Origin: Terriglobales bacterium
GTDB taxonomy: Bacteria > Acidobacteriota > Terriglobia > Terriglobales > Acidobacteriaceae
NCBI GenBank assembly: GCA_030038475.1
Contig: JASHOU010000078.1
Location: forward strand, 1-49,015
DNA length: 49,015 nucleotides
Reading direction: 5' to 3'
Shown: in pieces, positions 1 through 49,015 of the stretch
Numbering within the stretch: position 1 is the stretch's first letter
Layout: each line of letters starts with the position of its first letter
Notes under the pieces: generated by a model
Told to the model about the DNA's origin: nothing
Database searches by the model: none
The model's input: the letters and a program-made list of their open reading frames with translations, nothing else
Program-made: the position numbers and the translations under genes

Positions 1-197
1 AGTTTTACCTGCGGACGACGGACGTGACGGGGGTGGCGGAGTTGCCGTCGGGGACGGAGATGGTGATGCCGGGCGACAACGTGAGCCTGGTGATTGAGCT
101 GATCACGCCGGTGGCGATGGAGAAGGGGCTGCGGTTTGCGATTCGCGAAGGCGGGCACACGGTGGGAGCGGGAACGATCGCGGAGATTGTGCAGTAG
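1..197 (+). CDS. tuf: Elongation factor Tu, C-terminal end (partial)
   Basis: The reading frame enters from the left edge and ends at TAG 195-197. The 64 visible residues are the last beta-barrel domain of EF-Tu, with the recognisable runs [30 protein letters not shown] and a hydrophobic tail. EF-Tu carries aminoacyl-tRNA to the ribosomal A site. Its position immediately before rpsJ is the classic str/S10 junction. The stop codon is directly followed by a clover-leaf palindromic repeat at 198. The 5' part of the gene lies outside the window. Confidence 0.95.
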
Positions 198-249
198 TGT
201 GGTAGCGGGGCTTTGCCCCGCTTGGACGGCGCTGAGCGCCGTCCCCACA
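198..249. repeat. Clover-leaf palindromic repeat, copy 1
   Basis: Outer arms TGTGG and CCACA enclose two hairpins, AGCGGGG-CTTTG-CCCCGCT-like and GGACGGCGC-TGA-GCGCCGTCC. It starts directly after the tuf stop codon. A second copy with the same outer arms and first hairpin lies at 671-722, also directly after a TAG stop. It resembles a REP/PU-type extragenic palindrome; its family is not identified. Confidence 0.85.
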
Positions 250-340
250 TAAGATACAAACGCGGCTTGCAACTCGCCGCCAGTTCTTTCTTCCCGAACT
301 TCGAAATGAAGACGGCCGGGAGGGGTTAGAGAGAGACACA

Positions 341-670
341 GTGAGTGGACAAGAAAGAATTCGCATACGGTTGAAAGCCTACGACTACCGCATTCTGGAT
401 CAGTCGACGGGTGAGATCGTGGAGACGGCGAAACGCACCGGCGCGCAGATTGCCGGGCCGATTCCGCTGCCGACGATGAAGAACAAGTATTGCGTGCTGC
501 GTTCGCCGCATGTCGATAAAAAATCACGGGAGCAGTTTGAAATCCGCACCCACAAGCGGCTGCTCGATATTCTGGAGCCGACGCAGCAGACGGTCGACGC
601 GCTGATGAAGCTCGATCTGCCGGCGGGCGTGGATGTGGAGATTAAGGCGTTTGGGAAAGAGCACAAGTAG
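341..670 (+). CDS. rpsJ: 30S ribosomal protein S10
   Basis: The 109-residue protein has the S10 signature ([17 protein letters not shown] near the start, then GPIPLPT, and [17 protein letters not shown]). It is slightly longer than the usual 102-105 residues. S10 belongs to the 30S head and, through NusE activity, takes part in antitermination. The start chosen is GTG 341, right before the conserved N-terminus, with GAGAGA-type purines upstream. It heads the S10 group after tuf. The last codon is followed immediately by the second clover-leaf repeat. Confidence 0.97.
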
Positions 671-722
671 TGTGGTAGCGGGGCTCCGCCCCGCTTGGAC
701 GGGGCAAAGCCCCGTCACCACA
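671..722. repeat. Clover-leaf palindromic repeat, copy 2
   Basis: It has the same design as 198-249: outer TGTGGT and ACCACA, a first hairpin AGCGGGG-CTC-CGCCCCGCT, and a second hairpin GACGGGGC-AAA-GCCCCGTC. The second stem differs in sequence from copy 1 but keeps pairing, so structure seems conserved over sequence. It abuts the rpsJ TAG stop. Confidence 0.85.
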
Positions 723-768
723 TGACCAGCCAATAGCGAAACGCCATGCTGGGAATGGAGATTGGGAA

Positions 769-1503
769 ATGGCGCGAGTTACGGGAATTCTGGGCAAGAA
801 AGTCGGCATGACGCAGTTGTTCGATTCGAAGGGTGAGGTGCGGCCGGCGACGGTGTTGCAGGCGGGTCCGTGCGTGATTACGCAGCACAAGACGCAGACG
901 CGCGACGGTTACGAATCGGCACAGATTGGCCTGGTTGAGTTTGTGAAAGAAAAGAAACTGACCAAGGCGATGCAAGGACATTTTGCCAAGCACAACCTGC
1001 CTCCGGTGAAGTTTCTGCGCGAAGTGGGCATCGAAGTGGATGGCGCGGGCGAGGCAAGCGACGGTGCGCTGAAGGTTGGCGAGCGGGTGCTGGTGGATAT
1101 TTTCGAAGGCGAGCGCTTTGTCGACGTCATCGGAGTGAGCAAGGGGCACGGCTTTCAGGGCGTGGTCAAGCGGCATCATTTTGGCGGCGGCCCGAAGTCG
1201 CACGGTTCGATGTTTCAGATTACAGGCTCGATTGGCTCCTCGGCGTTTCCGTCGCGCGTGTTTAAGGGAATGCGGATGTCGGGCCACATGGGGAACACGC
1301 GCGTGACGACGCGGAACCTGCGGATTCTGGGCGTCGATAAAGAAGAGAATCTGTTGGTGGTCGAAGGCAGCGTGCCGGGCGCGAACGGCGGCTACATCGT
1401 GATCAGCAAGGCGAAGAAGCCTCCGCGTGAGCGCAGAGGATTTGCTGGGGCGACGACGGTCGATCCGTTGAAGGCGGCGAAGCGAGCGGCGAAGAAGGCC
1501 TAA
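769..1503 (+). CDS. rplC: 50S ribosomal protein L3
   Basis: The 244-residue protein begins [19 protein letters not shown], the canonical L3 start. The core loop [16 protein letters not shown] and the [11 protein letters not shown] segment that reaches the peptidyl transferase centre are intact. It ends in a Lys/Ala-rich tail slightly longer than in E. coli (209 residues). The ATG at 769 follows a purine-rich GGAGATTGGGAA stretch that can serve as ribosome-binding site. It is co-directional with rpsJ and rplD, and L3 is an early assembly protein of the large subunit. Confidence 0.97.
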
Positions 1504-1510
1504 CTACAGT

Positions 1511-1537
1511 GACCAGTGGTCAGTGGTCAGTGGTCAG
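1511..1537. repeat. 7-nt tandem repeat, rplC-rplD spacer
   Basis: The unit CAGTGGT is repeated three times between GAC and CAG. No reverse-complementary partner arm occurs in this short spacer. It belongs to the spacer-repeat phenomenon seen throughout the operon. Confidence 0.85.
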
Positions 1538-1552
1538 AAAAAGCAAAAGACA

Positions 1553-2284
1553 ATGGCAACTATCGATGTTTACAACTTGAGCGGCGCCAAGGCGGGGACG
1601 CTGGAACTGGCCGACGAAGTTTTCGGCGCGGTCAACGAAGACCTGCTGTGGGAGGCGATCCGGCACTATCGCGCCGGGGCGCGGGCCGGGACGCACGCCA
1701 CCAAGGCGCGCTGGCAGGTTTCGGGATCGGGCAAGAAGCTGTGGAAGCAAAAAGGCACGGGACGGGCGCGCATCGGTTCGATCCGCTCGCCGCTGTGGCG
1801 GCATGGCGGCACGGTGCACGGGCCGCAGCCACGCTCCTATGACTATGCGTTTCCGCGGAAAAAGCTTCTGGGCGCACTGCGCTCGGCGCTGGCGGCGAGA
1901 TTTGCCGACGGCAAGCTGACGGTGGTGAAGGCTTTCGACGTGAAAGAACCGAAGACGAAGCTGTTTCGCGAAGCGCTCGACAAGCTGAAAGTCGAGGGCA
2001 CGACGCTGCTGGTCGACATGGCGTCTTCCGAAAACCGAAACCTCGATCTCAGCTCGCGCAACATCGACGGTCTCGAACTGGTGCGGGCGAACGAGGTGCA
2101 TCCGTATCACCTGATGCGCTACACGCACGTGATCTTCGCCCAGCCAGCGCTCGAGAAGCTACAGGATGCGCTGAAGAAGTCGGCCTCGCGGCGGCAGCAT
2201 GAAACGGAGCCGGGGGAAAATGAAGCGAAGAAGAAACCGGCGCGGCGTGCGCGCAAGGCGAAGGCGAAGACGGAGGTGGCCTAG
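1553..2284 (+). CDS. rplD: 50S ribosomal protein L4
   Basis: The reading frame is open from 1523, but the conserved L4 N-terminus MATIDVYNLSGAKAG begins at ATG 1553; the upstream codons are spacer repeat. The 243-residue protein has the extended-loop signature KLWKQKGTGRARIGSIRSPLW and GGTVHGPQPRSY that lines the exit tunnel. The C-terminus carries about 35 extra charged residues (Glu/Lys/Arg/Ala-rich), which are longer than typical. L4 is also an autoregulator of the S10 operon in enterobacteria; no equivalent leader is visible here. Confidence 0.96.
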   Translation: MATIDVYNLSGAKAGTLELADEVFGAVNEDLLWEAIRHYRAGARAGTHATKARWQVSGSGKKLWKQKGTGRARIGSIRSPLWRHGGTVHGPQPRSYDYAFPRKKLLGALRSALAARFADGKLTVVKAFDVKEPKTKLFREALDKLKVEGTTLLVDMASSENRNLDLSSRNIDGLELVRANEVHPYHLMRYTHVIFAQPALEKLQDALKKSASRRQHETEPGENEAKKKPARRARKAKAKTEVA

Positions 2285-2297
2285 GGCCTAACCAATT

Positions 2298-2591
2298 ATG
2301 AGATCCGCGTATCAGATTATTCGCCGGCCGGTGATCACGGAAAAAGGCCTGGGCATTAAAGAGACGCAGAACACGCTGGTGTTTCAGGTGGCGCCGAAAG
2401 CGACGAAGACCGAGATTCGGGAAGCGGTGCAGACCATCTTCAAGGTGAAGGTTGAGTCGGTGCGCACTGCGAATTATCCGGGAAAAGAGCGGCGGCGGGG
2501 AAAGTTTACCGGCTACCGTCCGGATTGGAAGAAGGCGTACGTGCGCCTGAAAAGCGGCGAGAAGATGCCGGAGTACGCGCAGAATCTTTAA
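2298..2591 (+). CDS. rplW: 50S ribosomal protein L23
   Basis: The 97-residue protein has typical L23 features: IIRRPVITEKG near the start, NTLVFQVAPKATKTEIREAV, and the loop RRRGKFTGYRPDWKKAYV. L23 sits at the tunnel exit and is the docking site of trigger factor and SRP. The spacer to rplD is only 13 nt, one of the few without a repeat. A perfect 10-bp hairpin and a one-armed AGCTAAG repeat lie between its stop and rplB. Confidence 0.96.
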   Translation: MRSAYQIIRRPVITEKGLGIKETQNTLVFQVAPKATKTEIREAVQTIFKVKVESVRTANYPGKERRRGKFTGYRPDWKKAYVRLKSGEKMPEYAQNL

Positions 2592-2649
2592 TAGGACAAG
2601 CGGCTTAAGGCCGTTGCTCAAGCGAATAGCAGGGAGGCCTTGCGGCAGC

Positions 2650-2678
2650 GCGATTCGGCGCCAAACGGGCCGAATCGC
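2650..2678. promoter_or_regulatory. Perfect 10-bp hairpin upstream of rplB
   Basis: GCGATTCGGC at 2650-2659 pairs perfectly with GCCGAATCGC at 2669-2678 across a 9-nt loop. It has no following T tract, so it is not a simple intrinsic terminator. A role as mRNA-processing or protein-binding hairpin is inference. Confidence 0.6.
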
Positions 2679-2695
2679 TTGGTGAAAAAGAGAAG

Positions 2696-2720
2696 AGCTA
2701 GAAGCTAACAGCTAAGGGCT
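2696..2720. repeat. One-armed AGCTAAG-type repeat before rplB
   Basis: Units AGCTAGA, AGCTAAC, AGCTAAG and GGCT stand in series with a 7-nt period just before the rplB start. Only the right-arm orientation of this family is present. Confidence 0.8.
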
Positions 2721-2725
2721 GATTT

Positions 2726-3556
2726 ATGGCAATTAAGACCTATAGACCGACGACGCAGACGCTGCGCTTTCGCACCACGCTCGTGACCGACGACATCACC
2801 GCGGCCAAGCCGCACAAGCCGCTGGTCGAGGGCAAGATTCGCAGCGGCGGGCGGCGCAACTCGGGCGACGTGACCATGCGCTTCCGCGGCGGCGGCAACA
2901 AGCGCAAGCTGCGCCTGATCGACTTTAAGCGCGACAAGCACGGCATTCCGGCGACGGTGGTGACCATCGAATACGATCCCGGGCGTTCGGCGCGCATTGC
3001 GCTGCTCAGCTATGCCGACGGCGAGAAGCGTTACATTGTGCAGCCCGACGGGCTGAAGGTTGGACAGAAAATTGTGAGTGGGCCGGAGGCGGACATTCTG
3101 GTGGGCAACGCGCTGCCATTGCGCAATATTCCGCCGGGAACGACGATTCACAACGTCGAATTGCGCCCGGGTAAAGGGGCGCAGATGGTGCGCTCGGCGG
3201 GCGGCGCGGCGCAACTGGTGGCGAAAGAAGGCGACTACGGCCTCGTGAAACTGCCTTCGGGTGAGACGCGCAAAGTTCTGCTCGATTGTTTAGCGACAAT
3301 CGGGCAAGTCGGCAACACCGACCACGAGAACGTAACCTGGGGCAAAGCGGGACGCACGCGCTGGGTGGGCAAGCGTCCGCATAACCGCGGCGTTTCGATG
3401 AATCCGGTCGACCATCCGCATGGCGGCGGCGAAGGCAAGACTTCGGGCGGACGGCATCCGGTGACGCCGTGGGGCCAGCCGACGCGAGGCTACAAGACGC
3501 GGAATAACAAGCGCACGGATGCGTTTATTGTGAAAGACCGCAGGCAGAAGGGTTGA
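2726..3556 (+). CDS. rplB: 50S ribosomal protein L2
   Basis: The 276-residue protein has the usual length. The N-terminal OB-like region includes the [20 protein letters not shown] segment, and the C-terminal loop [19 protein letters not shown], with the conserved histidine needed for peptidyl transferase function, is intact. L2 bridges the subunits and supports 23S rRNA domain IV. The ATG at 2726 follows one AGCTAAG-type repeat arm with only a weak purine stretch (AAGGGCTGA). Downstream, the spacer to rpsS carries two different repeat families. Confidence 0.97.
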
Positions 3557-3563
3557 GAGTTAA

Positions 3564-3648
3564 GGTTTCAAAGTTTCAGAGTTTCAAGGTTGCAAGGAAA
3601 AATCAGAAGCCCGGGTTCGATTTGCTGAGAACTGAGAACTGAGAACCG
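3564..3648. repeat. Two one-armed repeat families, rplB-rpsS spacer
   Basis: Positions 3564-3597 hold GTTTCAAA/GTTTCAGA/GTTTCAAG/GTTGCAAG units of 8 nt. Positions 3625-3647 hold CTGAGAA-type units with an 8-nt period (GAACTGAG). Neither has a reverse-complementary partner. Two families coexist in one spacer. Confidence 0.85.
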
Positions 3649-3652
3649 ACTT

Positions 3653-4009
3653 ATGGCACGTTCGACAAAAAAAGGGCCGTTCGTGGATGCGCCTCTGGCG
3701 AGGAAGATCGAAGCCATGAATTCGCGCAACGAGAAAAAGGTGCTGCGCACCTGGTCGCGGCGCTCGACGATTGTTCCGGAGATGGTGGGGCACACGATCG
3801 CGGTGCACAACGGGAAGAAATTCATTCCCGTGTACATCACCGAGAACATGGTGGGGCACAAGCTGGGCGAATTCAGCTTTACCCGCCAGTTCAAAGGGCA
3901 CTCGATGAAGGCGGCGACCGAAGCGGCGGCAAAACCGGCGGGCGTGCCCGGCGGTCCGGGAGCGATTGTGCCGTCAACGCCAGCGGCGCCGGCTGCACCG
4001 AAGGCGTAG
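3653..4009 (+). CDS. rpsS: 30S ribosomal protein S19
   Basis: The 118-residue protein begins [12 protein letters not shown] and keeps the S19 core ([36 protein letters not shown], the basic KGH). S19 with S13 contacts the A-site finger in the 30S head. The conserved part ends near residue 88, and about 28 extra residues rich in Ala, Pro and Gly follow. The usual length is 85-95, so the low-complexity tail is lineage-specific. The region before the ATG lacks a strong Shine-Dalgarno. Confidence 0.96.
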
Positions 4010-4015
4010 AAAACC

Positions 4016-4083
4016 AGCTCTTAGCTGTTAGCTCTTAGCTTTTAGCTGGGAGCCGCGGAGCTAAGGGCTAAAGGCTAAGAGCT
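4016..4083. repeat. Paired inverted short-period repeat (AGCTAAG family), rpsS-rplV
   Basis: The left arm 4016-4047 has TTAGCT-type units (CTTAGCT, GTTAGCT, TTTAGCT) with a 7-nt period. The right arm 4059-4083 has the complementary AGCTAAGG/GCTAAAGG/CTAAGAGCT series. The arms are imperfectly complementary and fill almost the whole spacer, ending 5 nt before the rplV ATG. Confidence 0.9.
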
Positions 4084-4088
4084 GACAC

Positions 4089-4586
4089 ATGGAATTTCGA
4101 GCGGAAGCACGATACATGCGAGTTTCGCCGCAGAAGGCGCGGCTGGTGCTCAACCTGATCAAGGGACGGCGGGTGGAAGAAGCTCGCAACACGCTGGCTT
4201 TCACCAAGAAACGCGTGGCACCAACCGTCGCCAAGCTCTTGCAGTCGGCGATCGACAATGCGAATTTTTTGAGCAACGAAAAAGGGCTGGATGTCGATCT
4301 CGACAACCTGTACGTAAAACATGCGGTAGCGAACGATGGTCCGCGCATGAAGCGGATTCGTCCTGCGCCGATGGGACGCGCCTACCATTATGTGCGGAGG
4401 ATCGCGCATCTCGAGATTGTGCTGGCGGAAAAGAATCGGAATGGAGCGGCGGCTGAGGCCGGCTCGACTCCGGCTGCGGCCGGGAAGCCGGCGAAGGCCG
4501 CGGCTCCGAGACCGAGAGTGAAGGCCAAGGTCAAAGCGCCGACGAAGAAGAAATCGGTGGGCAAGAAAGCGGCGGCAAAGAAGTAG
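4089..4586 (+). CDS. rplV: 50S ribosomal protein L22
   Basis: The first 110 residues are L22: [20 protein letters not shown] near the N-terminus and the tunnel-lining beta-hairpin [18 protein letters not shown]22 lines the narrowest part of the exit tunnel and is a macrolide-resistance site in other bacteria. The remaining 55 residues are an Ala/Lys/Pro-rich tail ending in a run of lysines, making the protein 165 residues against about 110-115 usually. It lies between a paired repeat and a one-armed GTTTCAAG repeat. Confidence 0.95.
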
Positions 4587-4592
4587 AAGAAA

Positions 4593-4618
4593 GGTTTCAA
4601 AGTTTCAAGGTTGCAGAG
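4593..4618. repeat. One-armed GTTTCAAG repeat, rplV-rpsC
   Basis: Three 8-nt units (GTTTCAAA, GTTTCAAG, GTTGCAGA) lie in a 46-nt spacer without a complementary arm. Confidence 0.8.
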
Positions 4619-4632
4619 TCTACGGAGCGCAC

Positions 4633-5313
4633 ATGGGTCAAAAGGTTCATCCATACGGATTCCGGCTCGGCTACACGAAGCCGTGGAAATCGCGCTGGTT
4701 TGTCGAACGGGACTACGACAAGCTGCTGCTCGAGGATGTGAAGCTCAAGGCGGAGCTGAAGGACAAGCTCAAGTCGGCGGGCGTGAGTTCGGTCGAGATC
4801 GAGCGTCCGGGCAACAAGCTGCGCATCATTATTAAGACGGCGCGCCCGGGCATCATTATCGGGCGCAAGGGCGCAGAGATCGACAAGCTGAAGCAGGATC
4901 TGCAGAAGCGGACCTCGCGCGAGGTGCATGTCGATATCCAGGAGGTGCACAAGCCGGAGCTGGATGCGCAACTGGTCTCGGAATCAATTGCGCTGCAACT
5001 GGAAAAGCGCGTCGGCTTCCGGCGGGCGATGCGCAAGGCGGTCGATTCGGCGCTGCGCTTCGGCTGCAAGGGAATCAAGGTTCGCGTGAGCGGGCGGCTC
5101 AACGGCAACGAAATCGCGCGCTCGGAGTGGTATTTGCAGGGGCGCTTGCCGCTGCACACGCTGCGCGCCGACATCGACTTCGGTTTTACCGAGGCGCGCA
5201 CGACGTATGGCGTAATTGGAGTCAAGGTATGGGTGTATAAGGGCGAGATTCTGCCGACGAAGAAACGTGAAGGCACGCCGGCGCGTGAGATCACGACGAC
5301 GGGAGCGTTTTGA
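4633..5313 (+). CDS. rpsC: 30S ribosomal protein S3
   Basis: The 226-residue protein has the [20 protein letters not shown] start, the KH RNA-binding motif [17 protein letters not shown], and the C-terminal domain with [14 protein letters not shown] and [14 protein letters not shown]3 lies at the mRNA entry channel and takes part in helicase activity of the 30S subunit. Length is typical. The ATG at 4633 has a GGAGCGCAC purine run upstream. Confidence 0.97.
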
Positions 5314-5317
5314 GATG

Positions 5318-5379
5318 AGTACCCAGTTGCCAGTACCCAGCAAGAAAGAGCTAAGAGCTAAAGGCTAGAAGCTAAGAGC
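5318..5379. repeat. Direct and AGCTAAG repeats, rpsC-rplP spacer
   Basis: AGTACCCAG occurs twice in 5318-5340. Positions 5349-5379 carry four 7-nt AGCTAAG-type units in right-arm orientation only. No complementary partner is present. Confidence 0.8.
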
Positions 5380-5385
5380 GATTTT

Positions 5386-5799
5386 ATGTTGATGCCGAAA
5401 AAAGTTAAGTACCGCAAGCAGCAGCGCGGGCGCATGACCGGGAAGGCATGGCGCGGCGGAGAGCTGTCGTTTGGGCAGTACGGGCTGAAGGTGCTCGAGC
5501 CGGGCTGGATCACCGACCGCCAGATCGAAGCGAGCCGCGTAGCCATGACGCGTTTTATCAAGCGCGGAGGCAAGATCTGGCTGCGCTTGTTCCCCGACAA
5601 GCCAGTGACGAAGAAACCGGCCGAAACCCGTATGGGCAAAGGCAAAGGTGCGCCCGATCACTGGGTCGCGGTGGTGAAGCCGGGAAAGATTTTGTTCGAG
5701 ATGGAAGGCGTCACGATTACGGACGCGAAAGAGGCGTTGCGGCTGGCGTCGCACAAGCTGCCGCTGCGCACCTCGTTTGTGCAGCGCGAGACGCTCTAG
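5386..5799 (+). CDS. rplP: 50S ribosomal protein L16
   Basis: The 137-residue protein has the expected length and begins [17 protein letters not shown]. The signatures [35 protein letters not shown] and [18 protein letters not shown] are all present. L16 supports the A-site tRNA elbow and is a late assembly protein. ATG 5386 is chosen over ATG 5392 because L16 normally starts MLMP. It is preceded by a one-armed AGCTAAG repeat, and no strong Shine-Dalgarno is visible. Confidence 0.96.
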
Positions 5800-5874
5800 A
5801 GATTGCAGGAGTTAGAAGTCAGATTGCAGAAAAGGTTGATGCGTTTACGCAGCGTCTGAGCCACACAGCTTTTA

Positions 5875-5900
5875 CTGACAACTGAGAACTGAGAGCTGAC
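5875..5900. repeat. GAACTGAG repeat, rplP-rpmC spacer
   Basis: Units CTGACAA, CTGAGAA, CTGAGAG and CTGAC stand in series with an 8-nt period immediately before the rpmC start. This is the same family as 3625-3647. Confidence 0.75.
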
Positions 5901-5903
5901 TTA

Positions 5904-6116
5904 ATGAAAGCGGAAAAGATTCGCAACTTAACCGACGTTGAACTGAAGCATCAGGAGCGGGATTTGGCGGACCAGCTCTTCAAGCTGAAGTTCCAAATGA
6001 ATATGGGGCAGACCGAGAGCCTGAAAAAGATTCGCGGGCTGCGCCGCGACATCGCGCGGGTGAAGACGGTGCTGCGCGAGCAGGAACTGGCCGCCCAAAA
6101 AACGGAGAAGAAATGA
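5904..6116 (+). CDS. rpmC: 50S ribosomal protein L29
   Basis: The 70-residue, mostly helical protein has [21 protein letters not shown]-type L29 content and the conserved [15 protein letters not shown] and [19 protein letters not shown] segments. L29 packs beside L23 at the tunnel exit. Its stop overlaps the rpsQ start in ATGA (6113-6116), so translation of the two is probably coupled. It is one of only a few tightly packed pairs in this otherwise loosely spaced operon. Confidence 0.95.
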
Positions 6117-6436
6117 TGGCGGAAACCGCCCAGGCAGAAAGAAAGCCGCGCCACAAGGAACTGATCGGCACGGTCGTTTCCAACAAGATGCAGAAGACGA
6201 TCGTGGTCGAAGTGACGCGCAAGAAGGCGCATCCCATGTATGCGCGGGTGATCTCGATTCGCAAGAAGTTTTACGCGCACGACGAGAAAAACGAGGCGCA
6301 TGCCGGAGACGTGGTGAAGATCGAAGAGTCGCGGCCGCTTTCGAAGCTGAAGCGCTGGACGCTGAAAGAGATCGTGCGCAAGACCGTGCTGGTGCCCGAG
6401 GTCGATGCCGACGCCGGCACGGGCATCGGGCAGTAG
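6113..6436 (+). CDS. rpsQ: 30S ribosomal protein S17
   Basis: The 107-residue protein has the S17 OB-fold core [18 protein letters not shown], followed by [13 protein letters not shown] and [17 protein letters not shown]17 is a primary 16S rRNA binder. ATG 6113 overlaps the rpmC stop; ATG 6116 is an equally possible start one codon later. The C-terminus is about 20 residues longer than in E. coli and ends in a Gly/Asp-rich tail. Confidence 0.95.
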
Positions 6437-6456
6437 GGAACGGGAAGGAGACGAAC

Positions 6457-6828
6457 ATGGCCGTAATGATGAGAACCATGCTCGAAGTCGCCGACAACTC
6501 CGGCGCGCGCAAGCTGCAGATGATTCTGCCGCTCGGCGGCTCGACCGGTTTGCGCGCCAAGCTGGGCGACGTGATCACGGCGAGCGTAAAGGAAGCGGCG
6601 CCCGACGGCCAGGTGCAGAAGGGCAAAGTGGTGAAGGCGGTGATCGTGCGCACGCGCAAGGAGCATCGGCGGCGCGACGGGACATATATCCGCTTCGATC
6701 AGAATGCGGCTGTGCTGATCAACGAAGCCGGGGAGCCGGTGGGCACGCGCGTGTTTGGTCCGGTGGCACGCGAACTGCGCGAGAAGAAATTTTTGAAGAT
6801 TGTGTCGCTGGCGCCGGAAGTACTGTAG
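6457..6828 (+). CDS. rplN: 50S ribosomal protein L14
   Basis: The 123-residue protein matches L14 in length and motifs: [16 protein letters not shown], the basic [19 protein letters not shown] segment and [18 protein letters not shown]14 contacts 16S helix 14 and is the docking site of silencing factor RsfS. The ATG 6457 has a good GGAAGGAGA ribosome-binding site, one of the clearest in the operon. The following spacer holds a paired GTTTCAAG repeat. Confidence 0.97.
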
Positions 6829-6834
6829 AGGCAG

Positions 6835-6948
6835 GGTTTCAAGGTCGCAAAGTTCCAAGGTTTCAAGGGCCTTGAAATGCGGGACTGCGAAATCTTTCGT
6901 GAAATCGATGAGGACTTTGAAACTCTGAAACCTTGAAACTTAGAAACC
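6835..6948. repeat. Paired inverted short-period repeat (GTTTCAAG family), rplN-rplX
   Basis: The left arm 6835-6868 (GTTTCAAG, GTCGCAAA, GTTCCAAG, GTTTCAAG) and right arm 6914-6948 (CTTTGAAAC, TCTGAAAC, CTTGAAAC, TTAGAAAC) have an 8-nt period and are mutually complementary. The 45-nt loop between them also contains a CTTGAAAT unit. The right arm ends 11 nt before rplX. Confidence 0.9.
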
Positions 6949-6959
6949 TGGGATTAGCT

Positions 6960-7304
6960 ATGGGAACGGCAACTAGTAGCGCACATAAACGAGTAGATAT
7001 CCGGCGGAACGACACGGTGAAGGTTATGACCGGGCGTGACGCGGGCAAAGAGGGACGCGTGCTGCGCGTGTTTCCCGACGACGGCCGGGTGCTGGTAGAG
7101 CACGTGATGATGGTGAAGAAGCACGTGCGGCCGAATCCGCAGCGCAACATCAAGGGAGGAATTGCCGAGCAGGAGCGGGCGATTCCGCTTTCGAACGTGG
7201 CGCTGGTGTGCGCGACCTGCGGGCCGGTGCGCGTGGGACATGAAGTGCGCGGCGACCGCAAGGTGCGGGTTTGCAAAAAGTGTGGGACGACGCTCGAGAA
7301 ATAG
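6960..7304 (+). CDS. rplX: 50S ribosomal protein L24 with zinc-ribbon tail
   Basis: The 114-residue protein has the KOW motif (VKVMTGRDAGKEGRVLRVFPD, shown here only as start and end of a conserved run) at residues 20-40, and HVRPNPQRNIKGGI. The C-terminus carries two CxxC pairs (C84/C87 and C105/C108) that should bind zinc, as in the C+ forms of L24. The frame is open from TTG 6933, but those codons are repeat arm, so ATG 6960 is taken. L24 is an assembly initiator of the large subunit. Confidence 0.95.
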   Translation: MGTATSSAHKRVDIRRNDTVKVMTGRDAGKEGRVLRVFPDDGRVLVEHVMMVKKHVRPNPQRNIKGGIAEQERAIPLSNVALVCATCGPVRVGHEVRGDRKVRVCKKCGTTLEK

Positions 7305-7307
7305 ATT

Positions 7308-7390
7308 TTGTGATTGGGAATTTGGTAATTGGGTAATTTGAAAACCGCAAGGCCCTTAAATTACACAATTACCCGATTACAAAATTACAA
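7308..7390. repeat. Paired inverted short-period repeat (AATTGGGT family), rplX-rplE
   Basis: The left arm 7308-7339 consists of TTGGGAAT/TTGGTAAT/TTGGGTAAT units. The right arm 7357-7390 consists of AATTACACAATTACCCGATTAC-like complementary units. The period is about 8 nt. The right arm ends directly at the rplE start. Confidence 0.9.
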
Positions 7391-7391
7391 A

Positions 7392-8117
7392 ATGTCCTCA
7401 CGAACCGGTAATCACTCCGAAGCCGTGATGGAGAAGGCAGCAACGAAGATGGCAGACGAACAGAAAAAAGCCGAGCAGCAGCAGCAGAAAAAGCCGAAGC
7501 CGCCGAAGGGCGACCGGGGTCACGCGGCGGCTGAGGAAAAAGCCGTTGCCGAGGCTCCACGTCATGCGGCAAAGGAGCGTCCGCGGTTGCGGGCGCGCTT
7601 CGAAAAAGAGGTAGCACCGGCGCTGGCCAAAGAACTGGATCTAAAAAATCCGATGGCCGTGCCGCGGCTGAACAAGATCGTGGTCAACATGGGAGTGGGC
7701 GAGGCGACGCAGAACGCGAAGCTGATCGATCCGGCGGTGAATGAACTGGGACAGATCACCGGGCAGAAGCCGGTAGTGACGAAGGCGAAGAAGTCGATCG
7801 CGGCATTCAAAGTGCGCGAAGGCATGCCGATCGGAGCGATGGTGACGCTGCGCGGCGATCGCATGTATGAATTTTTCGATCGTCTGGTAACGATTGTTCT
7901 GCCACGAGTGCGCGATTTTCGTGGAGTTTCGACGAAGTCGTTCGACGGGCGGGGCAATTACACGCTGGGCCTGCACGATCAGCTGATTTTCCCGGAGATC
8001 GACTACGCGAAGGTCGACAAGCTGAAAGGCATGAACGTGACCATTGTGACGACGGCGCGGTCGGACGATCAAGCACGATCGTTGCTGAAACATCTGGGAA
8101 TGCCGTTCAGGGCGTGA
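7392..8117 (+). CDS. rplE: 50S ribosomal protein L5 with N-terminal extension
   Basis: From about residue 60 on the protein is normal L5: [36 protein letters not shown], and [19 protein letters not shown]5 binds 5S rRNA and contacts the P-site tRNA. ATG 7392 gives 241 residues with an extension of about 60 residues rich in Lys, Gln, Glu and Ala; usual L5 is about 180. ATG 7428 and ATG 7449 are alternatives, and 7449 has the better purine stretch (GGAGAAGG) upstream. The core assignment is certain, the start is not. Confidence 0.92.
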
Positions 8118-8181
8118 AGGATCGAGCGATCGGGCCATCTGGCATCGGGTGATCGCAAGGCCGAACCCAGAGGTTTTCGGT

Positions 8182-8210
8182 GAGAGCTGACGGCTAAAAG
8201 CTGACAGCTG
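8182..8210. repeat. One-armed AGCTGAC/AGCTAAA repeat before rpsN
   Basis: AGCTGAC, GGCTAAA, AGCTGAC and AGCTG units stand in series with a 7-nt period, with no complementary arm in the spacer. Confidence 0.75.
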
Positions 8211-8225
8211 GATTTAGGAGCGAAT

Positions 8226-8441
8226 TTGGCGACTACAGCAAAACGGGTGAAGGACGGCGCGGAGAGCAAGGTAAAGCCGCACAACGTAAAGAAGCCGAAG
8301 TTTTCGACGCGCAAGCACAATCGCTGCAGGATTTGCGGGCGTCCGCGGGCGTATCTGCGGAAGTTCGGCATTTGTCGGCTGTGTTTCCGGGGTCTGGCCC
8401 TGCGCGGCGAGATTCCGGGCGTTTCGAAGTCGTCCTGGTAG
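8226..8441 (+). CDS. rpsN: 30S ribosomal protein S14, zinc-binding (type Z)
   Basis: The 71-residue protein carries the zinc-type S14 signature: C34-x2-C37 and C50-x2-C53 within [20 protein letters not shown] and the terminal [15 protein letters not shown]. Normal zinc S14 is 61 residues, so there is a ten-residue N-terminal addition. TTG 8226 is used as start because a TAGGAG ribosome-binding site lies 5 nt upstream and no ATG precedes the conserved part. S14 helps assemble the 30S head. rpsN is also called rpsZ for this form. Confidence 0.94.
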
Positions 8442-8445
8442 AAGC

Positions 8446-8572
8446 GTCGCTGGTCGTTGGTCGTTCGCAATCACGAGTGGCGAAAACGGCGTGGGTTCAG
8501 CGCAAAGTTGTAGAAAGGCCGACCGTCGGGAATTGTTTGCTAACGACTAGCGACCAACGACTGACGACCGAC
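8446..8572. repeat. Paired inverted repeat (GGTCGTT family), rpsN-rpsH
   Basis: The left arm 8446-8467 has TGGTCGT/TGGTCGT/TCG units with a 7-nt period. The right arm 8542-8572 has ACGACTAGCGACCAACGACTG-like complementary units. The 196-nt spacer also contains a CCGCGGAACGCGG palindrome at about 8596-8608 and an AGGAGA ribosome-binding site for rpsH. Confidence 0.8.
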
Positions 8573-8637
8573 AGCAAGCTGCTGACAGGTTCTCCGCGGA
8601 ACGCGGAGCGAACGAGCGGCTCGAGGAGAAGCAAACG

Positions 8638-9036
8638 ATGAGGTTGACCGATCCGGTCGCAGACATGCTGGCGCGCATCCGCAACGCGATCCGCGCACGG
8701 CACCAGAAAGTGGATATACCGGCTTCGAAGTTGAAGAGCGAGATCGCCCGCATTCTCAAAGAAGAGGGCTATATTGCGAACTTCAAGCCGGCCGACGAAG
8801 AAGGCCAAAAAGTGCTGCGCGTGTATCTCAAGTACGGCAACAACAATGAGGCGGTGATCACGAACCTGGCGCGGGTGTCGCGTCCGGGGTGTCGCGTCTA
8901 TGTGCGCCGCACTGAGATTCCGCGGGTGCTCGGCGGGATGGGCATCAACATCCTGACCACGCCGAAGGGCGTGATGACGGGACGGCAAGCGCGGCGTCAG
9001 GGCCTGGGCGGCGAATTGTTGTGCGAGGTGTGGTAG
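8638..9036 (+). CDS. rpsH: 30S ribosomal protein S8
   Basis: The 132-residue protein has the S8 N-terminal motif MRLTDPVADMLARIRNAIRA and the C-terminal GLGGELLCEVW after GVMTGRQARRQ. Length is normal. S8 binds 16S rRNA helix 21 and, in E. coli, represses the spc operon by binding near rplE; no such site was recognised here. A GGAGAAGC ribosome-binding site precedes ATG 8638. Confidence 0.97.
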   Translation: MRLTDPVADMLARIRNAIRARHQKVDIPASKLKSEIARILKEEGYIANFKPADEEGQKVLRVYLKYGNNNEAVITNLARVSRPGCRVYVRRTEIPRVLGGMGINILTTPKGVMTGRQARRQGLGGELLCEVW

Positions 9037-9043
9037 AGAAACA

Positions 9044-9189
9044 GTTGCTAGCTACTAGCTTTTGGCTACTAGCTAGTGATTTTCGAGACGGAATATCGGC
9101 CGCAGATGCTCGCCGAGGTTCCCGAACAGGAAGCAGGAAGATCAAATCAGTTCTTAGCCAGAAGCTAGGGGCTAGAAGCTAGAAGCTAC
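9044..9189. repeat. Paired inverted short-period repeat (AGCTAG family), rpsH-rplF
   Basis: The left arm 9044-9078 has CTAGCTACTAGCTTTTGGCT-type units. The right arm 9156-9189 has AGCCAGAAGCTAGGGGCTAG-type units with a 7-nt period. The right arm ends one base before the rplF ATG, so the ribosome-binding region lies inside the repeat. Confidence 0.9.
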
Positions 9190-9190
9190 T

Positions 9191-9730
9191 ATGTCACGAA
9201 TCGGAAAAAAGCCGATCGCGATCCCCAAGGGCGTGACGGCAAAAATCGAAGGCAATACGGTGACCGTGCAGGGGCCGAAAGGCAAGCTGGACACGGCGCT
9301 TCCCGCCGGCATCAAGATGGAACAGAGGGACGGCACGCTGGTGGCACTGCGCGAAAACGATTCGCAGGCGGCGGTGCACGGCCTGGCGCGCGCGCTGGTG
9401 AATAACGCGGTCGATGGCGTGACCAAGGGCTGGACGCGCGAACTTGAAATCGTCGGCATCGGCTACCGCGCCGAGATGAAGGGCAAAGGGACGGTGGTGT
9501 TCAATCTGGGATACTCGCATCCGATCGAATATCCGCTGCCGAGCGGCGTCGAGTGCGCCGTCGATCCGAAGCAGACGCGGCTGACGTTGAATGGCATCGA
9601 CCGGCAGAAAGTCGGGCAGGTGGCGGCGGAGATGCGGTCGCTGCGCGAACCCGATCCCTATAAGAACAAGGGCGTGCGTTACGCGGGCGAGCGGTTGAAG
9701 AAGAAAGTGGGCAAGACGGGAGCGAAGTAG
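9191..9730 (+). CDS. rplF: 50S ribosomal protein L6
   Basis: The 179-residue protein begins [15 protein letters not shown] and has the duplicated L6 fold. It keeps the diagnostic [11 protein letters not shown]-type end (here [20 protein letters not shown]). L6 binds the sarcin-ricin region of 23S rRNA. Length is standard. No purine-rich Shine-Dalgarno is separable from the repeat arm that runs to the start codon. Confidence 0.97.
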
Positions 9731-9731
9731 G

Positions 9732-9827
9732 ATTTGGTAATTGGGTAATTTTGAAATTGGGTAATCTGAGATCCGGAGGACATGGGCTTCTCGATTACCA
9801 AATTACTCAATTACCCGATTACGAAAT
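9732..9827. repeat. Paired inverted short-period repeat (AATTGGGT family), rplF-rplR
   Basis: The left arm 9732-9766 has TTGGTAA/TTGGGTAA/TTGGGTAA units. The right arm 9792-9827 has GATTACCAAATTACTCAATT-type complementary units. An AGGA motif lies between the right arm and the rplR ATG. Confidence 0.9.
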
Positions 9828-9838
9828 AGGATTGATCC

Positions 9839-10213
9839 ATGCTTAATAGAGCCTCGAAGAACGAAACACGGCAGCGGGTGCACGATCGCATCCGGAAAAA
9901 GGTTATGGGTACGCAGGAGCGTCCGCGACTGAATGTGTACCGGTCTCTGAACCACATCTATGTGCAATTGATCGATGACCTGAAGGGAGTAACGCTGGCG
10001 GCGGCTTCGACTGCCGATGACCGGAAGAATAATAAAGGTGCGCGCGTGACCGGCGGCAACGTGGCCTCGGCGAAAGCGGTGGGCAAAAAGATTGCCGAAC
10101 TGGCCAAGCAGAAGGGCTATACCAAGGTGGTGTTCGATCGCGGCGGCTACATTTACCACGGGCGGGTAAAAGCCGTGGCCGATGCGGCTCGCGAGGCGGG
10201 ACTGCAGTTCTGA
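9839..10213 (+). CDS. rplR: 50S ribosomal protein L18
   Basis: The 124-residue protein contains the L18 motifs [35 protein letters not shown], and [25 protein letters not shown]18 binds 5S rRNA with L5 and places it on the central protuberance. Length is normal (117-125). TAGGATTGATCC upstream of ATG 9839 offers a weak ribosome-binding site. Confidence 0.96.
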
Positions 10214-10214
10214 G

Positions 10215-10302
10215 AATTTGTAATTGGTGATTTGTAATGGGTAATTTCAAAAGCCCAGGGTTTTGGATTTCCAATTACAAATTACCAATTGCAAATTAGA
10301 AA
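10215..10302. repeat. Paired inverted short-period repeat (TAATTGG family), rplR-rpsE
   Basis: The left arm 10215-10247 has TTTGTAAT/TGGTGATT/TGTAATGGGTAAT units. The right arm 10269-10302 has CCAATTAC/AAATTACC/AATTGC units. The arms are complementary over most of their length and are separated by a 21-nt loop. Confidence 0.9.
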
Positions 10303-10313
10303 TGGATTTCTGA

Positions 10314-10823
10314 ATGCCAAGAGTAACGAAAAAACTCGATGCGGGTGCGTATCAGTTGAAGGACCAGGTGGTCTCGATCAACCGCGTGACCAAGGTGGTC
10401 AAAGGCGGGAAGAACATGTCGTTTGCGGCGCTGGTCGTGGTCGGCGATCCGACAGCGGCGGTGGTTGGCTTTGGATCGGGCAAGGCGAAGGAAGTTCCGC
10501 AGGCGATTCGCAAAGGGATCGAGTCGGCGAAGAAGAACCTGATGCGCATCAACCTGACGCAGACGACGGTGCCGCATACGGTGCTGGGACGGTTTGGTTC
10601 GGGAATGGTTTTGCTGAAACCGGCTCCCGAGGGCACAGGCGTGATTGCTGGCGGCGCGGTGCGGGCGGTGATGACCTCGGCGGGAGTGCAAAACGTTCTG
10701 ACCAAGTCGATTGGCACCAACAATCCGCACAACGTGATCAAGGCGACGTTTGAGGCGTTAAAGAAATTGAAGAACCGGGAAGACGTGGCGACGCTGCGAG
10801 GCAAGACGGTTGAGGAACTCTAA
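10314..10823 (+). CDS. rpsE: 30S ribosomal protein S5
   Basis: The 169-residue protein has the dsRNA-binding-like N-terminal S5 domain ([22 protein letters not shown], shown in part; [19 protein letters not shown]) and the C-terminal [18 protein letters not shown] and [19 protein letters not shown]5 is a fidelity protein near the decoding centre and mRNA entry. Length is typical. ATG 10314 is preceded by GGA only, so initiation strength is unclear. Confidence 0.97.
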
Positions 10824-10828
10824 GAGAA

Positions 10829-10960
10829 GGTTTCAGAGTTTCAAGGTTTCAAAGTTTTCGGGTTGTAAAGTTGCAAAGAAGGAGAGTTTCAAAGCTCAGG
10901 TATTTGTCAGAGGTTAAGTCACGGTCTCTTTGAAACCTTGAGACTCTGAAACTTTGAAAC
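10829..10960. repeat. Paired inverted short-period repeat (GTTTCAAG family), rpsE-rpmD
   Basis: The left arm 10829-10878 has GTTTCAGA/GTTTCAAG/GTTTCAAA/GTTTTCGG/GTTGTAAA/GTTGCAAAG units, six periods long. The right arm 10928-10960 has CTTTGAAACCTTGAGACTCT-type units. This is the longest left arm in the operon. Confidence 0.9.
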
Positions 10961-10972
10961 ATCGTGATACAG

Positions 10973-11170
10973 ATGACAGTGAAGACGACAGAATCGGGAA
11001 CCATTCAGCTCAAGCTGGTGCGGTCGGCGATCTGCACTCCGCAAAAATACAGAAAAGTGGTGAAGGGATTGGGCTTCACGCGGCTGAACCAGGTCATCGA
11101 ACGGCCCAACACGGCGGCCATTCGCGGCATGGTGAAAAAGGTGCCGCATTTGGTGGAGATTGTTGGATAA
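10973..11170 (+). CDS. rpmD: 50S ribosomal protein L30
   Basis: The 65-residue protein has the L30 core IQLKLVRSAICTPQKYRKVVKGLG, of which the TPQKYRKVVKGLGFTRLNQ run is most diagnostic, and the end RGMVKKVPHLVEI. ATG 10973 is preferred; GTG 10964 is possible, which would add three residues. No clear ribosome-binding site separates it from the repeat arm that ends at 10960. L30 is absent in some bacterial phyla but present here in its usual place between rpsE and rplO. Confidence 0.93.
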   Translation: MTVKTTESGTIQLKLVRSAICTPQKYRKVVKGLGFTRLNQVIERPNTAAIRGMVKKVPHLVEIVG

Positions 11171-11173
11171 GAA

Positions 11174-11264
11174 TGTTTCAATGTTGCAAGGTTTCAAAGT
11201 TTCAAGGAGAAGATGTTCCCTGATTTGTTTTCTGAAGCCCTGAAACCATGAAACTTTGAAACCT
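11174..11264. repeat. Paired inverted short-period repeat (GTTTCAAG family), rpmD-rplO
   Basis: The left arm 11174-11207 has GTTTCAAT/GTTGCAAG/GTTTCAAA/GTTTCAAGG units. The right arm 11239-11264 has CCTGAAACCATGAAACTTTG-type units. The loop is 31 nt. The right arm ends 10 nt before rplO. Confidence 0.9.
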
Positions 11265-11274
11265 GGAATCTAAT

Positions 11275-11712
11275 ATGAATTTATCGACAATACGGGCACC
11301 GAAAAAGGCTTCGGAAAAACGCAAAAGGGTTGGCCGCGGCATGGGTTCCGGCATGGGCAAGACTTCGACCCGCGGACATAAAGGGCAATGGTCCCGTTCG
11401 GGTTCGCGGCTGTTGCGCGGCTTCGAAGGCGGGCAGATGCCGCTGCACCGGCGTTTGCCCAAGCGTGGCTTCAGGAATATTTTCCGCGAGGAATACGCGG
11501 TCGTGAACCTGGACCGGCTGGCCGCGCTCGGCGAAACAGAGATCACTCCCGAGGTGCTGAAGAAAGCGGGCGTGGTGAACGGCCGGCAGCCGGTGAAGAT
11601 CCTCGGCAATGGCGAACTGACGGCGGCGCTCACGGTGCGGGCGCACAAATTTTCCAAATCGGCGCAGGAGAAAATCGCCAAGGCCGGCGGCAAGTTTGAG
11701 GTATTGCAGTAA
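11275..11712 (+). CDS. rplO: 50S ribosomal protein L15
   Basis: The 145-residue protein has the L15 N-terminal signature KRVGRGMGSGMGKTSTRGHKG, of which GRGMGSGMGKTSTRGHKGQ is the key part, and GFEGGQMPLHRRLPKRGF. The C-terminus contains ALTVRAHKFSKSAQEKI. L15 is a late assembly protein of the large subunit. It overlaps secY by one base (TAATG), so the two should be translationally coupled. A weak GGA lies upstream of ATG 11275. Confidence 0.96.
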   Translation: MNLSTIRAPKKASEKRKRVGRGMGSGMGKTSTRGHKGQWSRSGSRLLRGFEGGQMPLHRRLPKRGFRNIFREEYAVVNLDRLAALGETEITPEVLKKAGVVNGRQPVKILGNGELTAALTVRAHKFSKSAQEKIAKAGGKFEVLQ

Positions 11713-13091
11713 TGCTGGAGAAACTGGCAAACATCTTCCGCGTTCCCGATCTGCGCAAGCGGGTGCTGTTTACGCTTGGACTGCTGGCGGTGTACCGCAT
11801 CGGCGGCCACATTCCGACGCCGGGCATCAACGGCGACCGGCTGGCCGCGTTTTTCGAGCAGAACCGCGGCTCAGTGCTGGGATTTGTCGATTTGTTCAGC
11901 GGCGGCAACCTGCGCCGGCTTACGATTTTCGCGCTCGGCATCATGCCCTACATCACGGCGTCGATCATTTTGCAACTGCTGACGGTGGTGTATGAGCCGC
12001 TGGCCAAGCTGCAAAAAGAAGGCGAACTGGGGCGCAAGAAGATCACGCAGTGGACCCGCTATCTCACCGTGATCCTGAGCGCGGTGCAGTCGTTCGGCAT
12101 CGCCATCAGCCTGCAGAAGGCGGGCGATTTTGTTCTTAATCCCGGGCCGGGCTTCATACTGATGACCATGTTGACGCTGACCACGGGCAGCGCGTTCATC
12201 ATGTGGCTGGGCGAGCAGATCACCGAACGCGGCATTGGCAACGGCATGTCGCTGTTGATTTTTGCCGGTATCGTGGTCGGGCTGCCGCGCGGCGTGATCG
12301 ACCTTTACCAGAAGGCGAACACCGCGGCTTGGGGACCGTTCACGGCCCCGGCGCTTTTGCTGCTGATCGTGCTGATGATTGCGGTGGTGACGTTCATCGT
12401 CTATGTTGAGCGCAGCGAGCGGCGGATTCCGGTGCAGTACGCGAAGCGCGTGGTTGGGCGCAAAGTGATGGGCGGGCAGTCGACGCACCTGCCGCTGCGG
12501 GTGAATGCGGGCGGCGTCATGCCGGTGATTTTCGCGTCTTCGATTCTGGCTTTGCCGCAGATGCTGGGCGCGGCCTTTCATAATAATAAGGTGATCGGCC
12601 CCATGCTGGATGCGTTGCGCTGGGGCGAACCGCTTTATACCCTGCTCTACGCGCTGGGAATTATTTTCTTTGCCTACTTCTACATCTCGATTGTCTTCAA
12701 CCCGAACGAAGTTGCCGACAACATGCGCAAGTGGGGCGGGTTTATTCCCGGCATCCGGCCGGGCAAGCGGACCTCGGATTTCATCAACGACGTGCTTACG
12801 CGCATTACTCTTGTGGGCGCGCTCTACCTGATTCTGATTTCGCTGATACCGGAGTGGATGATTGCTGGCATCAAGCTGAACCATCTCCCACTGTTGGGGC
12901 GAGTGTTTGAGAATCTTCCCACCTGGGTGACGAACGGTTTGGGAGTGAATTTTTATTTTGGCGGAACGTCGCTGCTGATCGTGGTCGGCGTGGCCATGGA
13001 TACGGTCACGCAGATCGAGGCGCAGCTGATCATGCGGCATTATGACGGGTTTACGCCGAAGAGCGGCCGGATTCGCGGACGCCGCTGGTGA
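11712..13091 (+). CDS. secY: Protein translocase subunit SecY
   Basis: The 459-residue protein is the pore of the Sec translocon in the inner membrane, exporting unfolded proteins with SecA, SecE and SecG. Ten membrane segments are visible from the first (RVLFTLGLLAVYRIGGHIP) to the last hydrophobic run near residue 420. The plug helix region follows TPGINGDRL. The cytoplasmic loop YVERSERRIPVQYAKRVVG and the PGIRPGKRTSDFIN loop are SecA and ribosome contact sites. It starts one base inside the rplO stop, with GAGG 9 nt upstream, and is the normal terminus of the spc group before adk. Confidence 0.97.
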   Translation: MLEKLANIFRVPDLRKRVLFTLGLLAVYRIGGHIPTPGINGDRLAAFFEQNRGSVLGFVDLFSGGNLRRLTIFALGIMPYITASIILQLLTVVYEPLAKLQKEGELGRKKITQWTRYLTVILSAVQSFGIAISLQKAGDFVLNPGPGFILMTMLTLTTGSAFIMWLGEQITERGIGNGMSLLIFAGIVVGLPRGVIDLYQKANTAAWGPFTAPALLLLIVLMIAVVTFIVYVERSERRIPVQYAKRVVGRKVMGGQSTHLPLRVNAGGVMPVIFASSILALPQMLGAAFHNNKVIGPMLDALRWGEPLYTLLYALGIIFFAYFYISIVFNPNEVADNMRKWGGFIPGIRPGKRTSDFINDVLTRITLVGALYLILISLIPEWMIAGIKLNHLPLLGRVFENLPTWVTNGLGVNFYFGGTSLLIVVGVAMDTVTQIEAQLIMRHYDGFTPKSGRIRGRRW

Positions 13092-13224
13092 TTTGGATTG
13101 GGTGATTGGGATCACGTTCGGATCGCAGGAAGCGTGGTACAAGGCTAGAGTTGGTTTTGGGGCGCGCGGAGCCGAGGCTGTATTTTTCCGCGATGGGGAA
13201 TACTGGGCAAAAGGGGCCATTTCG

Positions 13225-13989
13225 ATGGCCAGGCAAACGGCGAACGAGACTGCTCGAACTGCAAATATCGGGCCGGTGGTTCTTATCGGACCTCCGGGTT
13301 CGGGTAAGGGCACACAGGCTAAACAAATTGTCTGCCGCTACGGTATTCCGCAGATCTCGACTGGCGATCTGTTGCGGGATCATGTAGGGCGCGGCACCGA
13401 ACTTGGTCTTGAAGCCAAGGCGATCATGGCCCGGGGCGAGCTGGTGCCGGACGAATTGATGTATGGGATGGTGACGAATCGTCTTCATAAGCCGGATTGC
13501 CGCCGCGGATTTGTGCTGGATGGCTTTCCCCGCACGGCCGCTCAGGCGGGATGGCTCAGCGCCTTGCTGGAGAAAGAGCTCTTTGACAACAACGCTGACA
13601 ATAAATCTGATAATGGATCGGACAACCGATCGGGTAAATCGAAGCCGTGCGGGCCGGTTGTGATCCAGTTGATGGTGGACTATAATCAGCTATTGCAACG
13701 GCTTACCGGACGGCGCTCGTGCCCCACCTGTGGCAGGCTCTATAACATTCACTTTCAGCCACCTAAGGTCGATGAGTTGTGCGATCTGGACGGATCGAAG
13801 CTGGTGATCCGCGACGACGATCGCGAGGAGGTAATTTACGGACGCCTCGCCGCCTACGAGAAGCAGACCAGCCCAGTGGTGGAATACTACCGCGCGCAGC
13901 AGCGGCTGGTGGCGGTGAATGCGGATCGTCCGGTGGAAGAGGTTACGGGGCAGGTTTTCGGTGCGATTGACAGTCATCGGGGATGTTAG
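13225..13989 (+). CDS. adk: Adenylate kinase with internal DNxS repeat insertion
   Basis: The enzyme converts ATP and AMP to two ADP. Walker A is GPPGSGKGT at residues 22-30, the AMP site STGDLLR follows, and FVLDGFPRT lies at 97-104. The LID has zinc ligands C166, C169, C186 and D189. At residues 121-140, between the helix after FPRT and the core strand, the protein carries DN-N-A/DNKS/DNGS/DNRS tetrapeptide repeats, making it 254 residues against about 215 usual. The frame is open upstream to 13042 inside secY, but the homologous part begins after ATG 13225. The 133-nt secY-adk gap has no clear repeat pair. Confidence 0.95.
   Translation: MARQTANETARTANIGPVVLIGPPGSGKGTQAKQIVCRYGIPQISTGDLLRDHVGRGTELGLEAKAIMARGELVPDELMYGMVTNRLHKPDCRRGFVLDGFPRTAAQAGWLSALLEKELFDNNADNKSDNGSDNRSGKSKPCGPVVIQLMVDYNQLLQRLTGRRSCPTCGRLYNIHFQPPKVDELCDLDGSKLVIRDDDREEVIYGRLAAYEKQTSPVVEYYRAQQRLVAVNADRPVEEVTGQVFGAIDSHRGC
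13585..13641 (+). repeat. 12-nt tandem repeat inside adk
   Basis: Four diverged 12-nt units (GACAACAACGCT, GACAATAAATCT, GATAATGGATCG, GACAACCGATCG) and a partial unit encode DNNA-DNKS-DNGS-DNRS-GKS. Codon third positions vary, so the repeat is old or under amino acid constraint. Confidence 0.9.
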
Positions 13990-14057
13990 TTAGTCGTTAG
14001 CCAAGGCATTCGCGTTCGAACTGGAATTGCAAACGACTAAGAATTAAAGGACTAGCG

Positions 14058-14129
14058 CGTTAGAGTTGGCAGAGTTAAGCGTCGAAGTTAGAGTCAACGA
14101 AGTTCGAGTCGACGATTTTAGAGTTAACG
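14058..14129. repeat. AGAGTTA-type short repeats before map
   Basis: Degenerate units of GTTAGAGTT, AGAGTTAAG, GAAGTTAGAGTC, GAAGTTCGAGTC and AGAGTTAACG fill the spacer up to the map ATG. Further upstream TTAGTCGTTAG (about 13986-14000) is complementary to CGACTAA (about 14034-14040), so a small inverted pair also exists. Confidence 0.7.
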
Positions 14130-14897
14130 ATGAGTCGTGGAGAAGACCGGATCATACGCAAGTCGCCGCAGGAAATTGAAAAAATGCGGCGCAGCGGAAA
14201 GATCGTTCGCCAGGTTTTGAATCATTTGAAGGCGTTGGTGGCGCCGGGCGTAACGACCATGGATCTGGAAAAAGCCGCCGAGAAGATGATTTCGGATCTA
14301 GGAGCGACTCCGGCCTTCAAGGGTTATTACGGTTATCCGTGCGTACTCTGCACTTCGATCAATGAAGAGATCGTGCACGGCATCCCGTCGGAGAAGCGGA
14401 CGCTGAAGGCGGGAGACATCGTTTCGATCGATTGCGGCGTGGTTTGCGATGGATATTATGGCGATGCCGCGGTGACCGTGCCGGTGGGCGAGTCAGTGAC
14501 GCCGGAGTTGAAAAAACTGCTCGAAGTGACCGAGGCTTCGCTGTACAAAGGCATCGAGCAGGTAAAGATCGGCAACACGATCGGGCATGTGGGGTCGGCG
14601 ATCCAGAAGCATGTGGAGGCGAACGGCTTCAGCGTGGTGCGGGAATTTGTCGGGCACGGAATCGGCACCAAGCTGCACGAAGCGCCGCAGATTCCGAATT
14701 TCGGCAAGAAGGGCCAGGGCGCGGAGTTGACCGAAGGCATGGTGCTGGCGATTGAGCCGATGGTGAACTCGGGCGGTCCGGAAACAAAAGTTTTGGGCGA
14801 CAAGTGGACTGCGGTGACGCTCGACGGCAGTTACAGCGCACACTTCGAGCATTGCGTAGCGGTAACGCGCAAAGGTCCGGAGATTTTGACGCAGTAG
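14130..14897 (+). CDS. map: Methionine aminopeptidase type I
   Basis: The 255-residue cytosolic enzyme removes N-terminal methionine from nascent proteins. The five metal ligands are present: D101, D112, H176, E209, E240. H83 of the substrate pocket (IVHGIP) is also present. No N-terminal zinc finger or SH3 extension is seen, so it is the minimal class Ia form. The frame starts at ATG 14130 directly after a repeat-rich spacer with no clear Shine-Dalgarno. The adk-map-infA order is the normal spc/alpha junction. Confidence 0.96.
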   Translation: MSRGEDRIIRKSPQEIEKMRRSGKIVRQVLNHLKALVAPGVTTMDLEKAAEKMISDLGATPAFKGYYGYPCVLCTSINEEIVHGIPSEKRTLKAGDIVSIDCGVVCDGYYGDAAVTVPVGESVTPELKKLLEVTEASLYKGIEQVKIGNTIGHVGSAIQKHVEANGFSVVREFVGHGIGTKLHEAPQIPNFGKKGQGAELTEGMVLAIEPMVNSGGPETKVLGDKWTAVTLDGSYSAHFEHCVAVTRKGPEILTQ

Positions 14898-14978
14898 GAG
14901 CTTTCAGCTATCGGCTCTCAGCTTCAGTTAAAGCGCCGAGTTGAAAGTTGTAACTGAGAGCTGAAGGCTGAGAACTGC
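14898..14978. repeat. Paired inverted short-period repeat (AGCTCTC family), map to infA
   Basis: The left arm 14898-14930 has GAGCTTTCAGCTATCGGCTC-type units. The right arm 14951-14978 has AACTGAGAGCTGAAGGCTGA-type units, complementary with a 7-8 nt period. It is followed directly by the duplicated infA start. Confidence 0.85.
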
Positions 14979-14990
14979 TTTTGGAGGTCG

Positions 14991-15092
14991 ATGAGTAAAG
15001 AAGACGCGATTGAAGTTGAGGCGTCTAGCGGGCGTGAGCGAAGCGGGAGCCCGCTGCCGAAATCCCGAGGGGAGCGAGGGATCTCTGGTTAG
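14991..15092 (+). pseudogene. Partial duplicate of the infA start: 33-codon ORF
   Basis: ATG 14991 has a GGAGG site 3 nt upstream. The first 26 nt are identical to the start of infA at 15111, giving the residues MSKEDAIEV, then the frame diverges into an insert and stops at TAG 15090-15092, 18 nt before the infA ATG. With the upstream TTTTGGAGG included, the duplicated block is 14979-15016 versus 15099-15136 (35 of 38 identical). It may be translated as a leader peptide, or it may be a fossil of the insertion; both are inference. Confidence 0.8.
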
Positions 15093-15098
15093 AGAAAT
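15017..15098. repeat. REP-like palindromic insert upstream of infA
   Basis: The 82-nt segment lies between the two copies of the infA start. It contains AGCGGGC (15027-15033) pairing with GCCCGCT (15049-15055), and ATCCC (15062-15066) pairing with GGGAT (15078-15082). The GAGCGAAGCGGGAG core resembles extragenic palindromes of the TGAGCGAAGCGAAGG type found at 27064. It has no coding potential for a transposase. Confidence 0.75.
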
Positions 15099-15110
15099 TT
15101 TTGGAGGGTA

Positions 15111-15329
15111 ATGAGTAAAGAAGACGCGATTGAAGTGATGGCGACGGTTCTCGAGCCGCTGCCCAACGCCATGTTCAAGGTGGAGCTGGAAAACAAACAC
15201 CAGGTGCTGGCGCACGTTTCCGGGAAAATGCGGAAAAACTTCATCAGAATATTGCCGGGAGACAAAGTCGCAGTTGAACTTTCTCCTTATGACCTGAATC
15301 GCGGCCGGATTGTTTATCGATATAAATGA
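15111..15329 (+). CDS. infA: Translation initiation factor IF-1
   Basis: The 72-residue protein is a full-length S1/OB-fold IF-1: [19 protein letters not shown] at the start, [22 protein letters not shown]-type strands, and the end [20 protein letters not shown]. It binds the 30S A site and supports IF-2 and IF-3. A strong GGAGGG lies 3 nt before ATG 15111. The upstream region holds a second copy of its own ribosome-binding site and start, which makes its control region unusual. Confidence 0.97.
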
Positions 15330-15331
15330 GC

Positions 15332-15385
15332 GATTAGCTGTTAGCTTTTGGCTATTAGCTAAAGGCCAAGAGCTAAAGGCTGGGA
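15332..15385. repeat. Paired inverted short-period repeat (TTAGCT family), infA-rpmJ
   Basis: The left arm 15332-15360 (ATTAGCT, GTTAGCT, TTTGGCT, ATTAGCT) and right arm 15361-15385 (AAAGGCCAAGAGCTAAAGGC) are adjacent with almost no loop. The period is 7 nt. Confidence 0.88.
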
Positions 15386-15390
15386 GAGTT

Positions 15391-15504
15391 ATGAAAGTCA
15401 GGGCTTCAGTAAAAAAGATTTGCGACAAGTGCAAGGTCATCCACCGCAAGGGAGTGGTGCGGGTGATCTGCGAGAACTCGAAACACAAGCAGCGCCAGGG
15501 ATAA
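15391..15504 (+). CDS. rpmJ: 50S ribosomal protein L36, zinc-binding
   Basis: The 37-residue protein [20 protein letters not shown]... is a complete C+ type L36 with zinc ligands C11, C14, C27 and H32 and the end [11 protein letters not shown] 15391 has GGGAGAG 4 nt upstream. It is the smallest ribosomal protein gene and marks the border between the spc and alpha groups. Inverted AGCTAAA/AGCTCGA repeats flank it on both sides. Confidence 0.97.
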
Positions 15505-15506
15505 CA

Positions 15507-15578
15507 AGCTACGCGCTTCGAGCCGCGAGCTACGAGCGAACTCAGACTGCTCGAAGCTCAAAGCTCATAGCTCGAAGC
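15507..15578. repeat. Paired inverted short-period repeat (AGCTCGA family), rpmJ-rpsM
   Basis: The left arm 15507-15539 has GCTACGC/GCTTCGA/GCCGCGA/GCTACGA units. The right arm 15549-15578 has GCTCGAA/GCTCAAA/GCTCATA/GCTCGAA units. Both have a 7-nt period and parts are complementary (GCTTCGAG with CTCGAAGC). Confidence 0.85.
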
Positions 15579-15614
15579 AACCGGCAAAGAGGCTGTCAGG
15601 AAGGACCAAGAATC

Positions 15615-16001
15615 ATGGCACGTATTGCAGGCGTTGATCTTCCGCGAAACAAACACGCGAATATCGCGCTCACTTATATCTACGGCATCGGCCATTCGCG
15701 ATCGGCCCGCATTCTGGACGCGGCGAATGTAGACCCGATGAAAAAAGTGCAGGACCTGGGCGAGGATGAGGTCAACCGCATCCGCCAGGTGATCGAGGCC
15801 GAAGGCGCGGTGGAAGGCGATCTGCGCAAAGACGTTTCGATGAACATCAAACGCCTCATCGAAATCGGCTCCTATCGCGGGTTCCGGCATCGCCGCAACC
15901 TGCCGGTTCGCGGCCAGCGCACGCACACCAACGCCCGGACGCGGAAAGGTCCGCGCAAAGGAACCGTCGCGCAGAAGAAGAAGTCGACGGCAAAGACATA
16001 A
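15615..16001 (+). CDS. rpsM: 30S ribosomal protein S13
   Basis: The 128-residue protein begins [21 protein letters not shown] and contains the helix-two-turn-helix body and the basic C-terminal [20 protein letters not shown] that reaches the P site. S13 forms the B1 bridges to the large subunit. The open frame extends upstream to 15420 through rpmJ and the spacer, but ATG 15615 is the S13 start, with AAGGA 8-10 nt before it. It is the first gene of the alpha group. Confidence 0.97.
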
Positions 16002-16004
16002 CCA

Positions 16005-16079
16005 GGTTTCAAGGTGGCAGAGTTTCAAGGTTTCAATGAAAAAACCTTGGACCTTCGAAACCTTGAAACTTTGAAACCT
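16005..16079. repeat. Paired inverted short-period repeat (GTTTCAAG family), rpsM-rpsK
   Basis: The left arm 16005-16036 has GTTTCAAG/GTGGCAGA/GTTTCAAG/GTTTCAA units. The right arm 16045-16079 has CCTTGGACCTTCGAAACCTT-type units followed by GAAACTTTGAAACC. The loop is 8 nt, so a long quasi-palindrome is possible. Confidence 0.9.
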
Positions 16080-16088
16080 GAGGTTTTT

Positions 16089-16520
16089 ATGGCAAAACCA
16101 GCAGCAGCAGGCGGCGCCGCGGCGCCGGAGAAAAAAGGCAAGAAGAAGACTTTCAAAAAGAAAGAACGCAAGCACGTTCCGCATGGATTGGTCCACGTGC
16201 AGGCGTCTTTCAACAACACAATCGTAACCATCACCGATCTCTCCGGTAATGTGCTGGCCTGGAAGAGTTCGGGGTCGCTCGGCTTCCGCGGGTCACGTAA
16301 AGGGACTCCGTTCGCCGCGCAGCAGGCGGCGGCCAATGCCGCAAGCATGGCGCGCGATCACGGCGTACGCAGCGTGGACGTTCGCGTGAGCGGTCCGGGA
16401 TCGGGGCGCGAATCGGCGGTACGCGCGCTGGCCTCGGCGGGAATCGAAGTCCGGTCGATCAAAGACACGACGCCGATTCCGCATAACGGGTGCAGGCCGC
16501 CAAAGCGTCGACGTGTGTAA
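16089..16520 (+). CDS. rpsK: 30S ribosomal protein S11
   Basis: The 143-residue protein has an N-terminal Ala/Lys-rich extension (about 25 residues) and the S11 core [37 protein letters not shown], and [19 protein letters not shown]11 lies on the 30S platform near the Shine-Dalgarno helix. The ATG 16089 follows GAGG 5-8 nt upstream. It is longer than the usual 128-130 because of the N-terminal basic segment. Confidence 0.96.
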
Positions 16521-16541
16521 GTTCGCAGCGGCTTAGTCGTA

Positions 16542-16625
16542 AGGTTTCAAGGTTTCATAGTTGCAAGGTTTCAAGGGAGCCTCGACGGCTGTCTTTGAAA
16601 CTCTGAAACCTTGAAACTTTGAAAC
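16542..16625. repeat. Paired inverted short-period repeat (GTTTCAAG family), rpsK-rpsD
   Basis: The left arm 16542-16576 (GTTTCAAG/GTTTCATA/GTTGCAAG/GTTTCAAG) and right arm 16593-16625 (CTTTGAAACTCTGAAACCTT then GAAACTTTGAAAC) have an 8-nt period and a 16-nt loop. About 70 nt of non-repeat sequence follows before rpsD. Confidence 0.9.
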
Positions 16626-16694
16626 ATTCGAGATTCCGTCCGGGAAGAAGCGTGAAGCCAGACGCGTAAACCGGTCATCTAAAAGGAGAACAAC

Positions 16695-17324
16695 TTGGCA
16701 CGTTATACCGATGCAGTGTGTCGTCTTTGTCGCCGGGAGGGCATCAAGCTCTTCCTTAAAGGCACGAAGTGCTTCAGCGACAAATGTCCGATTGAGAAAC
16801 GTAACTTCGCTCCTGGGCAACACGGGAAAGATAAAAAGACCAAGGTCGTCGGCTACGGTCTGCAGTTGCGCGAAAAACAAAAAGCCAAACGCATCTACTT
16901 CACCCAGGAAGGCCAATTCCGCAATTACTTCGAGAACGCGGTCCGGTTCAAGGGTGTGACCGGCGCGAAGTTGCTCGAGCAACTGGAACGGCGGCTCGAC
17001 AACGTAGTCTTTCGGATGGGCTTTGGCATCTCCCGCCGGCAGGCGCGCCAGTTGGTTCGTCACGGCCACGTGCAGGTGAATGGAAAGAAAGTCAACATTC
17101 CCTCGTACGAAGTGAACATCGGCGAAGAGATTGCGATTCGCGAGGGCAGCCGCAAGGTGCCGATTCTCGAAACGGCGAGGGACTTTGCCAGTCATCAGCC
17201 GGTTCCGTTGTGGCTGGAGATCGATCGCGAGAACTACAAAGGCCGGGTGATTGCGCTGCCAAAACGAGAAGATATTCAGCTGCCGGTGAACGAGCAACTG
17301 ATTGTTGAGCTGTATAGCAAGTAA
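16695..17324 (+). CDS. rpsD: 30S ribosomal protein S4, zinc-binding form
   Basis: The 209-residue protein carries the C+ type N-terminal zinc motif C9-x2-C12-x13-C26-x4-C31 and the S4 RNA-binding domain ([39 protein letters not shown]). S4 nucleates 30S assembly and acts in accuracy and antitermination. The start is TTG 16695 with AAAAGGAGAACAAC upstream, a strong ribosome-binding site; no ATG is near. It stands in the normal alpha-operon place before rpoA. Confidence 0.96.
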
Positions 17325-17334
17325 GAAGTTAGGA

Positions 17335-17440
17335 GATTGAGTAATAGTGAAATCGGCTAATTGGGTAATTTAAAAACCAATTCTGAACCGCCTTTCAATT
17401 ACTCAATTACTCAATTACTAAATTACACAATTACTCAATC
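17335..17440. repeat. Paired inverted short-period repeat (AATTGGGT family), rpsD-rpoA
   Basis: The left arm 17335-17371 has GATTGAGTAATAGTGAAATC-type units ending TTGGGTAATTT. The right arm 17395-17440 has five CAATTACT/AAATTACA units of 8-9 nt. The right arm is the most regular of this family. About 100 nt without repeat follow before rpoA. Confidence 0.9.
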
Positions 17441-17542
17441 TGGTTTTTTGCTTCGCGCCAGATCAGCCTTTGCCGACACTGACCTCAGTTGGACCACTGA
17501 GCGAGCCGGTAATGAGCCACATGGCCGAAAGGAGAAACACAA

Positions 17543-18574
17543 ATGCTTTGGAGAGGTTTTCAAAAACCGAAGCGGCTGGCGAGCGACGCCAGTTCGCTGA
17601 CCGATAAATACGGGATGTTCTGGGCGCAGCCGTTCGAGCGCGGATTTGGCACGACCATCGGCAACGCGCTGCGGCGGGTGCTGCTGAGCTCGATCGAAGG
17701 TGCTGCCGTAACCGCGGTGAAGATCGAAGGCGTGCTGCATGAGTTCCAGTCGATTCCGGGCGTGGTTGAGGATGCGACCGACATCATCCTGAATTTGAAG
17801 CAGGTTCCCTTCAAACTCGCGGGCGATGGGCCGAAGGCGATTTATCTGCGTGCCGAGGAGCCGGGAGTGGTGACGAGCGGCATGATCGAAGCCGATGGCG
17901 ACGTGGAAGTGCTCGACAAAGAGATCTATATCGCGACCGTCAGCGAAGCCGGCAAACTGGAAATGGAAATGCGCCTGAAGCGCGGCCGTGGCTACGTTTC
18001 CGCGGACCGTAATTTCGAAGAGGATCTGGGCATTGGGTTTATTCCCATCGATTCGGTGCACACGCCGGTGCGCAAGTGTAACTACACGGTCGAACCAGCG
18101 CGTCTGGGGCAGATCACCGATTATGACAAGCTGACGGTCGAGGTCTGGACGAATGGCTCGATCACTCCGGGCGATGCGCTGGGTCTGGCGGCGAAGCTGG
18201 TGAAAGATCACATGAACATCTTCATCAACTTCGAAGAAGAGATCGAAACCGCTTCGTCGAGCGAAGAGCGCCGGCCCGAGATCAAGAACGAGAACCTGAA
18301 CCGTTCGGTCGAGGAACTCGAGCTTTCGGTGCGCAGCTACAACTGCCTGAAGAACGCGAACATTCAGACGATTGGCGAGCTGGTGCAGAAGACCGAAGCC
18401 GAGATGTTGAAGACGAAAAATTTCGGCCGCAAGTCGCTGAACGAAATCAAGGAGATTCTTTCCTCGATGGGTTTGAGCCTGGGGATGAAGATCGACGAGC
18501 ACGGCAATGCCGTGCCCGGGCCGACTTCGAACCAGATACTGCCGGCTTCGGCCTACGGCGACAGCGATCTATAA
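17543..18574 (+). CDS. rpoA: RNA polymerase subunit alpha
   Basis: The 343-residue protein has the N-terminal dimerisation domain ([37 protein letters not shown]) and, after an acidic linker around residues 230-255, the C-terminal helix-hairpin-helix domain ([32 protein letters not shown]-type run here [18 protein letters not shown]). It assembles the core RNA polymerase and contacts UP elements and activators. AAAGGAGAAACACAA before ATG 17543 is a strong ribosome-binding site. Length is typical. Confidence 0.97.
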
Positions 18575-18578
18575 GAAC

Positions 18579-18655
18579 GAGTGGTTAGTGGTTGGTGATT
18601 CGCGGCCAGCAAACCGCGATTCAGGCCAATCACTAACCACTAATCACGAGCCACT
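18579..18655. repeat. Paired inverted short-period repeat (GGTTAGTG family), rpoA-rplQ
   Basis: The left arm 18579-18600 (GAGTGGTTAGTGGTTGGTGA) pairs with right arm 18625-18655 (AATCACTAACCACTAATCAC). A further 6-bp hairpin TCGCGG/CCGCGA lies in the loop. Repeat arms end 11 nt before rplQ. Confidence 0.9.
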
Positions 18656-18665
18656 GAGGTTTTCC

Positions 18666-19172
18666 ATGCGTCACAAAGTTGCGGGATACAAACTCGGACG
18701 GACCACTTCGCATCGGCGCGCGCTGCTGCGCAATATGGTCACGTCGATCATTATGGAAGAGCGGATCGAAACGACCGTCGTCAAGGCGAAGGCGGTGCGT
18801 CCGTCGGTCGAGAAGATGATCACGCTCGGCAAGCGCGGCGACCTAGCGGCGCGGCGGCAGGTGGCAGCCTATCTGATGACCGACGAAGCCGTGCGCAAGC
18901 TTTTCGATACTGTGGCTCCGCGCTTTGGCGACCGCAAGGGTGGATACACGCGCATCATTCGCGGTGCGTGGCGGAAAGGTGACGGCACCGAGAAAGCGTT
19001 CATCGAACTGCTGGGCAGCGAGCAGGTGCTCGATGAAAAGCGCCAGAAGCGCGCGGAAATCCGGGCCAAAAAGGCCGAAGAGACCCGCAAGGCGATGGAA
19101 CAGGCCGACGCGCAGGCGCAAGCCGAGGGTGGCGCCGTTGAACCCACCGAGGGCGGAGACAAGAAAGAGTAA
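18666..19172 (+). CDS. rplQ: 50S ribosomal protein L17
   Basis: The 168-residue protein begins [20 protein letters not shown] and has [20 protein letters not shown] and [21 protein letters not shown], all L17 hallmarks. L17 lies near the tunnel exit. The last 45 residues are a charged coiled-coil-like tail (Lys, Glu, Ala, Gln), which is longer than the 116-127 residue standard. It closes the superoperon; no intrinsic terminator is obvious in the 214-nt gap before guaB. Confidence 0.95.
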
Positions 19173-19334
19173 GTCAAACGTCCAGGCTTGCCGCGTCTCT
19201 GCGTCAACATGCTAAAAGTTTTGGAAACAAAAGCAATGGCGTCCGGCCTCGGGATGCTCTTTTTATCTACAGTTGATCGCAATCGGAGTTTTGGGATGAA
19301 ACCAAGCTGAGGTTACAACTACTGTCTGCTCGAT

Positions 19335-19364
19335 TTGCCTGATCGTATTCGCGCTCCCTACAAT
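19335..19364 (+). promoter_or_regulatory. Candidate sigma-70 promoter of guaB
   Basis: TTGCCT (19335-19340) and TACAAT (19359-19364) are separated by 18 nt. The predicted start of transcription is near 19371, giving a short leader of about 16 nt before the guaB ATG, which has no clear Shine-Dalgarno. Confidence 0.6.
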
Positions 19365-19386
19365 AGTTTTTCAATTACAATAATCC

Positions 19387-20898
19387 ATGATTCATTTCCC
19401 GGTTCCTGAAGCGCTCACATTCGACGATGTATCGCTCCTGCCGGCGCGTTCCGCGGTCGTGCCTGCGAACGCCAACGCACAGACGCAGCTGACGCGCAAC
19501 ATCTCTTTGAACATTCCCATCATCAGCGCCGCCATGGATACGGTGACCGAGTCGCACATGGCGATCGCCATGGCGCAGCAGGGGGGGCTGGGCATTATTC
19601 ATCGCAATCTGACCATCGAGCAGCAAGCGAATGAGGTCGACAAGGTGAAGCGGTCAGAGAGCGGCATGATTGTCGATCCGGTGACCATGTCGCCCGAGGC
19701 CAAGGTTTCCGATGCGCTCGAAGTGATGCAGAAATACAAGATTTCCGGCGTGCCGATCACGCAAAAAGATGGAAAGCTGGTCGGCATCCTGACCAATCGC
19801 GATCTGCGTTTCGAAACGCGCTTCGATATTCCCATCAGTAAGGTGATGACGAAGAAGAATCTGATCACGGTGCCGGTGGGGACCACGCTCGAGCAAGCGG
19901 AAGAGATTCTGCACGAGCATCGCGTCGAAAAACTGCTCGTCGTCGACGACAAGTACATCCTGAAGGGCTTGATCACGGTCAAGGACATTCAGAAGAAATT
20001 GAAATACCCGGGCGCGGCCAAGGACGACAAGGGCCGCTTGCGCGTGAGCGCGGCCATCGGCGCAACCGGGGATTTTCTGGAACGCGCGCAGGAGCTGGCG
20101 AAGGCGAAGGTTGACGTTCTCGCCATCGACAGCGCGCATGGGCATTCGGCGCTGGTTCTCGAAGCGGTTAAAAAAGTCAAAGCCAAACTGCCGGAGGTGG
20201 ATTTGATCGCCGGCAACGTGGCAACTTTCGATGGCGCGTGCGATCTGGTGCGCGCCGGAGTGGACGGAGTGAAAGTCGGCATCGGACCCGGTTCCATCTG
20301 CACAACGCGCATCGTGACCGGGGTTGGTGTGCCGCAGATCACCGCGATTGCCGAGGCATCGCGCGCCACACGCGACTCGGGCGTTCCCGTGATTGCGGAC
20401 GGTGGCATCAAGTACTCTGGCGATATCAGCAAGGCGCTTGCTTCGGGCGCGGCGGCGGTGATGATTGGATCGATGTTTGCCGGAACGGATGAGAGCCCCG
20501 GCGAGTTGATTCTGTATCAGGGACGAAGCTTCAAGGCATATCGCGGCATGGGGTCGCTCGGCGCGATGGCCGCGGGATCGAGCGAGCGCTATTTCCAGAA
20601 CTCCGACGGAGACGCCTCGACTGCCGCGACGCCGATCATCGGCGAAGATTCGAATCGCCTCGGCAAACTCGTCCCGGAAGGGATTGAAGGCCGCGTGCCA
20701 TATCGCGGATCGGTTGCCATGATCGTGCATCAGCTAGTCGGCGGGCTGAAGTCGGGCATGGGTTATTGCGGATGCCAGACCATCGCCGAGTTGCAGCAGA
20801 AGGCGCGTTTTGTGCGCATCAGCGCGGCCGGCCTGCGCGAGAGCCACGTACACGATGTGATGATCACGCGCGAAGCTCCGAATTACGCGGCGGAATGA
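19387..20898 (+). CDS. guaB: Inosine-5'-monophosphate dehydrogenase
   Basis: The 503-residue enzyme oxidises IMP to XMP with NAD+, the committed step of GMP synthesis in the cytosol. The N-terminus [13 protein letters not shown] and [10 protein letters not shown] are typical. Two CBS domains lie at about residues 95-205. The catalytic loop GPGSICTTR contains C305, and the flap GSSERYFQ and the mobile E/R region follow. Length matches bacterial IMPDH (about 490-505). A candidate own promoter lies at 19335-19364. Its stop overlaps a VanZ-like gene in ATGA. Confidence 0.97.
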
Positions 20899-21398
20899 GG
20901 CCGACGACCTACTTGACCGCCTCCCGATCCAACCTTCTGCGCGCCTGGTGGCCTGCCACCGTCTGGATCGGACTCATTTGCTGTGAGTCCACCGACTATT
21001 TTTCGTCCGACCGCACCAGTTCCATGCTGTACAGTCTGGTGACCAAACTCTTTGGTCCGGTGAACATCGACGAATTCTTCATCGTTCATCACTATTTGCG
21101 CAAAACCGGCCACGTGATCGGCTATGGTATTTTGAGCCTGCTTCTGCTGCGTGGTTTCCGGGCGACACTCGGCAGCACGCGAGCGTTATTGCTGCGCGCG
21201 GCGTTGCTTTCGTGGTTGGGCACGCTTTTTGTTGCCGCCATGGATGAATGGCACCAGAGCTTTATTCCTTCACGTACGGGCACACCGTGGGATGTTCTGC
21301 TTGATTCGACCGCGGGCTTAATGTTTCTGCTGGTCGCCTATTGGCGCCTGCGGCGGTCGGAGGAATTTGCAATCGAGCAGACGTCAAGGGCGGGATAA
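20895..21398 (+). CDS. VanZ-like membrane protein
   Basis: The 167-residue protein starts at ATG 20895, overlapping the guaB stop (ATGA). Hydrophobic segments lie near residues 20-35, 70-90, 95-115 and 135-150. The family signature [20 protein letters not shown] matches the VanZ-like domain (PF04892) motif with conserved H, Q, R and D. VanZ-like proteins are small integral membrane proteins, one of which gives low teicoplanin resistance; the function here is unknown. It is convergent with the MFS gene, 17 nt apart. Confidence 0.85.
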
Positions 21399-21415
21399 CG
21401 CTCTTTACTATGTGC

Positions 21416-22729
21416 TTACTTTCTGCGCGGAGATCGGTGCACTGCCAATGCCAAGGCCGATACGCTCGCAATTCCGGATGACACATAGAACGGGACCGCC
21501 GGCCCGTAGAGCTTCCAGAGCGCTCCGGTAATCATGCTCGCGAGCAGCGTAGTCACGCTGGTGAGAAAGAAATAAACGCCCAGCGCGCGCCCGCGAACCT
21601 GCTGAGCCACGCTTTCAACCACCAGCGCCTTCAGCACGGGATTGGTAAGCGCATAAAACAACCCGTAGCAAGCCATGGTCGCCCAGATTGCCGGCTGCGA
21701 AGGCGCCAGCGCGAAGACAAAATAGACGATGGCAAAAACCAGATATCCGGCGGCGGCGAGCGTAGAGCGCGAGAAGCGGTCGCTGAACCGTCCCGCCGGC
21801 CAGGAGAACAAAGTAAAGGTGACGTTGAAAACCAGTCCCAACAGCGGCGCGCGCGAGGCCGGAATGCCGATGGTTCCGGCGCGCAGCACGAGAAACATGT
21901 CGCTCGAATTTCCCAGCGAAAACAGCGTGACTATACAGAGCACGTAATAGAATGCGAGCGGCAATTCCGGCAGCCATCGGCGATTCTGTGTCGGGGTCTG
22001 CGAAGAGACGATCTGCGTAGGGACGGTCGATTCCGGCTGTGCAGCCGAGTGCGGTTCGGCGGTCAACCTCGGCTTTTGCTGTTCTGAGTTTCTTGCGCCG
22101 CGCAGACTGCCGCCGTGGTGCCGAACTTCGCGAATCCCCGCCCAGGCAACAAAAATGGCCAGCGCTCCGGGAAAAGCCGCCGACGCAAACACTCCTCTCA
22201 TCCCGAAGCGCCCGATCACGGCGAGGGCCAACAAAGGTCCGGCGATGGCTCCGGCAGAGTCCATGGCTTGAATTAGTCCGTAAGCCGAGCCGAGTGCCGA
22301 TCGATCGACCGAATCCGCCACCATTACATCGCGCGCGGTTCCGCGAACGCCTTTGGCGAAGCGGTCGCAGAAGCGAATTCCCAGAATTTGCCACCACGAC
22401 GAAACCAGCGCCAGGAGCGGCTTCACCGCGTTGGCGACAAAATATCCACCCACCACGATCGGTTTGCGACGTGAAACCCGGTCGCTGACGTAACCCGAAG
22501 AAAGTTTCGCAAACGAAGCCACACTCTCGGCGATGCCTTCGATAACGCCAAGCTGGGCCGGCCCGGCGCCGAGCGAGGCGAGGAACGCTGGCAGCACCCA
22601 GTACGCCATTTCGCTGGCTGTGTCGTTAAGGAACGAAGTCAGCCCGAAAACGTATATATTGCGTGGCGTAGCTCGCGAAGCCGATGCTCGGGAAGTTGAT
22701 GCTTGAAGATCCATTGAAGCGGGTGGCAT
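21416..22729 (-). CDS. MFS transporter
   Basis: The 437-residue protein has about 12 hydrophobic segments split into two halves by a long polar central loop (about residues 205-250, Gln/Pro/Ser/Thr-rich). The cytoplasmic loop SGYVSDRVSRRKPIVVGGY matches the MFS motif A (G-x-x-x-D-R-x-x-R-R), and the second half has a related GRFSDRFSRST. It has the appearance of the drug/metabolite efflux or YbfB-like MFS_1 group; the substrate cannot be read from sequence. It is transcribed away from the glycosyltransferase gene, with a 119-nt shared intergenic region. Confidence 0.85.
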   Translation of the reverse strand: MPPASMDLQASTSRASASRATPRNIYVFGLTSFLNDTASEMAYWVLPAFLASLGAGPAQLGVIEGIAESVASFAKLSSGYVSDRVSRRKPIVVGGYFVANAVKPLLALVSSWWQILGIRFCDRFAKGVRGTARDVMVADSVDRSALGSAYGLIQAMDSAGAIAGPLLALAVIGRFGMRGVFASAAFPGALAIFVAWAGIREVRHHGGSLRGARNSEQQKPRLTAEPHSAAQPESTVPTQIVSSQTPTQNRRWLPELPLAFYYVLCIVTLFSLGNSSDMFLVLRAGTIGIPASRAPLLGLVFNVTFTLFSWPAGRFSDRFSRSTLAAAGYLVFAIVYFVFALAPSQPAIWATMACYGLFYALTNPVLKALVVESVAQQVRGRALGVYFFLTSVTTLLASMITGALWKLYGPAVPFYVSSGIASVSALALAVHRSPRRK

Positions 22730-22848
22730 GGCGATCCACTGAAAATAGCACGTGGGCGCGGGGGCCGGAGCGCCGCGTGGCTTACTTTTCCGCCGATCAG
22801 CCGTCTACTTGAACTCGAATCCGGCGGTCGCAGAGGAAGTGCTCAGTT

Positions 22849-24393
22849 ATGGCGGAACTCAGGCAGCGAGGCTCGTCTTCCAATGACATGTCGGTGGCGT
22901 GGTTGCTGGCTGCGGCAGCGGTTTTACTGCAAATGTCAGTCAATGGCCGCTATGGCTATTTTCGCGACGAACTTTACTATCTCGCGCTGTCGCGTCATCT
23001 CGCCTGGGGATACGTCGACCTCGCGCCGATGGCACCGCTCGTGCTGCGCATGTCCACAGCGCTGTTTGGTGAATCCCTTCATGCCATTCGTCTGTTGCCG
23101 GCGCTGGCGCTGGGCGCGGAAATCCTGATCACGGGCCTGATCACGCGCGAACTCGGCGGCAAGCGCTTTGCCGTGCTGCTGGCGTGCCTGTCGGTTTTCA
23201 TGGCGCCGGTGATTCTGGGCAATGCAACGCGCTTTTCCATGAATCCCTTCGAGCCTCTGTTCTGGATGGGCAGCATCTACTTTCTGCTCGCGGCCATCAA
23301 CCGCAATCGGCCGCAGCTCTTGCTGTGGTGCGGGCTGCTGATTGGCCTCGGTCTCGAAAATAAACATTCGACCGCATTTTTTCTTATCAGCCTCGTCATC
23401 GCACTGCTCGCCACTCCCGAGCGCCGCTGGTTTGGCAGCCGGTATCTGTGGATGGCCGCCGGCATTATCATCCTGCTCGCATTGCCCAACCTGATCTGGC
23501 AATACCGGCACGGATTTCCTACTTGGGTTGACCTGAGCAACGTCAAAAAGATTCACAAGAACGTGGAACTGCCGCCGCTCGCGTTCCTGAAGCAGCAGAT
23601 CATGATGCTGCTACCGATCAGCGTAATCGTCTGGCTCGCCGGGTTTGGTTTTCTGCTGTTTCACCGCGAAGGCAGCCGCTACCGCGTGCTTGGCGCAACC
23701 TACGTGATATTTCTCGTGATCATGATGGCGCTCCACGGCAAAGATTATTACCTTGCGCCGATCTACCCCATGCTCTTCGCCGCGGGCGGAGTCTTCTGGC
23801 AGAAATTCATCGAATCGCACGCGCGTCTGCGCTGGGCGAAGGTGGCGCTGCCGGTTTTGATCGCGTTGCTTGGCGTCGTCGCCTTCCCACTGGTTCTTCC
23901 CATTCTTCCGCCCGACAGAATCGGTCCTTATATGGAGGCGCTCGGCATCGGCGTTTCGCGCACGGAGACGCACATGAGCAGCGCTCTGCCGCAACATTTC
24001 GCCGACGAATTCGGGTGGCCGGAGATGGTCGCGCAAGTGGCGCAGGTTTACAACTCCATGCCGGCCGACGAACGGGCAAAAACCGCGATTCTAGCGGGAA
24101 ATTACGGATCGGCCGGCGCGATCGATTTCTTCGGCCCGCGCTATGGCTTGCCGGCGTCGATCAGCGCCCACCAGAATTACTACTACTGGGGATTCCGGCA
24201 ATACACGGGCGAGAGCATTATCATGCTCAACTGGAATTTAGACGACGCCCAATCCTGGTGCCGGAACGTGGTAGAAGGCCCGAAGATCGATTTTCCCTAC
24301 ACCATGAGCTGGGAACACTACAACATCCTGATCTGCCACGGGCTGCAAGCGCCGATGGCCGAGGCGTGGCCGCAAATCAAAGTTTGGGATTGA
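22849..24393 (+). CDS. Membrane glycosyltransferase, GT39/ArnT-like
   Basis: The 514-residue protein has about 10-12 membrane segments. Its first periplasmic loop contains the acidic YGYFRDELYYLALSRHLAWG motif, where D-E is the conserved catalytic pair of the polyprenyl-phosphate-dependent GT-C (PMT/ArnT) fold. The C-terminal soluble part (from about residue 380) is variable. Such enzymes transfer a sugar from a lipid carrier on the outer side of the inner membrane. A GAGGAAG lies about 10 nt before ATG 22849. Substrate and acceptor are unknown. Confidence 0.85.
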   Translation: MAELRQRGSSSNDMSVAWLLAAAAVLLQMSVNGRYGYFRDELYYLALSRHLAWGYVDLAPMAPLVLRMSTALFGESLHAIRLLPALALGAEILITGLITRELGGKRFAVLLACLSVFMAPVILGNATRFSMNPFEPLFWMGSIYFLLAAINRNRPQLLLWCGLLIGLGLENKHSTAFFLISLVIALLATPERRWFGSRYLWMAAGIIILLALPNLIWQYRHGFPTWVDLSNVKKIHKNVELPPLAFLKQQIMMLLPISVIVWLAGFGFLLFHREGSRYRVLGATYVIFLVIMMALHGKDYYLAPIYPMLFAAGGVFWQKFIESHARLRWAKVALPVLIALLGVVAFPLVLPILPPDRIGPYMEALGIGVSRTETHMSSALPQHFADEFGWPEMVAQVAQVYNSMPADERAKTAILAGNYGSAGAIDFFGPRYGLPASISAHQNYYYWGFRQYTGESIIMLNWNLDDAQSWCRNVVEGPKIDFPYTMSWEHYNILICHGLQAPMAEAWPQIKVWD

Positions 24394-24453
24394 GGGCTGA
24401 GACCTCGGACCTAAGACGGTGATCTAAGCCCTGTTCTTCCTACAAAATTCCGC

Positions 24454-24459
24454 TAAAAT
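24454..24459 (+). promoter_or_regulatory. -10-like box adjoining the DUF2203 start
   Basis: TAAAAT stands 6 nt before ATG 24466, so transcription would begin at or next to the start codon (leaderless). There is no Shine-Dalgarno. The -35 region is weak. Confidence 0.4.
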
Positions 24460-24465
24460 AGAGTT

Positions 24466-24903
24466 ATGTCCGACCGTAGTTTTACCCTTGAAGAAGCACA
24501 GTCGCTTCTGCCCATTCTTGAATCGCTGCTCAAGCAGGCCATCAACGGCAAAAAGCTGATTGAGAGCGTTGACGCCGAATTGCAGGCGACGGCGCATCGC
24601 GTCTTTCTGAATGGCGGAACGCTTCTTAATGTGGTTCATCTGGCGCGGCGCAAGGCCGAGCGCGAGAAGGCGATCCGGCGCGTGAAAGACGCTCTCGCCG
24701 AGATTGACGCGACCGGTGTGCAGGTCAAGGACCTCGACATCGGCCTGCTCGATTTTCCCTGCAAGGTCAATGGCGAGATTCTGCTGCTTTGCTGGAAGCT
24801 GGGTGAGACCTCGATCACGCATTGGCACGGAGCCAGCGAGGGCTTCGCTGGCCGTAAGCCCATTGACGAGCGCATCGCCAAGGCTGGGAAACGGGAGATG
24901 TGA
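24466..24903 (+). CDS. DUF2203 family protein
   Basis: The 145-residue soluble protein has a helical N-terminal half (LEEAQSLLPILESLLKQAIN) and a C-terminal part with GVQVKDLDIGLLDFPCKVNGE and LCWKLGETSITHWHGASEGFAGRKPI. This pattern matches DUF2203 (PF09969), a widespread family without assigned function. The HWH and DF-C residues are conserved in the family and could form a metal or ligand site (inference). A TAAAAT box 6 nt before the ATG suggests leaderless expression. Confidence 0.8.
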   Translation: MSDRSFTLEEAQSLLPILESLLKQAINGKKLIESVDAELQATAHRVFLNGGTLLNVVHLARRKAEREKAIRRVKDALAEIDATGVQVKDLDIGLLDFPCKVNGEILLLCWKLGETSITHWHGASEGFAGRKPIDERIAKAGKREM

Positions 24904-25110
24904 GATCGACAAGTTGCGCTGTCATCGTGGAGCGTCCTGCGGCCGGAAACTTTACAAAACACTACGCAAGTTACCAACGGCATCCCGTTCTTAATATTCG
25001 AGAAGAGCGCGGCACCCGGTTGGAGTAAGACTCTAGCCATGCACTATCGGTAGGCGGGCGGGAACCGCGCGTTCTGCTAAAATTACGCTATCTGAGGCGA
25101 TCATCTTTTT

Positions 25111-25764
25111 ATGTTGACCGGGCGCAAACTGGCGTTGACGCTTGCCTTCGCGGTTCTCATTGCAGTGTCCGCCGGTATCAGTTGCAAGGGCTTCTTCGTC
25201 CAGCCCACGCTCACCTCGATCACGGTCAATCCCACCGCTCCATCGGTTGAGGTGGGGGATACCACCACATTGACGGCTTATGGCGTGTACAGTGATGGCA
25301 CGGGCAGCTATTTGAGTAGTGGTGTGTCCTGGTCAAGCAGCGACACCGCAATAGCGACCGTTGCCGGGAGTGGCGGCGCGACGCTGACCGGAGTTTCGAC
25401 GGGCACGGCGACCATCACTGCCAGTTCGCAGAGCGTTACCAATACAGCCACCGCCACGGTGTTCATTTCCGTTTCGTCAATTGCCATCAGCCCGACATCG
25501 CAGAGCATGGGCGAAAACGATACTGTTTCGTACCTGGTGTATGCGAACGGTAGTCAGGCTAACAACATAAGCAGCGGCGCGACGATTACGGTGACTCAGA
25601 ACGGGGCCACAGTAAGCACGATTAGCTGCTCCTACGACAGTACCGATCTAGAGCAGGATTGCACCTCCTCCGATGCAACACCCGGCACCTACACGTTGAC
25701 TGCAACCTATCCCGGCACAACGCTGACGGCCACAGCTACGCTGACGATCACTAGTAGCTCTTAA
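25111..25764 (+). CDS. Exported Ig-like (BID_2) protein, probable lipoprotein
   Basis: The 217-residue protein has a signal peptide (charged start MLTGRKLALTLAFAVLIAV) ending in AGISC, so Cys25 may be lipidated, though the -3 position (Gly) is atypical. Residues 35-118 form a BID_2/Big_2-like Ig domain (LTSITVNPTAPSVEVGDTT, VSWSSSDTAIATV, GVSTGTATITA). A second Ser/Thr-rich beta domain follows with two cysteines. The CKGFF-PTLTSI start is frequent in acidobacterial surface proteins (recollection, not checked). The role may be surface adhesion or scaffold. The 207-nt gap upstream holds TAAAAT about 30 nt before the start. Confidence 0.75.
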   Translation: MLTGRKLALTLAFAVLIAVSAGISCKGFFVQPTLTSITVNPTAPSVEVGDTTTLTAYGVYSDGTGSYLSSGVSWSSSDTAIATVAGSGGATLTGVSTGTATITASSQSVTNTATATVFISVSSIAISPTSQSMGENDTVSYLVYANGSQANNISSGATITVTQNGATVSTISCSYDSTDLEQDCTSSDATPGTYTLTATYPGTTLTATATLTITSSS

Positions 25765-25912
25765 GGAAGCGTGTTGCTGCAGGGATGCCGATAAACCCGT
25801 TCATAGTCCAACGGTCGGCTACAAATTGGGAGTGCCAAGGTTGGGGCCACGGGTGACGAGCCATTCACCTTCCCCAGCATCCGCAGCCGCGCTATAGTGA
25901 AGTTTTGACCCT

Positions 25913-27016
25913 GTGAAGTTCCTCCCGACAACTCTGCTTGGATCGACAGTTCTTCGATCGACGGTGCTTCGATGGGCACGGTTCCGACCGGCAATGCTTG
26001 CCTGCGGCCTGGCGAGTGTACTGTTTCTTGCCGGCTGCAATCGCGGCAGCGGACGCGTCGAAGTCGCTTACGTCTCCGCGGTGCAGGCTGTTCTGCGCGA
26101 TCATGTTGCCGCGGTGTACGAAAAAACCGGCGTGGTGAAAAACGGCGAGCGCGTGGAGGTGCTCGACCGCGATCGCCGCTTCGTCAAAGTGCGCACTCAG
26201 GATGGCGCTATGGGATGGGTGGAACAGCGTTATCTGGTCGATCAGGGTGTCTTCGATCAAATCCAGAAGCTCGCGGCCGATAACAAAAACGATCCGGTGC
26301 AGGCCCAGGGAACCACGCGCAACGACACCAATCTGCACGTTGAGCCGGGACGCGACACCGAACACCTCTATCAGATTTCTTCCGGCGAAAAGCTGGCGCT
26401 GCTGAAGCGCGGCACGGCCGAGAAGCCGGGAGTGGTTGCGCCGCCGCCGCGCGTGGCCGCGGTGACTGGCAAGCAAAAAGAAGAAGACAAAAAGCCGGTT
26501 CCGATTGTCGAGGATTGGTGGCTGGTGCGCGATTCGCATGATCGAGTGGGATGGGTACTTGCACGCATGGTCGATCTCGACGTTCCGCTCGACATCGCGC
26601 AATATGCCGAAGGCCAGCGCATCGTCGCCTACTTTGTGCTCGACCAGGTGCAGGATGGCGATAAGAAGGTGCCGCAGTATTTGACCGTCATGAGCGAGCC
26701 GAAAGATGGATTGCCATTCGACTTCAATCAGATTCGCGTCTTCACCTGGAATGTGAGGCATCATCGCTACGAAACCGCTTACCATGAGCGTATCGAGGGC
26801 ATGCTGCCCGTGACCGTTTCGCAGGAAAACTTCGACAAAGAAGGCGTGTTGCCGGTCTTCACGATTCGCGTGCTCGATGACAATGGCAACGTCAGCGAGC
26901 GCAAGTACAAGTTGAATACTCCGATTGTGCGGCGCGTCTTGGCGCCGGGACAAGAGCCGCAGAGGACGTCGTCGAAGCGGACGTCAGCGAAACGGGCAGC
27001 TCGGCAGAAGCCGTAG
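25913..27016 (+). CDS. Exported SH3-domain lipoprotein
   Basis: The 367-residue protein has an N-terminal segment with hydrophobic core and lipobox LAGC (Cys about residue 42). Two SH3-like (SH3_3/SH3b) modules follow: about residues 50-110 (KNGERVEVLDRDRRFVKVRT, MGWVEQRYLV) and about 135-225 (NLHVEPGRDTEHLYQISSGE, WWLVRD, RVGWVLARMV). The C-terminal region ends in a basic Lys/Arg/Ser tail. Bacterial SH3 modules often bind peptidoglycan or peptides. The start is GTG 25913; ATG 25994 is an alternative but gives a signal peptide without a positive N-region. The first codons form a 15-nt repeat. Confidence 0.75.
   Translation: MKFLPTTLLGSTVLRSTVLRWARFRPAMLACGLASVLFLAGCNRGSGRVEVAYVSAVQAVLRDHVAAVYEKTGVVKNGERVEVLDRDRRFVKVRTQDGAMGWVEQRYLVDQGVFDQIQKLAADNKNDPVQAQGTTRNDTNLHVEPGRDTEHLYQISSGEKLALLKRGTAEKPGVVAPPPRVAAVTGKQKEEDKKPVPIVEDWWLVRDSHDRVGWVLARMVDLDVPLDIAQYAEGQRIVAYFVLDQVQDGDKKVPQYLTVMSEPKDGLPFDFNQIRVFTWNVRHHRYETAYHERIEGMLPVTVSQENFDKEGVLPVFTIRVLDDNGNVSERKYKLNTPIVRRVLAPGQEPQRTSSKRTSAKRAARQKP
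25937..25981 (+). repeat. 15-nt tandem repeat in the SH3 lipoprotein 5' end
   Basis: Three units of 15 nt (CTTGGATCGACAGTT, CTTCGATCGACGGTG, CTTCGATGGGCACGG) encode LGSTV-LRSTV-LRWAR in the presumed signal region. Whether this is translated depends on the start chosen. Confidence 0.8.
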
Positions 27017-27063
27017 CGGTCACCGCCGAGGGGTCTGGTGCGCAAGAAAATCCTAAACAAGAA

Positions 27064-27094
27064 TTGTCATCCTGAGCGAAGCGAAGGACCGCTT
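27064..27094. repeat. Dispersed palindromic repeat (TGAGCGAAGCGAAGG type)
   Basis: GTCATCCTGAGCGAAGCGAA followed by GGACC and a T run lies between the SH3 gene and the convergent DegT gene. Sequences with this core are common dispersed repeats in many bacterial genomes (recollection). The partner core lies in the insert at 15027-15055. It may act as a transcription end for the SH3 gene. Confidence 0.6.
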
Positions 27095-27142
27095 TTTTCT
27101 CGGCGAGCGTCTGAGCGGTGAAACCGCGCTGTGAAGACACTC

Positions 27143-28492
27143 TCAGGAATAAAATTCGGCGATGCTCTCGACCACCCAACCAATTTCGGCTTCGGTCAAC
27201 TCCGGGAACATGGGCAGTGCAAGCACTTCCTGCGCGGCTTGTTCGGCGACGGGCAGATCTCCGGCTTTCAAGCCGAGATAAGCGAACACTGGCTGCAGAT
27301 GCAACGGCAGAGGATAGTAGACCTCCGACCCGATCTTTCTTTCGGCGAGGAATCGTTTCAGGTCGTCTCGCCGGACAGCGCGAATCACATATTGATGAAA
27401 CACATGTTTCGCTTGCGGACTGCGTGCGAGCAAACGCACCGGCGCGCTGGGCTCGTTTGACGCGCCGCCTGGGCTCAGATTAACAGTTAGCCCGGCCGCG
27501 GCAAACAGGCGGTCGTAGGTTGCGGCGTGGGACTCACGGCTCCGGTTCCAGTCGGCGATGTGGGCGAGCTTCACGCGGAGCACTGCCGCTTGAATCGCGT
27601 CCATGCGTCCGTTCCAGCCAAATTCGTTATGGTAATAACGCTGCGGACTGCCGTGGTTGCGCAGCTGCCGCATGTGCTCGGTCATCTCCGGATGATTCGT
27701 CGTAACGATCCCCGCCTCTCCGTAGGCGCTGAGATTCTTTGTGGGATAGAAGCTGAATGCGGCGGTTTCGCCCATCGAGCCGGCGCCGCGTCCGTTCCAC
27801 TCCGCGCCAATCGCTTGCGCCGCGTCCTCGACAATTGCGATGCCGAATTCCTTTCCGGTGCGGGCGAACGACTCCATATCGGCGCATTGCCCATAAAGAT
27901 GCACGGGAAGAATCGCGCGCAGATTTTCGATCCCTTTTGTGCGGATGCACTGGCGGAGCACACGCTCGACCAGCACCGGATCGAGATTCAGCGTGCCGGG
28001 ATCGACGTCGACAAATACCGGAGTCGCGCCCGCGCGCACGATGGAGCTCGCCGAAGCGAAAAAACTGAAAGGCGTAGTAATAACCGAGTCGCCGGGTTTT
28101 ACACCAGCGGCGACGAGCGCCAGCCAGAGCGCTTCGGTTCCGGACGAGCAACCGACGGCGTGGGCCGCTCCGGTCAGCGCGGCAATCTCGCGTTCGAGGG
28201 TTTCTACCTCCGGGCCGAGAATGAAGCTCTGCGAATCGCAGACGCGCTCGATGGCGGTGAGCACTTGTTCGCGAATGCCTTCGTACTGGCGACGCAGGTC
28301 GAGCAGCGGAACGGATTCGAGTCCGGCTGGCTGCGTTTGCGATGACCGTTTTTGCGATGACCGATCTTGGGGTAATCCTTTTTGTGACAATTCAGTCCGC
28401 ATTTCCGCAAATTCTAGCAGGCGAGTCGGGATCGTGGCGGTGTTGTCGACGAGATGCCAGGTCAGCTCGCGACCGGGCCTATTGAAATCCAT
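27143..28492 (-). CDS. DegT/DnrJ/EryC1/StrS aminotransferase
   Basis: The 449-residue protein is a PLP-dependent sugar aminotransferase-like enzyme (fold type I). The catalytic lysine is in FSFYPTKNLSAYGEAG, preceded by IVEDAAQAIGAEW that binds the pyridine nitrogen. The substrate-end motifs RNHGSPQRYYHNEFGWNGRM and QYVIR are typical. It probably aminates a nucleotide keto-sugar; the donor and sugar are unknown. The ATG at 28492 has a CAGGA 6-7 nt before it; ATG 28402 would remove a non-conserved N-terminus with a QDRSS-QKRSS repeat. It is divergent from the TonB receptor. Confidence 0.88.
   Translation of the reverse strand: MDFNRPGRELTWHLVDNTATIPTRLLEFAEMRTELSQKGLPQDRSSQKRSSQTQPAGLESVPLLDLRRQYEGIREQVLTAIERVCDSQSFILGPEVETLEREIAALTGAAHAVGCSSGTEALWLALVAAGVKPGDSVITTPFSFFASASSIVRAGATPVFVDVDPGTLNLDPVLVERVLRQCIRTKGIENLRAILPVHLYGQCADMESFARTGKEFGIAIVEDAAQAIGAEWNGRGAGSMGETAAFSFYPTKNLSAYGEAGIVTTNHPEMTEHMRQLRNHGSPQRYYHNEFGWNGRMDAIQAAVLRVKLAHIADWNRSRESHAATYDRLFAAAGLTVNLSPGGASNEPSAPVRLLARSPQAKHVFHQYVIRAVRRDDLKRFLAERKIGSEVYYPLPLHLQPVFAYLGLKAGDLPVAEQAAQEVLALPMFPELTEAEIGWVVESIAEFYS
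28336..28365 (-). repeat. 15-nt tandem repeat in the DegT-family gene 5' region
   Basis: Two near-identical units (TTTGCGATGACCGTT and TTTGCGATGACCGAT, written on the + strand) encode RSSQK-type pentapeptides on the minus strand, followed by a diverged third unit. Confidence 0.75.
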
Positions 28493-28640
28493 AGATCGTC
28501 CTGCAGTCAGTACAGATTTTAGAAGACATAAACAAAGCCTACCTGTGTAAGTGATTGATAGGAAACAAACTTTATCGCCACGTTTTGTGGCCAGCCACTT
28601 GCTTCTTAAGCGGTTTTTCAGTGTGGTGCATTGCGTTTAC

Positions 28641-28665
28641 ACGCCAGCAACAGTTCGACTGGCGT
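28641..28665. promoter_or_regulatory. 7-bp hairpin in the receptor gene leader
   Basis: ACGCCAG (28641-28647) pairs with CTGGCGT (28659-28665) across 11 nt, 50 nt before the TonB receptor start. The 223-nt divergent region 28493-28715 shows no other strong signal. Role unknown. Confidence 0.35.
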
Positions 28666-28715
28666 TAAGGTAACGGTTTCCCAGGTTTTCACCAGAGTCA
28701 GTGAGGAGAGACACC

Positions 28716-31700
28716 ATGAAGCAGAGCGTGCGGAATCTTCGGTTGGCTGCATTGTTGATGGCGCTATTCGGATTATTGGCGCTGAGCTCGAGCATGCTTT
28801 ACTCGCAAACCGCCACCACGGGCGTTGTGCTTGGAACTGTGACGGACCCGACGGGCGCAGTTGTCAGCGGTGCGACTGTTACCTTGGTCCAATCGGGTAC
28901 CAACTACACGCTGACCGCAACGACCGATAAAGGCGGGCGCTATATTTTCCCCTCGGTAGCGCCGGCGGAGTACACGCTCACGATCACGGCAAAGGGATTT
29001 CGCAAAACTACGGTAAATAAGCTGGACATCGATGTAGCCAAGTCGGCAACCGTTGACCAGGTGTTGACGGTCGGAACCGCATCCGAAGTGGTCGAGGTCA
29101 CAGCTTCGGGGATGAACGAACTACAGACTACGGATGCCAGCGTGGGCGAAGTGCTCAGCGGGACGGAGTTGAATCGCCTGCCGGTGCAGGGCAGAAGCGC
29201 CGCCCAGCTCATTTTCTACCAACCCGGGGTCTCACCGGATATAGATATGGGTGACGAAGGCGGCGGGCAGATCGCGGGAGCCCGCAGCGACCAGGCAACC
29301 TTTACGATTGATGGCGGCGACGCCACCAGCGATCTGGAAGGATCGAACAACTACAACTCGCCCAGCCAAGACTCGAGTGCGCTATCGCCGGTTGTGCCGG
29401 TGCCGCAAGATTCGATCGACGAGTTCCGGGTGTCAACCAACGGCCAAAACGCGCAATTCGGTTCCTCTTCAGGCGGAGAAATCGCGTTTATCACCAAGTC
29501 TGGCACCAACAGCTTTCACGGCAGCGTTTATGAGTACCATTCTGACGACGGACTGGACGCCAATGGCTGGACGGATAATTTTGACAATGTGCCCAAGCCC
29601 CCATCGGTCGACAATCGTTTTGGCGCGGGCGTAGGCGGCCCGATCATCAAGAACAAACTGTTCTTTTACGGCTTCTATGAAGGACGCCGCTTCCACGACC
29701 AAACCATTATTGACCGCCTGGTAGCTACTCCCAGCTTCAAGGATGGTGAGATTGGCTGGACGAACGCTTCCGGAGCGACTGTTCTGGAAAACTTCAATCC
29801 AGCGAACGGACCTTTGAGCACGAATTGCCCGACATCCAATGGTTATTCGGGTGCTTGCGACCCACGCGACATTGGCATGAGTGCCGCGAGTATCGCCCAG
29901 TTGGCCCTTCTGCCAACCGGAAACAACCCGGCGGAAGGGGATGGTATCAACACGATCGGCTTGACCGCGCCGGCGAAAACTCCAATCAGCGTGGACACGA
30001 GCAAATTCAAGCTGAATTACACCGTTAACAACAAATGGTCAGCTTTTGGAAGCTGGCAGTACTCGAGCACAGCGCGCACTGGTAGCGAGCAGATCAGCCT
30101 GCTGACGGGTGCCCCCACTTCGGTGAGCGGTGACCCCTACTTCAGCAACTTCTTCACCTTCCAGGTGCAGGGTCAGCTTAGCCCGACTTTCCTGTCGGTA
30201 ACGCACGGATCGTTCCTGAAGAACTGGTGGGGCTGGACCCGGCAATCTCCGAGTCCCCTGATTAATCCGGACCTAAGCACTTATGCTATCCAAATGGCGG
30301 GTGAGGGAACGGGGGCGAGCAGCGGTTTCGGCGGTACCGGCAAGCTGATCTCCGATCCCATCAATATCAATACGCAACAGGCCCGCGCCCGAGTCTGGGA
30401 TGGCCACGACTGGTATATTGCCCAGGATTTCACGAAAGTTTTGGGCGCGCACACATTCCAGTTCGGCGGCGACGGGCGCGTCTGGCATGATTACCACATC
30501 CGCACCGATCAGGTGCTGGGTGGATTGACGACGGGGCCGATAGCCTACGTACAAACCGGCACGCTCGCTGAGGGCACCGAAAATGTCACGGTGGGCCCAA
30601 ATTTTGAGCCGGTTGGTCTCTCACCCGGGGCCGCTCCATTTTGGGATGGTTACTATGCATCCCTCATGGGCATGGAAGACCACTCCGCCCAGGTGGAAGT
30701 CCGCAACGGAGCCTTCCAGCCTTACCCGCTCGGTACGGACACGGCCGCGCATGTCACCTTACCGGCGTTCAATCTGTACTTTCAGGATGTGTGGAAGGCA
30801 AAGCGGAACCTGACGATCACGGCAGGATTGAACTGGGGCGTCACTCTAGTACCGCACGAGCAGAATAACCTGGAATCGGTTCTGGTTTACGCGGACTCCA
30901 ACAATCCCGTGAATGCGATCCAGTATCTCGACAGTCGCGGCGCTGCCTTAGAGTCAGGGAACCTCTACAACCCGACTTTCGGTATTTCCCCGGTGGGGTC
31001 CCTGCAGCAGCCGTTTAAGAACAGCATGCGGCAGGCGTTCTGGAAGAACATTGGCCCGCGCGTTGCCGTAGCGTGGCAGGTTAAGCCCAACACGGTGATT
31101 CGCGGCGGCTATTCGCTGGTCTTTGATCGGAGCAGCGCCGTGACCAGCGTGCTAAGCGGCTTGCTGGCTGGCGGATTAGCGGACGTACTTACATGCTCAG
31201 GTCCGACCTTCACTGGACCTGCGGGCAGCCCCGCGGCCTGTTTGGGTTCGGGGGTACCGACCACTCCCGTGAATGCGTACCGAGTGGGGGTGGACGGTCC
31301 GGGTGCTCTTCTTCCGGCACCTGTCGCCGACCCGATTCCGCTTGTTCCTGCCGGTTTCAGCTTGACCCGGTCGTACGGTGCGGACGCGTATTATACTCCG
31401 GGTTACGCTCACGCTCTCGACTTCACAGTTCAGCGCACTTTGCCCCACAACATGTTGTTGGAAGTCGGCTATATCGGCCGCTTCAGCCGCAACCTGACCA
31501 ACGACGAGGAGCTGAATTCTCCGGATTTAAAGGAATTGGATCCGGCCAGCGGGCAAAGGTACGCTACGGCCTTCGATGCGGTGAGCAATGCATTTGTTAG
31601 CGGCACAACCGCCCCAAACCAGCCTTTCTTTGAAGACCTGGGGAACCCTGCAGTTTGCACGCCCAACGGCACACCGGGCCCAAGCGGGACTTCGTGCACC

Positions 31701-32684
31701 GGTTTCGCCCAGTTCCTTTTTAACAACTTTATTCAAGCGCCAGGCAATATCTGGTTCTTGGACGCGTATATGAACCTTTTTGGCGGTTTCTCGGGCGTGG
31801 GGACGACCAACACGCAAGTCGAGCTATTGCAGCAGGTGACGCATGGTGGATGGTCCAACTACAATGCCGGTATCCTGACCCTGCGCAGCCCGTTGACGCA
31901 CGGCTTGCAGTACCAGTTCAACTGGACCTACAGCAAGGCGATCGGCAACCAGGGAATCAACCAGCAGTATATTTACTCCAATAACGATCCCTACGACTAC
32001 AACATCGACTACGGCGCTGAAGCCTTCGACCACAAGTACACCATAACTGGCCTGTGGTATTACGAGCTGCCGTTTGGCAAGGGCAAGACCTTTAATACCT
32101 CGAGCGGCGTGCTCGACCGGATCATCGGCGGGTGGAGCTACTCGGGGATATTCAACTTCTTCACGGGTTCGCCCCAGTGCGCAGAGAACGAGGATGGCAC
32201 ATACGGTTCGCTGGCGAATATCAACGCCCCATGTACCTACGCGACCAGCTCGCTTCCAAGCTGGAGCAAGAATTTCAGCAACGGCGAAGAGAACGTTTTT
32301 GCCAACCCGACAGCAGTCCTCACCAACGTGTGCGGCTGGAACGGTACCCAATGTACGACTTATCCGCAGGTAAGCGCGGCGCTGGCGCCGGGCTTCCACA
32401 ACTCGGTTGACCAGATGCGCACGTTTGCGTTCTGGAACTTCGATATGTCGCTCGGCAAGAAGATCCCAATCACTGAAGGCATCGGCTTGAGCTTCAGCGC
32501 AGACGCTTTCAACATCTTTAACCACGTGATTTTCCAGAATCCGGCGCTGACAAACGATGGCATGGATATCAGTAACCCAGGCGAATTCGGCGTTATTACG
32601 CAGCAGTTCGCTGCGGGAATCCAATCCCAAAACTTTGGTTTGGGTGCGCGCGTACTACAGCTAGGGCTGAGACTGGACTTCTAG
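28716..32684 (+). CDS. TonB-dependent receptor, Oar-like
   Basis: The 1322-residue outer-membrane protein has a signal peptide (residues 1-30, AxA-like end near LYSQT), then a carboxypeptidase-regulatory-like beta domain (about 35-110: GTVTDPTGAVVSGATVTLVQ, GGRYIFPSVAPAEYTLTI). The plug follows (about 120-270: VEVTASGMNELQTTDASVGE, GARSDQATFTIDGGD, GGEIAFITKSGTNSFHG), then a long beta-barrel ending LGARVLQLGLRLDF. This layout matches the Oar-like receptor expansion of Acidobacteriota; substrates may be glycans or peptides. ATG 28716 has GAGGAGAG upstream. A strong terminator lies at 32713. Confidence 0.92.
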   Translation: MKQSVRNLRLAALLMALFGLLALSSSMLYSQTATTGVVLGTVTDPTGAVVSGATVTLVQSGTNYTLTATTDKGGRYIFPSVAPAEYTLTITAKGFRKTTVNKLDIDVAKSATVDQVLTVGTASEVVEVTASGMNELQTTDASVGEVLSGTELNRLPVQGRSAAQLIFYQPGVSPDIDMGDEGGGQIAGARSDQATFTIDGGDATSDLEGSNNYNSPSQDSSALSPVVPVPQDSIDEFRVSTNGQNAQFGSSSGGEIAFITKSGTNSFHGSVYEYHSDDGLDANGWTDNFDNVPKPPSVDNRFGAGVGGPIIKNKLFFYGFYEGRRFHDQTIIDRLVATPSFKDGEIGWTNASGATVLENFNPANGPLSTNCPTSNGYSGACDPRDIGMSAASIAQLALLPTGNNPAEGDGINTIGLTAPAKTPISVDTSKFKLNYTVNNKWSAFGSWQYSSTARTGSEQISLLTGAPTSVSGDPYFSNFFTFQVQGQLSPTFLSVTHGSFLKNWWGWTRQSPSPLINPDLSTYAIQMAGEGTGASSGFGGTGKLISDPININTQQARARVWDGHDWYIAQDFTKVLGAHTFQFGGDGRVWHDYHIRTDQVLGGLTTGPIAYVQTGTLAEGTENVTVGPNFEPVGLSPGAAPFWDGYYASLMGMEDHSAQVEVRNGAFQPYPLGTDTAAHVTLPAFNLYFQDVWKAKRNLTITAGLNWGVTLVPHEQNNLESVLVYADSNNPVNAIQYLDSRGAALESGNLYNPTFGISPVGSLQQPFKNSMRQAFWKNIGPRVAVAWQVKPNTVIRGGYSLVFDRSSAVTSVLSGLLAGGLADVLTCSGPTFTGPAGSPAACLGSGVPTTPVNAYRVGVDGPGALLPAPVADPIPLVPAGFSLTRSYGADAYYTPGYAHALDFTVQRTLPHNMLLEVGYIGRFSRNLTNDEELNSPDLKELDPASGQRYATAFDAVSNAFVSGTTAPNQPFFEDLGNPAVCTPNGTPGPSGTSCTGFAQFLFNNFIQAPGNIWFLDAYMNLFGGFSGVGTTNTQVELLQQVTHGGWSNYNAGILTLRSPLTHGLQYQFNWTYSKAIGNQGINQQYIYSNNDPYDYNIDYGAEAFDHKYTITGLWYYELPFGKGKTFNTSSGVLDRIIGGWSYSGIFNFFTGSPQCAENEDGTYGSLANINAPCTYATSSLPSWSKNFSNGEENVFANPTAVLTNVCGWNGTQCTTYPQVSAALAPGFHNSVDQMRTFAFWNFDMSLGKKIPITEGIGLSFSADAFNIFNHVIFQNPALTNDGMDISNPGEFGVITQQFAAGIQSQNFGLGARVLQLGLRLDF

Positions 32685-32712
32685 CGGTTAGCTGGAAATT
32701 GAAAGAACAGTG

Positions 32713-32745
32713 CGGGGAAAACCATAACGGTTTTCCCCGTTTTTG
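32713..32745 (+). terminator. Intrinsic terminator after the TonB receptor
   Basis: An 11-bp perfect stem CGGGGAAAACC / GGTTTTCCCCG with a 5-nt loop is followed by TTTTTG TTTG. It lies 30 nt after the receptor stop. On the other strand there is no T tract of note, so it probably serves only the + gene. Confidence 0.9.
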
Positions 32746-32774
32746 TTTGTGCAGTGGAATCGCGCTCATCTGCG

Positions 32775-34496
32775 CTATTTGCCAGCCTTTGCGCGCTCAC
32801 GTTTTGCGTCTTCAGCGCGGCCAGTGTGGTCGTAGGCTTCGGCCAGGGCCTGATGAGCGGGAGCGAAGGCAGGAAGGCGTCCGGTGGCGATTTCCAGGTG
32901 CACAACCGCGGTTTTGTAATCGCCTGTCTTGACCAGGACGGCGCCAATCTCGTAGTGCCCCCAGGCGGAATCGGGTTGGAGTTCAATCGCCTTGTGCAGA
33001 TGCTTCACCGCTTCGGCGTATTGCCCTTTGTGGGCCAGCGCGACGCCAAGCGTGTACTGCGCGAGATAAATATTGGGATCAGCAGCGACGACGGGTTCGA
33101 GGGCGGCAATGGCGCGGTCGGGCTTCGAGGAATCAAGAGCGATTGCCGCAAGGACTTTGTTGGCGACTGCGATTTTGTCTTTGGGATCGGTTCCCGCAAC
33201 GGCAGCTGCAGTGGGAGCCGATTTTTGCAGACCGGCGTAGCCGAGCGACGCCAGCTTCTGCATCTCTGACGAGCTCAACTCCGCGGACTTGTTGGCTTCG
33301 CCGCTGAAGCGTCGGTCGAAGGCATCGAGCTGCGCGGCGATGGTGTCGAGCGTGCCCTTGGAACTCTGGGCCAGGTTGTGAGCGGCGGCGGGGTCGGCGG
33401 TCAAATCGTAGAGTTCGGGCTTGGGATCGCGAATGTAGAGGTACTTGCTCGCGCGCCAGGATTCGAGCGGGCTCCAGCCGAAGCCGCGCTGCGGCAGATC
33501 GCTGCGTGAATATACGGGCTTCTCGCCACCGCTGCCGTTGGCGATTCGCAGGAGCGATTCGCCGAGCATTTGCGGTGGCACGGGGATTGCGGCCAGTTCC
33601 AGCAGCGTAGGAGCGATATCGACGAGCCGGACTTTGGCGGTGACTCGTGTCGTTGCCGGTTTTGTAGCAACCCGGGTTTGAGGCAGTTTCATGAGCAATG
33701 GAACGTGAATTGTCTCGTCGTAGAGAAAAATGCCGCTCGTGCCTTCACCGTGATCACGGAGGCCTTCACCATGATCGGCAGCGACGATCAAGGCGGTGGG
33801 TTCGATGTTGCGCTGGAGCAAGGTGTTAATTATTTTGCCGACGGCGGAATCCGCCGCGGTAATGGCGGAGTTGTAGGAAGCGGTCGTTGCGCGCCCGGCG
33901 CTGATCTGAACCCACAGAAAAAATGGGGATTGTCCTTGGGCGTTGTGATCTAGCCAGGCGATGACGCGCGTGGCAACCTGGTCGGCTCGGCGCTCAGTTA
34001 CGGGAGGACGCGCATCGCCGGGGATGGCTGGAAGAAAGCCGGCATCGTAAGACTGGAAGCCGCGATCGAAGCCTTGCGCCGGGCCGTTGCTGGGATCGAG
34101 ATCGATGGAGCTGACAAAAGCGCCAGTGCGATAGCCTTGCGATTTGAGCAGATCGGGCAGGTAAGGCAGGGACGTCGGCAGCGCGCCGCCAATCTCGCTC
34201 ATGCCGGTCGATTGCGGGTAGCTTCCGGTGAGGATGGTGGCATGAGAGACCACCGTAGTTGGCGACTGAGCGTAGGCGTGTTCAAAAACGATGCCTTCTT
34301 TGGCCAGACGGTCGAGGTTCGGCGTAAGCGTACCTTTGGCGCCGAGAAATCCCATGCGGTCGGCGCGGGCGGAGTCGATGGTAATCAACACAAGGTTGGG
34401 CTTCGAGGCGGACGCAGCGAAAGAAACAGAAAGAAATAGCAGAACCAGGCCAAGGAAGGCTTGTCGTAGCATTTTTCGTGTCATATTTCGCAACAT
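32775..34496 (-). CDS. Sulfatase-fold (alkaline phosphatase superfamily) protein with TPR tail
   Basis: The 573-residue exported protein has a signal peptide (MLRNMTRKMLRQAFLGL..., end ASA) and a sulfatase-type N-terminal domain (NLVLITIDSARADRMG with metal ligand D41; VAADHGEGLRDHGEGT). The formylglycine motif C-x-P-x-R is replaced by TTVVSHATILTG, so Thr81 stands at the nucleophile position. The C-terminus (about 430-570) has 3-4 TPRs (AQYTLGVALAHKGQYAEAVK). This suggests a phosphatase or phosphodiesterase rather than sulfatase activity. ATG 34496 is chosen; ATG 34484 is possible. Confidence 0.82.
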   Translation of the reverse strand: MLRNMTRKMLRQAFLGLVLLFLSVSFAASASKPNLVLITIDSARADRMGFLGAKGTLTPNLDRLAKEGIVFEHAYAQSPTTVVSHATILTGSYPQSTGMSEIGGALPTSLPYLPDLLKSQGYRTGAFVSSIDLDPSNGPAQGFDRGFQSYDAGFLPAIPGDARPPVTERRADQVATRVIAWLDHNAQGQSPFFLWVQISAGRATTASYNSAITAADSAVGKIINTLLQRNIEPTALIVAADHGEGLRDHGEGTSGIFLYDETIHVPLLMKLPQTRVATKPATTRVTAKVRLVDIAPTLLELAAIPVPPQMLGESLLRIANGSGGEKPVYSRSDLPQRGFGWSPLESWRASKYLYIRDPKPELYDLTADPAAAHNLAQSSKGTLDTIAAQLDAFDRRFSGEANKSAELSSSEMQKLASLGYAGLQKSAPTAAAVAGTDPKDKIAVANKVLAAIALDSSKPDRAIAALEPVVAADPNIYLAQYTLGVALAHKGQYAEAVKHLHKAIELQPDSAWGHYEIGAVLVKTGDYKTAVVHLEIATGRLPAFAPAHQALAEAYDHTGRAEDAKRERAKAGK

Positions 34497-34584
34497 GGAA
34501 ATTAGTGTAAAGGCTGCGGGTGAATCGGCAAAACTCGCGCCCAAACCGAAGTTTTCGCGTAATTTCTTCTATTGACGATCAGTC

Positions 34585-34612
34585 TTGACGTTCGCCGCGC
34601 GCCTTGTACAAT
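34585..34612 (+). promoter_or_regulatory. Candidate promoter of the phosphodiesterase operon
   Basis: TTGACG (34585-34590) and TACAAT (34607-34612) are 16 nt apart, in the divergent region between the sulfatase-fold gene and the + strand operon. It implies a leader of about 120 nt. Confidence 0.55.
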
Positions 34613-34741
34613 TTATATACCTGCTACTCGGGAACTCCTCTAGTGGTGATGTGGCGATGACTGCGCATCGTTAACCACAAGCGCGATGCCGCCTCGTGAA
34701 GCTGGATATTGGCAGATCGTATATCTTCAGACCATATTTCA

Positions 34742-36736
34742 ATGCTAGCGTATTGTAGAAAACGGCTTCGTCTGCTGTGCATGCTGGGATTGTGCGCGGC
34801 GGGATTGATCCTGTTTGTTTCGTGCGAACGGGCTCGGGGCGGCACATTTGCGTCGAGAAAGATGATCATTCTAGGCGTCGACGGCCTCGACCCGGACTTG
34901 CTGGCGAAGTTCATGGCGGATGGCAAGATGCCGAACTTCGCGAAACTGGAAGCGAAGGGTTCGTTCCGTCGTTTGACGACCAGTATTCCGCCGCAGAGTC
35001 CGGTGGCGTGGTCGAATGTGATCACGGGCATGAATGCCGGGGGTCACGGAATCTTCGATTTCATCCATCGGGATCCAAAGACATTTCAGCTGTACTTTTC
35101 CACCTCGCGGGTGGAGGGTCCGAAGCACACTCTTACGCTCGGCAACTGGGTAGTTCCGCTCGGCAGCGGTACGGCGGAACAGTTACGGTATGGCAAGGCT
35201 TTTTGGGAGATTCTGGACGAGCACGGCGTGCCGAATTATGTTTACCGGATGCCGGCCAACTTTCCTCCGATTACGGCCAAGGGGGAAAGCCTCTCTGGCA
35301 TGGGCACGCCCGATCTGCGCGGCACCTATGGCACATTCACTTTTTACACCGATGACCCGACAGCCGCGGTGGGCGCGGTTGAGGGCGGAGAAGTCGTACA
35401 GGTTGAGGTGAAGAACAATCGGGTTGCAACGAATCTGATTGGACCCGACAACACGTTCCGTAAGAATGCGGCGCCGGCGACGGAGCCGTTTACTGTGGAT
35501 GTAGATCCGCTCGAGCCGGTGGCTCGCGTTGACGTCGAGGACCATCAGTTCGTTTTGAAAGAAGGGGAGTGGAGCGGATGGATTCCGGTGGAATTCGAGC
35601 TGATGCCGGTTATCGGAAACGTGAAAGGCATTTGCCGGTTTTATCTCAAACAGGCGCATCCGCGTTTTCAACTTTATGTGTCGCCGATCAATATCGATCC
35701 GAAAAACCCCGCTCTGCCAATTTCGACTCCGACGAGTTATTCGCGCGACTTAGCGAAAGAGATTGGGGAGTTCCATACGCAAGGGATTGCCGAAGACACG
35801 AAGGCGCTCACCGACGGCGTGCTCGACGATAAGGAATTTCTGGAACAGTCGCATACGGTGTTGGCTGAGCATCGGCGCGCGTTCGACGTAGAGTTTCCGA
35901 AATTTCACGAAGGCTTGTTCTTCTTCTATTTTTCAAGCCTGGATTTGAATGCGCACATGATGTGGCGTCTGACCGATCCGCAGAGTCCGGCCTACGATGC
36001 GGCGCTTGCGGCGCAGAACGGCGGGGCACTGGAAGAATTCTACGAGCAGATCGATCAGGTCTTGGGGGAAGTGCTGACGAAGATCGACAATAACACAACG
36101 TTGCTTGTGCTTTCGGACCACGGATTTGCGCCGTACCGGCACTCGTTCAACCTAAATACCTGGTTGCTGAACAATGGATACATCACGCGTAAAGCGGGTG
36201 CCAATGGAGATTCGAGCGAGCCCTTCGCCGACGTGGATTGGAGCCGCACCCGTACTTACGGTTTGGGATTGAACGGATTGTACCTGAACATTCGCGGGCG
36301 CGAACGGGAAGGAATTGTCGAACCGGGTGCTCAGGCCGACGCGCTGCTTCAGGAAATCCGCGAAAAGCTTCTGGCGGTTCGCGACCCTAAGGATGGTTCG
36401 CAGGTGATTACGCGAATCGATTTTGCCAGCGAAGTATATCAAGGACCTTATGCGCATTCGGGGCCGGACGCGCTGGTCGGCTATAACCGCGGTTACCGCG
36501 CGGGCTGGAAGACGATTTTGGGAGCATTTCCGCCGGAGGTGCTGGAGGATAATACGAATGCGTGGAGTGGCGATCATTGCATGGATTACACAAAGGTTCC
36601 GGGCGTGCTGCTGAGCAATCGCAAGATTGAGGCGCAGACTCCGGCGCTGACCGACATTGCTCCGACCATTCTCGCGGAATTCGGAATCGCCAAGACGACG
36701 GATATGAAGGGGCATTCGTTATTCCAGGCACGCTAG
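34742..36736 (+). CDS. Type I phosphodiesterase/nucleotide pyrophosphatase-like enzyme 1
   Basis: The 664-residue exported protein has an N-terminal membrane or lipoprotein signal (CAAGLILFVSC, Cys28 with weak lipobox). The alkaline-phosphatase-superfamily core has metal site ILGVDGLDPDLL (D47), nucleophile region PPQSPVAWSNVITGMNAGGH (Ser86 in place of the usual Thr), and LSDHGFAPYRHSFNLN plus WSGDHCMDYTKVPGVLLSN for the second metal. TTG 34709 is an alternative start. It is paralogous to the enzyme at 37850 and separated from it by two small genes in one operon. Substrate unknown; phosphate esters of lipids or cell-surface glycans are possible (inference). Confidence 0.85.
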   Translation: MLAYCRKRLRLLCMLGLCAAGLILFVSCERARGGTFASRKMIILGVDGLDPDLLAKFMADGKMPNFAKLEAKGSFRRLTTSIPPQSPVAWSNVITGMNAGGHGIFDFIHRDPKTFQLYFSTSRVEGPKHTLTLGNWVVPLGSGTAEQLRYGKAFWEILDEHGVPNYVYRMPANFPPITAKGESLSGMGTPDLRGTYGTFTFYTDDPTAAVGAVEGGEVVQVEVKNNRVATNLIGPDNTFRKNAAPATEPFTVDVDPLEPVARVDVEDHQFVLKEGEWSGWIPVEFELMPVIGNVKGICRFYLKQAHPRFQLYVSPINIDPKNPALPISTPTSYSRDLAKEIGEFHTQGIAEDTKALTDGVLDDKEFLEQSHTVLAEHRRAFDVEFPKFHEGLFFFYFSSLDLNAHMMWRLTDPQSPAYDAALAAQNGGALEEFYEQIDQVLGEVLTKIDNNTTLLVLSDHGFAPYRHSFNLNTWLLNNGYITRKAGANGDSSEPFADVDWSRTRTYGLGLNGLYLNIRGREREGIVEPGAQADALLQEIREKLLAVRDPKDGSQVITRIDFASEVYQGPYAHSGPDALVGYNRGYRAGWKTILGAFPPEVLEDNTNAWSGDHCMDYTKVPGVLLSNRKIEAQTPALTDIAPTILAEFGIAKTTDMKGHSLFQAR

Positions 36737-36796
36737 GCCGGAGATTAGCGACGGTGGGTGAATGGTAGCGGCCGCAAATGGAAACAGGGAGCAATC

Positions 36797-37000
36797 ATGT
36801 TTGGTTCACACAAAGTAAAGATTGAGGGCGAGCTGCTGGAGCGAGTCAAGCAGTGCTCCGACGCTGCGGGATACGAATCGATCGACGAATTCGTGATCCA
36901 CATGCTGGAAAAAGAGACAAAGAAGATCCTGCCGGACGAGAGCAGCACCTCGAAAGAAGAGATTCAGAAGCGGCTGCGCGGTTTGGGGTACATCGAATAG
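36797..37000 (+). CDS. Small ribbon-helix-helix-like protein
   Basis: The 67-residue protein begins MFGSHKVKIEGELLERVKQC, with a short strand, helix, turn and second helix (YESIDEFVIHMLEKETKK), resembling CopG/Arc proteins. The start is ATG 36797, with AGGGAG 6 nt upstream; an in-frame ATG at 36758 lacks a site. It lies 60 nt after the first phosphodiesterase and 22 nt before the membrane protein. It could regulate the operon or be a subunit of the complex (inference). Confidence 0.7.
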   Translation: MFGSHKVKIEGELLERVKQCSDAAGYESIDEFVIHMLEKETKKILPDESSTSKEEIQKRLRGLGYIE

Positions 37001-37022
37001 CTTGATCGCAATCTTCAATGTA

Positions 37023-37853
37023 ATGACCGATCAGGCGGCCGCAAAAGCCGCGGCAGTCGGGTCATTTCAGTCGTCTCTGTCTTTGGCTTTATCGTTACTT
37101 ACGAATCCGTTAGCAATTGTTGTCATGCTGTCACTGGCGGTTGGATTGCTCATGGTGGTCTTGTTCGGTTACACGTCGGATCAGAAAGCCATCGGCATTG
37201 CCAAGGATCAACTGAAGGCGCATCTGCTGGCGGTGCGTTTATATCGCGATCAGATTCCGGTGGTGATGGGCTCTTACGGAAAGATATTGCGCGGCACGGG
37301 ACGATATTTGAAACTCGCGTTCAAGCCGCTGCTGTATGTCGTTATTCCGATTACATTACTGATCGTGGAGGTCGATCGTTATCTGGGCGCAACGCCGATT
37401 CCCGCAAATACGCCGTTTCTTCTGACCGCGCATATTTCAGGCAGTGATGCGAACGACGCTACTCTGCAACTTCCGGCCGAGATTACGATGACTGCGCCTC
37501 CGGTGCACATTGTGGCAGACAATGAAATTGTTTGGCGCCTGCTGGGAACAAAAGAGGGAAAATATGAAGTGAAAGTCGCGGCCGGCGGCCAGATTGCCGA
37601 AAAGACTGTGTGCGTTGGAAGCGATCTGCCGCGCATCTCGACCGTCCGCATGAGAGGCCACTTCTGGCAGCGTGTGTTTACGTCGGCGGAGCCGGCGCTG
37701 ACGGAGAATAGTCCGATCGAATCGATCTCGATCAACTATCCGGATCGCGATATCGCAATCACGGGCTACGGCATGAACTGGATATGGCTGTTCTTCATTC
37801 TGTCGATGGTAGCCGGATTTATTTTCAAGGAATTGTTGGGGATCAAGATATGA
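37023..37853 (+). CDS. Membrane protein resembling the EMC3/TMCO1/YidC group
   Basis: The 276-residue protein has hydrophobic segments near residues 27-50, 98-118 and 250-270. Between the first two lies a cytoplasmic, charged amphipathic stretch (TSDQKAIGIAKDQLKAHLLA, VRLYRDQIPVVM) that recalls the TM1-coiled-coil-TM2 layout of EMC3/TMCO1/DUF106 proteins. Residues about 120-245 form a periplasmic beta domain. The remote homology is inference from pattern. TTG 37002 would be an alternative start. Its stop overlaps the next gene in ATGA. Confidence 0.65.
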   Translation: MTDQAAAKAAAVGSFQSSLSLALSLLTNPLAIVVMLSLAVGLLMVVLFGYTSDQKAIGIAKDQLKAHLLAVRLYRDQIPVVMGSYGKILRGTGRYLKLAFKPLLYVVIPITLLIVEVDRYLGATPIPANTPFLLTAHISGSDANDATLQLPAEITMTAPPVHIVADNEIVWRLLGTKEGKYEVKVAAGGQIAEKTVCVGSDLPRISTVRMRGHFWQRVFTSAEPALTENSPIESISINYPDRDIAITGYGMNWIWLFFILSMVAGFIFKELLGIKI

Positions 37854-40060
37854 AGCAGAGACTGTGTGAGGCGGACGCGCTCGCGCGTGCGGCGGCGATC
37901 AAATCGCGGAGTGATCGCCCGTTGCCTCATTGTGAACGCCGACTTTTCGCAGGCGCGGGCGCCCGCTCCACACGGCTCGTGCTGATTGCGCTGATTTTCA
38001 TGCCCACGCTAGCTCACGCCTACGCCGGGCCGGGAGCGGGATTCGCGGTGCTGTCGTCGTTCTGGGCGATCTTTGTTGCGTTCCTTTATTCGTTCTACGC
38101 GCTGATGACGTGGCCATTTCGCCAGCTATTTCGCTTTCTGCGGCGGCGCAACGCTTACGGCAAGGCGACGTTTGAGCGCGCGGTGGTTCTGGGATTCGAT
38201 GGGATGGATCCGGAACTGGCCGAGCGTTTCATGAACGAAGGCAGGCTGCCGAACCTGGCGAAGCTGCGTGCTAAAGGAACATTCAGCAAACTGCGCACGA
38301 CATTTCCGGCGATTTCTCCGGTGGCATGGTCGACGTTCATGACAGGAGTGAATCCGGGCAAGCACAACATCTACGATTTTTTGGCGCGCGATACCAACAG
38401 TTATCTGCCGTTTCTTTCGTCGGCTGAAATCAAGGGACCGAAGCGGCATATCAAGATCGGCAAATATTCCATTCCATTCGGAAGAACCGAAATCAAAGCG
38501 ATGCGCAAGGGCACGCCGTTCTGGCATTGGCTCGGCAACGCGGGAATTTTCAGTTCGGTGATTCGCGTTCCGGTCACGTTTCCGCCGGAGAAATTTCAGG
38601 GCGTGTTGCTGTCGGGAATGTGCGTTCCCGATCTGAAGGGCAGCCAGGGTACGTTTTGCCTGTGCACAACGCGCGCTTCGAATGACAAGTTCCGCGAAGG
38701 CGGCGTGCGCGTGCCGATAGACCGTGTGAACGGTGTCTGCCGGTCGTATGTTCCGGGGCCGGACAATCCGGTCAAGGAGAATGCCGGTGAAGTACGCATG
38801 GATTTCGAAGTCAAACCCGAAGGCGCGAAGCAAGCACGCTTCACCGTGGGATCAGAGAAATTCACGCTGAAAGTCGGAGAGTATTCGGGATGGATCACGG
38901 TCGAATTCAAGGCCGGCATGGGATTTACGGCGCATGGAATCTGCCGGTTCTATCTCAAGGAACTTTCGCCCGAGGTTGAAGTCTATGTGACGCCCGTGAA
39001 CATCGATCCCGGACATCCCGATCTGCCGATCTCGCACCCGGTGACTTACTCGATTTATCTGGCAAAACTTTTTGGGCCGTATGCAACGCTGGGATTGGCG
39101 GAAGATACGTGGGCGCTGAATGAGCACGTGCTCGACGACGATGCGTTTCTCGCGCAGGCTTATGGCAATCATGAAGATCGCGAGCGCATGCTGTTTGACG
39201 CGCTGGAGAAAACCAAACAGGGTTTATGCGCGTGTGTTTTCGATACGACCGACCGCGTGCAGCACATGTTCTGGCGATATCTGGAAGAGGATCATCCTGC
39301 GGCGCGCGAGGTGCCGAGGAGCGAACGGCGCGATGTGATTCAGGATTTATATCAGCGCATGGATTGGCTGATCGGGCGCGTGATGGAGAGAATCGACGAC
39401 GACACCCTACTGATGATTATCTCCGATCATGGATTCAAGTCGTTTGCTCGATGCTTGAATCTGAATGCGTGGTTGCATCAGAACGGATATCTGGCGCTGA
39501 AAGACGGCAAGACGGAGAGTGGCGACTGGTTCGAAGATGTCGATTGGTCGCGCACGCGCGCGTACACCATGGGCCTCAACGGACTTTATTTGAATATCAA
39601 AGGACGGGAGAAGCAGGGGATTGTCGATCCGGCGGAAGCCGAGGCGTTGAAAAAAGAATTGCAAAAAAAGCTGAATGGGCTGACCGATCCGGCTTCTGGT
39701 GCCGTCGGTATCACGGGTGTATTCATTGCCGATAACGTCTATCGCGGACCCTATTCGGAAAATTCTCCGGATCTGATTGTCGGTTATGGCGCGGGTTATC
39801 GTGCGTCGTGGGATTCGGTGATGGGCAAGGTTACCGGGCTGGTGTTTGAAGACAACATCAAGGCATGGAGCGGCGACCACTGCATCGATCCGCGGCTAGT
39901 TCCGGGGGTGCTGTTTTCGAGTCACAAGTTTATTGAGGAAAAGCCTGCGATTGTCGATGTGGCGCCGACGGTGCTGAAACTGTTTGGCCTTACTCCGCCA
40001 GCGCATTTTGATGGCAAGGCGTGGACGCTGGCGGCGAAGGCGGCTGCGCCCCGGGGGTGA
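37850..40060 (+). CDS. Type I phosphodiesterase/nucleotide pyrophosphatase-like enzyme 2, membrane-anchored
   Basis: The 736-residue protein begins ATG 37850 in the stop of the preceding gene (ATGA). Hydrophobic segments at about 41-57 and 65-87 precede the catalytic part. The core is parallel to enzyme 1: VLGFDGMDPELAERFM (D117), FPAISPVAWSTFMTGVNPG (Ser156), ISDHGFKSFARCLNLNAW, and WSGDHCIDPRLVPGVLFSS. A conserved middle region PVNIDPGHPDLPISHPVTYS is shared with enzyme 1 (SPINIDPKNPALPISTPTSY). About 40 polar residues precede the first membrane segment, so a later start is possible. Confidence 0.85.
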   Translation: MKQRLCEADALARAAAIKSRSDRPLPHCERRLFAGAGARSTRLVLIALIFMPTLAHAYAGPGAGFAVLSSFWAIFVAFLYSFYALMTWPFRQLFRFLRRRNAYGKATFERAVVLGFDGMDPELAERFMNEGRLPNLAKLRAKGTFSKLRTTFPAISPVAWSTFMTGVNPGKHNIYDFLARDTNSYLPFLSSAEIKGPKRHIKIGKYSIPFGRTEIKAMRKGTPFWHWLGNAGIFSSVIRVPVTFPPEKFQGVLLSGMCVPDLKGSQGTFCLCTTRASNDKFREGGVRVPIDRVNGVCRSYVPGPDNPVKENAGEVRMDFEVKPEGAKQARFTVGSEKFTLKVGEYSGWITVEFKAGMGFTAHGICRFYLKELSPEVEVYVTPVNIDPGHPDLPISHPVTYSIYLAKLFGPYATLGLAEDTWALNEHVLDDDAFLAQAYGNHEDRERMLFDALEKTKQGLCACVFDTTDRVQHMFWRYLEEDHPAAREVPRSERRDVIQDLYQRMDWLIGRVMERIDDDTLLMIISDHGFKSFARCLNLNAWLHQNGYLALKDGKTESGDWFEDVDWSRTRAYTMGLNGLYLNIKGREKQGIVDPAEAEALKKELQKKLNGLTDPASGAVGITGVFIADNVYRGPYSENSPDLIVGYGAGYRASWDSVMGKVTGLVFEDNIKAWSGDHCIDPRLVPGVLFSSHKFIEEKPAIVDVAPTVLKLFGLTPPAHFDGKAWTLAAKAAAPRG

Positions 40061-40130
40061 GCGCGTCGAACGGAGCGCATCACAGCGGTAAGTGGCTGCA
40101 GCACCAGCAAACCAGAACCAGAGATTTGGC

Positions 40131-40763
40131 CTAGCGTTGGACGGGCGAGGACGCCTCTCGCTCCACTGGCGTTACTTGCTCTGCCGACACGCGTTGCTGC
40201 ACTGGTGACTTCGCAGTTCGCAGGCGCGAGGCTAGCCAAGCCGTCGTGGCTAACATTCCACACCATCCCAGGAAGTTAACGACGGCGGCGATTCGAGTGT
40301 CGTAGGGCAGAACGCCGAGGCTTGAAAAAATCGTGTTCCAATCGTGTTTGGCGAACTCGGGATCGCCCGTGGTGACAAGCGGCAATTCCATCGCGCGCGC
40401 ATCGGCCATGTAGGTTGCGGTGTACAGCCAGTTCTCAAAGAAGAAAAAAAGACAGAAGGCAAAGCCCGCAGCCTGGCGTTCGCGAAAGAAATAGACTGCG
40501 AGCAGGAACGGGACCATCCATTGCAGAATCGTCCCTCCCCAAAGACCGAGGGTTGGACCGAACCAGCTAAAAAGCGGATGTCCGCCTTCGTGGACAACGA
40601 GATTGGCGGAGTCGATGAAAAGAAATCCGCCATGCTTGTTGAAGGCATAGATGAGAAACCAAACATAGAACACAAGCCATGCGGCGACGGCTGGACGCGA
40701 CATCGGTTGCCAGGCTTCTCCTGCGCCGAACCATTCCAAAATTGAGTCGAGATAATCGCGCAT
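40131..40763 (-). CDS. Integral membrane protein with HEGGH motif
   Basis: The 210-residue protein has about five hydrophobic segments. The second includes NLVVHEGGHPLFSWFGP, which matches the H-E-x-x-H zinc motif of membrane metallopeptidases (M50-like). No second clear zinc ligand motif (such as NxxPxxxLDG) was recognised, though NFLGWCGML and KHDWNTIFSSLG are candidates. It may be a protease-like protein of unknown activity. ATG 40763 is chosen over TTG 40784. Confidence 0.6.
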   Translation of the reverse strand: MRDYLDSILEWFGAGEAWQPMSRPAVAAWLVFYVWFLIYAFNKHGGFLFIDSANLVVHEGGHPLFSWFGPTLGLWGGTILQWMVPFLLAVYFFRERQAAGFAFCLFFFFENWLYTATYMADARAMELPLVTTGDPEFAKHDWNTIFSSLGVLPYDTRIAAVVNFLGWCGMLATTAWLASRLRTAKSPVQQRVSAEQVTPVEREASSPVQR

Positions 40764-40904
40764 CACGAAACCAATTGTAGGCAACCTCGGCAGTTGCGGC
40801 GAGATTACGGCAGTGCGTAACTTTTTTGCGGCCTTCGAGCACGAGCATGGTTTTGTCGGGCCAAGTAGCGGAGAGCGAACGACTGAATCGAGAATTCCTG
40901 AAAT

Positions 40905-41633
40905 CTATTTCCCGAACATGGGATAGTGACTCGCGGCGCCCATCAGGAAGAGCAGGGGAAATGACATCCAGAAGTTCGCGCGCGAGGTAAGAAAAACCTG
41001 CCGCGAAAGGTATTTGGCGTTCTCTGGAATGGGTGTGCCATTCGCCGCGTTATCGGCGGTCCAGCGGATGATTTTCTTCTGCGCGCGCCAGATTACGCCC
41101 CAGACGTTCAGCATCATCACCCAACCCATGCCGCCGCCAATGCCGATGGCAAGAAGTTCGTTGCTCTCCCAGCCATGATCGTTGAGCCGCAGGAACAGAG
41201 CGGCAGCTGCGAGCACGATGACGATGTAAATCACCGTAAGCACGGGCGCCTTGTCGAGCGCACCTTCGCCGGGAATCAGGCAGGAATACATCAGGGCCCA
41301 AGCGACGGTCCAGATGACAAAGAAGCTGGCCATGGGAACGGCGGAGGTGAATCCGCCGTTTCTGGCGTCGACGGCTACGATTTTGCCCCAGTAGGCCAGG
41401 CCCATGAGTACAGTGAGCACTGAGGCCCAACGAAACCACCAGAGCGCGCGGGACATCAAGCTGGGCAGGACTTTGCCCTTGGTCGCTGCGTCAAGCTCCT
41501 TCATGAACGGAACGTTAACGAGATTAAAGAAATACAACAGTCCAAGCCAGGTAATGCCGCCAACAAAATGCAGCCAACGAAACAGCATTAACAGGTTGGT
41601 GTTGAAGTCGGAAGGGAAGTTGATTTCGATCAA
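40905..41633 (-). CDS. PuuD-like membrane protein (urate hydroxylase domain)
   Basis: The 242-residue protein has seven hydrophobic segments and the pattern FRWLHFVGGITWLGLLYFFN, ALWWFRWASVLTVLMG, MGWVMMLNVWGVIW and RANFWMSFPLLFLMGAASHY, which match the membrane domain of urate hydroxylase PuuD (PF06181). The typical C-terminal cytochrome c domain is missing. No other urate-pathway gene is near, so the substrate is uncertain. The start is TTG 41633 with GGAG 7 nt upstream. Confidence 0.75.
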   Translation of the reverse strand: MIEINFPSDFNTNLLMLFRWLHFVGGITWLGLLYFFNLVNVPFMKELDAATKGKVLPSLMSRALWWFRWASVLTVLMGLAYWGKIVAVDARNGGFTSAVPMASFFVIWTVAWALMYSCLIPGEGALDKAPVLTVIYIVIVLAAAALFLRLNDHGWESNELLAIGIGGGMGWVMMLNVWGVIWRAQKKIIRWTADNAANGTPIPENAKYLSRQVFLTSRANFWMSFPLLFLMGAASHYPMFGK

Positions 41634-41672
41634 GTGCAGGCTCCATTAAGCAGCGTCGTGTTGAAAGTGATG

Positions 41673-41701
41673 ATTGTAGATGGCCGGTTAGGAAATGAAA
41701 A
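41673..41701 (-). promoter_or_regulatory. Candidate promoter of the PuuD-like gene
   Basis: On the minus strand TTTTCA (41701-41696) and TACAAT (41678-41673) are 17 nt apart, about 40 nt upstream of the TTG start. Confidence 0.4.
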
Positions 41702-41787
41702 CAATCGATTCTATTTACGAAAGCCGGAAAAGGGCGTCTGGTGTGCCGAGCGCCGTGCCGCGCCTGAGAATATTGTTGGGCCGCAGG

Positions 41788-41816
41788 TTGAAAAGCGTGA
41801 GCCAAGGCCGTATTGT
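41788..41816 (+). promoter_or_regulatory. Candidate promoter of hfq
   Basis: TTGAAA (41788-41793) and TATTGT (41811-41816) have a 17-nt spacer, giving a leader of about 75 nt before hfq. Confidence 0.5.
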
Positions 41817-41897
41817 AGGAGCCTACAGGAAGGCTGTGCCAATTGCCCTCCCTAAAGCTCATGGCGCAGCAACGAACCCGAAAAAGGAGATCGGCGT

Positions 41898-42197
41898 ATG
41901 GAAGCTAAGCCGGCACAACAGAATATTCAGGATTCCTTCCTCAACACAGCACGAAAGGAACGGCACAACATCACGATTTACCTGGTCAGCGGGGTGAAAC
42001 TGACGGGCCGTATCCGATCGTTCGACAAATACTCGGTGGTGCTCGAAACCAGCAACCAGGAGCAGCTCATCTTTAAGCACGCCATCTCGACGGTGGTGAT
42101 TCTGCGGGGAGCGCACAGCCACGTGGAATCGAAGCCGACGGCGATGGCGCCACCAGCGGAATCGATCCCTAGCGCTGCTTCCGGCACCGAAGGATGA
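41898..42197 (+). CDS. hfq: RNA chaperone Hfq
   Basis: The 99-residue protein has the Sm1 motif ([40 protein letters not shown]) and the Sm2 motif [10 protein letters not shown]. The proximal-face residues Q-D-x-F-L-N and K-H are present. It forms a hexamer that pairs small RNAs with mRNAs. The tail of about 25 residues is Pro/Ala/Ser-rich. AAAGGAGATCGGCGT upstream of ATG 41898 is a strong ribosome-binding site. Adjacency to hflX is the classic order, but miaA is not next to it. Confidence 0.96.
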
Positions 42198-42208
42198 AGT
42201 GAGTTTGG

Positions 42209-43726
42209 GTGCGCCGAGACGACTCCAGATTGAGCGGCTGCGATAGTTTCGACCAAAGTTCGAGACATATTTCGGAACTAGGTTCGGAACAGGGTTCGGA
42301 ACGAGGTTTGCGAAAAGGTTCTCGCCAACGGCCTAGAGTAGTGGCGAATCCATCCGAGCATCGGGAGCGGGCGTTCCTGGTCGGCGTGGAGTTTCGCAAC
42401 CGACGCTCGCTCGCTGCACGCAAGACAAGTTCTGCGGGTATGACGCAGAGCGCGCAGGCGGCGCGAGATCATGCTACCAGCGTGGGCGCTGCGGCACTGC
42501 CGGCCGATGCGGTCGATTTCAGCTCTGAGGAATCGCTGGACGAACTGCGGTCGCTCGCAACCAGTGCAGGGGCCGAGATAGCCGGCGAATTGAGTCAGCG
42601 GAAAGATCGGCCCGATCCCGCCACGCTAATCGGCCAGGGCAAGCTGCAGGAGATTGCCGGCGCGGCTGCGTCGGTTGCGGCGGACCTGATTCTGTTCGAT
42701 CACGACCTATCGCCTTCGCAGCAGCGCAACATGGAACGCGTGGTCAAGGCGCGCGTCATCGATCGCACGCAACTGATTCTTGATATTTTCGCGCGGCATG
42801 CCCGCACGCGCGAAGGTCAGTTGCAGGTGGAGCTGGCACAACTGGAGTACATGCTTCCACGGCTGGCAGGACGCGGCGTGGAAATGTCGCAACTGGGCGG
42901 CGGAATCGGAACTCGCGGACCGGGCGAAACGCAATTGGAAACTGACCGTCGGCGGATCTACCGACGCATCCGGCACGTCAAACAGCAAATCGAAAATGTG
43001 CGGCGCATTCGGGCGCAGCAGCGGCAACGGCGCGAATCGGTTCCAGTGGCTACGGTGGCGCTGGTGGGCTACACGAACGCGGGGAAATCTACCCTGTTCA
43101 ACGCCCTCACCAAGGCGAACGTGGTGGCGTCGCCGCGCATGTTTGCCACGCTCGATCCCACCATTCGAGGCGCTGAACTTCCTTCCAAGCGCAAGGTTCT
43201 TTTCTCCGACACGGTGGGTTTTATTCGACATCTTCCGCATACGCTGGTTTCGGCGTTCCGCGCCACGCTGGAAGAGGTGCAGCGCGCCACGCTGATCCTG
43301 CAGGTTTCGGATGCGAGCAGTCCGATTTCCGCCGAGCAGGACGCGCAAGTCGAAAGCGTGCTGAAAGAGCTCGAAGCGGACAAGAAGCCGCGGCTGCGCG
43401 TGATGAACAAGATCGATCTGCTGCCTCCCAAGCAGCGCGAGTCGCTGCGCGACACCGATCTCCGCGATAAAGACGCGACCATTCATGTTTCGGCGGCAAA
43501 GGGAATCGGATTGAGCACACTGCTCGACCGCATCGATGCTGTGCTCGAAGCAGACCGGCCGGCGCGCGTTCTGCTGCGCATTCCCCAAAAAGAGGGGAAA
43601 ACTCTGGCACAGTTGCAGGCCGGCGCGCGCATTTATTCTCGCCAGTATCTGGACGGTGTGGTGGTGATGGAGGCGGAAGCGCCAGCGTCATTGCTGCGGC
43701 GCATGCGGGAGTGGGTGGTGGAATGA
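42209..43726 (+). CDS. hflX: GTPase HflX
   Basis: The 505-residue ribosome-associated GTPase splits or rescues stalled ribosomes. The N-terminal HflX domain contains [10 protein letters not shown] and [10 protein letters not shown], the helical linker has [20 protein letters not shown], and the G domain has GYTNAGKS (residues 287-294), [10 protein letters not shown] and NKID. GTG 42209 is the start of the open frame. The first 50 residues are not conserved and contain GSEQ-GSER-type repeats; a start at the conserved HRERAFLVG part may be the true one. It is downstream of hfq by 11 nt. Confidence 0.93.
42271..42318 (+). repeat. 12-nt tandem repeat at the hflX 5' end
   Basis: Four 12-nt units (TTCGGAACTAGG, TTCGGAACAGGG, TTCGGAACGAGG, TTTGCGAAAAGG) give, if translated, [12 protein letters not shown] tetrapeptides in the non-conserved N-terminus of HflX. 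Confidence 0.85.
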
Positions 43727-43733
43727 GGATTTC

Positions 43734-43762
43734 GTAATTTGGCGATCGGGTAATTTGGTAAG
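43734..43762. repeat. One-armed AATTTGG repeat after hflX
   Basis: GTAATTTGGCGATCGGGTAA followed by TTTGGTAAG matches the AATTGGGT family of the ribosomal spacers. It lies outside the ribosomal operon, at the convergent hflX / peptidase end. Confidence 0.7.
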
Positions 43763-43842
43763 TTTTCTTCGGTTGCCTGGATGGGCTTAACCCGGTCGCT
43801 ACACGAGCATTTGTCCGGTGCGGACTCTCACAAACCAACCTA

Positions 43843-45129
43843 CTACGTTTTTCCGAACGGGTTCTCCAGCGATGGGCTTTGCGGGGTGAACAACTCAGCA
43901 CCGCTTTCCATGATGTGCATATCATCTTCGAGGCGAATGCCGAATTCTCCGCGAATGTAAATGCCGGGTTCATCGCTGAAGGTCTGCTCCGGTTGAAGTC
44001 TGAAGGTGTTGCCGCGGACCAGATAAGGCCACTCGTGGCCGTCCATGCCCATGCCGTGTCCGAGGCGATGAGTGAAATATTTGTAATCGGGGCCGTAGCC
44101 GGAGTCGGTGATGACCTGGCGCGCGGCGGCGTCGACGAAACCGGCTTCCACTCCGGGCTTTGCCGCGGCGAGCGCAGCGCTCTGGGCACGATGGACGATT
44201 TCGAAAACCTGCTTCATCTTGTCACTAGCTTTGCCGAGCACGAAGGTGCGCGTAATGTCGGACTGATACCCTTGAACTGAGCACCCGCCGTCGATCATCA
44301 CGATCGTGCCCTCGCGAATTTGTTGTGGCTGGATCGAACCGTGCGGGAAGGATGAATACTCGCCAACCTGCACATCGGCTCCGCCCTCGAATCCGAGTTG
44401 GCGATGCGCGGCTTCGAGCATGTTGGCTACATCGCGCTGCGTCATGCCAACCTTCATGGAGTGATAAGTCGCTTCATAGGCAGCAAGCGTGACCTTCGCT
44501 GCGAGGCGCATCAAGTCGATTTCGTGGGCGCTCTTGATCATGCGGCAGCCGACGGTGACCGGAGTCGCGCTCGTGAATGTGGCGCTGGCCGCGGCTTTTC
44601 GCAGATTGTCGCTGAAGAGGAACTTCACCGTCTCCTCCACGCCAATCGTGCCGGTTGCGATTCCGCGGTCGCTGAGTCCTTGTGCTACACGGGCGTAAGG
44701 GCTTTCGTCTTCCTGCCACACGCGAAGATCGAGCTTGTTTCCATTGGGCGATTGCGCGATCTGCTCGCGAGCGCGGCCTTCTTCGAATGCCGGCGACACA
44801 TAGAAGGCTTCGCCTTCGGCCGGCAATACCATGGCGAACAGCCGCTCTCCACCCTCCCAACGTATGCCGGCGAAATAGTTCAAGGATGTCCCTGGAGCGA
44901 GCAGGATCGCCGACAGGTTGTTTTCGGCCATTAAGCGGCGAGCTTTCTCCTGGCGCTGGGCGCGCTCCTCGATGGTGATGGGCTTGGCCTCTGCGGCGCG
45001 GGATTGGAGAACGGCAATGGCTGATGGGAGGGACTTATCATGTTCGGCGACTTGGGCCAGTGATGGCAGAGCTACGCTGGCGGTTGCGGCGACGGTGCCC
45101 GCCTTGAGAAATCGGCGACGTGAGAACAA
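43843..45129 (-). CDS. M24 family metallopeptidase (Xaa-Pro aminopeptidase-like), Tat-exported
   Basis: The frame is open upstream to 45273 but homologous sequence begins with SRRRFLKAG, a twin-arginine signal. TTG 45129 is taken as start because CCGGAGG lies 5 nt before it. The 428-residue protein has a creatinase N domain ([20 protein letters not shown]) and an M24 domain with metal ligands D280, D291, H358, E387, E401 ([37 protein letters not shown]). It probably removes N-terminal residues before proline in the periplasm. It is convergent with hflX. Confidence 0.9.
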
Positions 45130-45212
45130 TGGAGCCTCCGGGACAGAGTCTCCATTATAAAGAGAGACGCGACAGGCTTGTGCGATACTACATGGCATCA
45201 CGAGGAGGAACG

Positions 45213-45581
45213 ATGGGCAATTATGCGGTCGGCGCGGGAGGGCGAATGGTTGCGCATAACATGGTGACCACACAGTTTGAGCTGGATGGCTTTCGCGTTG
45301 TGCGTACGCTGGGAGTGGTGCGCGGAATTGTGGTGCGGTCGCGGTCGGTGTTTGGAACGATTGGCGCAGGGTTGCAGACTCTGATTGGCGGCAACATTAC
45401 GCTGCTGAGCAATCTGTGCGAGAAGACGCGGGCGGAAGCGTTCGACCTGATGTTGCAACACGCTGCCGAGCTTGGAGGCAACGCGGTAGTCGGAGCCCGC
45501 TACGATGCAACCGAGGTGATGCAGGGTGTTACCGAAGTCTTAGCCTACGGCACGGCCGTGTTTGTGGAAGCGGCGAAATAA
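45213..45581 (+). CDS. YbjQ/UPF0145 family protein
   Basis: The 122-residue protein belongs to the YbjQ_1 family (PF01906). After a glycine-rich start, [40 protein letters not shown] and [16 protein letters not shown] match family motifs. Members form beta-rich pentamers; a metal-binding role has been proposed but is not settled. ATG 45213 has GAGGAGGAACG directly upstream. Its promoter region overlaps the 5' end of the divergent peptidase gene. Confidence 0.9.
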
Positions 45582-45649
45582 AGGGTGGCTTGTCCCGTCT
45601 TTTGGGAGCCGCAACGAAGACGCGGTTGGCCGCTTCTCTGCAGAAGCAA

Positions 45650-46069
45650 TTATTCTTTGTACAGGAAGCCAGCAACCACTGCGGCGAGGATCGAACCGAT
45701 CCACATGTCGAGCATCCATCCCAGCGGCAACATGCGCGGGATGGGCGACCAGGCCGCCTGGCCAAAGTTTTCGGGGACGCCGGCACAGAAACCAACGATC
45801 ATTCCTACCTTGAGCGCGGTTCTCAGCCCCGGCCCGGCGGTTGCGCGAGACCACGCGTAGAGATGCGCGATGAGAATCGACATGACGAAGATCAGCACAA
45901 TCCAAATCGGTGTGAACAGCGAATAGCGCGGTTCTTTCAGGAACAACCCTTGTTTCATCGTGGCCTCGTAGTAGGGATGTTGGCGTGTGCCCACGAAGAA
46001 GCCCCATGCAATCCAGACTACGCCGCCAGCGATGCCGCCGAGCCATATTCGAATCGTGTTCAGCTTCAT
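45650..46069 (-). CDS. Small integral membrane protein of unknown function
   Basis: The 139-residue protein has four hydrophobic segments (about 8-26, 53-72, 84-100 and 115-135). The start is ATG 46069 with AGGGGGCAC upstream; the frame is open further upstream to 46297 but not conserved in composition. No motif was recognised. The sequence GFFVGTRQHPYYEATMKQGL sits between the first two segments. It is convergent with the YbjQ gene. Confidence 0.7.
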   Translation of the reverse strand: MKLNTIRIWLGGIAGGVVWIAWGFFVGTRQHPYYEATMKQGLFLKEPRYSLFTPIWIVLIFVMSILIAHLYAWSRATAGPGLRTALKVGMIVGFCAGVPENFGQAAWSPIPRMLPLGWMLDMWIGSILAAVVAGFLYKE

Positions 46070-46388
46070 TGTGCCCCCTGTTTGCGTTTGAGTTGAATTG
46101 GGCACAAGTGTACCCCGGCGAGCGCAGGCGGTGGAGTCGCAGGTTAGGTGCGGCTGAGAGAATGTGGAAAAATCAGGCAGGGAACAAGAAGCACGCAGAC
46201 CGTTAGCGAAGGTTTTGCACAGGAAAATCCGTGGCGGGCGCGGAATGCAAGAAAAATCGTAGCGAATGGATGGCGAATGAAGCTGAAGTGTAAACACAAG
46301 TCCTAGTAGTCATCTTTCTGGTTCACCGCAACATCTCGCGCTTCCTCGATTGGCTTTCCAGCATAGGTCTCAACCTGAAAGTTTCTTA
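46070..46388. other. Non-coding stretch before the dcw cluster
   Basis: No convincing gene was seen in this part of the 558-nt gap. It should contain the promoter of the minus-strand membrane protein at its left end; no strong boxes were found. The sequence is not repeat-rich. Confidence 0.5.
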
Positions 46389-46416
46389 TTGACAACAAAC
46401 GGTTTAGGCGTAGGAT
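46389..46416 (+). promoter_or_regulatory. Candidate promoter of the dcw cluster
   Basis: TTGACA (46389-46394) and TAGGAT (46411-46416) are separated by 16 nt. The predicted transcript start lies in the following GTGG boxes, with a leader of about 200 nt before mraZ. Confidence 0.6.
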
Positions 46417-46440
46417 GTGGACAAAAGTGGTTAAAAGTGG
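46417..46440 (+). promoter_or_regulatory. Candidate MraZ operator (three GTGG boxes)
   Basis: GTGG occurs at 46417-46420, 46427-46430 and 46437-46440, exactly 10 bp apart. The last two are in AAAGTGG context, like the AAAGTG[T/G]-N3 repeats known for MraZ in Mollicutes and the TGGGN repeats in E. coli. Placement over the predicted start of transcription fits autorepression. Confidence 0.65.
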
Positions 46441-46627
46441 ATCAAGCATTAGAGGTCGTGGGAACCAGACCTAAGTTTCGAGGCGCCAGTGATTTCTGAG
46501 ACTGACACCGACAAAACGAGGCCCAACGAACCCGAATCCACTGCGTTTGTGACCGCTTCTACCTCACTCATGCTGTTGGCTGTGGTAGCAGCCCTGAATA
46601 AACGGAGCCCGATACCGAGCAGGACGC

Positions 46628-47068
46628 ATGTTTCGCGGCAATCATCCAGCGCGCATCGACGAAAAGGGACGATTAAAAATCCCCGCGGAATTCAAGCGCG
46701 TGATCGACGAGAAATATGCCCAGAAATTCTACATCACCAGCCTCGATGGAATTGTTGCTCAAGTGTATCCCTTCGAGGAGTGGGAGCGGATCGAGCAAAA
46801 GCTGGCATCGCTTTCGACTTTCAATCCGACGAAGAAAAAATTTCTGACCCGGTCGAACTACTACGGGCAGGTGGTGGAGATGGATGGGCAGGGGCGGGTA
46901 CTGGTGCCACAGATTCTGCGCGAGTCGGGACAGATTCGCGGCGAAGTGGCGGTGCTCGGCAATCTCACTTACCTGGAAGTGAGAAACATGGAAGCGCTGC
47001 AAAAGGAGATCACCGAGCAGGCATTTACGGATGACGACACCAAGACGCTCGACGAACTGGGCATCTAG
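46628..47068 (+). CDS. mraZ: Transcriptional regulator MraZ
   Basis: The 146-residue protein begins MFRGNHPARIDEKGRLKIPA and has two AbrB-like SpoVT repeats, the second marked by VVEMDGQGRVLVPQILRESG. MraZ forms a ring and binds repeated boxes upstream of the dcw cluster. The D-x-K/Q-G-R pattern in both halves is intact. ATG 46628 has AGGA 4 nt upstream. The gene overlaps rsmH by one base (TAGTG). Confidence 0.96.
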   Translation: MFRGNHPARIDEKGRLKIPAEFKRVIDEKYAQKFYITSLDGIVAQVYPFEEWERIEQKLASLSTFNPTKKKFLTRSNYYGQVVEMDGQGRVLVPQILRESGQIRGEVAVLGNLTYLEVRNMEALQKEITEQAFTDDDTKTLDELGI

Positions 47069-48054
47069 TGGAAACAGGTTCTGGACAAGACATCTCCGAG
47101 CGGGGTGGGCGTGGTTCAACGGAAAAAGCGGCAATTGGCCACGTTCCGGTTCTTTTACAAGAAGCGATCGATTTTCTGGCCGTAAAGCGTGGTGGAACTT
47201 ATCTGGATGCCACGGTCGGCTTAGGCGGGCACAGCTACGAAATCGCAAGACGCCTGGGCGCACCGGGACATTTGATTGGCTTCGATAAGGATCCGGCAGC
47301 GCTGAGAATCGCGGGCGTTCGGCTTTCGGCGCACGGCGGTCGGCAAACCGGCGCAGAGCCAGGAGTCGGGAGCGAACGAGTGGGACCCGATTGGCCAATC
47401 ATCACGTTGTTACACGGATCGTTTGCGGAACTCGCGAACGCGCAACAACCGGCGAGCCTCGACGGAGTTTTGGCCGATCTGGGCGTGAGCAGTTTGCAGC
47501 TCTCGGATGCGGCGCGGGGATTCAGTTTTCAGGCGGAAGGACCGCTCGACATGCGGATGAATCCGATGTCGGGCGAGACCGCCGAACAAGTGGTAAACCA
47601 TATCGACGAGCGCAAGCTGGCCGATGTGATTTACGAATTCGGTGAGGAAAGGAGGTCGCGGAGAATCGCCAGAGCCATTGTCCGGTCGCGGCCGATACGC
47701 ACGACGACGCAACTTGTCGAGGTGGTAGCGGCCGCGGCCCGGTCAATGAAGCATGAGCGGATTCATACTGCGACCAGGACCTTTCAAGCTCTCCGAATCT
47801 TCGTAAACCGTGAATTGGATGATTTGAAGGCGCTGCTGGAGGCGGCGCCTCGGGTGCTGAAGCCGGGCGGAAGACTGGTGGTGATCAGCTTCCACTCGCT
47901 CGAAGACAGGATTGTAAAGGATGCGATGCGCGAGGGCGCGAAGGACAAGCACTTTCGTTTGCTCACGAAGAAACCGGTGATGGCATCTGAGGACGAGATT
48001 GAGCGCAATCCTCGGTCGCGCAGCGCGAAGATGCGAGCTGCGGAAAGAATATAG
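47068..48054 (+). CDS. rsmH: 16S rRNA (cytosine1402-N4)-methyltransferase RsmH
   Basis: The 328-residue enzyme (MraW) methylates N4 of C1402 in the 30S P site using SAM. Motif I YLDATVGLGGHSYEIARRL, the acidic FDKDP, VLADLGVSSLQL and RTTTQLVEVV are present, and the end VISFHSLEDRIVKDAMRE and SRSAKMRAAERI are diagnostic. GTG 47068 is the start, overlapping mraZ. A non-conserved stretch (about 90-110, GGRQTGAEPGVGSERVG) is an insertion relative to E. coli. Confidence 0.95.
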   Translation: METGSGQDISERGGRGSTEKAAIGHVPVLLQEAIDFLAVKRGGTYLDATVGLGGHSYEIARRLGAPGHLIGFDKDPAALRIAGVRLSAHGGRQTGAEPGVGSERVGPDWPIITLLHGSFAELANAQQPASLDGVLADLGVSSLQLSDAARGFSFQAEGPLDMRMNPMSGETAEQVVNHIDERKLADVIYEFGEERRSRRIARAIVRSRPIRTTTQLVEVVAAAARSMKHERIHTATRTFQALRIFVNRELDDLKALLEAAPRVLKPGGRLVVISFHSLEDRIVKDAMREGAKDKHFRLLTKKPVMASEDEIERNPRSRSAKMRAAERI

Positions 48055-48278
48055 CGCCAGGCATTCCGCCGGCATGAGTTTGGGTCGCATTGAGTTTGAG
48101 TTGCCTCGGAGAAACTGCCGGGCTCCCGGTGCGGTGATAGTAAGGCGTGCCGGGTAAAGATTTTGGAAGGCGCGGCCAGCGTGGAGCGGGCTGCGAGGCT
48201 GTGGTGGAGTTTTACCGGAGCGGCCAAGACGAAATAAAACAAGGCCTGCGTCCGAGAAGAAGACTGGGATATCGGCAA

Positions 48279-48563
48279 ATGACATTCACCGGCACCATGA
48301 TCGAGGATCTGATCGCGACGGTTGAGCGCGCGGAACAAAGGGCGCAGAGAAGCGATCTTGCAGCCGTCAAGGTCGCAGGAGCGACACAGATTGAATCCGC
48401 GCTCGTCGAACCAACACTCGTTGAACCCGTGCTCAACCAGCTAATACTCGGCGAATCGATAGGCGCCGAAGCCCAACTGGGCGAGGCTGCGATGGCAGAA
48501 CCCTGGCTCGCTTCGGTTCAGGAGAATGTAGAGTACGATTCCAAGTTTTTGGGAGTGGCATAA
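48279..48563 (+). CDS. Unassigned protein between rsmH and ftsL-like gene
   Basis: The 94-residue frame begins MTFTGTMIEDLIATVERAEQ and is acidic and Ala/Glu-rich, with no hydrophobic segment. Four pentapeptide repeats (LVEPT, LVEPV, LNQLI, LGESI) come from a 15-nt DNA repeat. The frame is open from GTG 48147, but the upstream translation is Arg/Gly-rich and looks non-coding; ATG 48297 is a further possible start. It stands 3 nt before the ftsL-like ATG, so the two are probably cotranslated. No known division protein was recognised. Confidence 0.6.
   Translation: MTFTGTMIEDLIATVERAEQRAQRSDLAAVKVAGATQIESALVEPTLVEPVLNQLILGESIGAEAQLGEAAMAEPWLASVQENVEYDSKFLGVA
48401..48460 (+). repeat. 15-nt tandem repeat in the dcw gene
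   Basis: Four 15-nt units (GCTCGTCGAACCAAC, ACTCGTTGAACCCGT, GCTCAACCAGCTAAT, ACTCGGCGAATCGAT) encode LVEPT-LVEPV-LNQLI-LGESI. Confidence 0.8.
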
Positions 48564-48566
48564 ACC

Positions 48567-49015
48567 ATGAGTGCCGTCGCAATGCAGAGCGCAGTTCCTT
48601 TGATCCGGCGCAAGTCTTGCTGGCTGGGGACGCCGGAGATTTATTTCCGCAAGAACATCGACAACTCGCGTCTGGTCAAGATCGAAGATCCGCGCCGCGC
48701 GCGTGAGATGCAGCAGTTCGGGCTGGCGCTGTGCTGCCTGTTCCTGCTGGTGATGGGCTACGCGCTGCAGCATTTTCGCGCAATTGAATACGGTTACAAA
48801 ATCGAAGCGCTGCGCTCGCAGCGCGACAGCCTTACGGAAATGAACCGGGCACTGCGGCTGGAAGAAGCATCGCTGCGCGATCCGGAGCGGATCGATGCGA
48901 TGGCGCGCAAGCTCGGCCTGCAATCGCCACAGCCGGGCCAGGTGGTTCCGATGAATGCCGCCAGCGATCTGGGCACGCCAGTAATGGCCAGTGCGGCTCC
49001 GGTTGCAGTGGTTTC
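48567..49015 (+). CDS. ftsL: FtsL-like cell-division protein (partial)
   Basis: The first 149 residues are visible; the gene runs off the right edge. It has a cytoplasmic N-terminus of about 55 residues with a basic DPRRAREMQQ stretch, one membrane segment (about 52-69, FGLALCCLFLLVMGYAL), and a periplasmic coiled coil (EALRSQRDSLTEMNRALRLE) followed by DPERIDAMARKLGLQ, a typical FtsL/DivIC pattern. It would act with FtsB and FtsQ at the septum. Position after rsmH agrees with ftsL; confirmation requires the next gene (ftsI expected). Confidence 0.8.
   Translation, partial: MSAVAMQSAVPLIRRKSCWLGTPEIYFRKNIDNSRLVKIEDPRRAREMQQFGLALCCLFLLVMGYALQHFRAIEYGYKIEALRSQRDSLTEMNRALRLEEASLRDPERIDAMARKLGLQSPQPGQVVPMNAASDLGTPVMASAAPVAVV

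Follow-up and report, generated by a model that had tools for sequence, protein, structure and literature searches.

Tandem heptamers of cyanobacteria go by the name STRR. In the P6b element of the Nostoc tRNA-Leu intron, degenerate heptamers base-pair into a hairpin and vary in copy number (PMC3488679), as do the repeats described here, but that hairpin is internal to an intron and confined to one site. The pattern reported below is known in simpler form from Xanthomonas, Geobacter and Beggiatoaceae. The Xanthomonas GGGAATC or (GGGANTN)n heptamer arrays (Rehm et al. 2015, PMC4692102) share many traits with it: degenerate 7-nt units, usually four per array, in which some positions are conserved and others vary; a dispersed, intergenic location near the upstream gene (28 nt on average in Xanthomonas), mostly between co-directional genes; inverted pairs, 70 and 75 of them in two Xanthomonas genomes; and prominent arrays at different genes in two species. 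They differ in forming a single G-rich family, studied for quadruplexes, and the part of that account considered here mentions neither a concentration in ribosomal operons, nor multi-family operons, nor family replacement at orthologous spacers.

The "global regulator" sites of Geobacter metallireducens (PMC2700814) likewise comprise several unit classes within one genome with a period of 7 to 8 nt (GTTGCTYN x4, TCTCCGTS[Y] x3 and MTYCTGA x5) and opposite-strand pairs, whose spacing varies for the first two of these classes. They differ in number (24, 21 and 8 pairs) and were interpreted as protein-binding sites; as far as that account was considered, it gives no operon-spacer layout and extends to one other species, G. 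sulfurreducens, which is without the sites. The statement of a first-pass annotation of the present locus that no such architecture was known therefore needs correction in part, since paired 7- to 8-nt arrays have been published for both organisms (PMC4692102, PMC2700814). The TAACTGA repeats of Beggiatoaceae, Cyanobacteria and Bacteroidetes (MacGregor 2015, PMC4679880) are also heptamers of patchy distribution that reach ribosomal-protein operons; in one Beggiatoaceae genome they lie mainly in one orientation just 5' of start codons, which is the orientation of the right arms here, but they consist of a single word, with 169 direct-repeat sets and one indirect set. REP and other Y1-transposase-linked repeats (PMC3733652) are, like the present ones, short intergenic palindromes in many copies, and Acidobacteria possess related transposases; REP elements have a conserved common palindrome, whereas here the unit families vary and not every genome has a Y1 transposase. 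The present locus ties the scattered heptamer-array reports from Xanthomonas, Geobacter, Beggiatoaceae and Nostoc together through core-plus-variable positions, few units and inverted pairs.

Arrays and word families in the ribosomal spacers

The window is the whole stretch of DNA analysed, 49,015 nt of contig JASHOU010000078.1 from a Terriglobales soil bacterium. Its superoperon provided 26 spacers of 40-300 nt, of which 23 carry arrays of period 7 or 8 (Table 1); autocorrelation in the window reached z values of 16.7 at lag 7 and 10.3 at lag 8. Inverted repeats scoring above 24, a cutoff that corresponds to the 99.5th percentile among spacers after shuffling, were found in 16 of the 26 spacers, compared with 12 of 5200 shuffles of these spacers. 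The first-pass annotation had named 15 spacers as carrying inverted short-period repeats, and this is borne out for 14, with infA-rpmJ exactly on the threshold (score 24). The rpmJ-rpsM spacer, absent from that list, also exceeds it, and the sixteenth, rpsJ-rplC, has a different, GC-rich palindrome without arrays. One arm alone, or arms from two different families, characterizes seven spacers (rplC-rplD, rplW-rplB, rplB-rpsS, rplV-rpsC, rpsC-rplP, rplP-rpmC and rplE-rpsN). The minimum free energy (MFE) of the RNA lay below z -2 in 18 and below z -4 in 11 of the 26. The observation as such is confirmed. Among 1441 orthologous spacers, 876 arrays were detected, as opposed to one in shuffled copies.

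Table 1. Repeat arrays in superoperon spacers (positions within the window)
Spacer	Position	Strand	Arrays
rplC-rplD	1507..1537	+	lone array, CAGTGGT family, period 7, without partner
rplW-rplB	2696..2720	+	only right-type (A-rich) array, AGCT family
rplB-rpsS	3562..3649	+	mixed pair: GTTTCAA left 3562-3597, CAGTTCT-type right 3625-3649
rpsS-rplV	4015..4084	+	arms 4015-4040 / 4059-4084, TTAGCTN, period 7, MFE z -6.4
rplV-rpsC	4591..4615	+	only left array, GTTTCAA
rpsC-rplP	5346..5379	+	only right-type array, AGCT
rplP-rpmC	5874..5899	+	only right-type array, GAACTGA
rplN-rplX	6835..6948	+	arms 6835-6872 / 6911-6948, GTTTCAAG, period 8
rplX-rplE	7307..7391	+	arms 7307-7339 / 7358-7391, AATTGGGT, period 8
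rplE-rpsN	8120..8143	+	left ATCGGG array, period 8; paired partner not found
rpsN-rpsH	8446..8572	+	GTCGTTG arrays 8446-8465, 8540-8572, period 7
rpsH-rplF	9043..9180	+	arms 9043-9082 / 9144-9180, AGCT family, period 7
rplF-rplR	9732..9827	+	arms 9732-9771 / 9789-9827, AATTGGGT, period 8, MFE z -6.2
rplR-rpsE	10215..10297	+	arms 10215-10255 / 10258-10297, AATTTGT, period 7, MFE z -6.2
rpsE-rpmD	10827..10955	+	arms 10827-10854 / 10928-10955, GTTTCAAG, period 8
rpmD-rplO	11175..11262	+	arms 11175-11204 / 11233-11262, GTTTCAAG, period 8
map-infA	14899..14976	+	arms 14899-14926 / 14949-14976, CAGCTCT family
infA-rpmJ	15334..15381	+	TTAGCTN pair, borderline score 24, MFE z -3.1
rpmJ-rpsM	15507..15578	+	GAGCTNC arrays 15508-15537, 15549-15578
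rpsM-rpsK	16003..16080	+	GTTTCAAG arms; longest ungapped pair 16003-16036 / 16047-16080
rpsK-rpsD	16537..16631	+	arms 16537-16581 / 16587-16631, GTTTCAAG, period 8
rpsD-rpoA	17334..17441	+	arms 17334-17370 / 17405-17441, AATT family, period 8
rpoA-rplQ	18580..18641	+	arms 18580-18605 / 18614-18641, GTGGTTA, period 7, MFE z -6.5

In the rpsN-rpsH spacer, the arrays are followed by a conserved rpsH leader.

The words fall into about eight families, which recur in different spacers and genomes; each has a conserved core, with its variation at fixed positions of the unit. The entropy of the best conserved position was 0.06-0.34 bit in seven of nine groups (0.60 for GTTTCAA and 0.72 for AATTTGT), and that of the most variable position was 1.46-1.97 bits. 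Several families occur within one operon, unlike the single word studied per genome in Xanthomonas. The initial claim that unit sequences differ between spacers is half true, as GTTTCAA arrays recur in seven and AGCTTCT-type arrays in five window spacers and also elsewhere; the contrast then drawn with sequence-sharing families is wrong as stated, since several shared families exist. In the genome of the window, GTTTCAARGTTTCAA occurs 22 times forward and 18 times reverse, while the pattern when reversed gave 2 and 1 hits, respectively. Array lengths peak sharply at 30-33 nt (346 of 876), corresponding to some four units, with 89 of 876 arrays of at least 46 nt and no falling tail. The traits of heptamer arrays, namely, tandem degenerate 7-nt units in many dispersed, almost exclusively intergenic copies, are found here. 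With regard to MITEs, whose hallmarks are fixed terminal inverted repeats and a target-site duplication, what was observed is that the words vary from copy to copy.

The uneven entropies and the usual four units would also suit a reading in which each word is the site of a DNA- or RNA-binding protein and the inverted pair provides two sites in a dimeric arrangement. Binders suggested in the literature are IHF/HU-like proteins for Geobacter and S1, Csp or Csr-type proteins for Beggiatoaceae. Such a reading is nevertheless improbable, as about eight families in one operon would call for as many proteins or for one undemanding protein, families replace one another at a site, and hairpins were not found in 82 convergent spacers.

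Order and kinship of the paired arms

Among 240 spacers with exactly two arrays, a T-rich array precedes an A-rich one in 179 and follows it in 5, the 56 others including 28 with both arrays A-rich and 9 with both T-rich. The first array begins a median of 4 nt past the stop codon (10-90% range, 0-7 nt; 227 left-right pairs). Single arrays follow this orientation less strictly, as only 49% of the 229 located in the left half are T-rich. Both arms belong to the same family in 185 of 227 hairpins, for which a within-genome null gave a mean of 88.5 and a maximum of 108. Intrinsic terminators were rejected as a candidate: most stems have no directly adjoining T-run, and TTTT occurs within 14 nt past the right arm in 15% of the 227 hairpins, compared with 2% for a matched stretch in spacers lacking arrays; for the last 30 nt the respective values were 11% and 7%.

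It had been proposed at first pass that slippage makes the tandem units and that template switching, an established maker of hairpins (PMC8794818), copies them to the opposite arm at the same site. The inverted same-family arms agree with this model, and there is some sign of unit gain or loss in that 25 of 34 homologous element pairs, which are non-independent, show a spacer-length difference that falls within 1 nt of a multiple of 7, where some 15 would be expected. In the genome of the window, arms of the same hairpin were closer than cross-paired arms in the AGCT set (0.55 versus 0.364, 5 hairpins) and the AATT set (0.632 versus 0.553, 16 hairpins), but hardly differed in the GTTTCAA set (0.657 versus 0.661, 11 hairpins) and the GTCG set (0.647 versus 0.636, 5 hairpins). 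Over 116 hairpins, partner arms were no closer than other same-family arms of the same genome (0.838 versus 0.847; 39 wins and 70 losses), so that local slippage with template switching is not supported. The two arms do not behave as mutual reverse-complement copies, which template switching would leave, although the sets AGCT and AATT point the opposite way. The words are, moreover, common to unrelated sites and genomes, the length mode is narrow, and the variable positions are fixed. Local slippage by itself does not explain the array system, and the combined model, weakened already, appears highly improbable.

Genomic placement, turnover and loss

Hairpin counts are higher between co-directional genes (34 of 361 spacers) than between convergent (0 of 82) or divergent ones (2 of 68; Fisher p 4.8e-4), and the same was seen for spacers of 60-150 nt (27 of 189 co-directional versus 0 of 50 convergent, p 0.002). 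Single arrays do occur in 8 of the 82 convergent spacers. Contigs chosen by number alone gave 11 of 139, 0 of 23 and 1 of 15, respectively, a difference that is not significant (p 0.47); they are too few, and the orientation contrast is unproven on them. Ribosomal spacers are the densest (12 of 22, p 5.9e-7 versus co-directional), and by eye there are hairpins in three of three rpoB-upstream spacers of 40-300 nt and arrays in three of three atp-operon spacers. The arrays are almost purely intergenic: under a stricter threshold, 703 kb of coding sequence contained 8 of them. Genes flanking these spacers have a higher codon adaptation (0.568 for 33 spacers versus 0.528 for 212, p 1.4e-5), also when the fetched rpoB, nuo and atp pieces are left aside (0.564 for 29 versus 0.529 for 203, p 2.4e-4); this codon-bias link may reflect just operon membership.

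In congeners the same spacers remain filled while the word families change. Site occupancy in the genus is 250 of 470 and very uneven (chi2 165, df 28), the rpsM-rpsK site being filled in 15 of 16 cases by several families. The earlier observation that layout and period stay constant as words change thus extends to congeners and other loci. What is held at fixed sites of a highly conserved bacterial operon is a regular structure whose sequence gets replaced, and which is invisible to homology-based methods.

Over the phylum the distribution is patchy, and one congener (L140/G022) has arrays in 0 of 25 spacers and a single genome-wide pattern hit, compared with 19-113 hits in 11 genomes of the genus. 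This loss indicates that the arrays are dispensable. Some remnants in L140 look decayed by eye. Median spacer length is 96 nt in this congener, 90 nt in 13 array-free loci elsewhere and 95 nt in the comparison set, with median folding z values of -1.22, -0.93 and -3.04, respectively; array-free spacers being similar in length and weakly folding, the stem is not required. The functional reading given at first pass is accordingly divided: placement leans to a role at operon level, but relatives lacking the repeats, named there as grounds against it, exist in this congener and at several Terriglobales loci.

It is quite possible that a putative DNA-level activity lays and homogenizes arrays wherever they are tolerated, as neutral or selfish writing, and that the hairpin has no function. 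The genome-wide on/off state, the decayed-looking remnants, the similar length of array-free spacers, the core-plus-variable units with their within-genome homogeneity and the orientation contrast unproven in contigs chosen by number alone all fit such writing, as does the wobble pairing considered below, which is not in excess over the control. It is less easily reconciled with the lack of convergent hairpins where single arrays do occur, with the density in the ribosomal operon and with family sharing by the arms far over the null.

Possible role and origin of the arrays

The explanation we prefer, if tentatively, is a dispersed, multi-family heptamer-array system giving intercistronic RNA stems, with a presumed writer and function. 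An array consists of some four copies of a word of 7 or 8 nt, in which a core is conserved and other positions vary. Arrays are found chiefly between co-directional genes, and their density is highest in the ribosomal and some further housekeeping operons. The frequent inverted pair places a T-rich array 0-7 nt past the stop codon and a same-family A-rich array before the next leader; once transcribed, it is predicted to form an intercistronic stem of roughly 27-31 bp, which would be retained for a function at the RNA level. The likeliest role would be that of a double-stranded element between cistrons that serves, whatever its sequence, as a barrier or processing site; it would be useful but non-essential, acting through RNase III-type cleavage or by keeping neighbouring translation initiations apart. 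A putative DNA-level activity, present or absent by lineage, would write and homogenize the arrays within a genome; same-family arms at different sites are more alike within a genome (0.839) than between genomes (0.792). Against this explanation stand the weaker orientation of single arrays, the contrast unproven on contigs chosen by number alone, the array-free congener and loci, and the patchy distribution. In addition, the arms show no mutual fit other than that of family, and there is no clear RNA wobble signal, the ratio of G-U to A-C mismatches being 202:200 for hairpins of a single family and 193:229 for the cross-paired controls (p 0.21). Over all hairpins the ratio was 655:565 (p 0.011), an excess of 1.16-fold. 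All five genomes tested, the array-free one included, have an RNase III gene.

A bolder and rather unlikely proposal is that a lineage-specific DNA-writing activity, on or off per genome, lays polar arrays of about four words at gene borders, that the two arms are independent draws from the same family, and that operons keep the resulting interchangeable RNA stems. The polarity, T-rich away from the upstream gene and A-rich toward the next start, would then look as if each side of the spacer had been extended by the same putative templated or self-templating synthesis, and the array-free congener would amount to a natural knock-out of the gene behind it. As one genus holds array-dense genomes beside an array-lost one, gene-by-gene comparison could point to the writer, and comparison of their ribosomal mRNA ends to the function.

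Spread of a REP or MITE family by a Y1 (RAYT-type) transposase would be in line with dispersed, intergenic, palindromic elements, with three Y1_Tnp genes in the genome of the window and with the tally of matches, which is one weak match in the array-free G022 and 2-15 in the other tested congeners except G012. However, Y1_Tnp had no match in G012, an array-rich congener (83% complete), or in 8 of 9 tested array-rich genomes of the distant genus g37, and the copies have no common palindrome, which makes this origin very unlikely; the conserved palindrome that marks REP/RAYT elements was not found, there being several word families and mostly unrelated loops. Repeats made by a retroelement or reverse transcriptase were rejected, as RVT_1 had no match at E 0.001 in the genome of the window (98.4% complete). 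Loops of same-family hairpins within one genome are only slightly more similar (mean score 13.1) than those of different families (10.7) or shuffled ones (10.3). In the L135 genome, two sites have a nearly identical loop, a point in favour of transposase-driven spread.

Repeat arrays in the ribosomal spacers

The S10-spc-alpha superoperon opens the window, and its gene names are those that we take to apply from protein sequence and gene order. The closest matches that bear a name are metagenome genomes of Terriglobia/Acidobacteriaceae. Inverted repeats over threshold occur in 16 of its 26 spacers of 40-300 nt, compared with 12 of 5200 shuffled copies. Paired arms, which the first-pass annotation had listed for 15 spacers, are borne out in 14, with infA-rpmJ on the threshold. 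Seven other spacers carry one arm only or arms of two families. A further inverted repeat lies in rpmJ-rpsM, which was absent from that list, and that of rpsJ-rplC is a GC-rich palindrome of a different kind. The proposed 7-8-nt units are evident as autocorrelation in the window, where lag 7 has a z of 16.7 and lag 8 one of 10.3; the lag-7 z is 64 for 343 congener spacers and 65 for 1072 spacers of other loci. The spacers also fold more strongly than their dinucleotide shuffles, shuffled controls having been called for; the median z is -3.0 for window spacers, -2.9 for those of congeners and -1.8 for those of other loci. Rfam at gathering scores gave no match in the whole window.

The survey set consisted of 95 superoperon loci, namely, the window and 94 others, after removal of five identical duplicates. 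Their 1441 spacers contain 876 arrays of degenerate 7- or 8-nt words in tandem, and shuffled copies contain 1. Array length has its mode at 30-33 nt (346 of 876), slightly over four units, and reaches at least 46 nt in 89. Words do differ between spacers, as was claimed, and form 42 clusters, but few of these are large and the large families recur over many sites and genomes: AGCTTCT (203 arrays, 52 genomes, 24 sites), CAGTTCT (163, 49 and 22) and CAGCTCT (117, 34 and 23), followed by GTCGTTG (55 arrays), CAGTGGT (52), GTTTCAA (51), the AATT type (43) and GGTCTCA (27). Variation within the unit is uneven, although grouping on common words itself favours some unevenness: entropy at the most conserved position is 0.06-0.34 bit for seven of nine groups, 0.60 for GTTTCAA and 0.72 for AATTTGT, and at the most variable one 1.46-1.97 bits.

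In the 240 spacers with exactly two arrays, a T-rich array precedes an A-rich one in 179 and follows it in 5; both are A-rich in 28 and T-rich in 9, and the remainder are undecided. Of 161 lone arrays in the right half of a spacer, 93% are A-rich, whereas just 49% of the 229 in the left half are T-rich; pairs and right arms thus follow the order rule firmly, and single left arrays do not. Across 227 left-right pairs, the distance from the stop codon to the start of the left array has a median of 4 nt (10-90% range, 0-7), and that from the end of the right array to the start codon one of 13 nt; at rpsD, rpsH and rpoA this last interval holds conserved stretches. A reading as intrinsic terminators was rejected on the low T-run rate. 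An inner AAACC/GGTTT stem beside the loop is in strong excess (left, 18 of 198 against 2.8 expected; right, 24 against 3.7), yet it concerns few loops and was rejected as a general feature.

Heptamer arrays as a kind are already known. The GGGANTN arrays of Xanthomonas, as described by Rehm et al. (PMC4692102), mostly have four units with conserved and variable positions and lie on average 28 nt from the upstream gene. Most are flanked by genes of like direction, inverted pairs number 70 and 75 in two genomes, and the prominent arrays of two species have no places in common. The genome paper on Geobacter metallireducens (PMC2700814) reports several 7-8-nt array classes with opposite-strand pairs, MacGregor (PMC4679880) places TAACTGA repeats ahead of start codons, some within ribosomal operons, and a stem formed by degenerate heptamers is described for Nostoc introns (PMC3488679). 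The claim that there was no prior description is thus partly wrong, paired 7-8-nt arrays being in PMC4692102 and PMC2700814. For concentration in ribosomal operons, several families per operon and replacement at orthologous spacers, openly licensed PMC papers, as opposed to subscription papers and preprints, yielded no description.

Arm relationships, turnover and loss

Partner arms belong to the same family in 185 of the 227 pairs, against a mean of 88.5 and a maximum of 108 when right arms were shuffled within genomes. Template switching, by which one arm was proposed to be copied from the other, is not supported by the comparison of arms of the same family and genome in 116 hairpins: similarity is 0.838 for partners and 0.847 for non-partners, and partners won 39 contests and lost 70. 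In the source genome, partners were not closer in GTTTCAA (11 hairpins), GTCG (5), CAGT (4) and ATCGGG (3), but were so in AGCT (5) and AATT (16), each of which is perhaps a mixture of sub-families. One-family arms at different sites share 0.839 similarity within a genome and 0.792 between genomes. No clear wobble signal of close fitting as RNA emerged: G-U and A-C mismatches are equal in same-family hairpins (202:200; control, 193:229; p 0.21), with a small G-U excess in all hairpins together (655:565, p 0.011). Family sharing without closer partners, together with these mismatch ratios, indicates that arm pairing stems from the common family rather than from copying between arms or a close fit as RNA. 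Copying of whole hairpins was rejected, since hairpins of one family mostly have unlike loops; an exception, and the clearest sign of whole-element copying between sites, is the near-identical loop of the rpsH-rplF and rpsK-rpsD hairpins in one relative (L135).

Within the genus, arrays occupy 250 of 470 site-genome combinations, very unevenly over sites (chi2 165, df 28), counts that are not independent because congeners and orthologous spacers share ancestry. Among the sites, rpsM-rpsK (15/16) and rplP-rpmC (15/17) are almost always occupied, but rplD-rplW (0/14) and rpmC-rpsQ (0/17), both very short gaps, are empty. As had been proposed, words change while the layout stays, with different families at the same occupied site in different species. 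Same-site, same-side similarity across genomes is 0.287 in the genus (background, 0.107) and 0.102 among other loci (background, 0.084), where word identity is thus almost gone and the layout persists. At rpsE-rpmD, the two genes adjoin closely in 5 of 19 congeners (gap of -1 to 3 nt) and stand 53-127 nt apart in 14, with arrays detected in 10 of the latter. At rpsS-rplV, one relative (L005) retains only the last right-arm unit and the tail present in another (L131), a sequence pattern that suggests array loss through deletion.

Relatives without repeats, set beforehand by the first-pass annotation as part of its refuting test, do exist: none of the 25 spacers of superoperon L140, from the congener G022 (95% complete), carries an array, and 13 loci elsewhere, Terriglobus albidus (0 of 21 spacers) among them, are array-free. 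Terriglobus roseus is array-poor, with 1 of 21. Genome-wide, the CAGTT array pattern has one match in G022 and 19-113 (both strands) in 11 genus genomes, the source genome included; its control has 0 in every genome. Spacers of L140 match the others in length but fold weakly, with a median of 96 nt and a z of -1.22, compared with 95 nt and -3.04 in other genus genomes and 90 nt and -0.93 in the 13 array-free loci. The spacers of L140 contain stretches that resemble remnants of decayed arrays, together with further short repeats, such as AGTGATCGCGAAAT in rpsS-rplV. Over 297 genomes of the phylum, some families have the AGCT array pattern often and others not at all, and within the distant genus g37 it ranges from 0 to 106 (both strands together); in some genomes of the phylum, the reversed control is as frequent.

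The clean loss in L140, the existence of relatives free of arrays and the lack of a wobble signal all count against a needed function, and a neutral or selfish array writer therefore stays a strong rival explanation, if a rather doubtful one in itself. L140 offers a natural loss line for finding the array writer. A recognisable reverse transcriptase was rejected as writer, RVT_1 having no match in the source genome, and a Y1 transposase was rejected as general writer, since 8 of the 9 array-rich g37 genomes tested lack a match. Absence of the hairpin nuclease SbcD as a permissive condition was also rejected, as SbcD is present in 14 of the 16 g37 genomes examined, AGCT-pattern-rich or -poor alike. 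None of the 11 own-genus genomes tested has SbcD over the cut-off; the best match below it is that of G022 (40.5 bits), the others reaching at most 27.3.

Genomic placement and possible roles

From the source genome (4.46 Mb, 216 contigs), 1.21 Mb was sampled, the window included, using N-free spacers of 40-300 nt and a home-made gene caller that missed some short genes and starts. Orientation tallies exclude the contigs of rpoB and atp as well as three loci that were small or overlapped others. Hairpins with 7/8-nt arms were called in 34 of the 361 co-directional spacers and 2 of the 68 divergent ones, but in none of the 82 that are convergent (p 4.8e-4). These counts may be inflated because many pieces were chosen for the GTTTCAA pattern (contigs 36, 89, 104, 137, 150, 204, 212) or for a searched gene. 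Of the 22 ribosomal spacers called by the same method, 12 have a hairpin. Convergent spacers tend to be shorter, averaging 99 nt against 138 nt; at 60-150 nt, hairpins are found in 27 of 189 co-directional and 0 of 50 convergent spacers (p 0.002). Single arrays occur in 8 of 82 convergent spacers, against 1 shuffled, mostly pointing away from a stop codon. By eye, the region upstream of rpoB has AATT hairpins in 3 of 3 spacers that measure 40-300 nt, and the atp operon has arrays in 3 of 3 spacers. In the contigs picked by number only (0.50 Mb), hairpins occupy 11 of 139 co-directional, 1 of 15 divergent and 0 of 23 convergent spacers (p 0.47), a bias that runs the same way in numbers too small for proof.

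Codon adaptation of hairpin-flanking genes is 0.568 (33 spacers) against 0.528 (212; p 1.4e-5) when the fetched rpoB, nuo and atp pieces are included and 0.564 (29) against 0.529 (203; p 2.4e-4) when they are left out, and 0.555 (11) against 0.531 (73; p 0.02) in the number-picked contigs; ribosomal genes reach 0.657. This link may be due in part to operon membership.

Placement, order and family matching make the layout point to the transcript, and our best explanation, put forward tentatively, is that the layout represents intercistronic stems retained by operons. A sequence-indifferent user of double-stranded RNA, such as RNase III, could act on these stems; its gene was found in 5 of 5 genomes tested. 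Alternatively, the stems might simply separate neighbouring translation initiations. Either role would leave the words free to change. The p of 0.47 in the number-picked contigs shifts some weight from retained stems to the neutral writer, which stays the less likely of the two.

Other elements in the window

Features of the window and their positions
Feature	Positions	Aligned sequences	Sequence
GC-rich palindromic element, both sides of rpsJ	196-250, 669-724		GTGTGGTAGCGGGGC...CACCACAT type
S10-spc-alpha superoperon, rpsJ to rplQ	341-19172		
rpsH leader	8573-8637	78	consensus CaGGTTCt-Cc...gGAGCGAACGGG
First 33 nt of infA, duplicated 120 nt upstream	14991-15023, 15111-15143		30/33 identical
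rpsD leader, between right arm and rpsD	16632-16694	59	consensus about CGGGA-cGAAggG...CccGTAAACCG
rpoA upstream stretch	17450-17542	57	CCAGATCAGCC...GAGCCACATGGCCGA, conserved in part of loci

The outer bases of the rpsD leader appear by eye to covary (CCGG/CCGG, TCGG/CCGA, CCAGG/CTGG); RNAalifold gave almost no nested structure for it, and Rfam no gathering match. It might be an autoregulatory RNA for S4 that contains a pseudoknot. For the rpsH leader, RNAalifold predicts a consensus stem (-15.8 kcal/mol), and this leader is possibly an S8 control element. Automatic alignment of the rpoA upstream stretch yields no consensus fold. The element found on either side of rpsJ belongs to another kind of repeat, one that lacks 7-nt units. 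Between the two infA copies lies a repeat-like GAGCGAAGCGGGAGCCCGC stretch.
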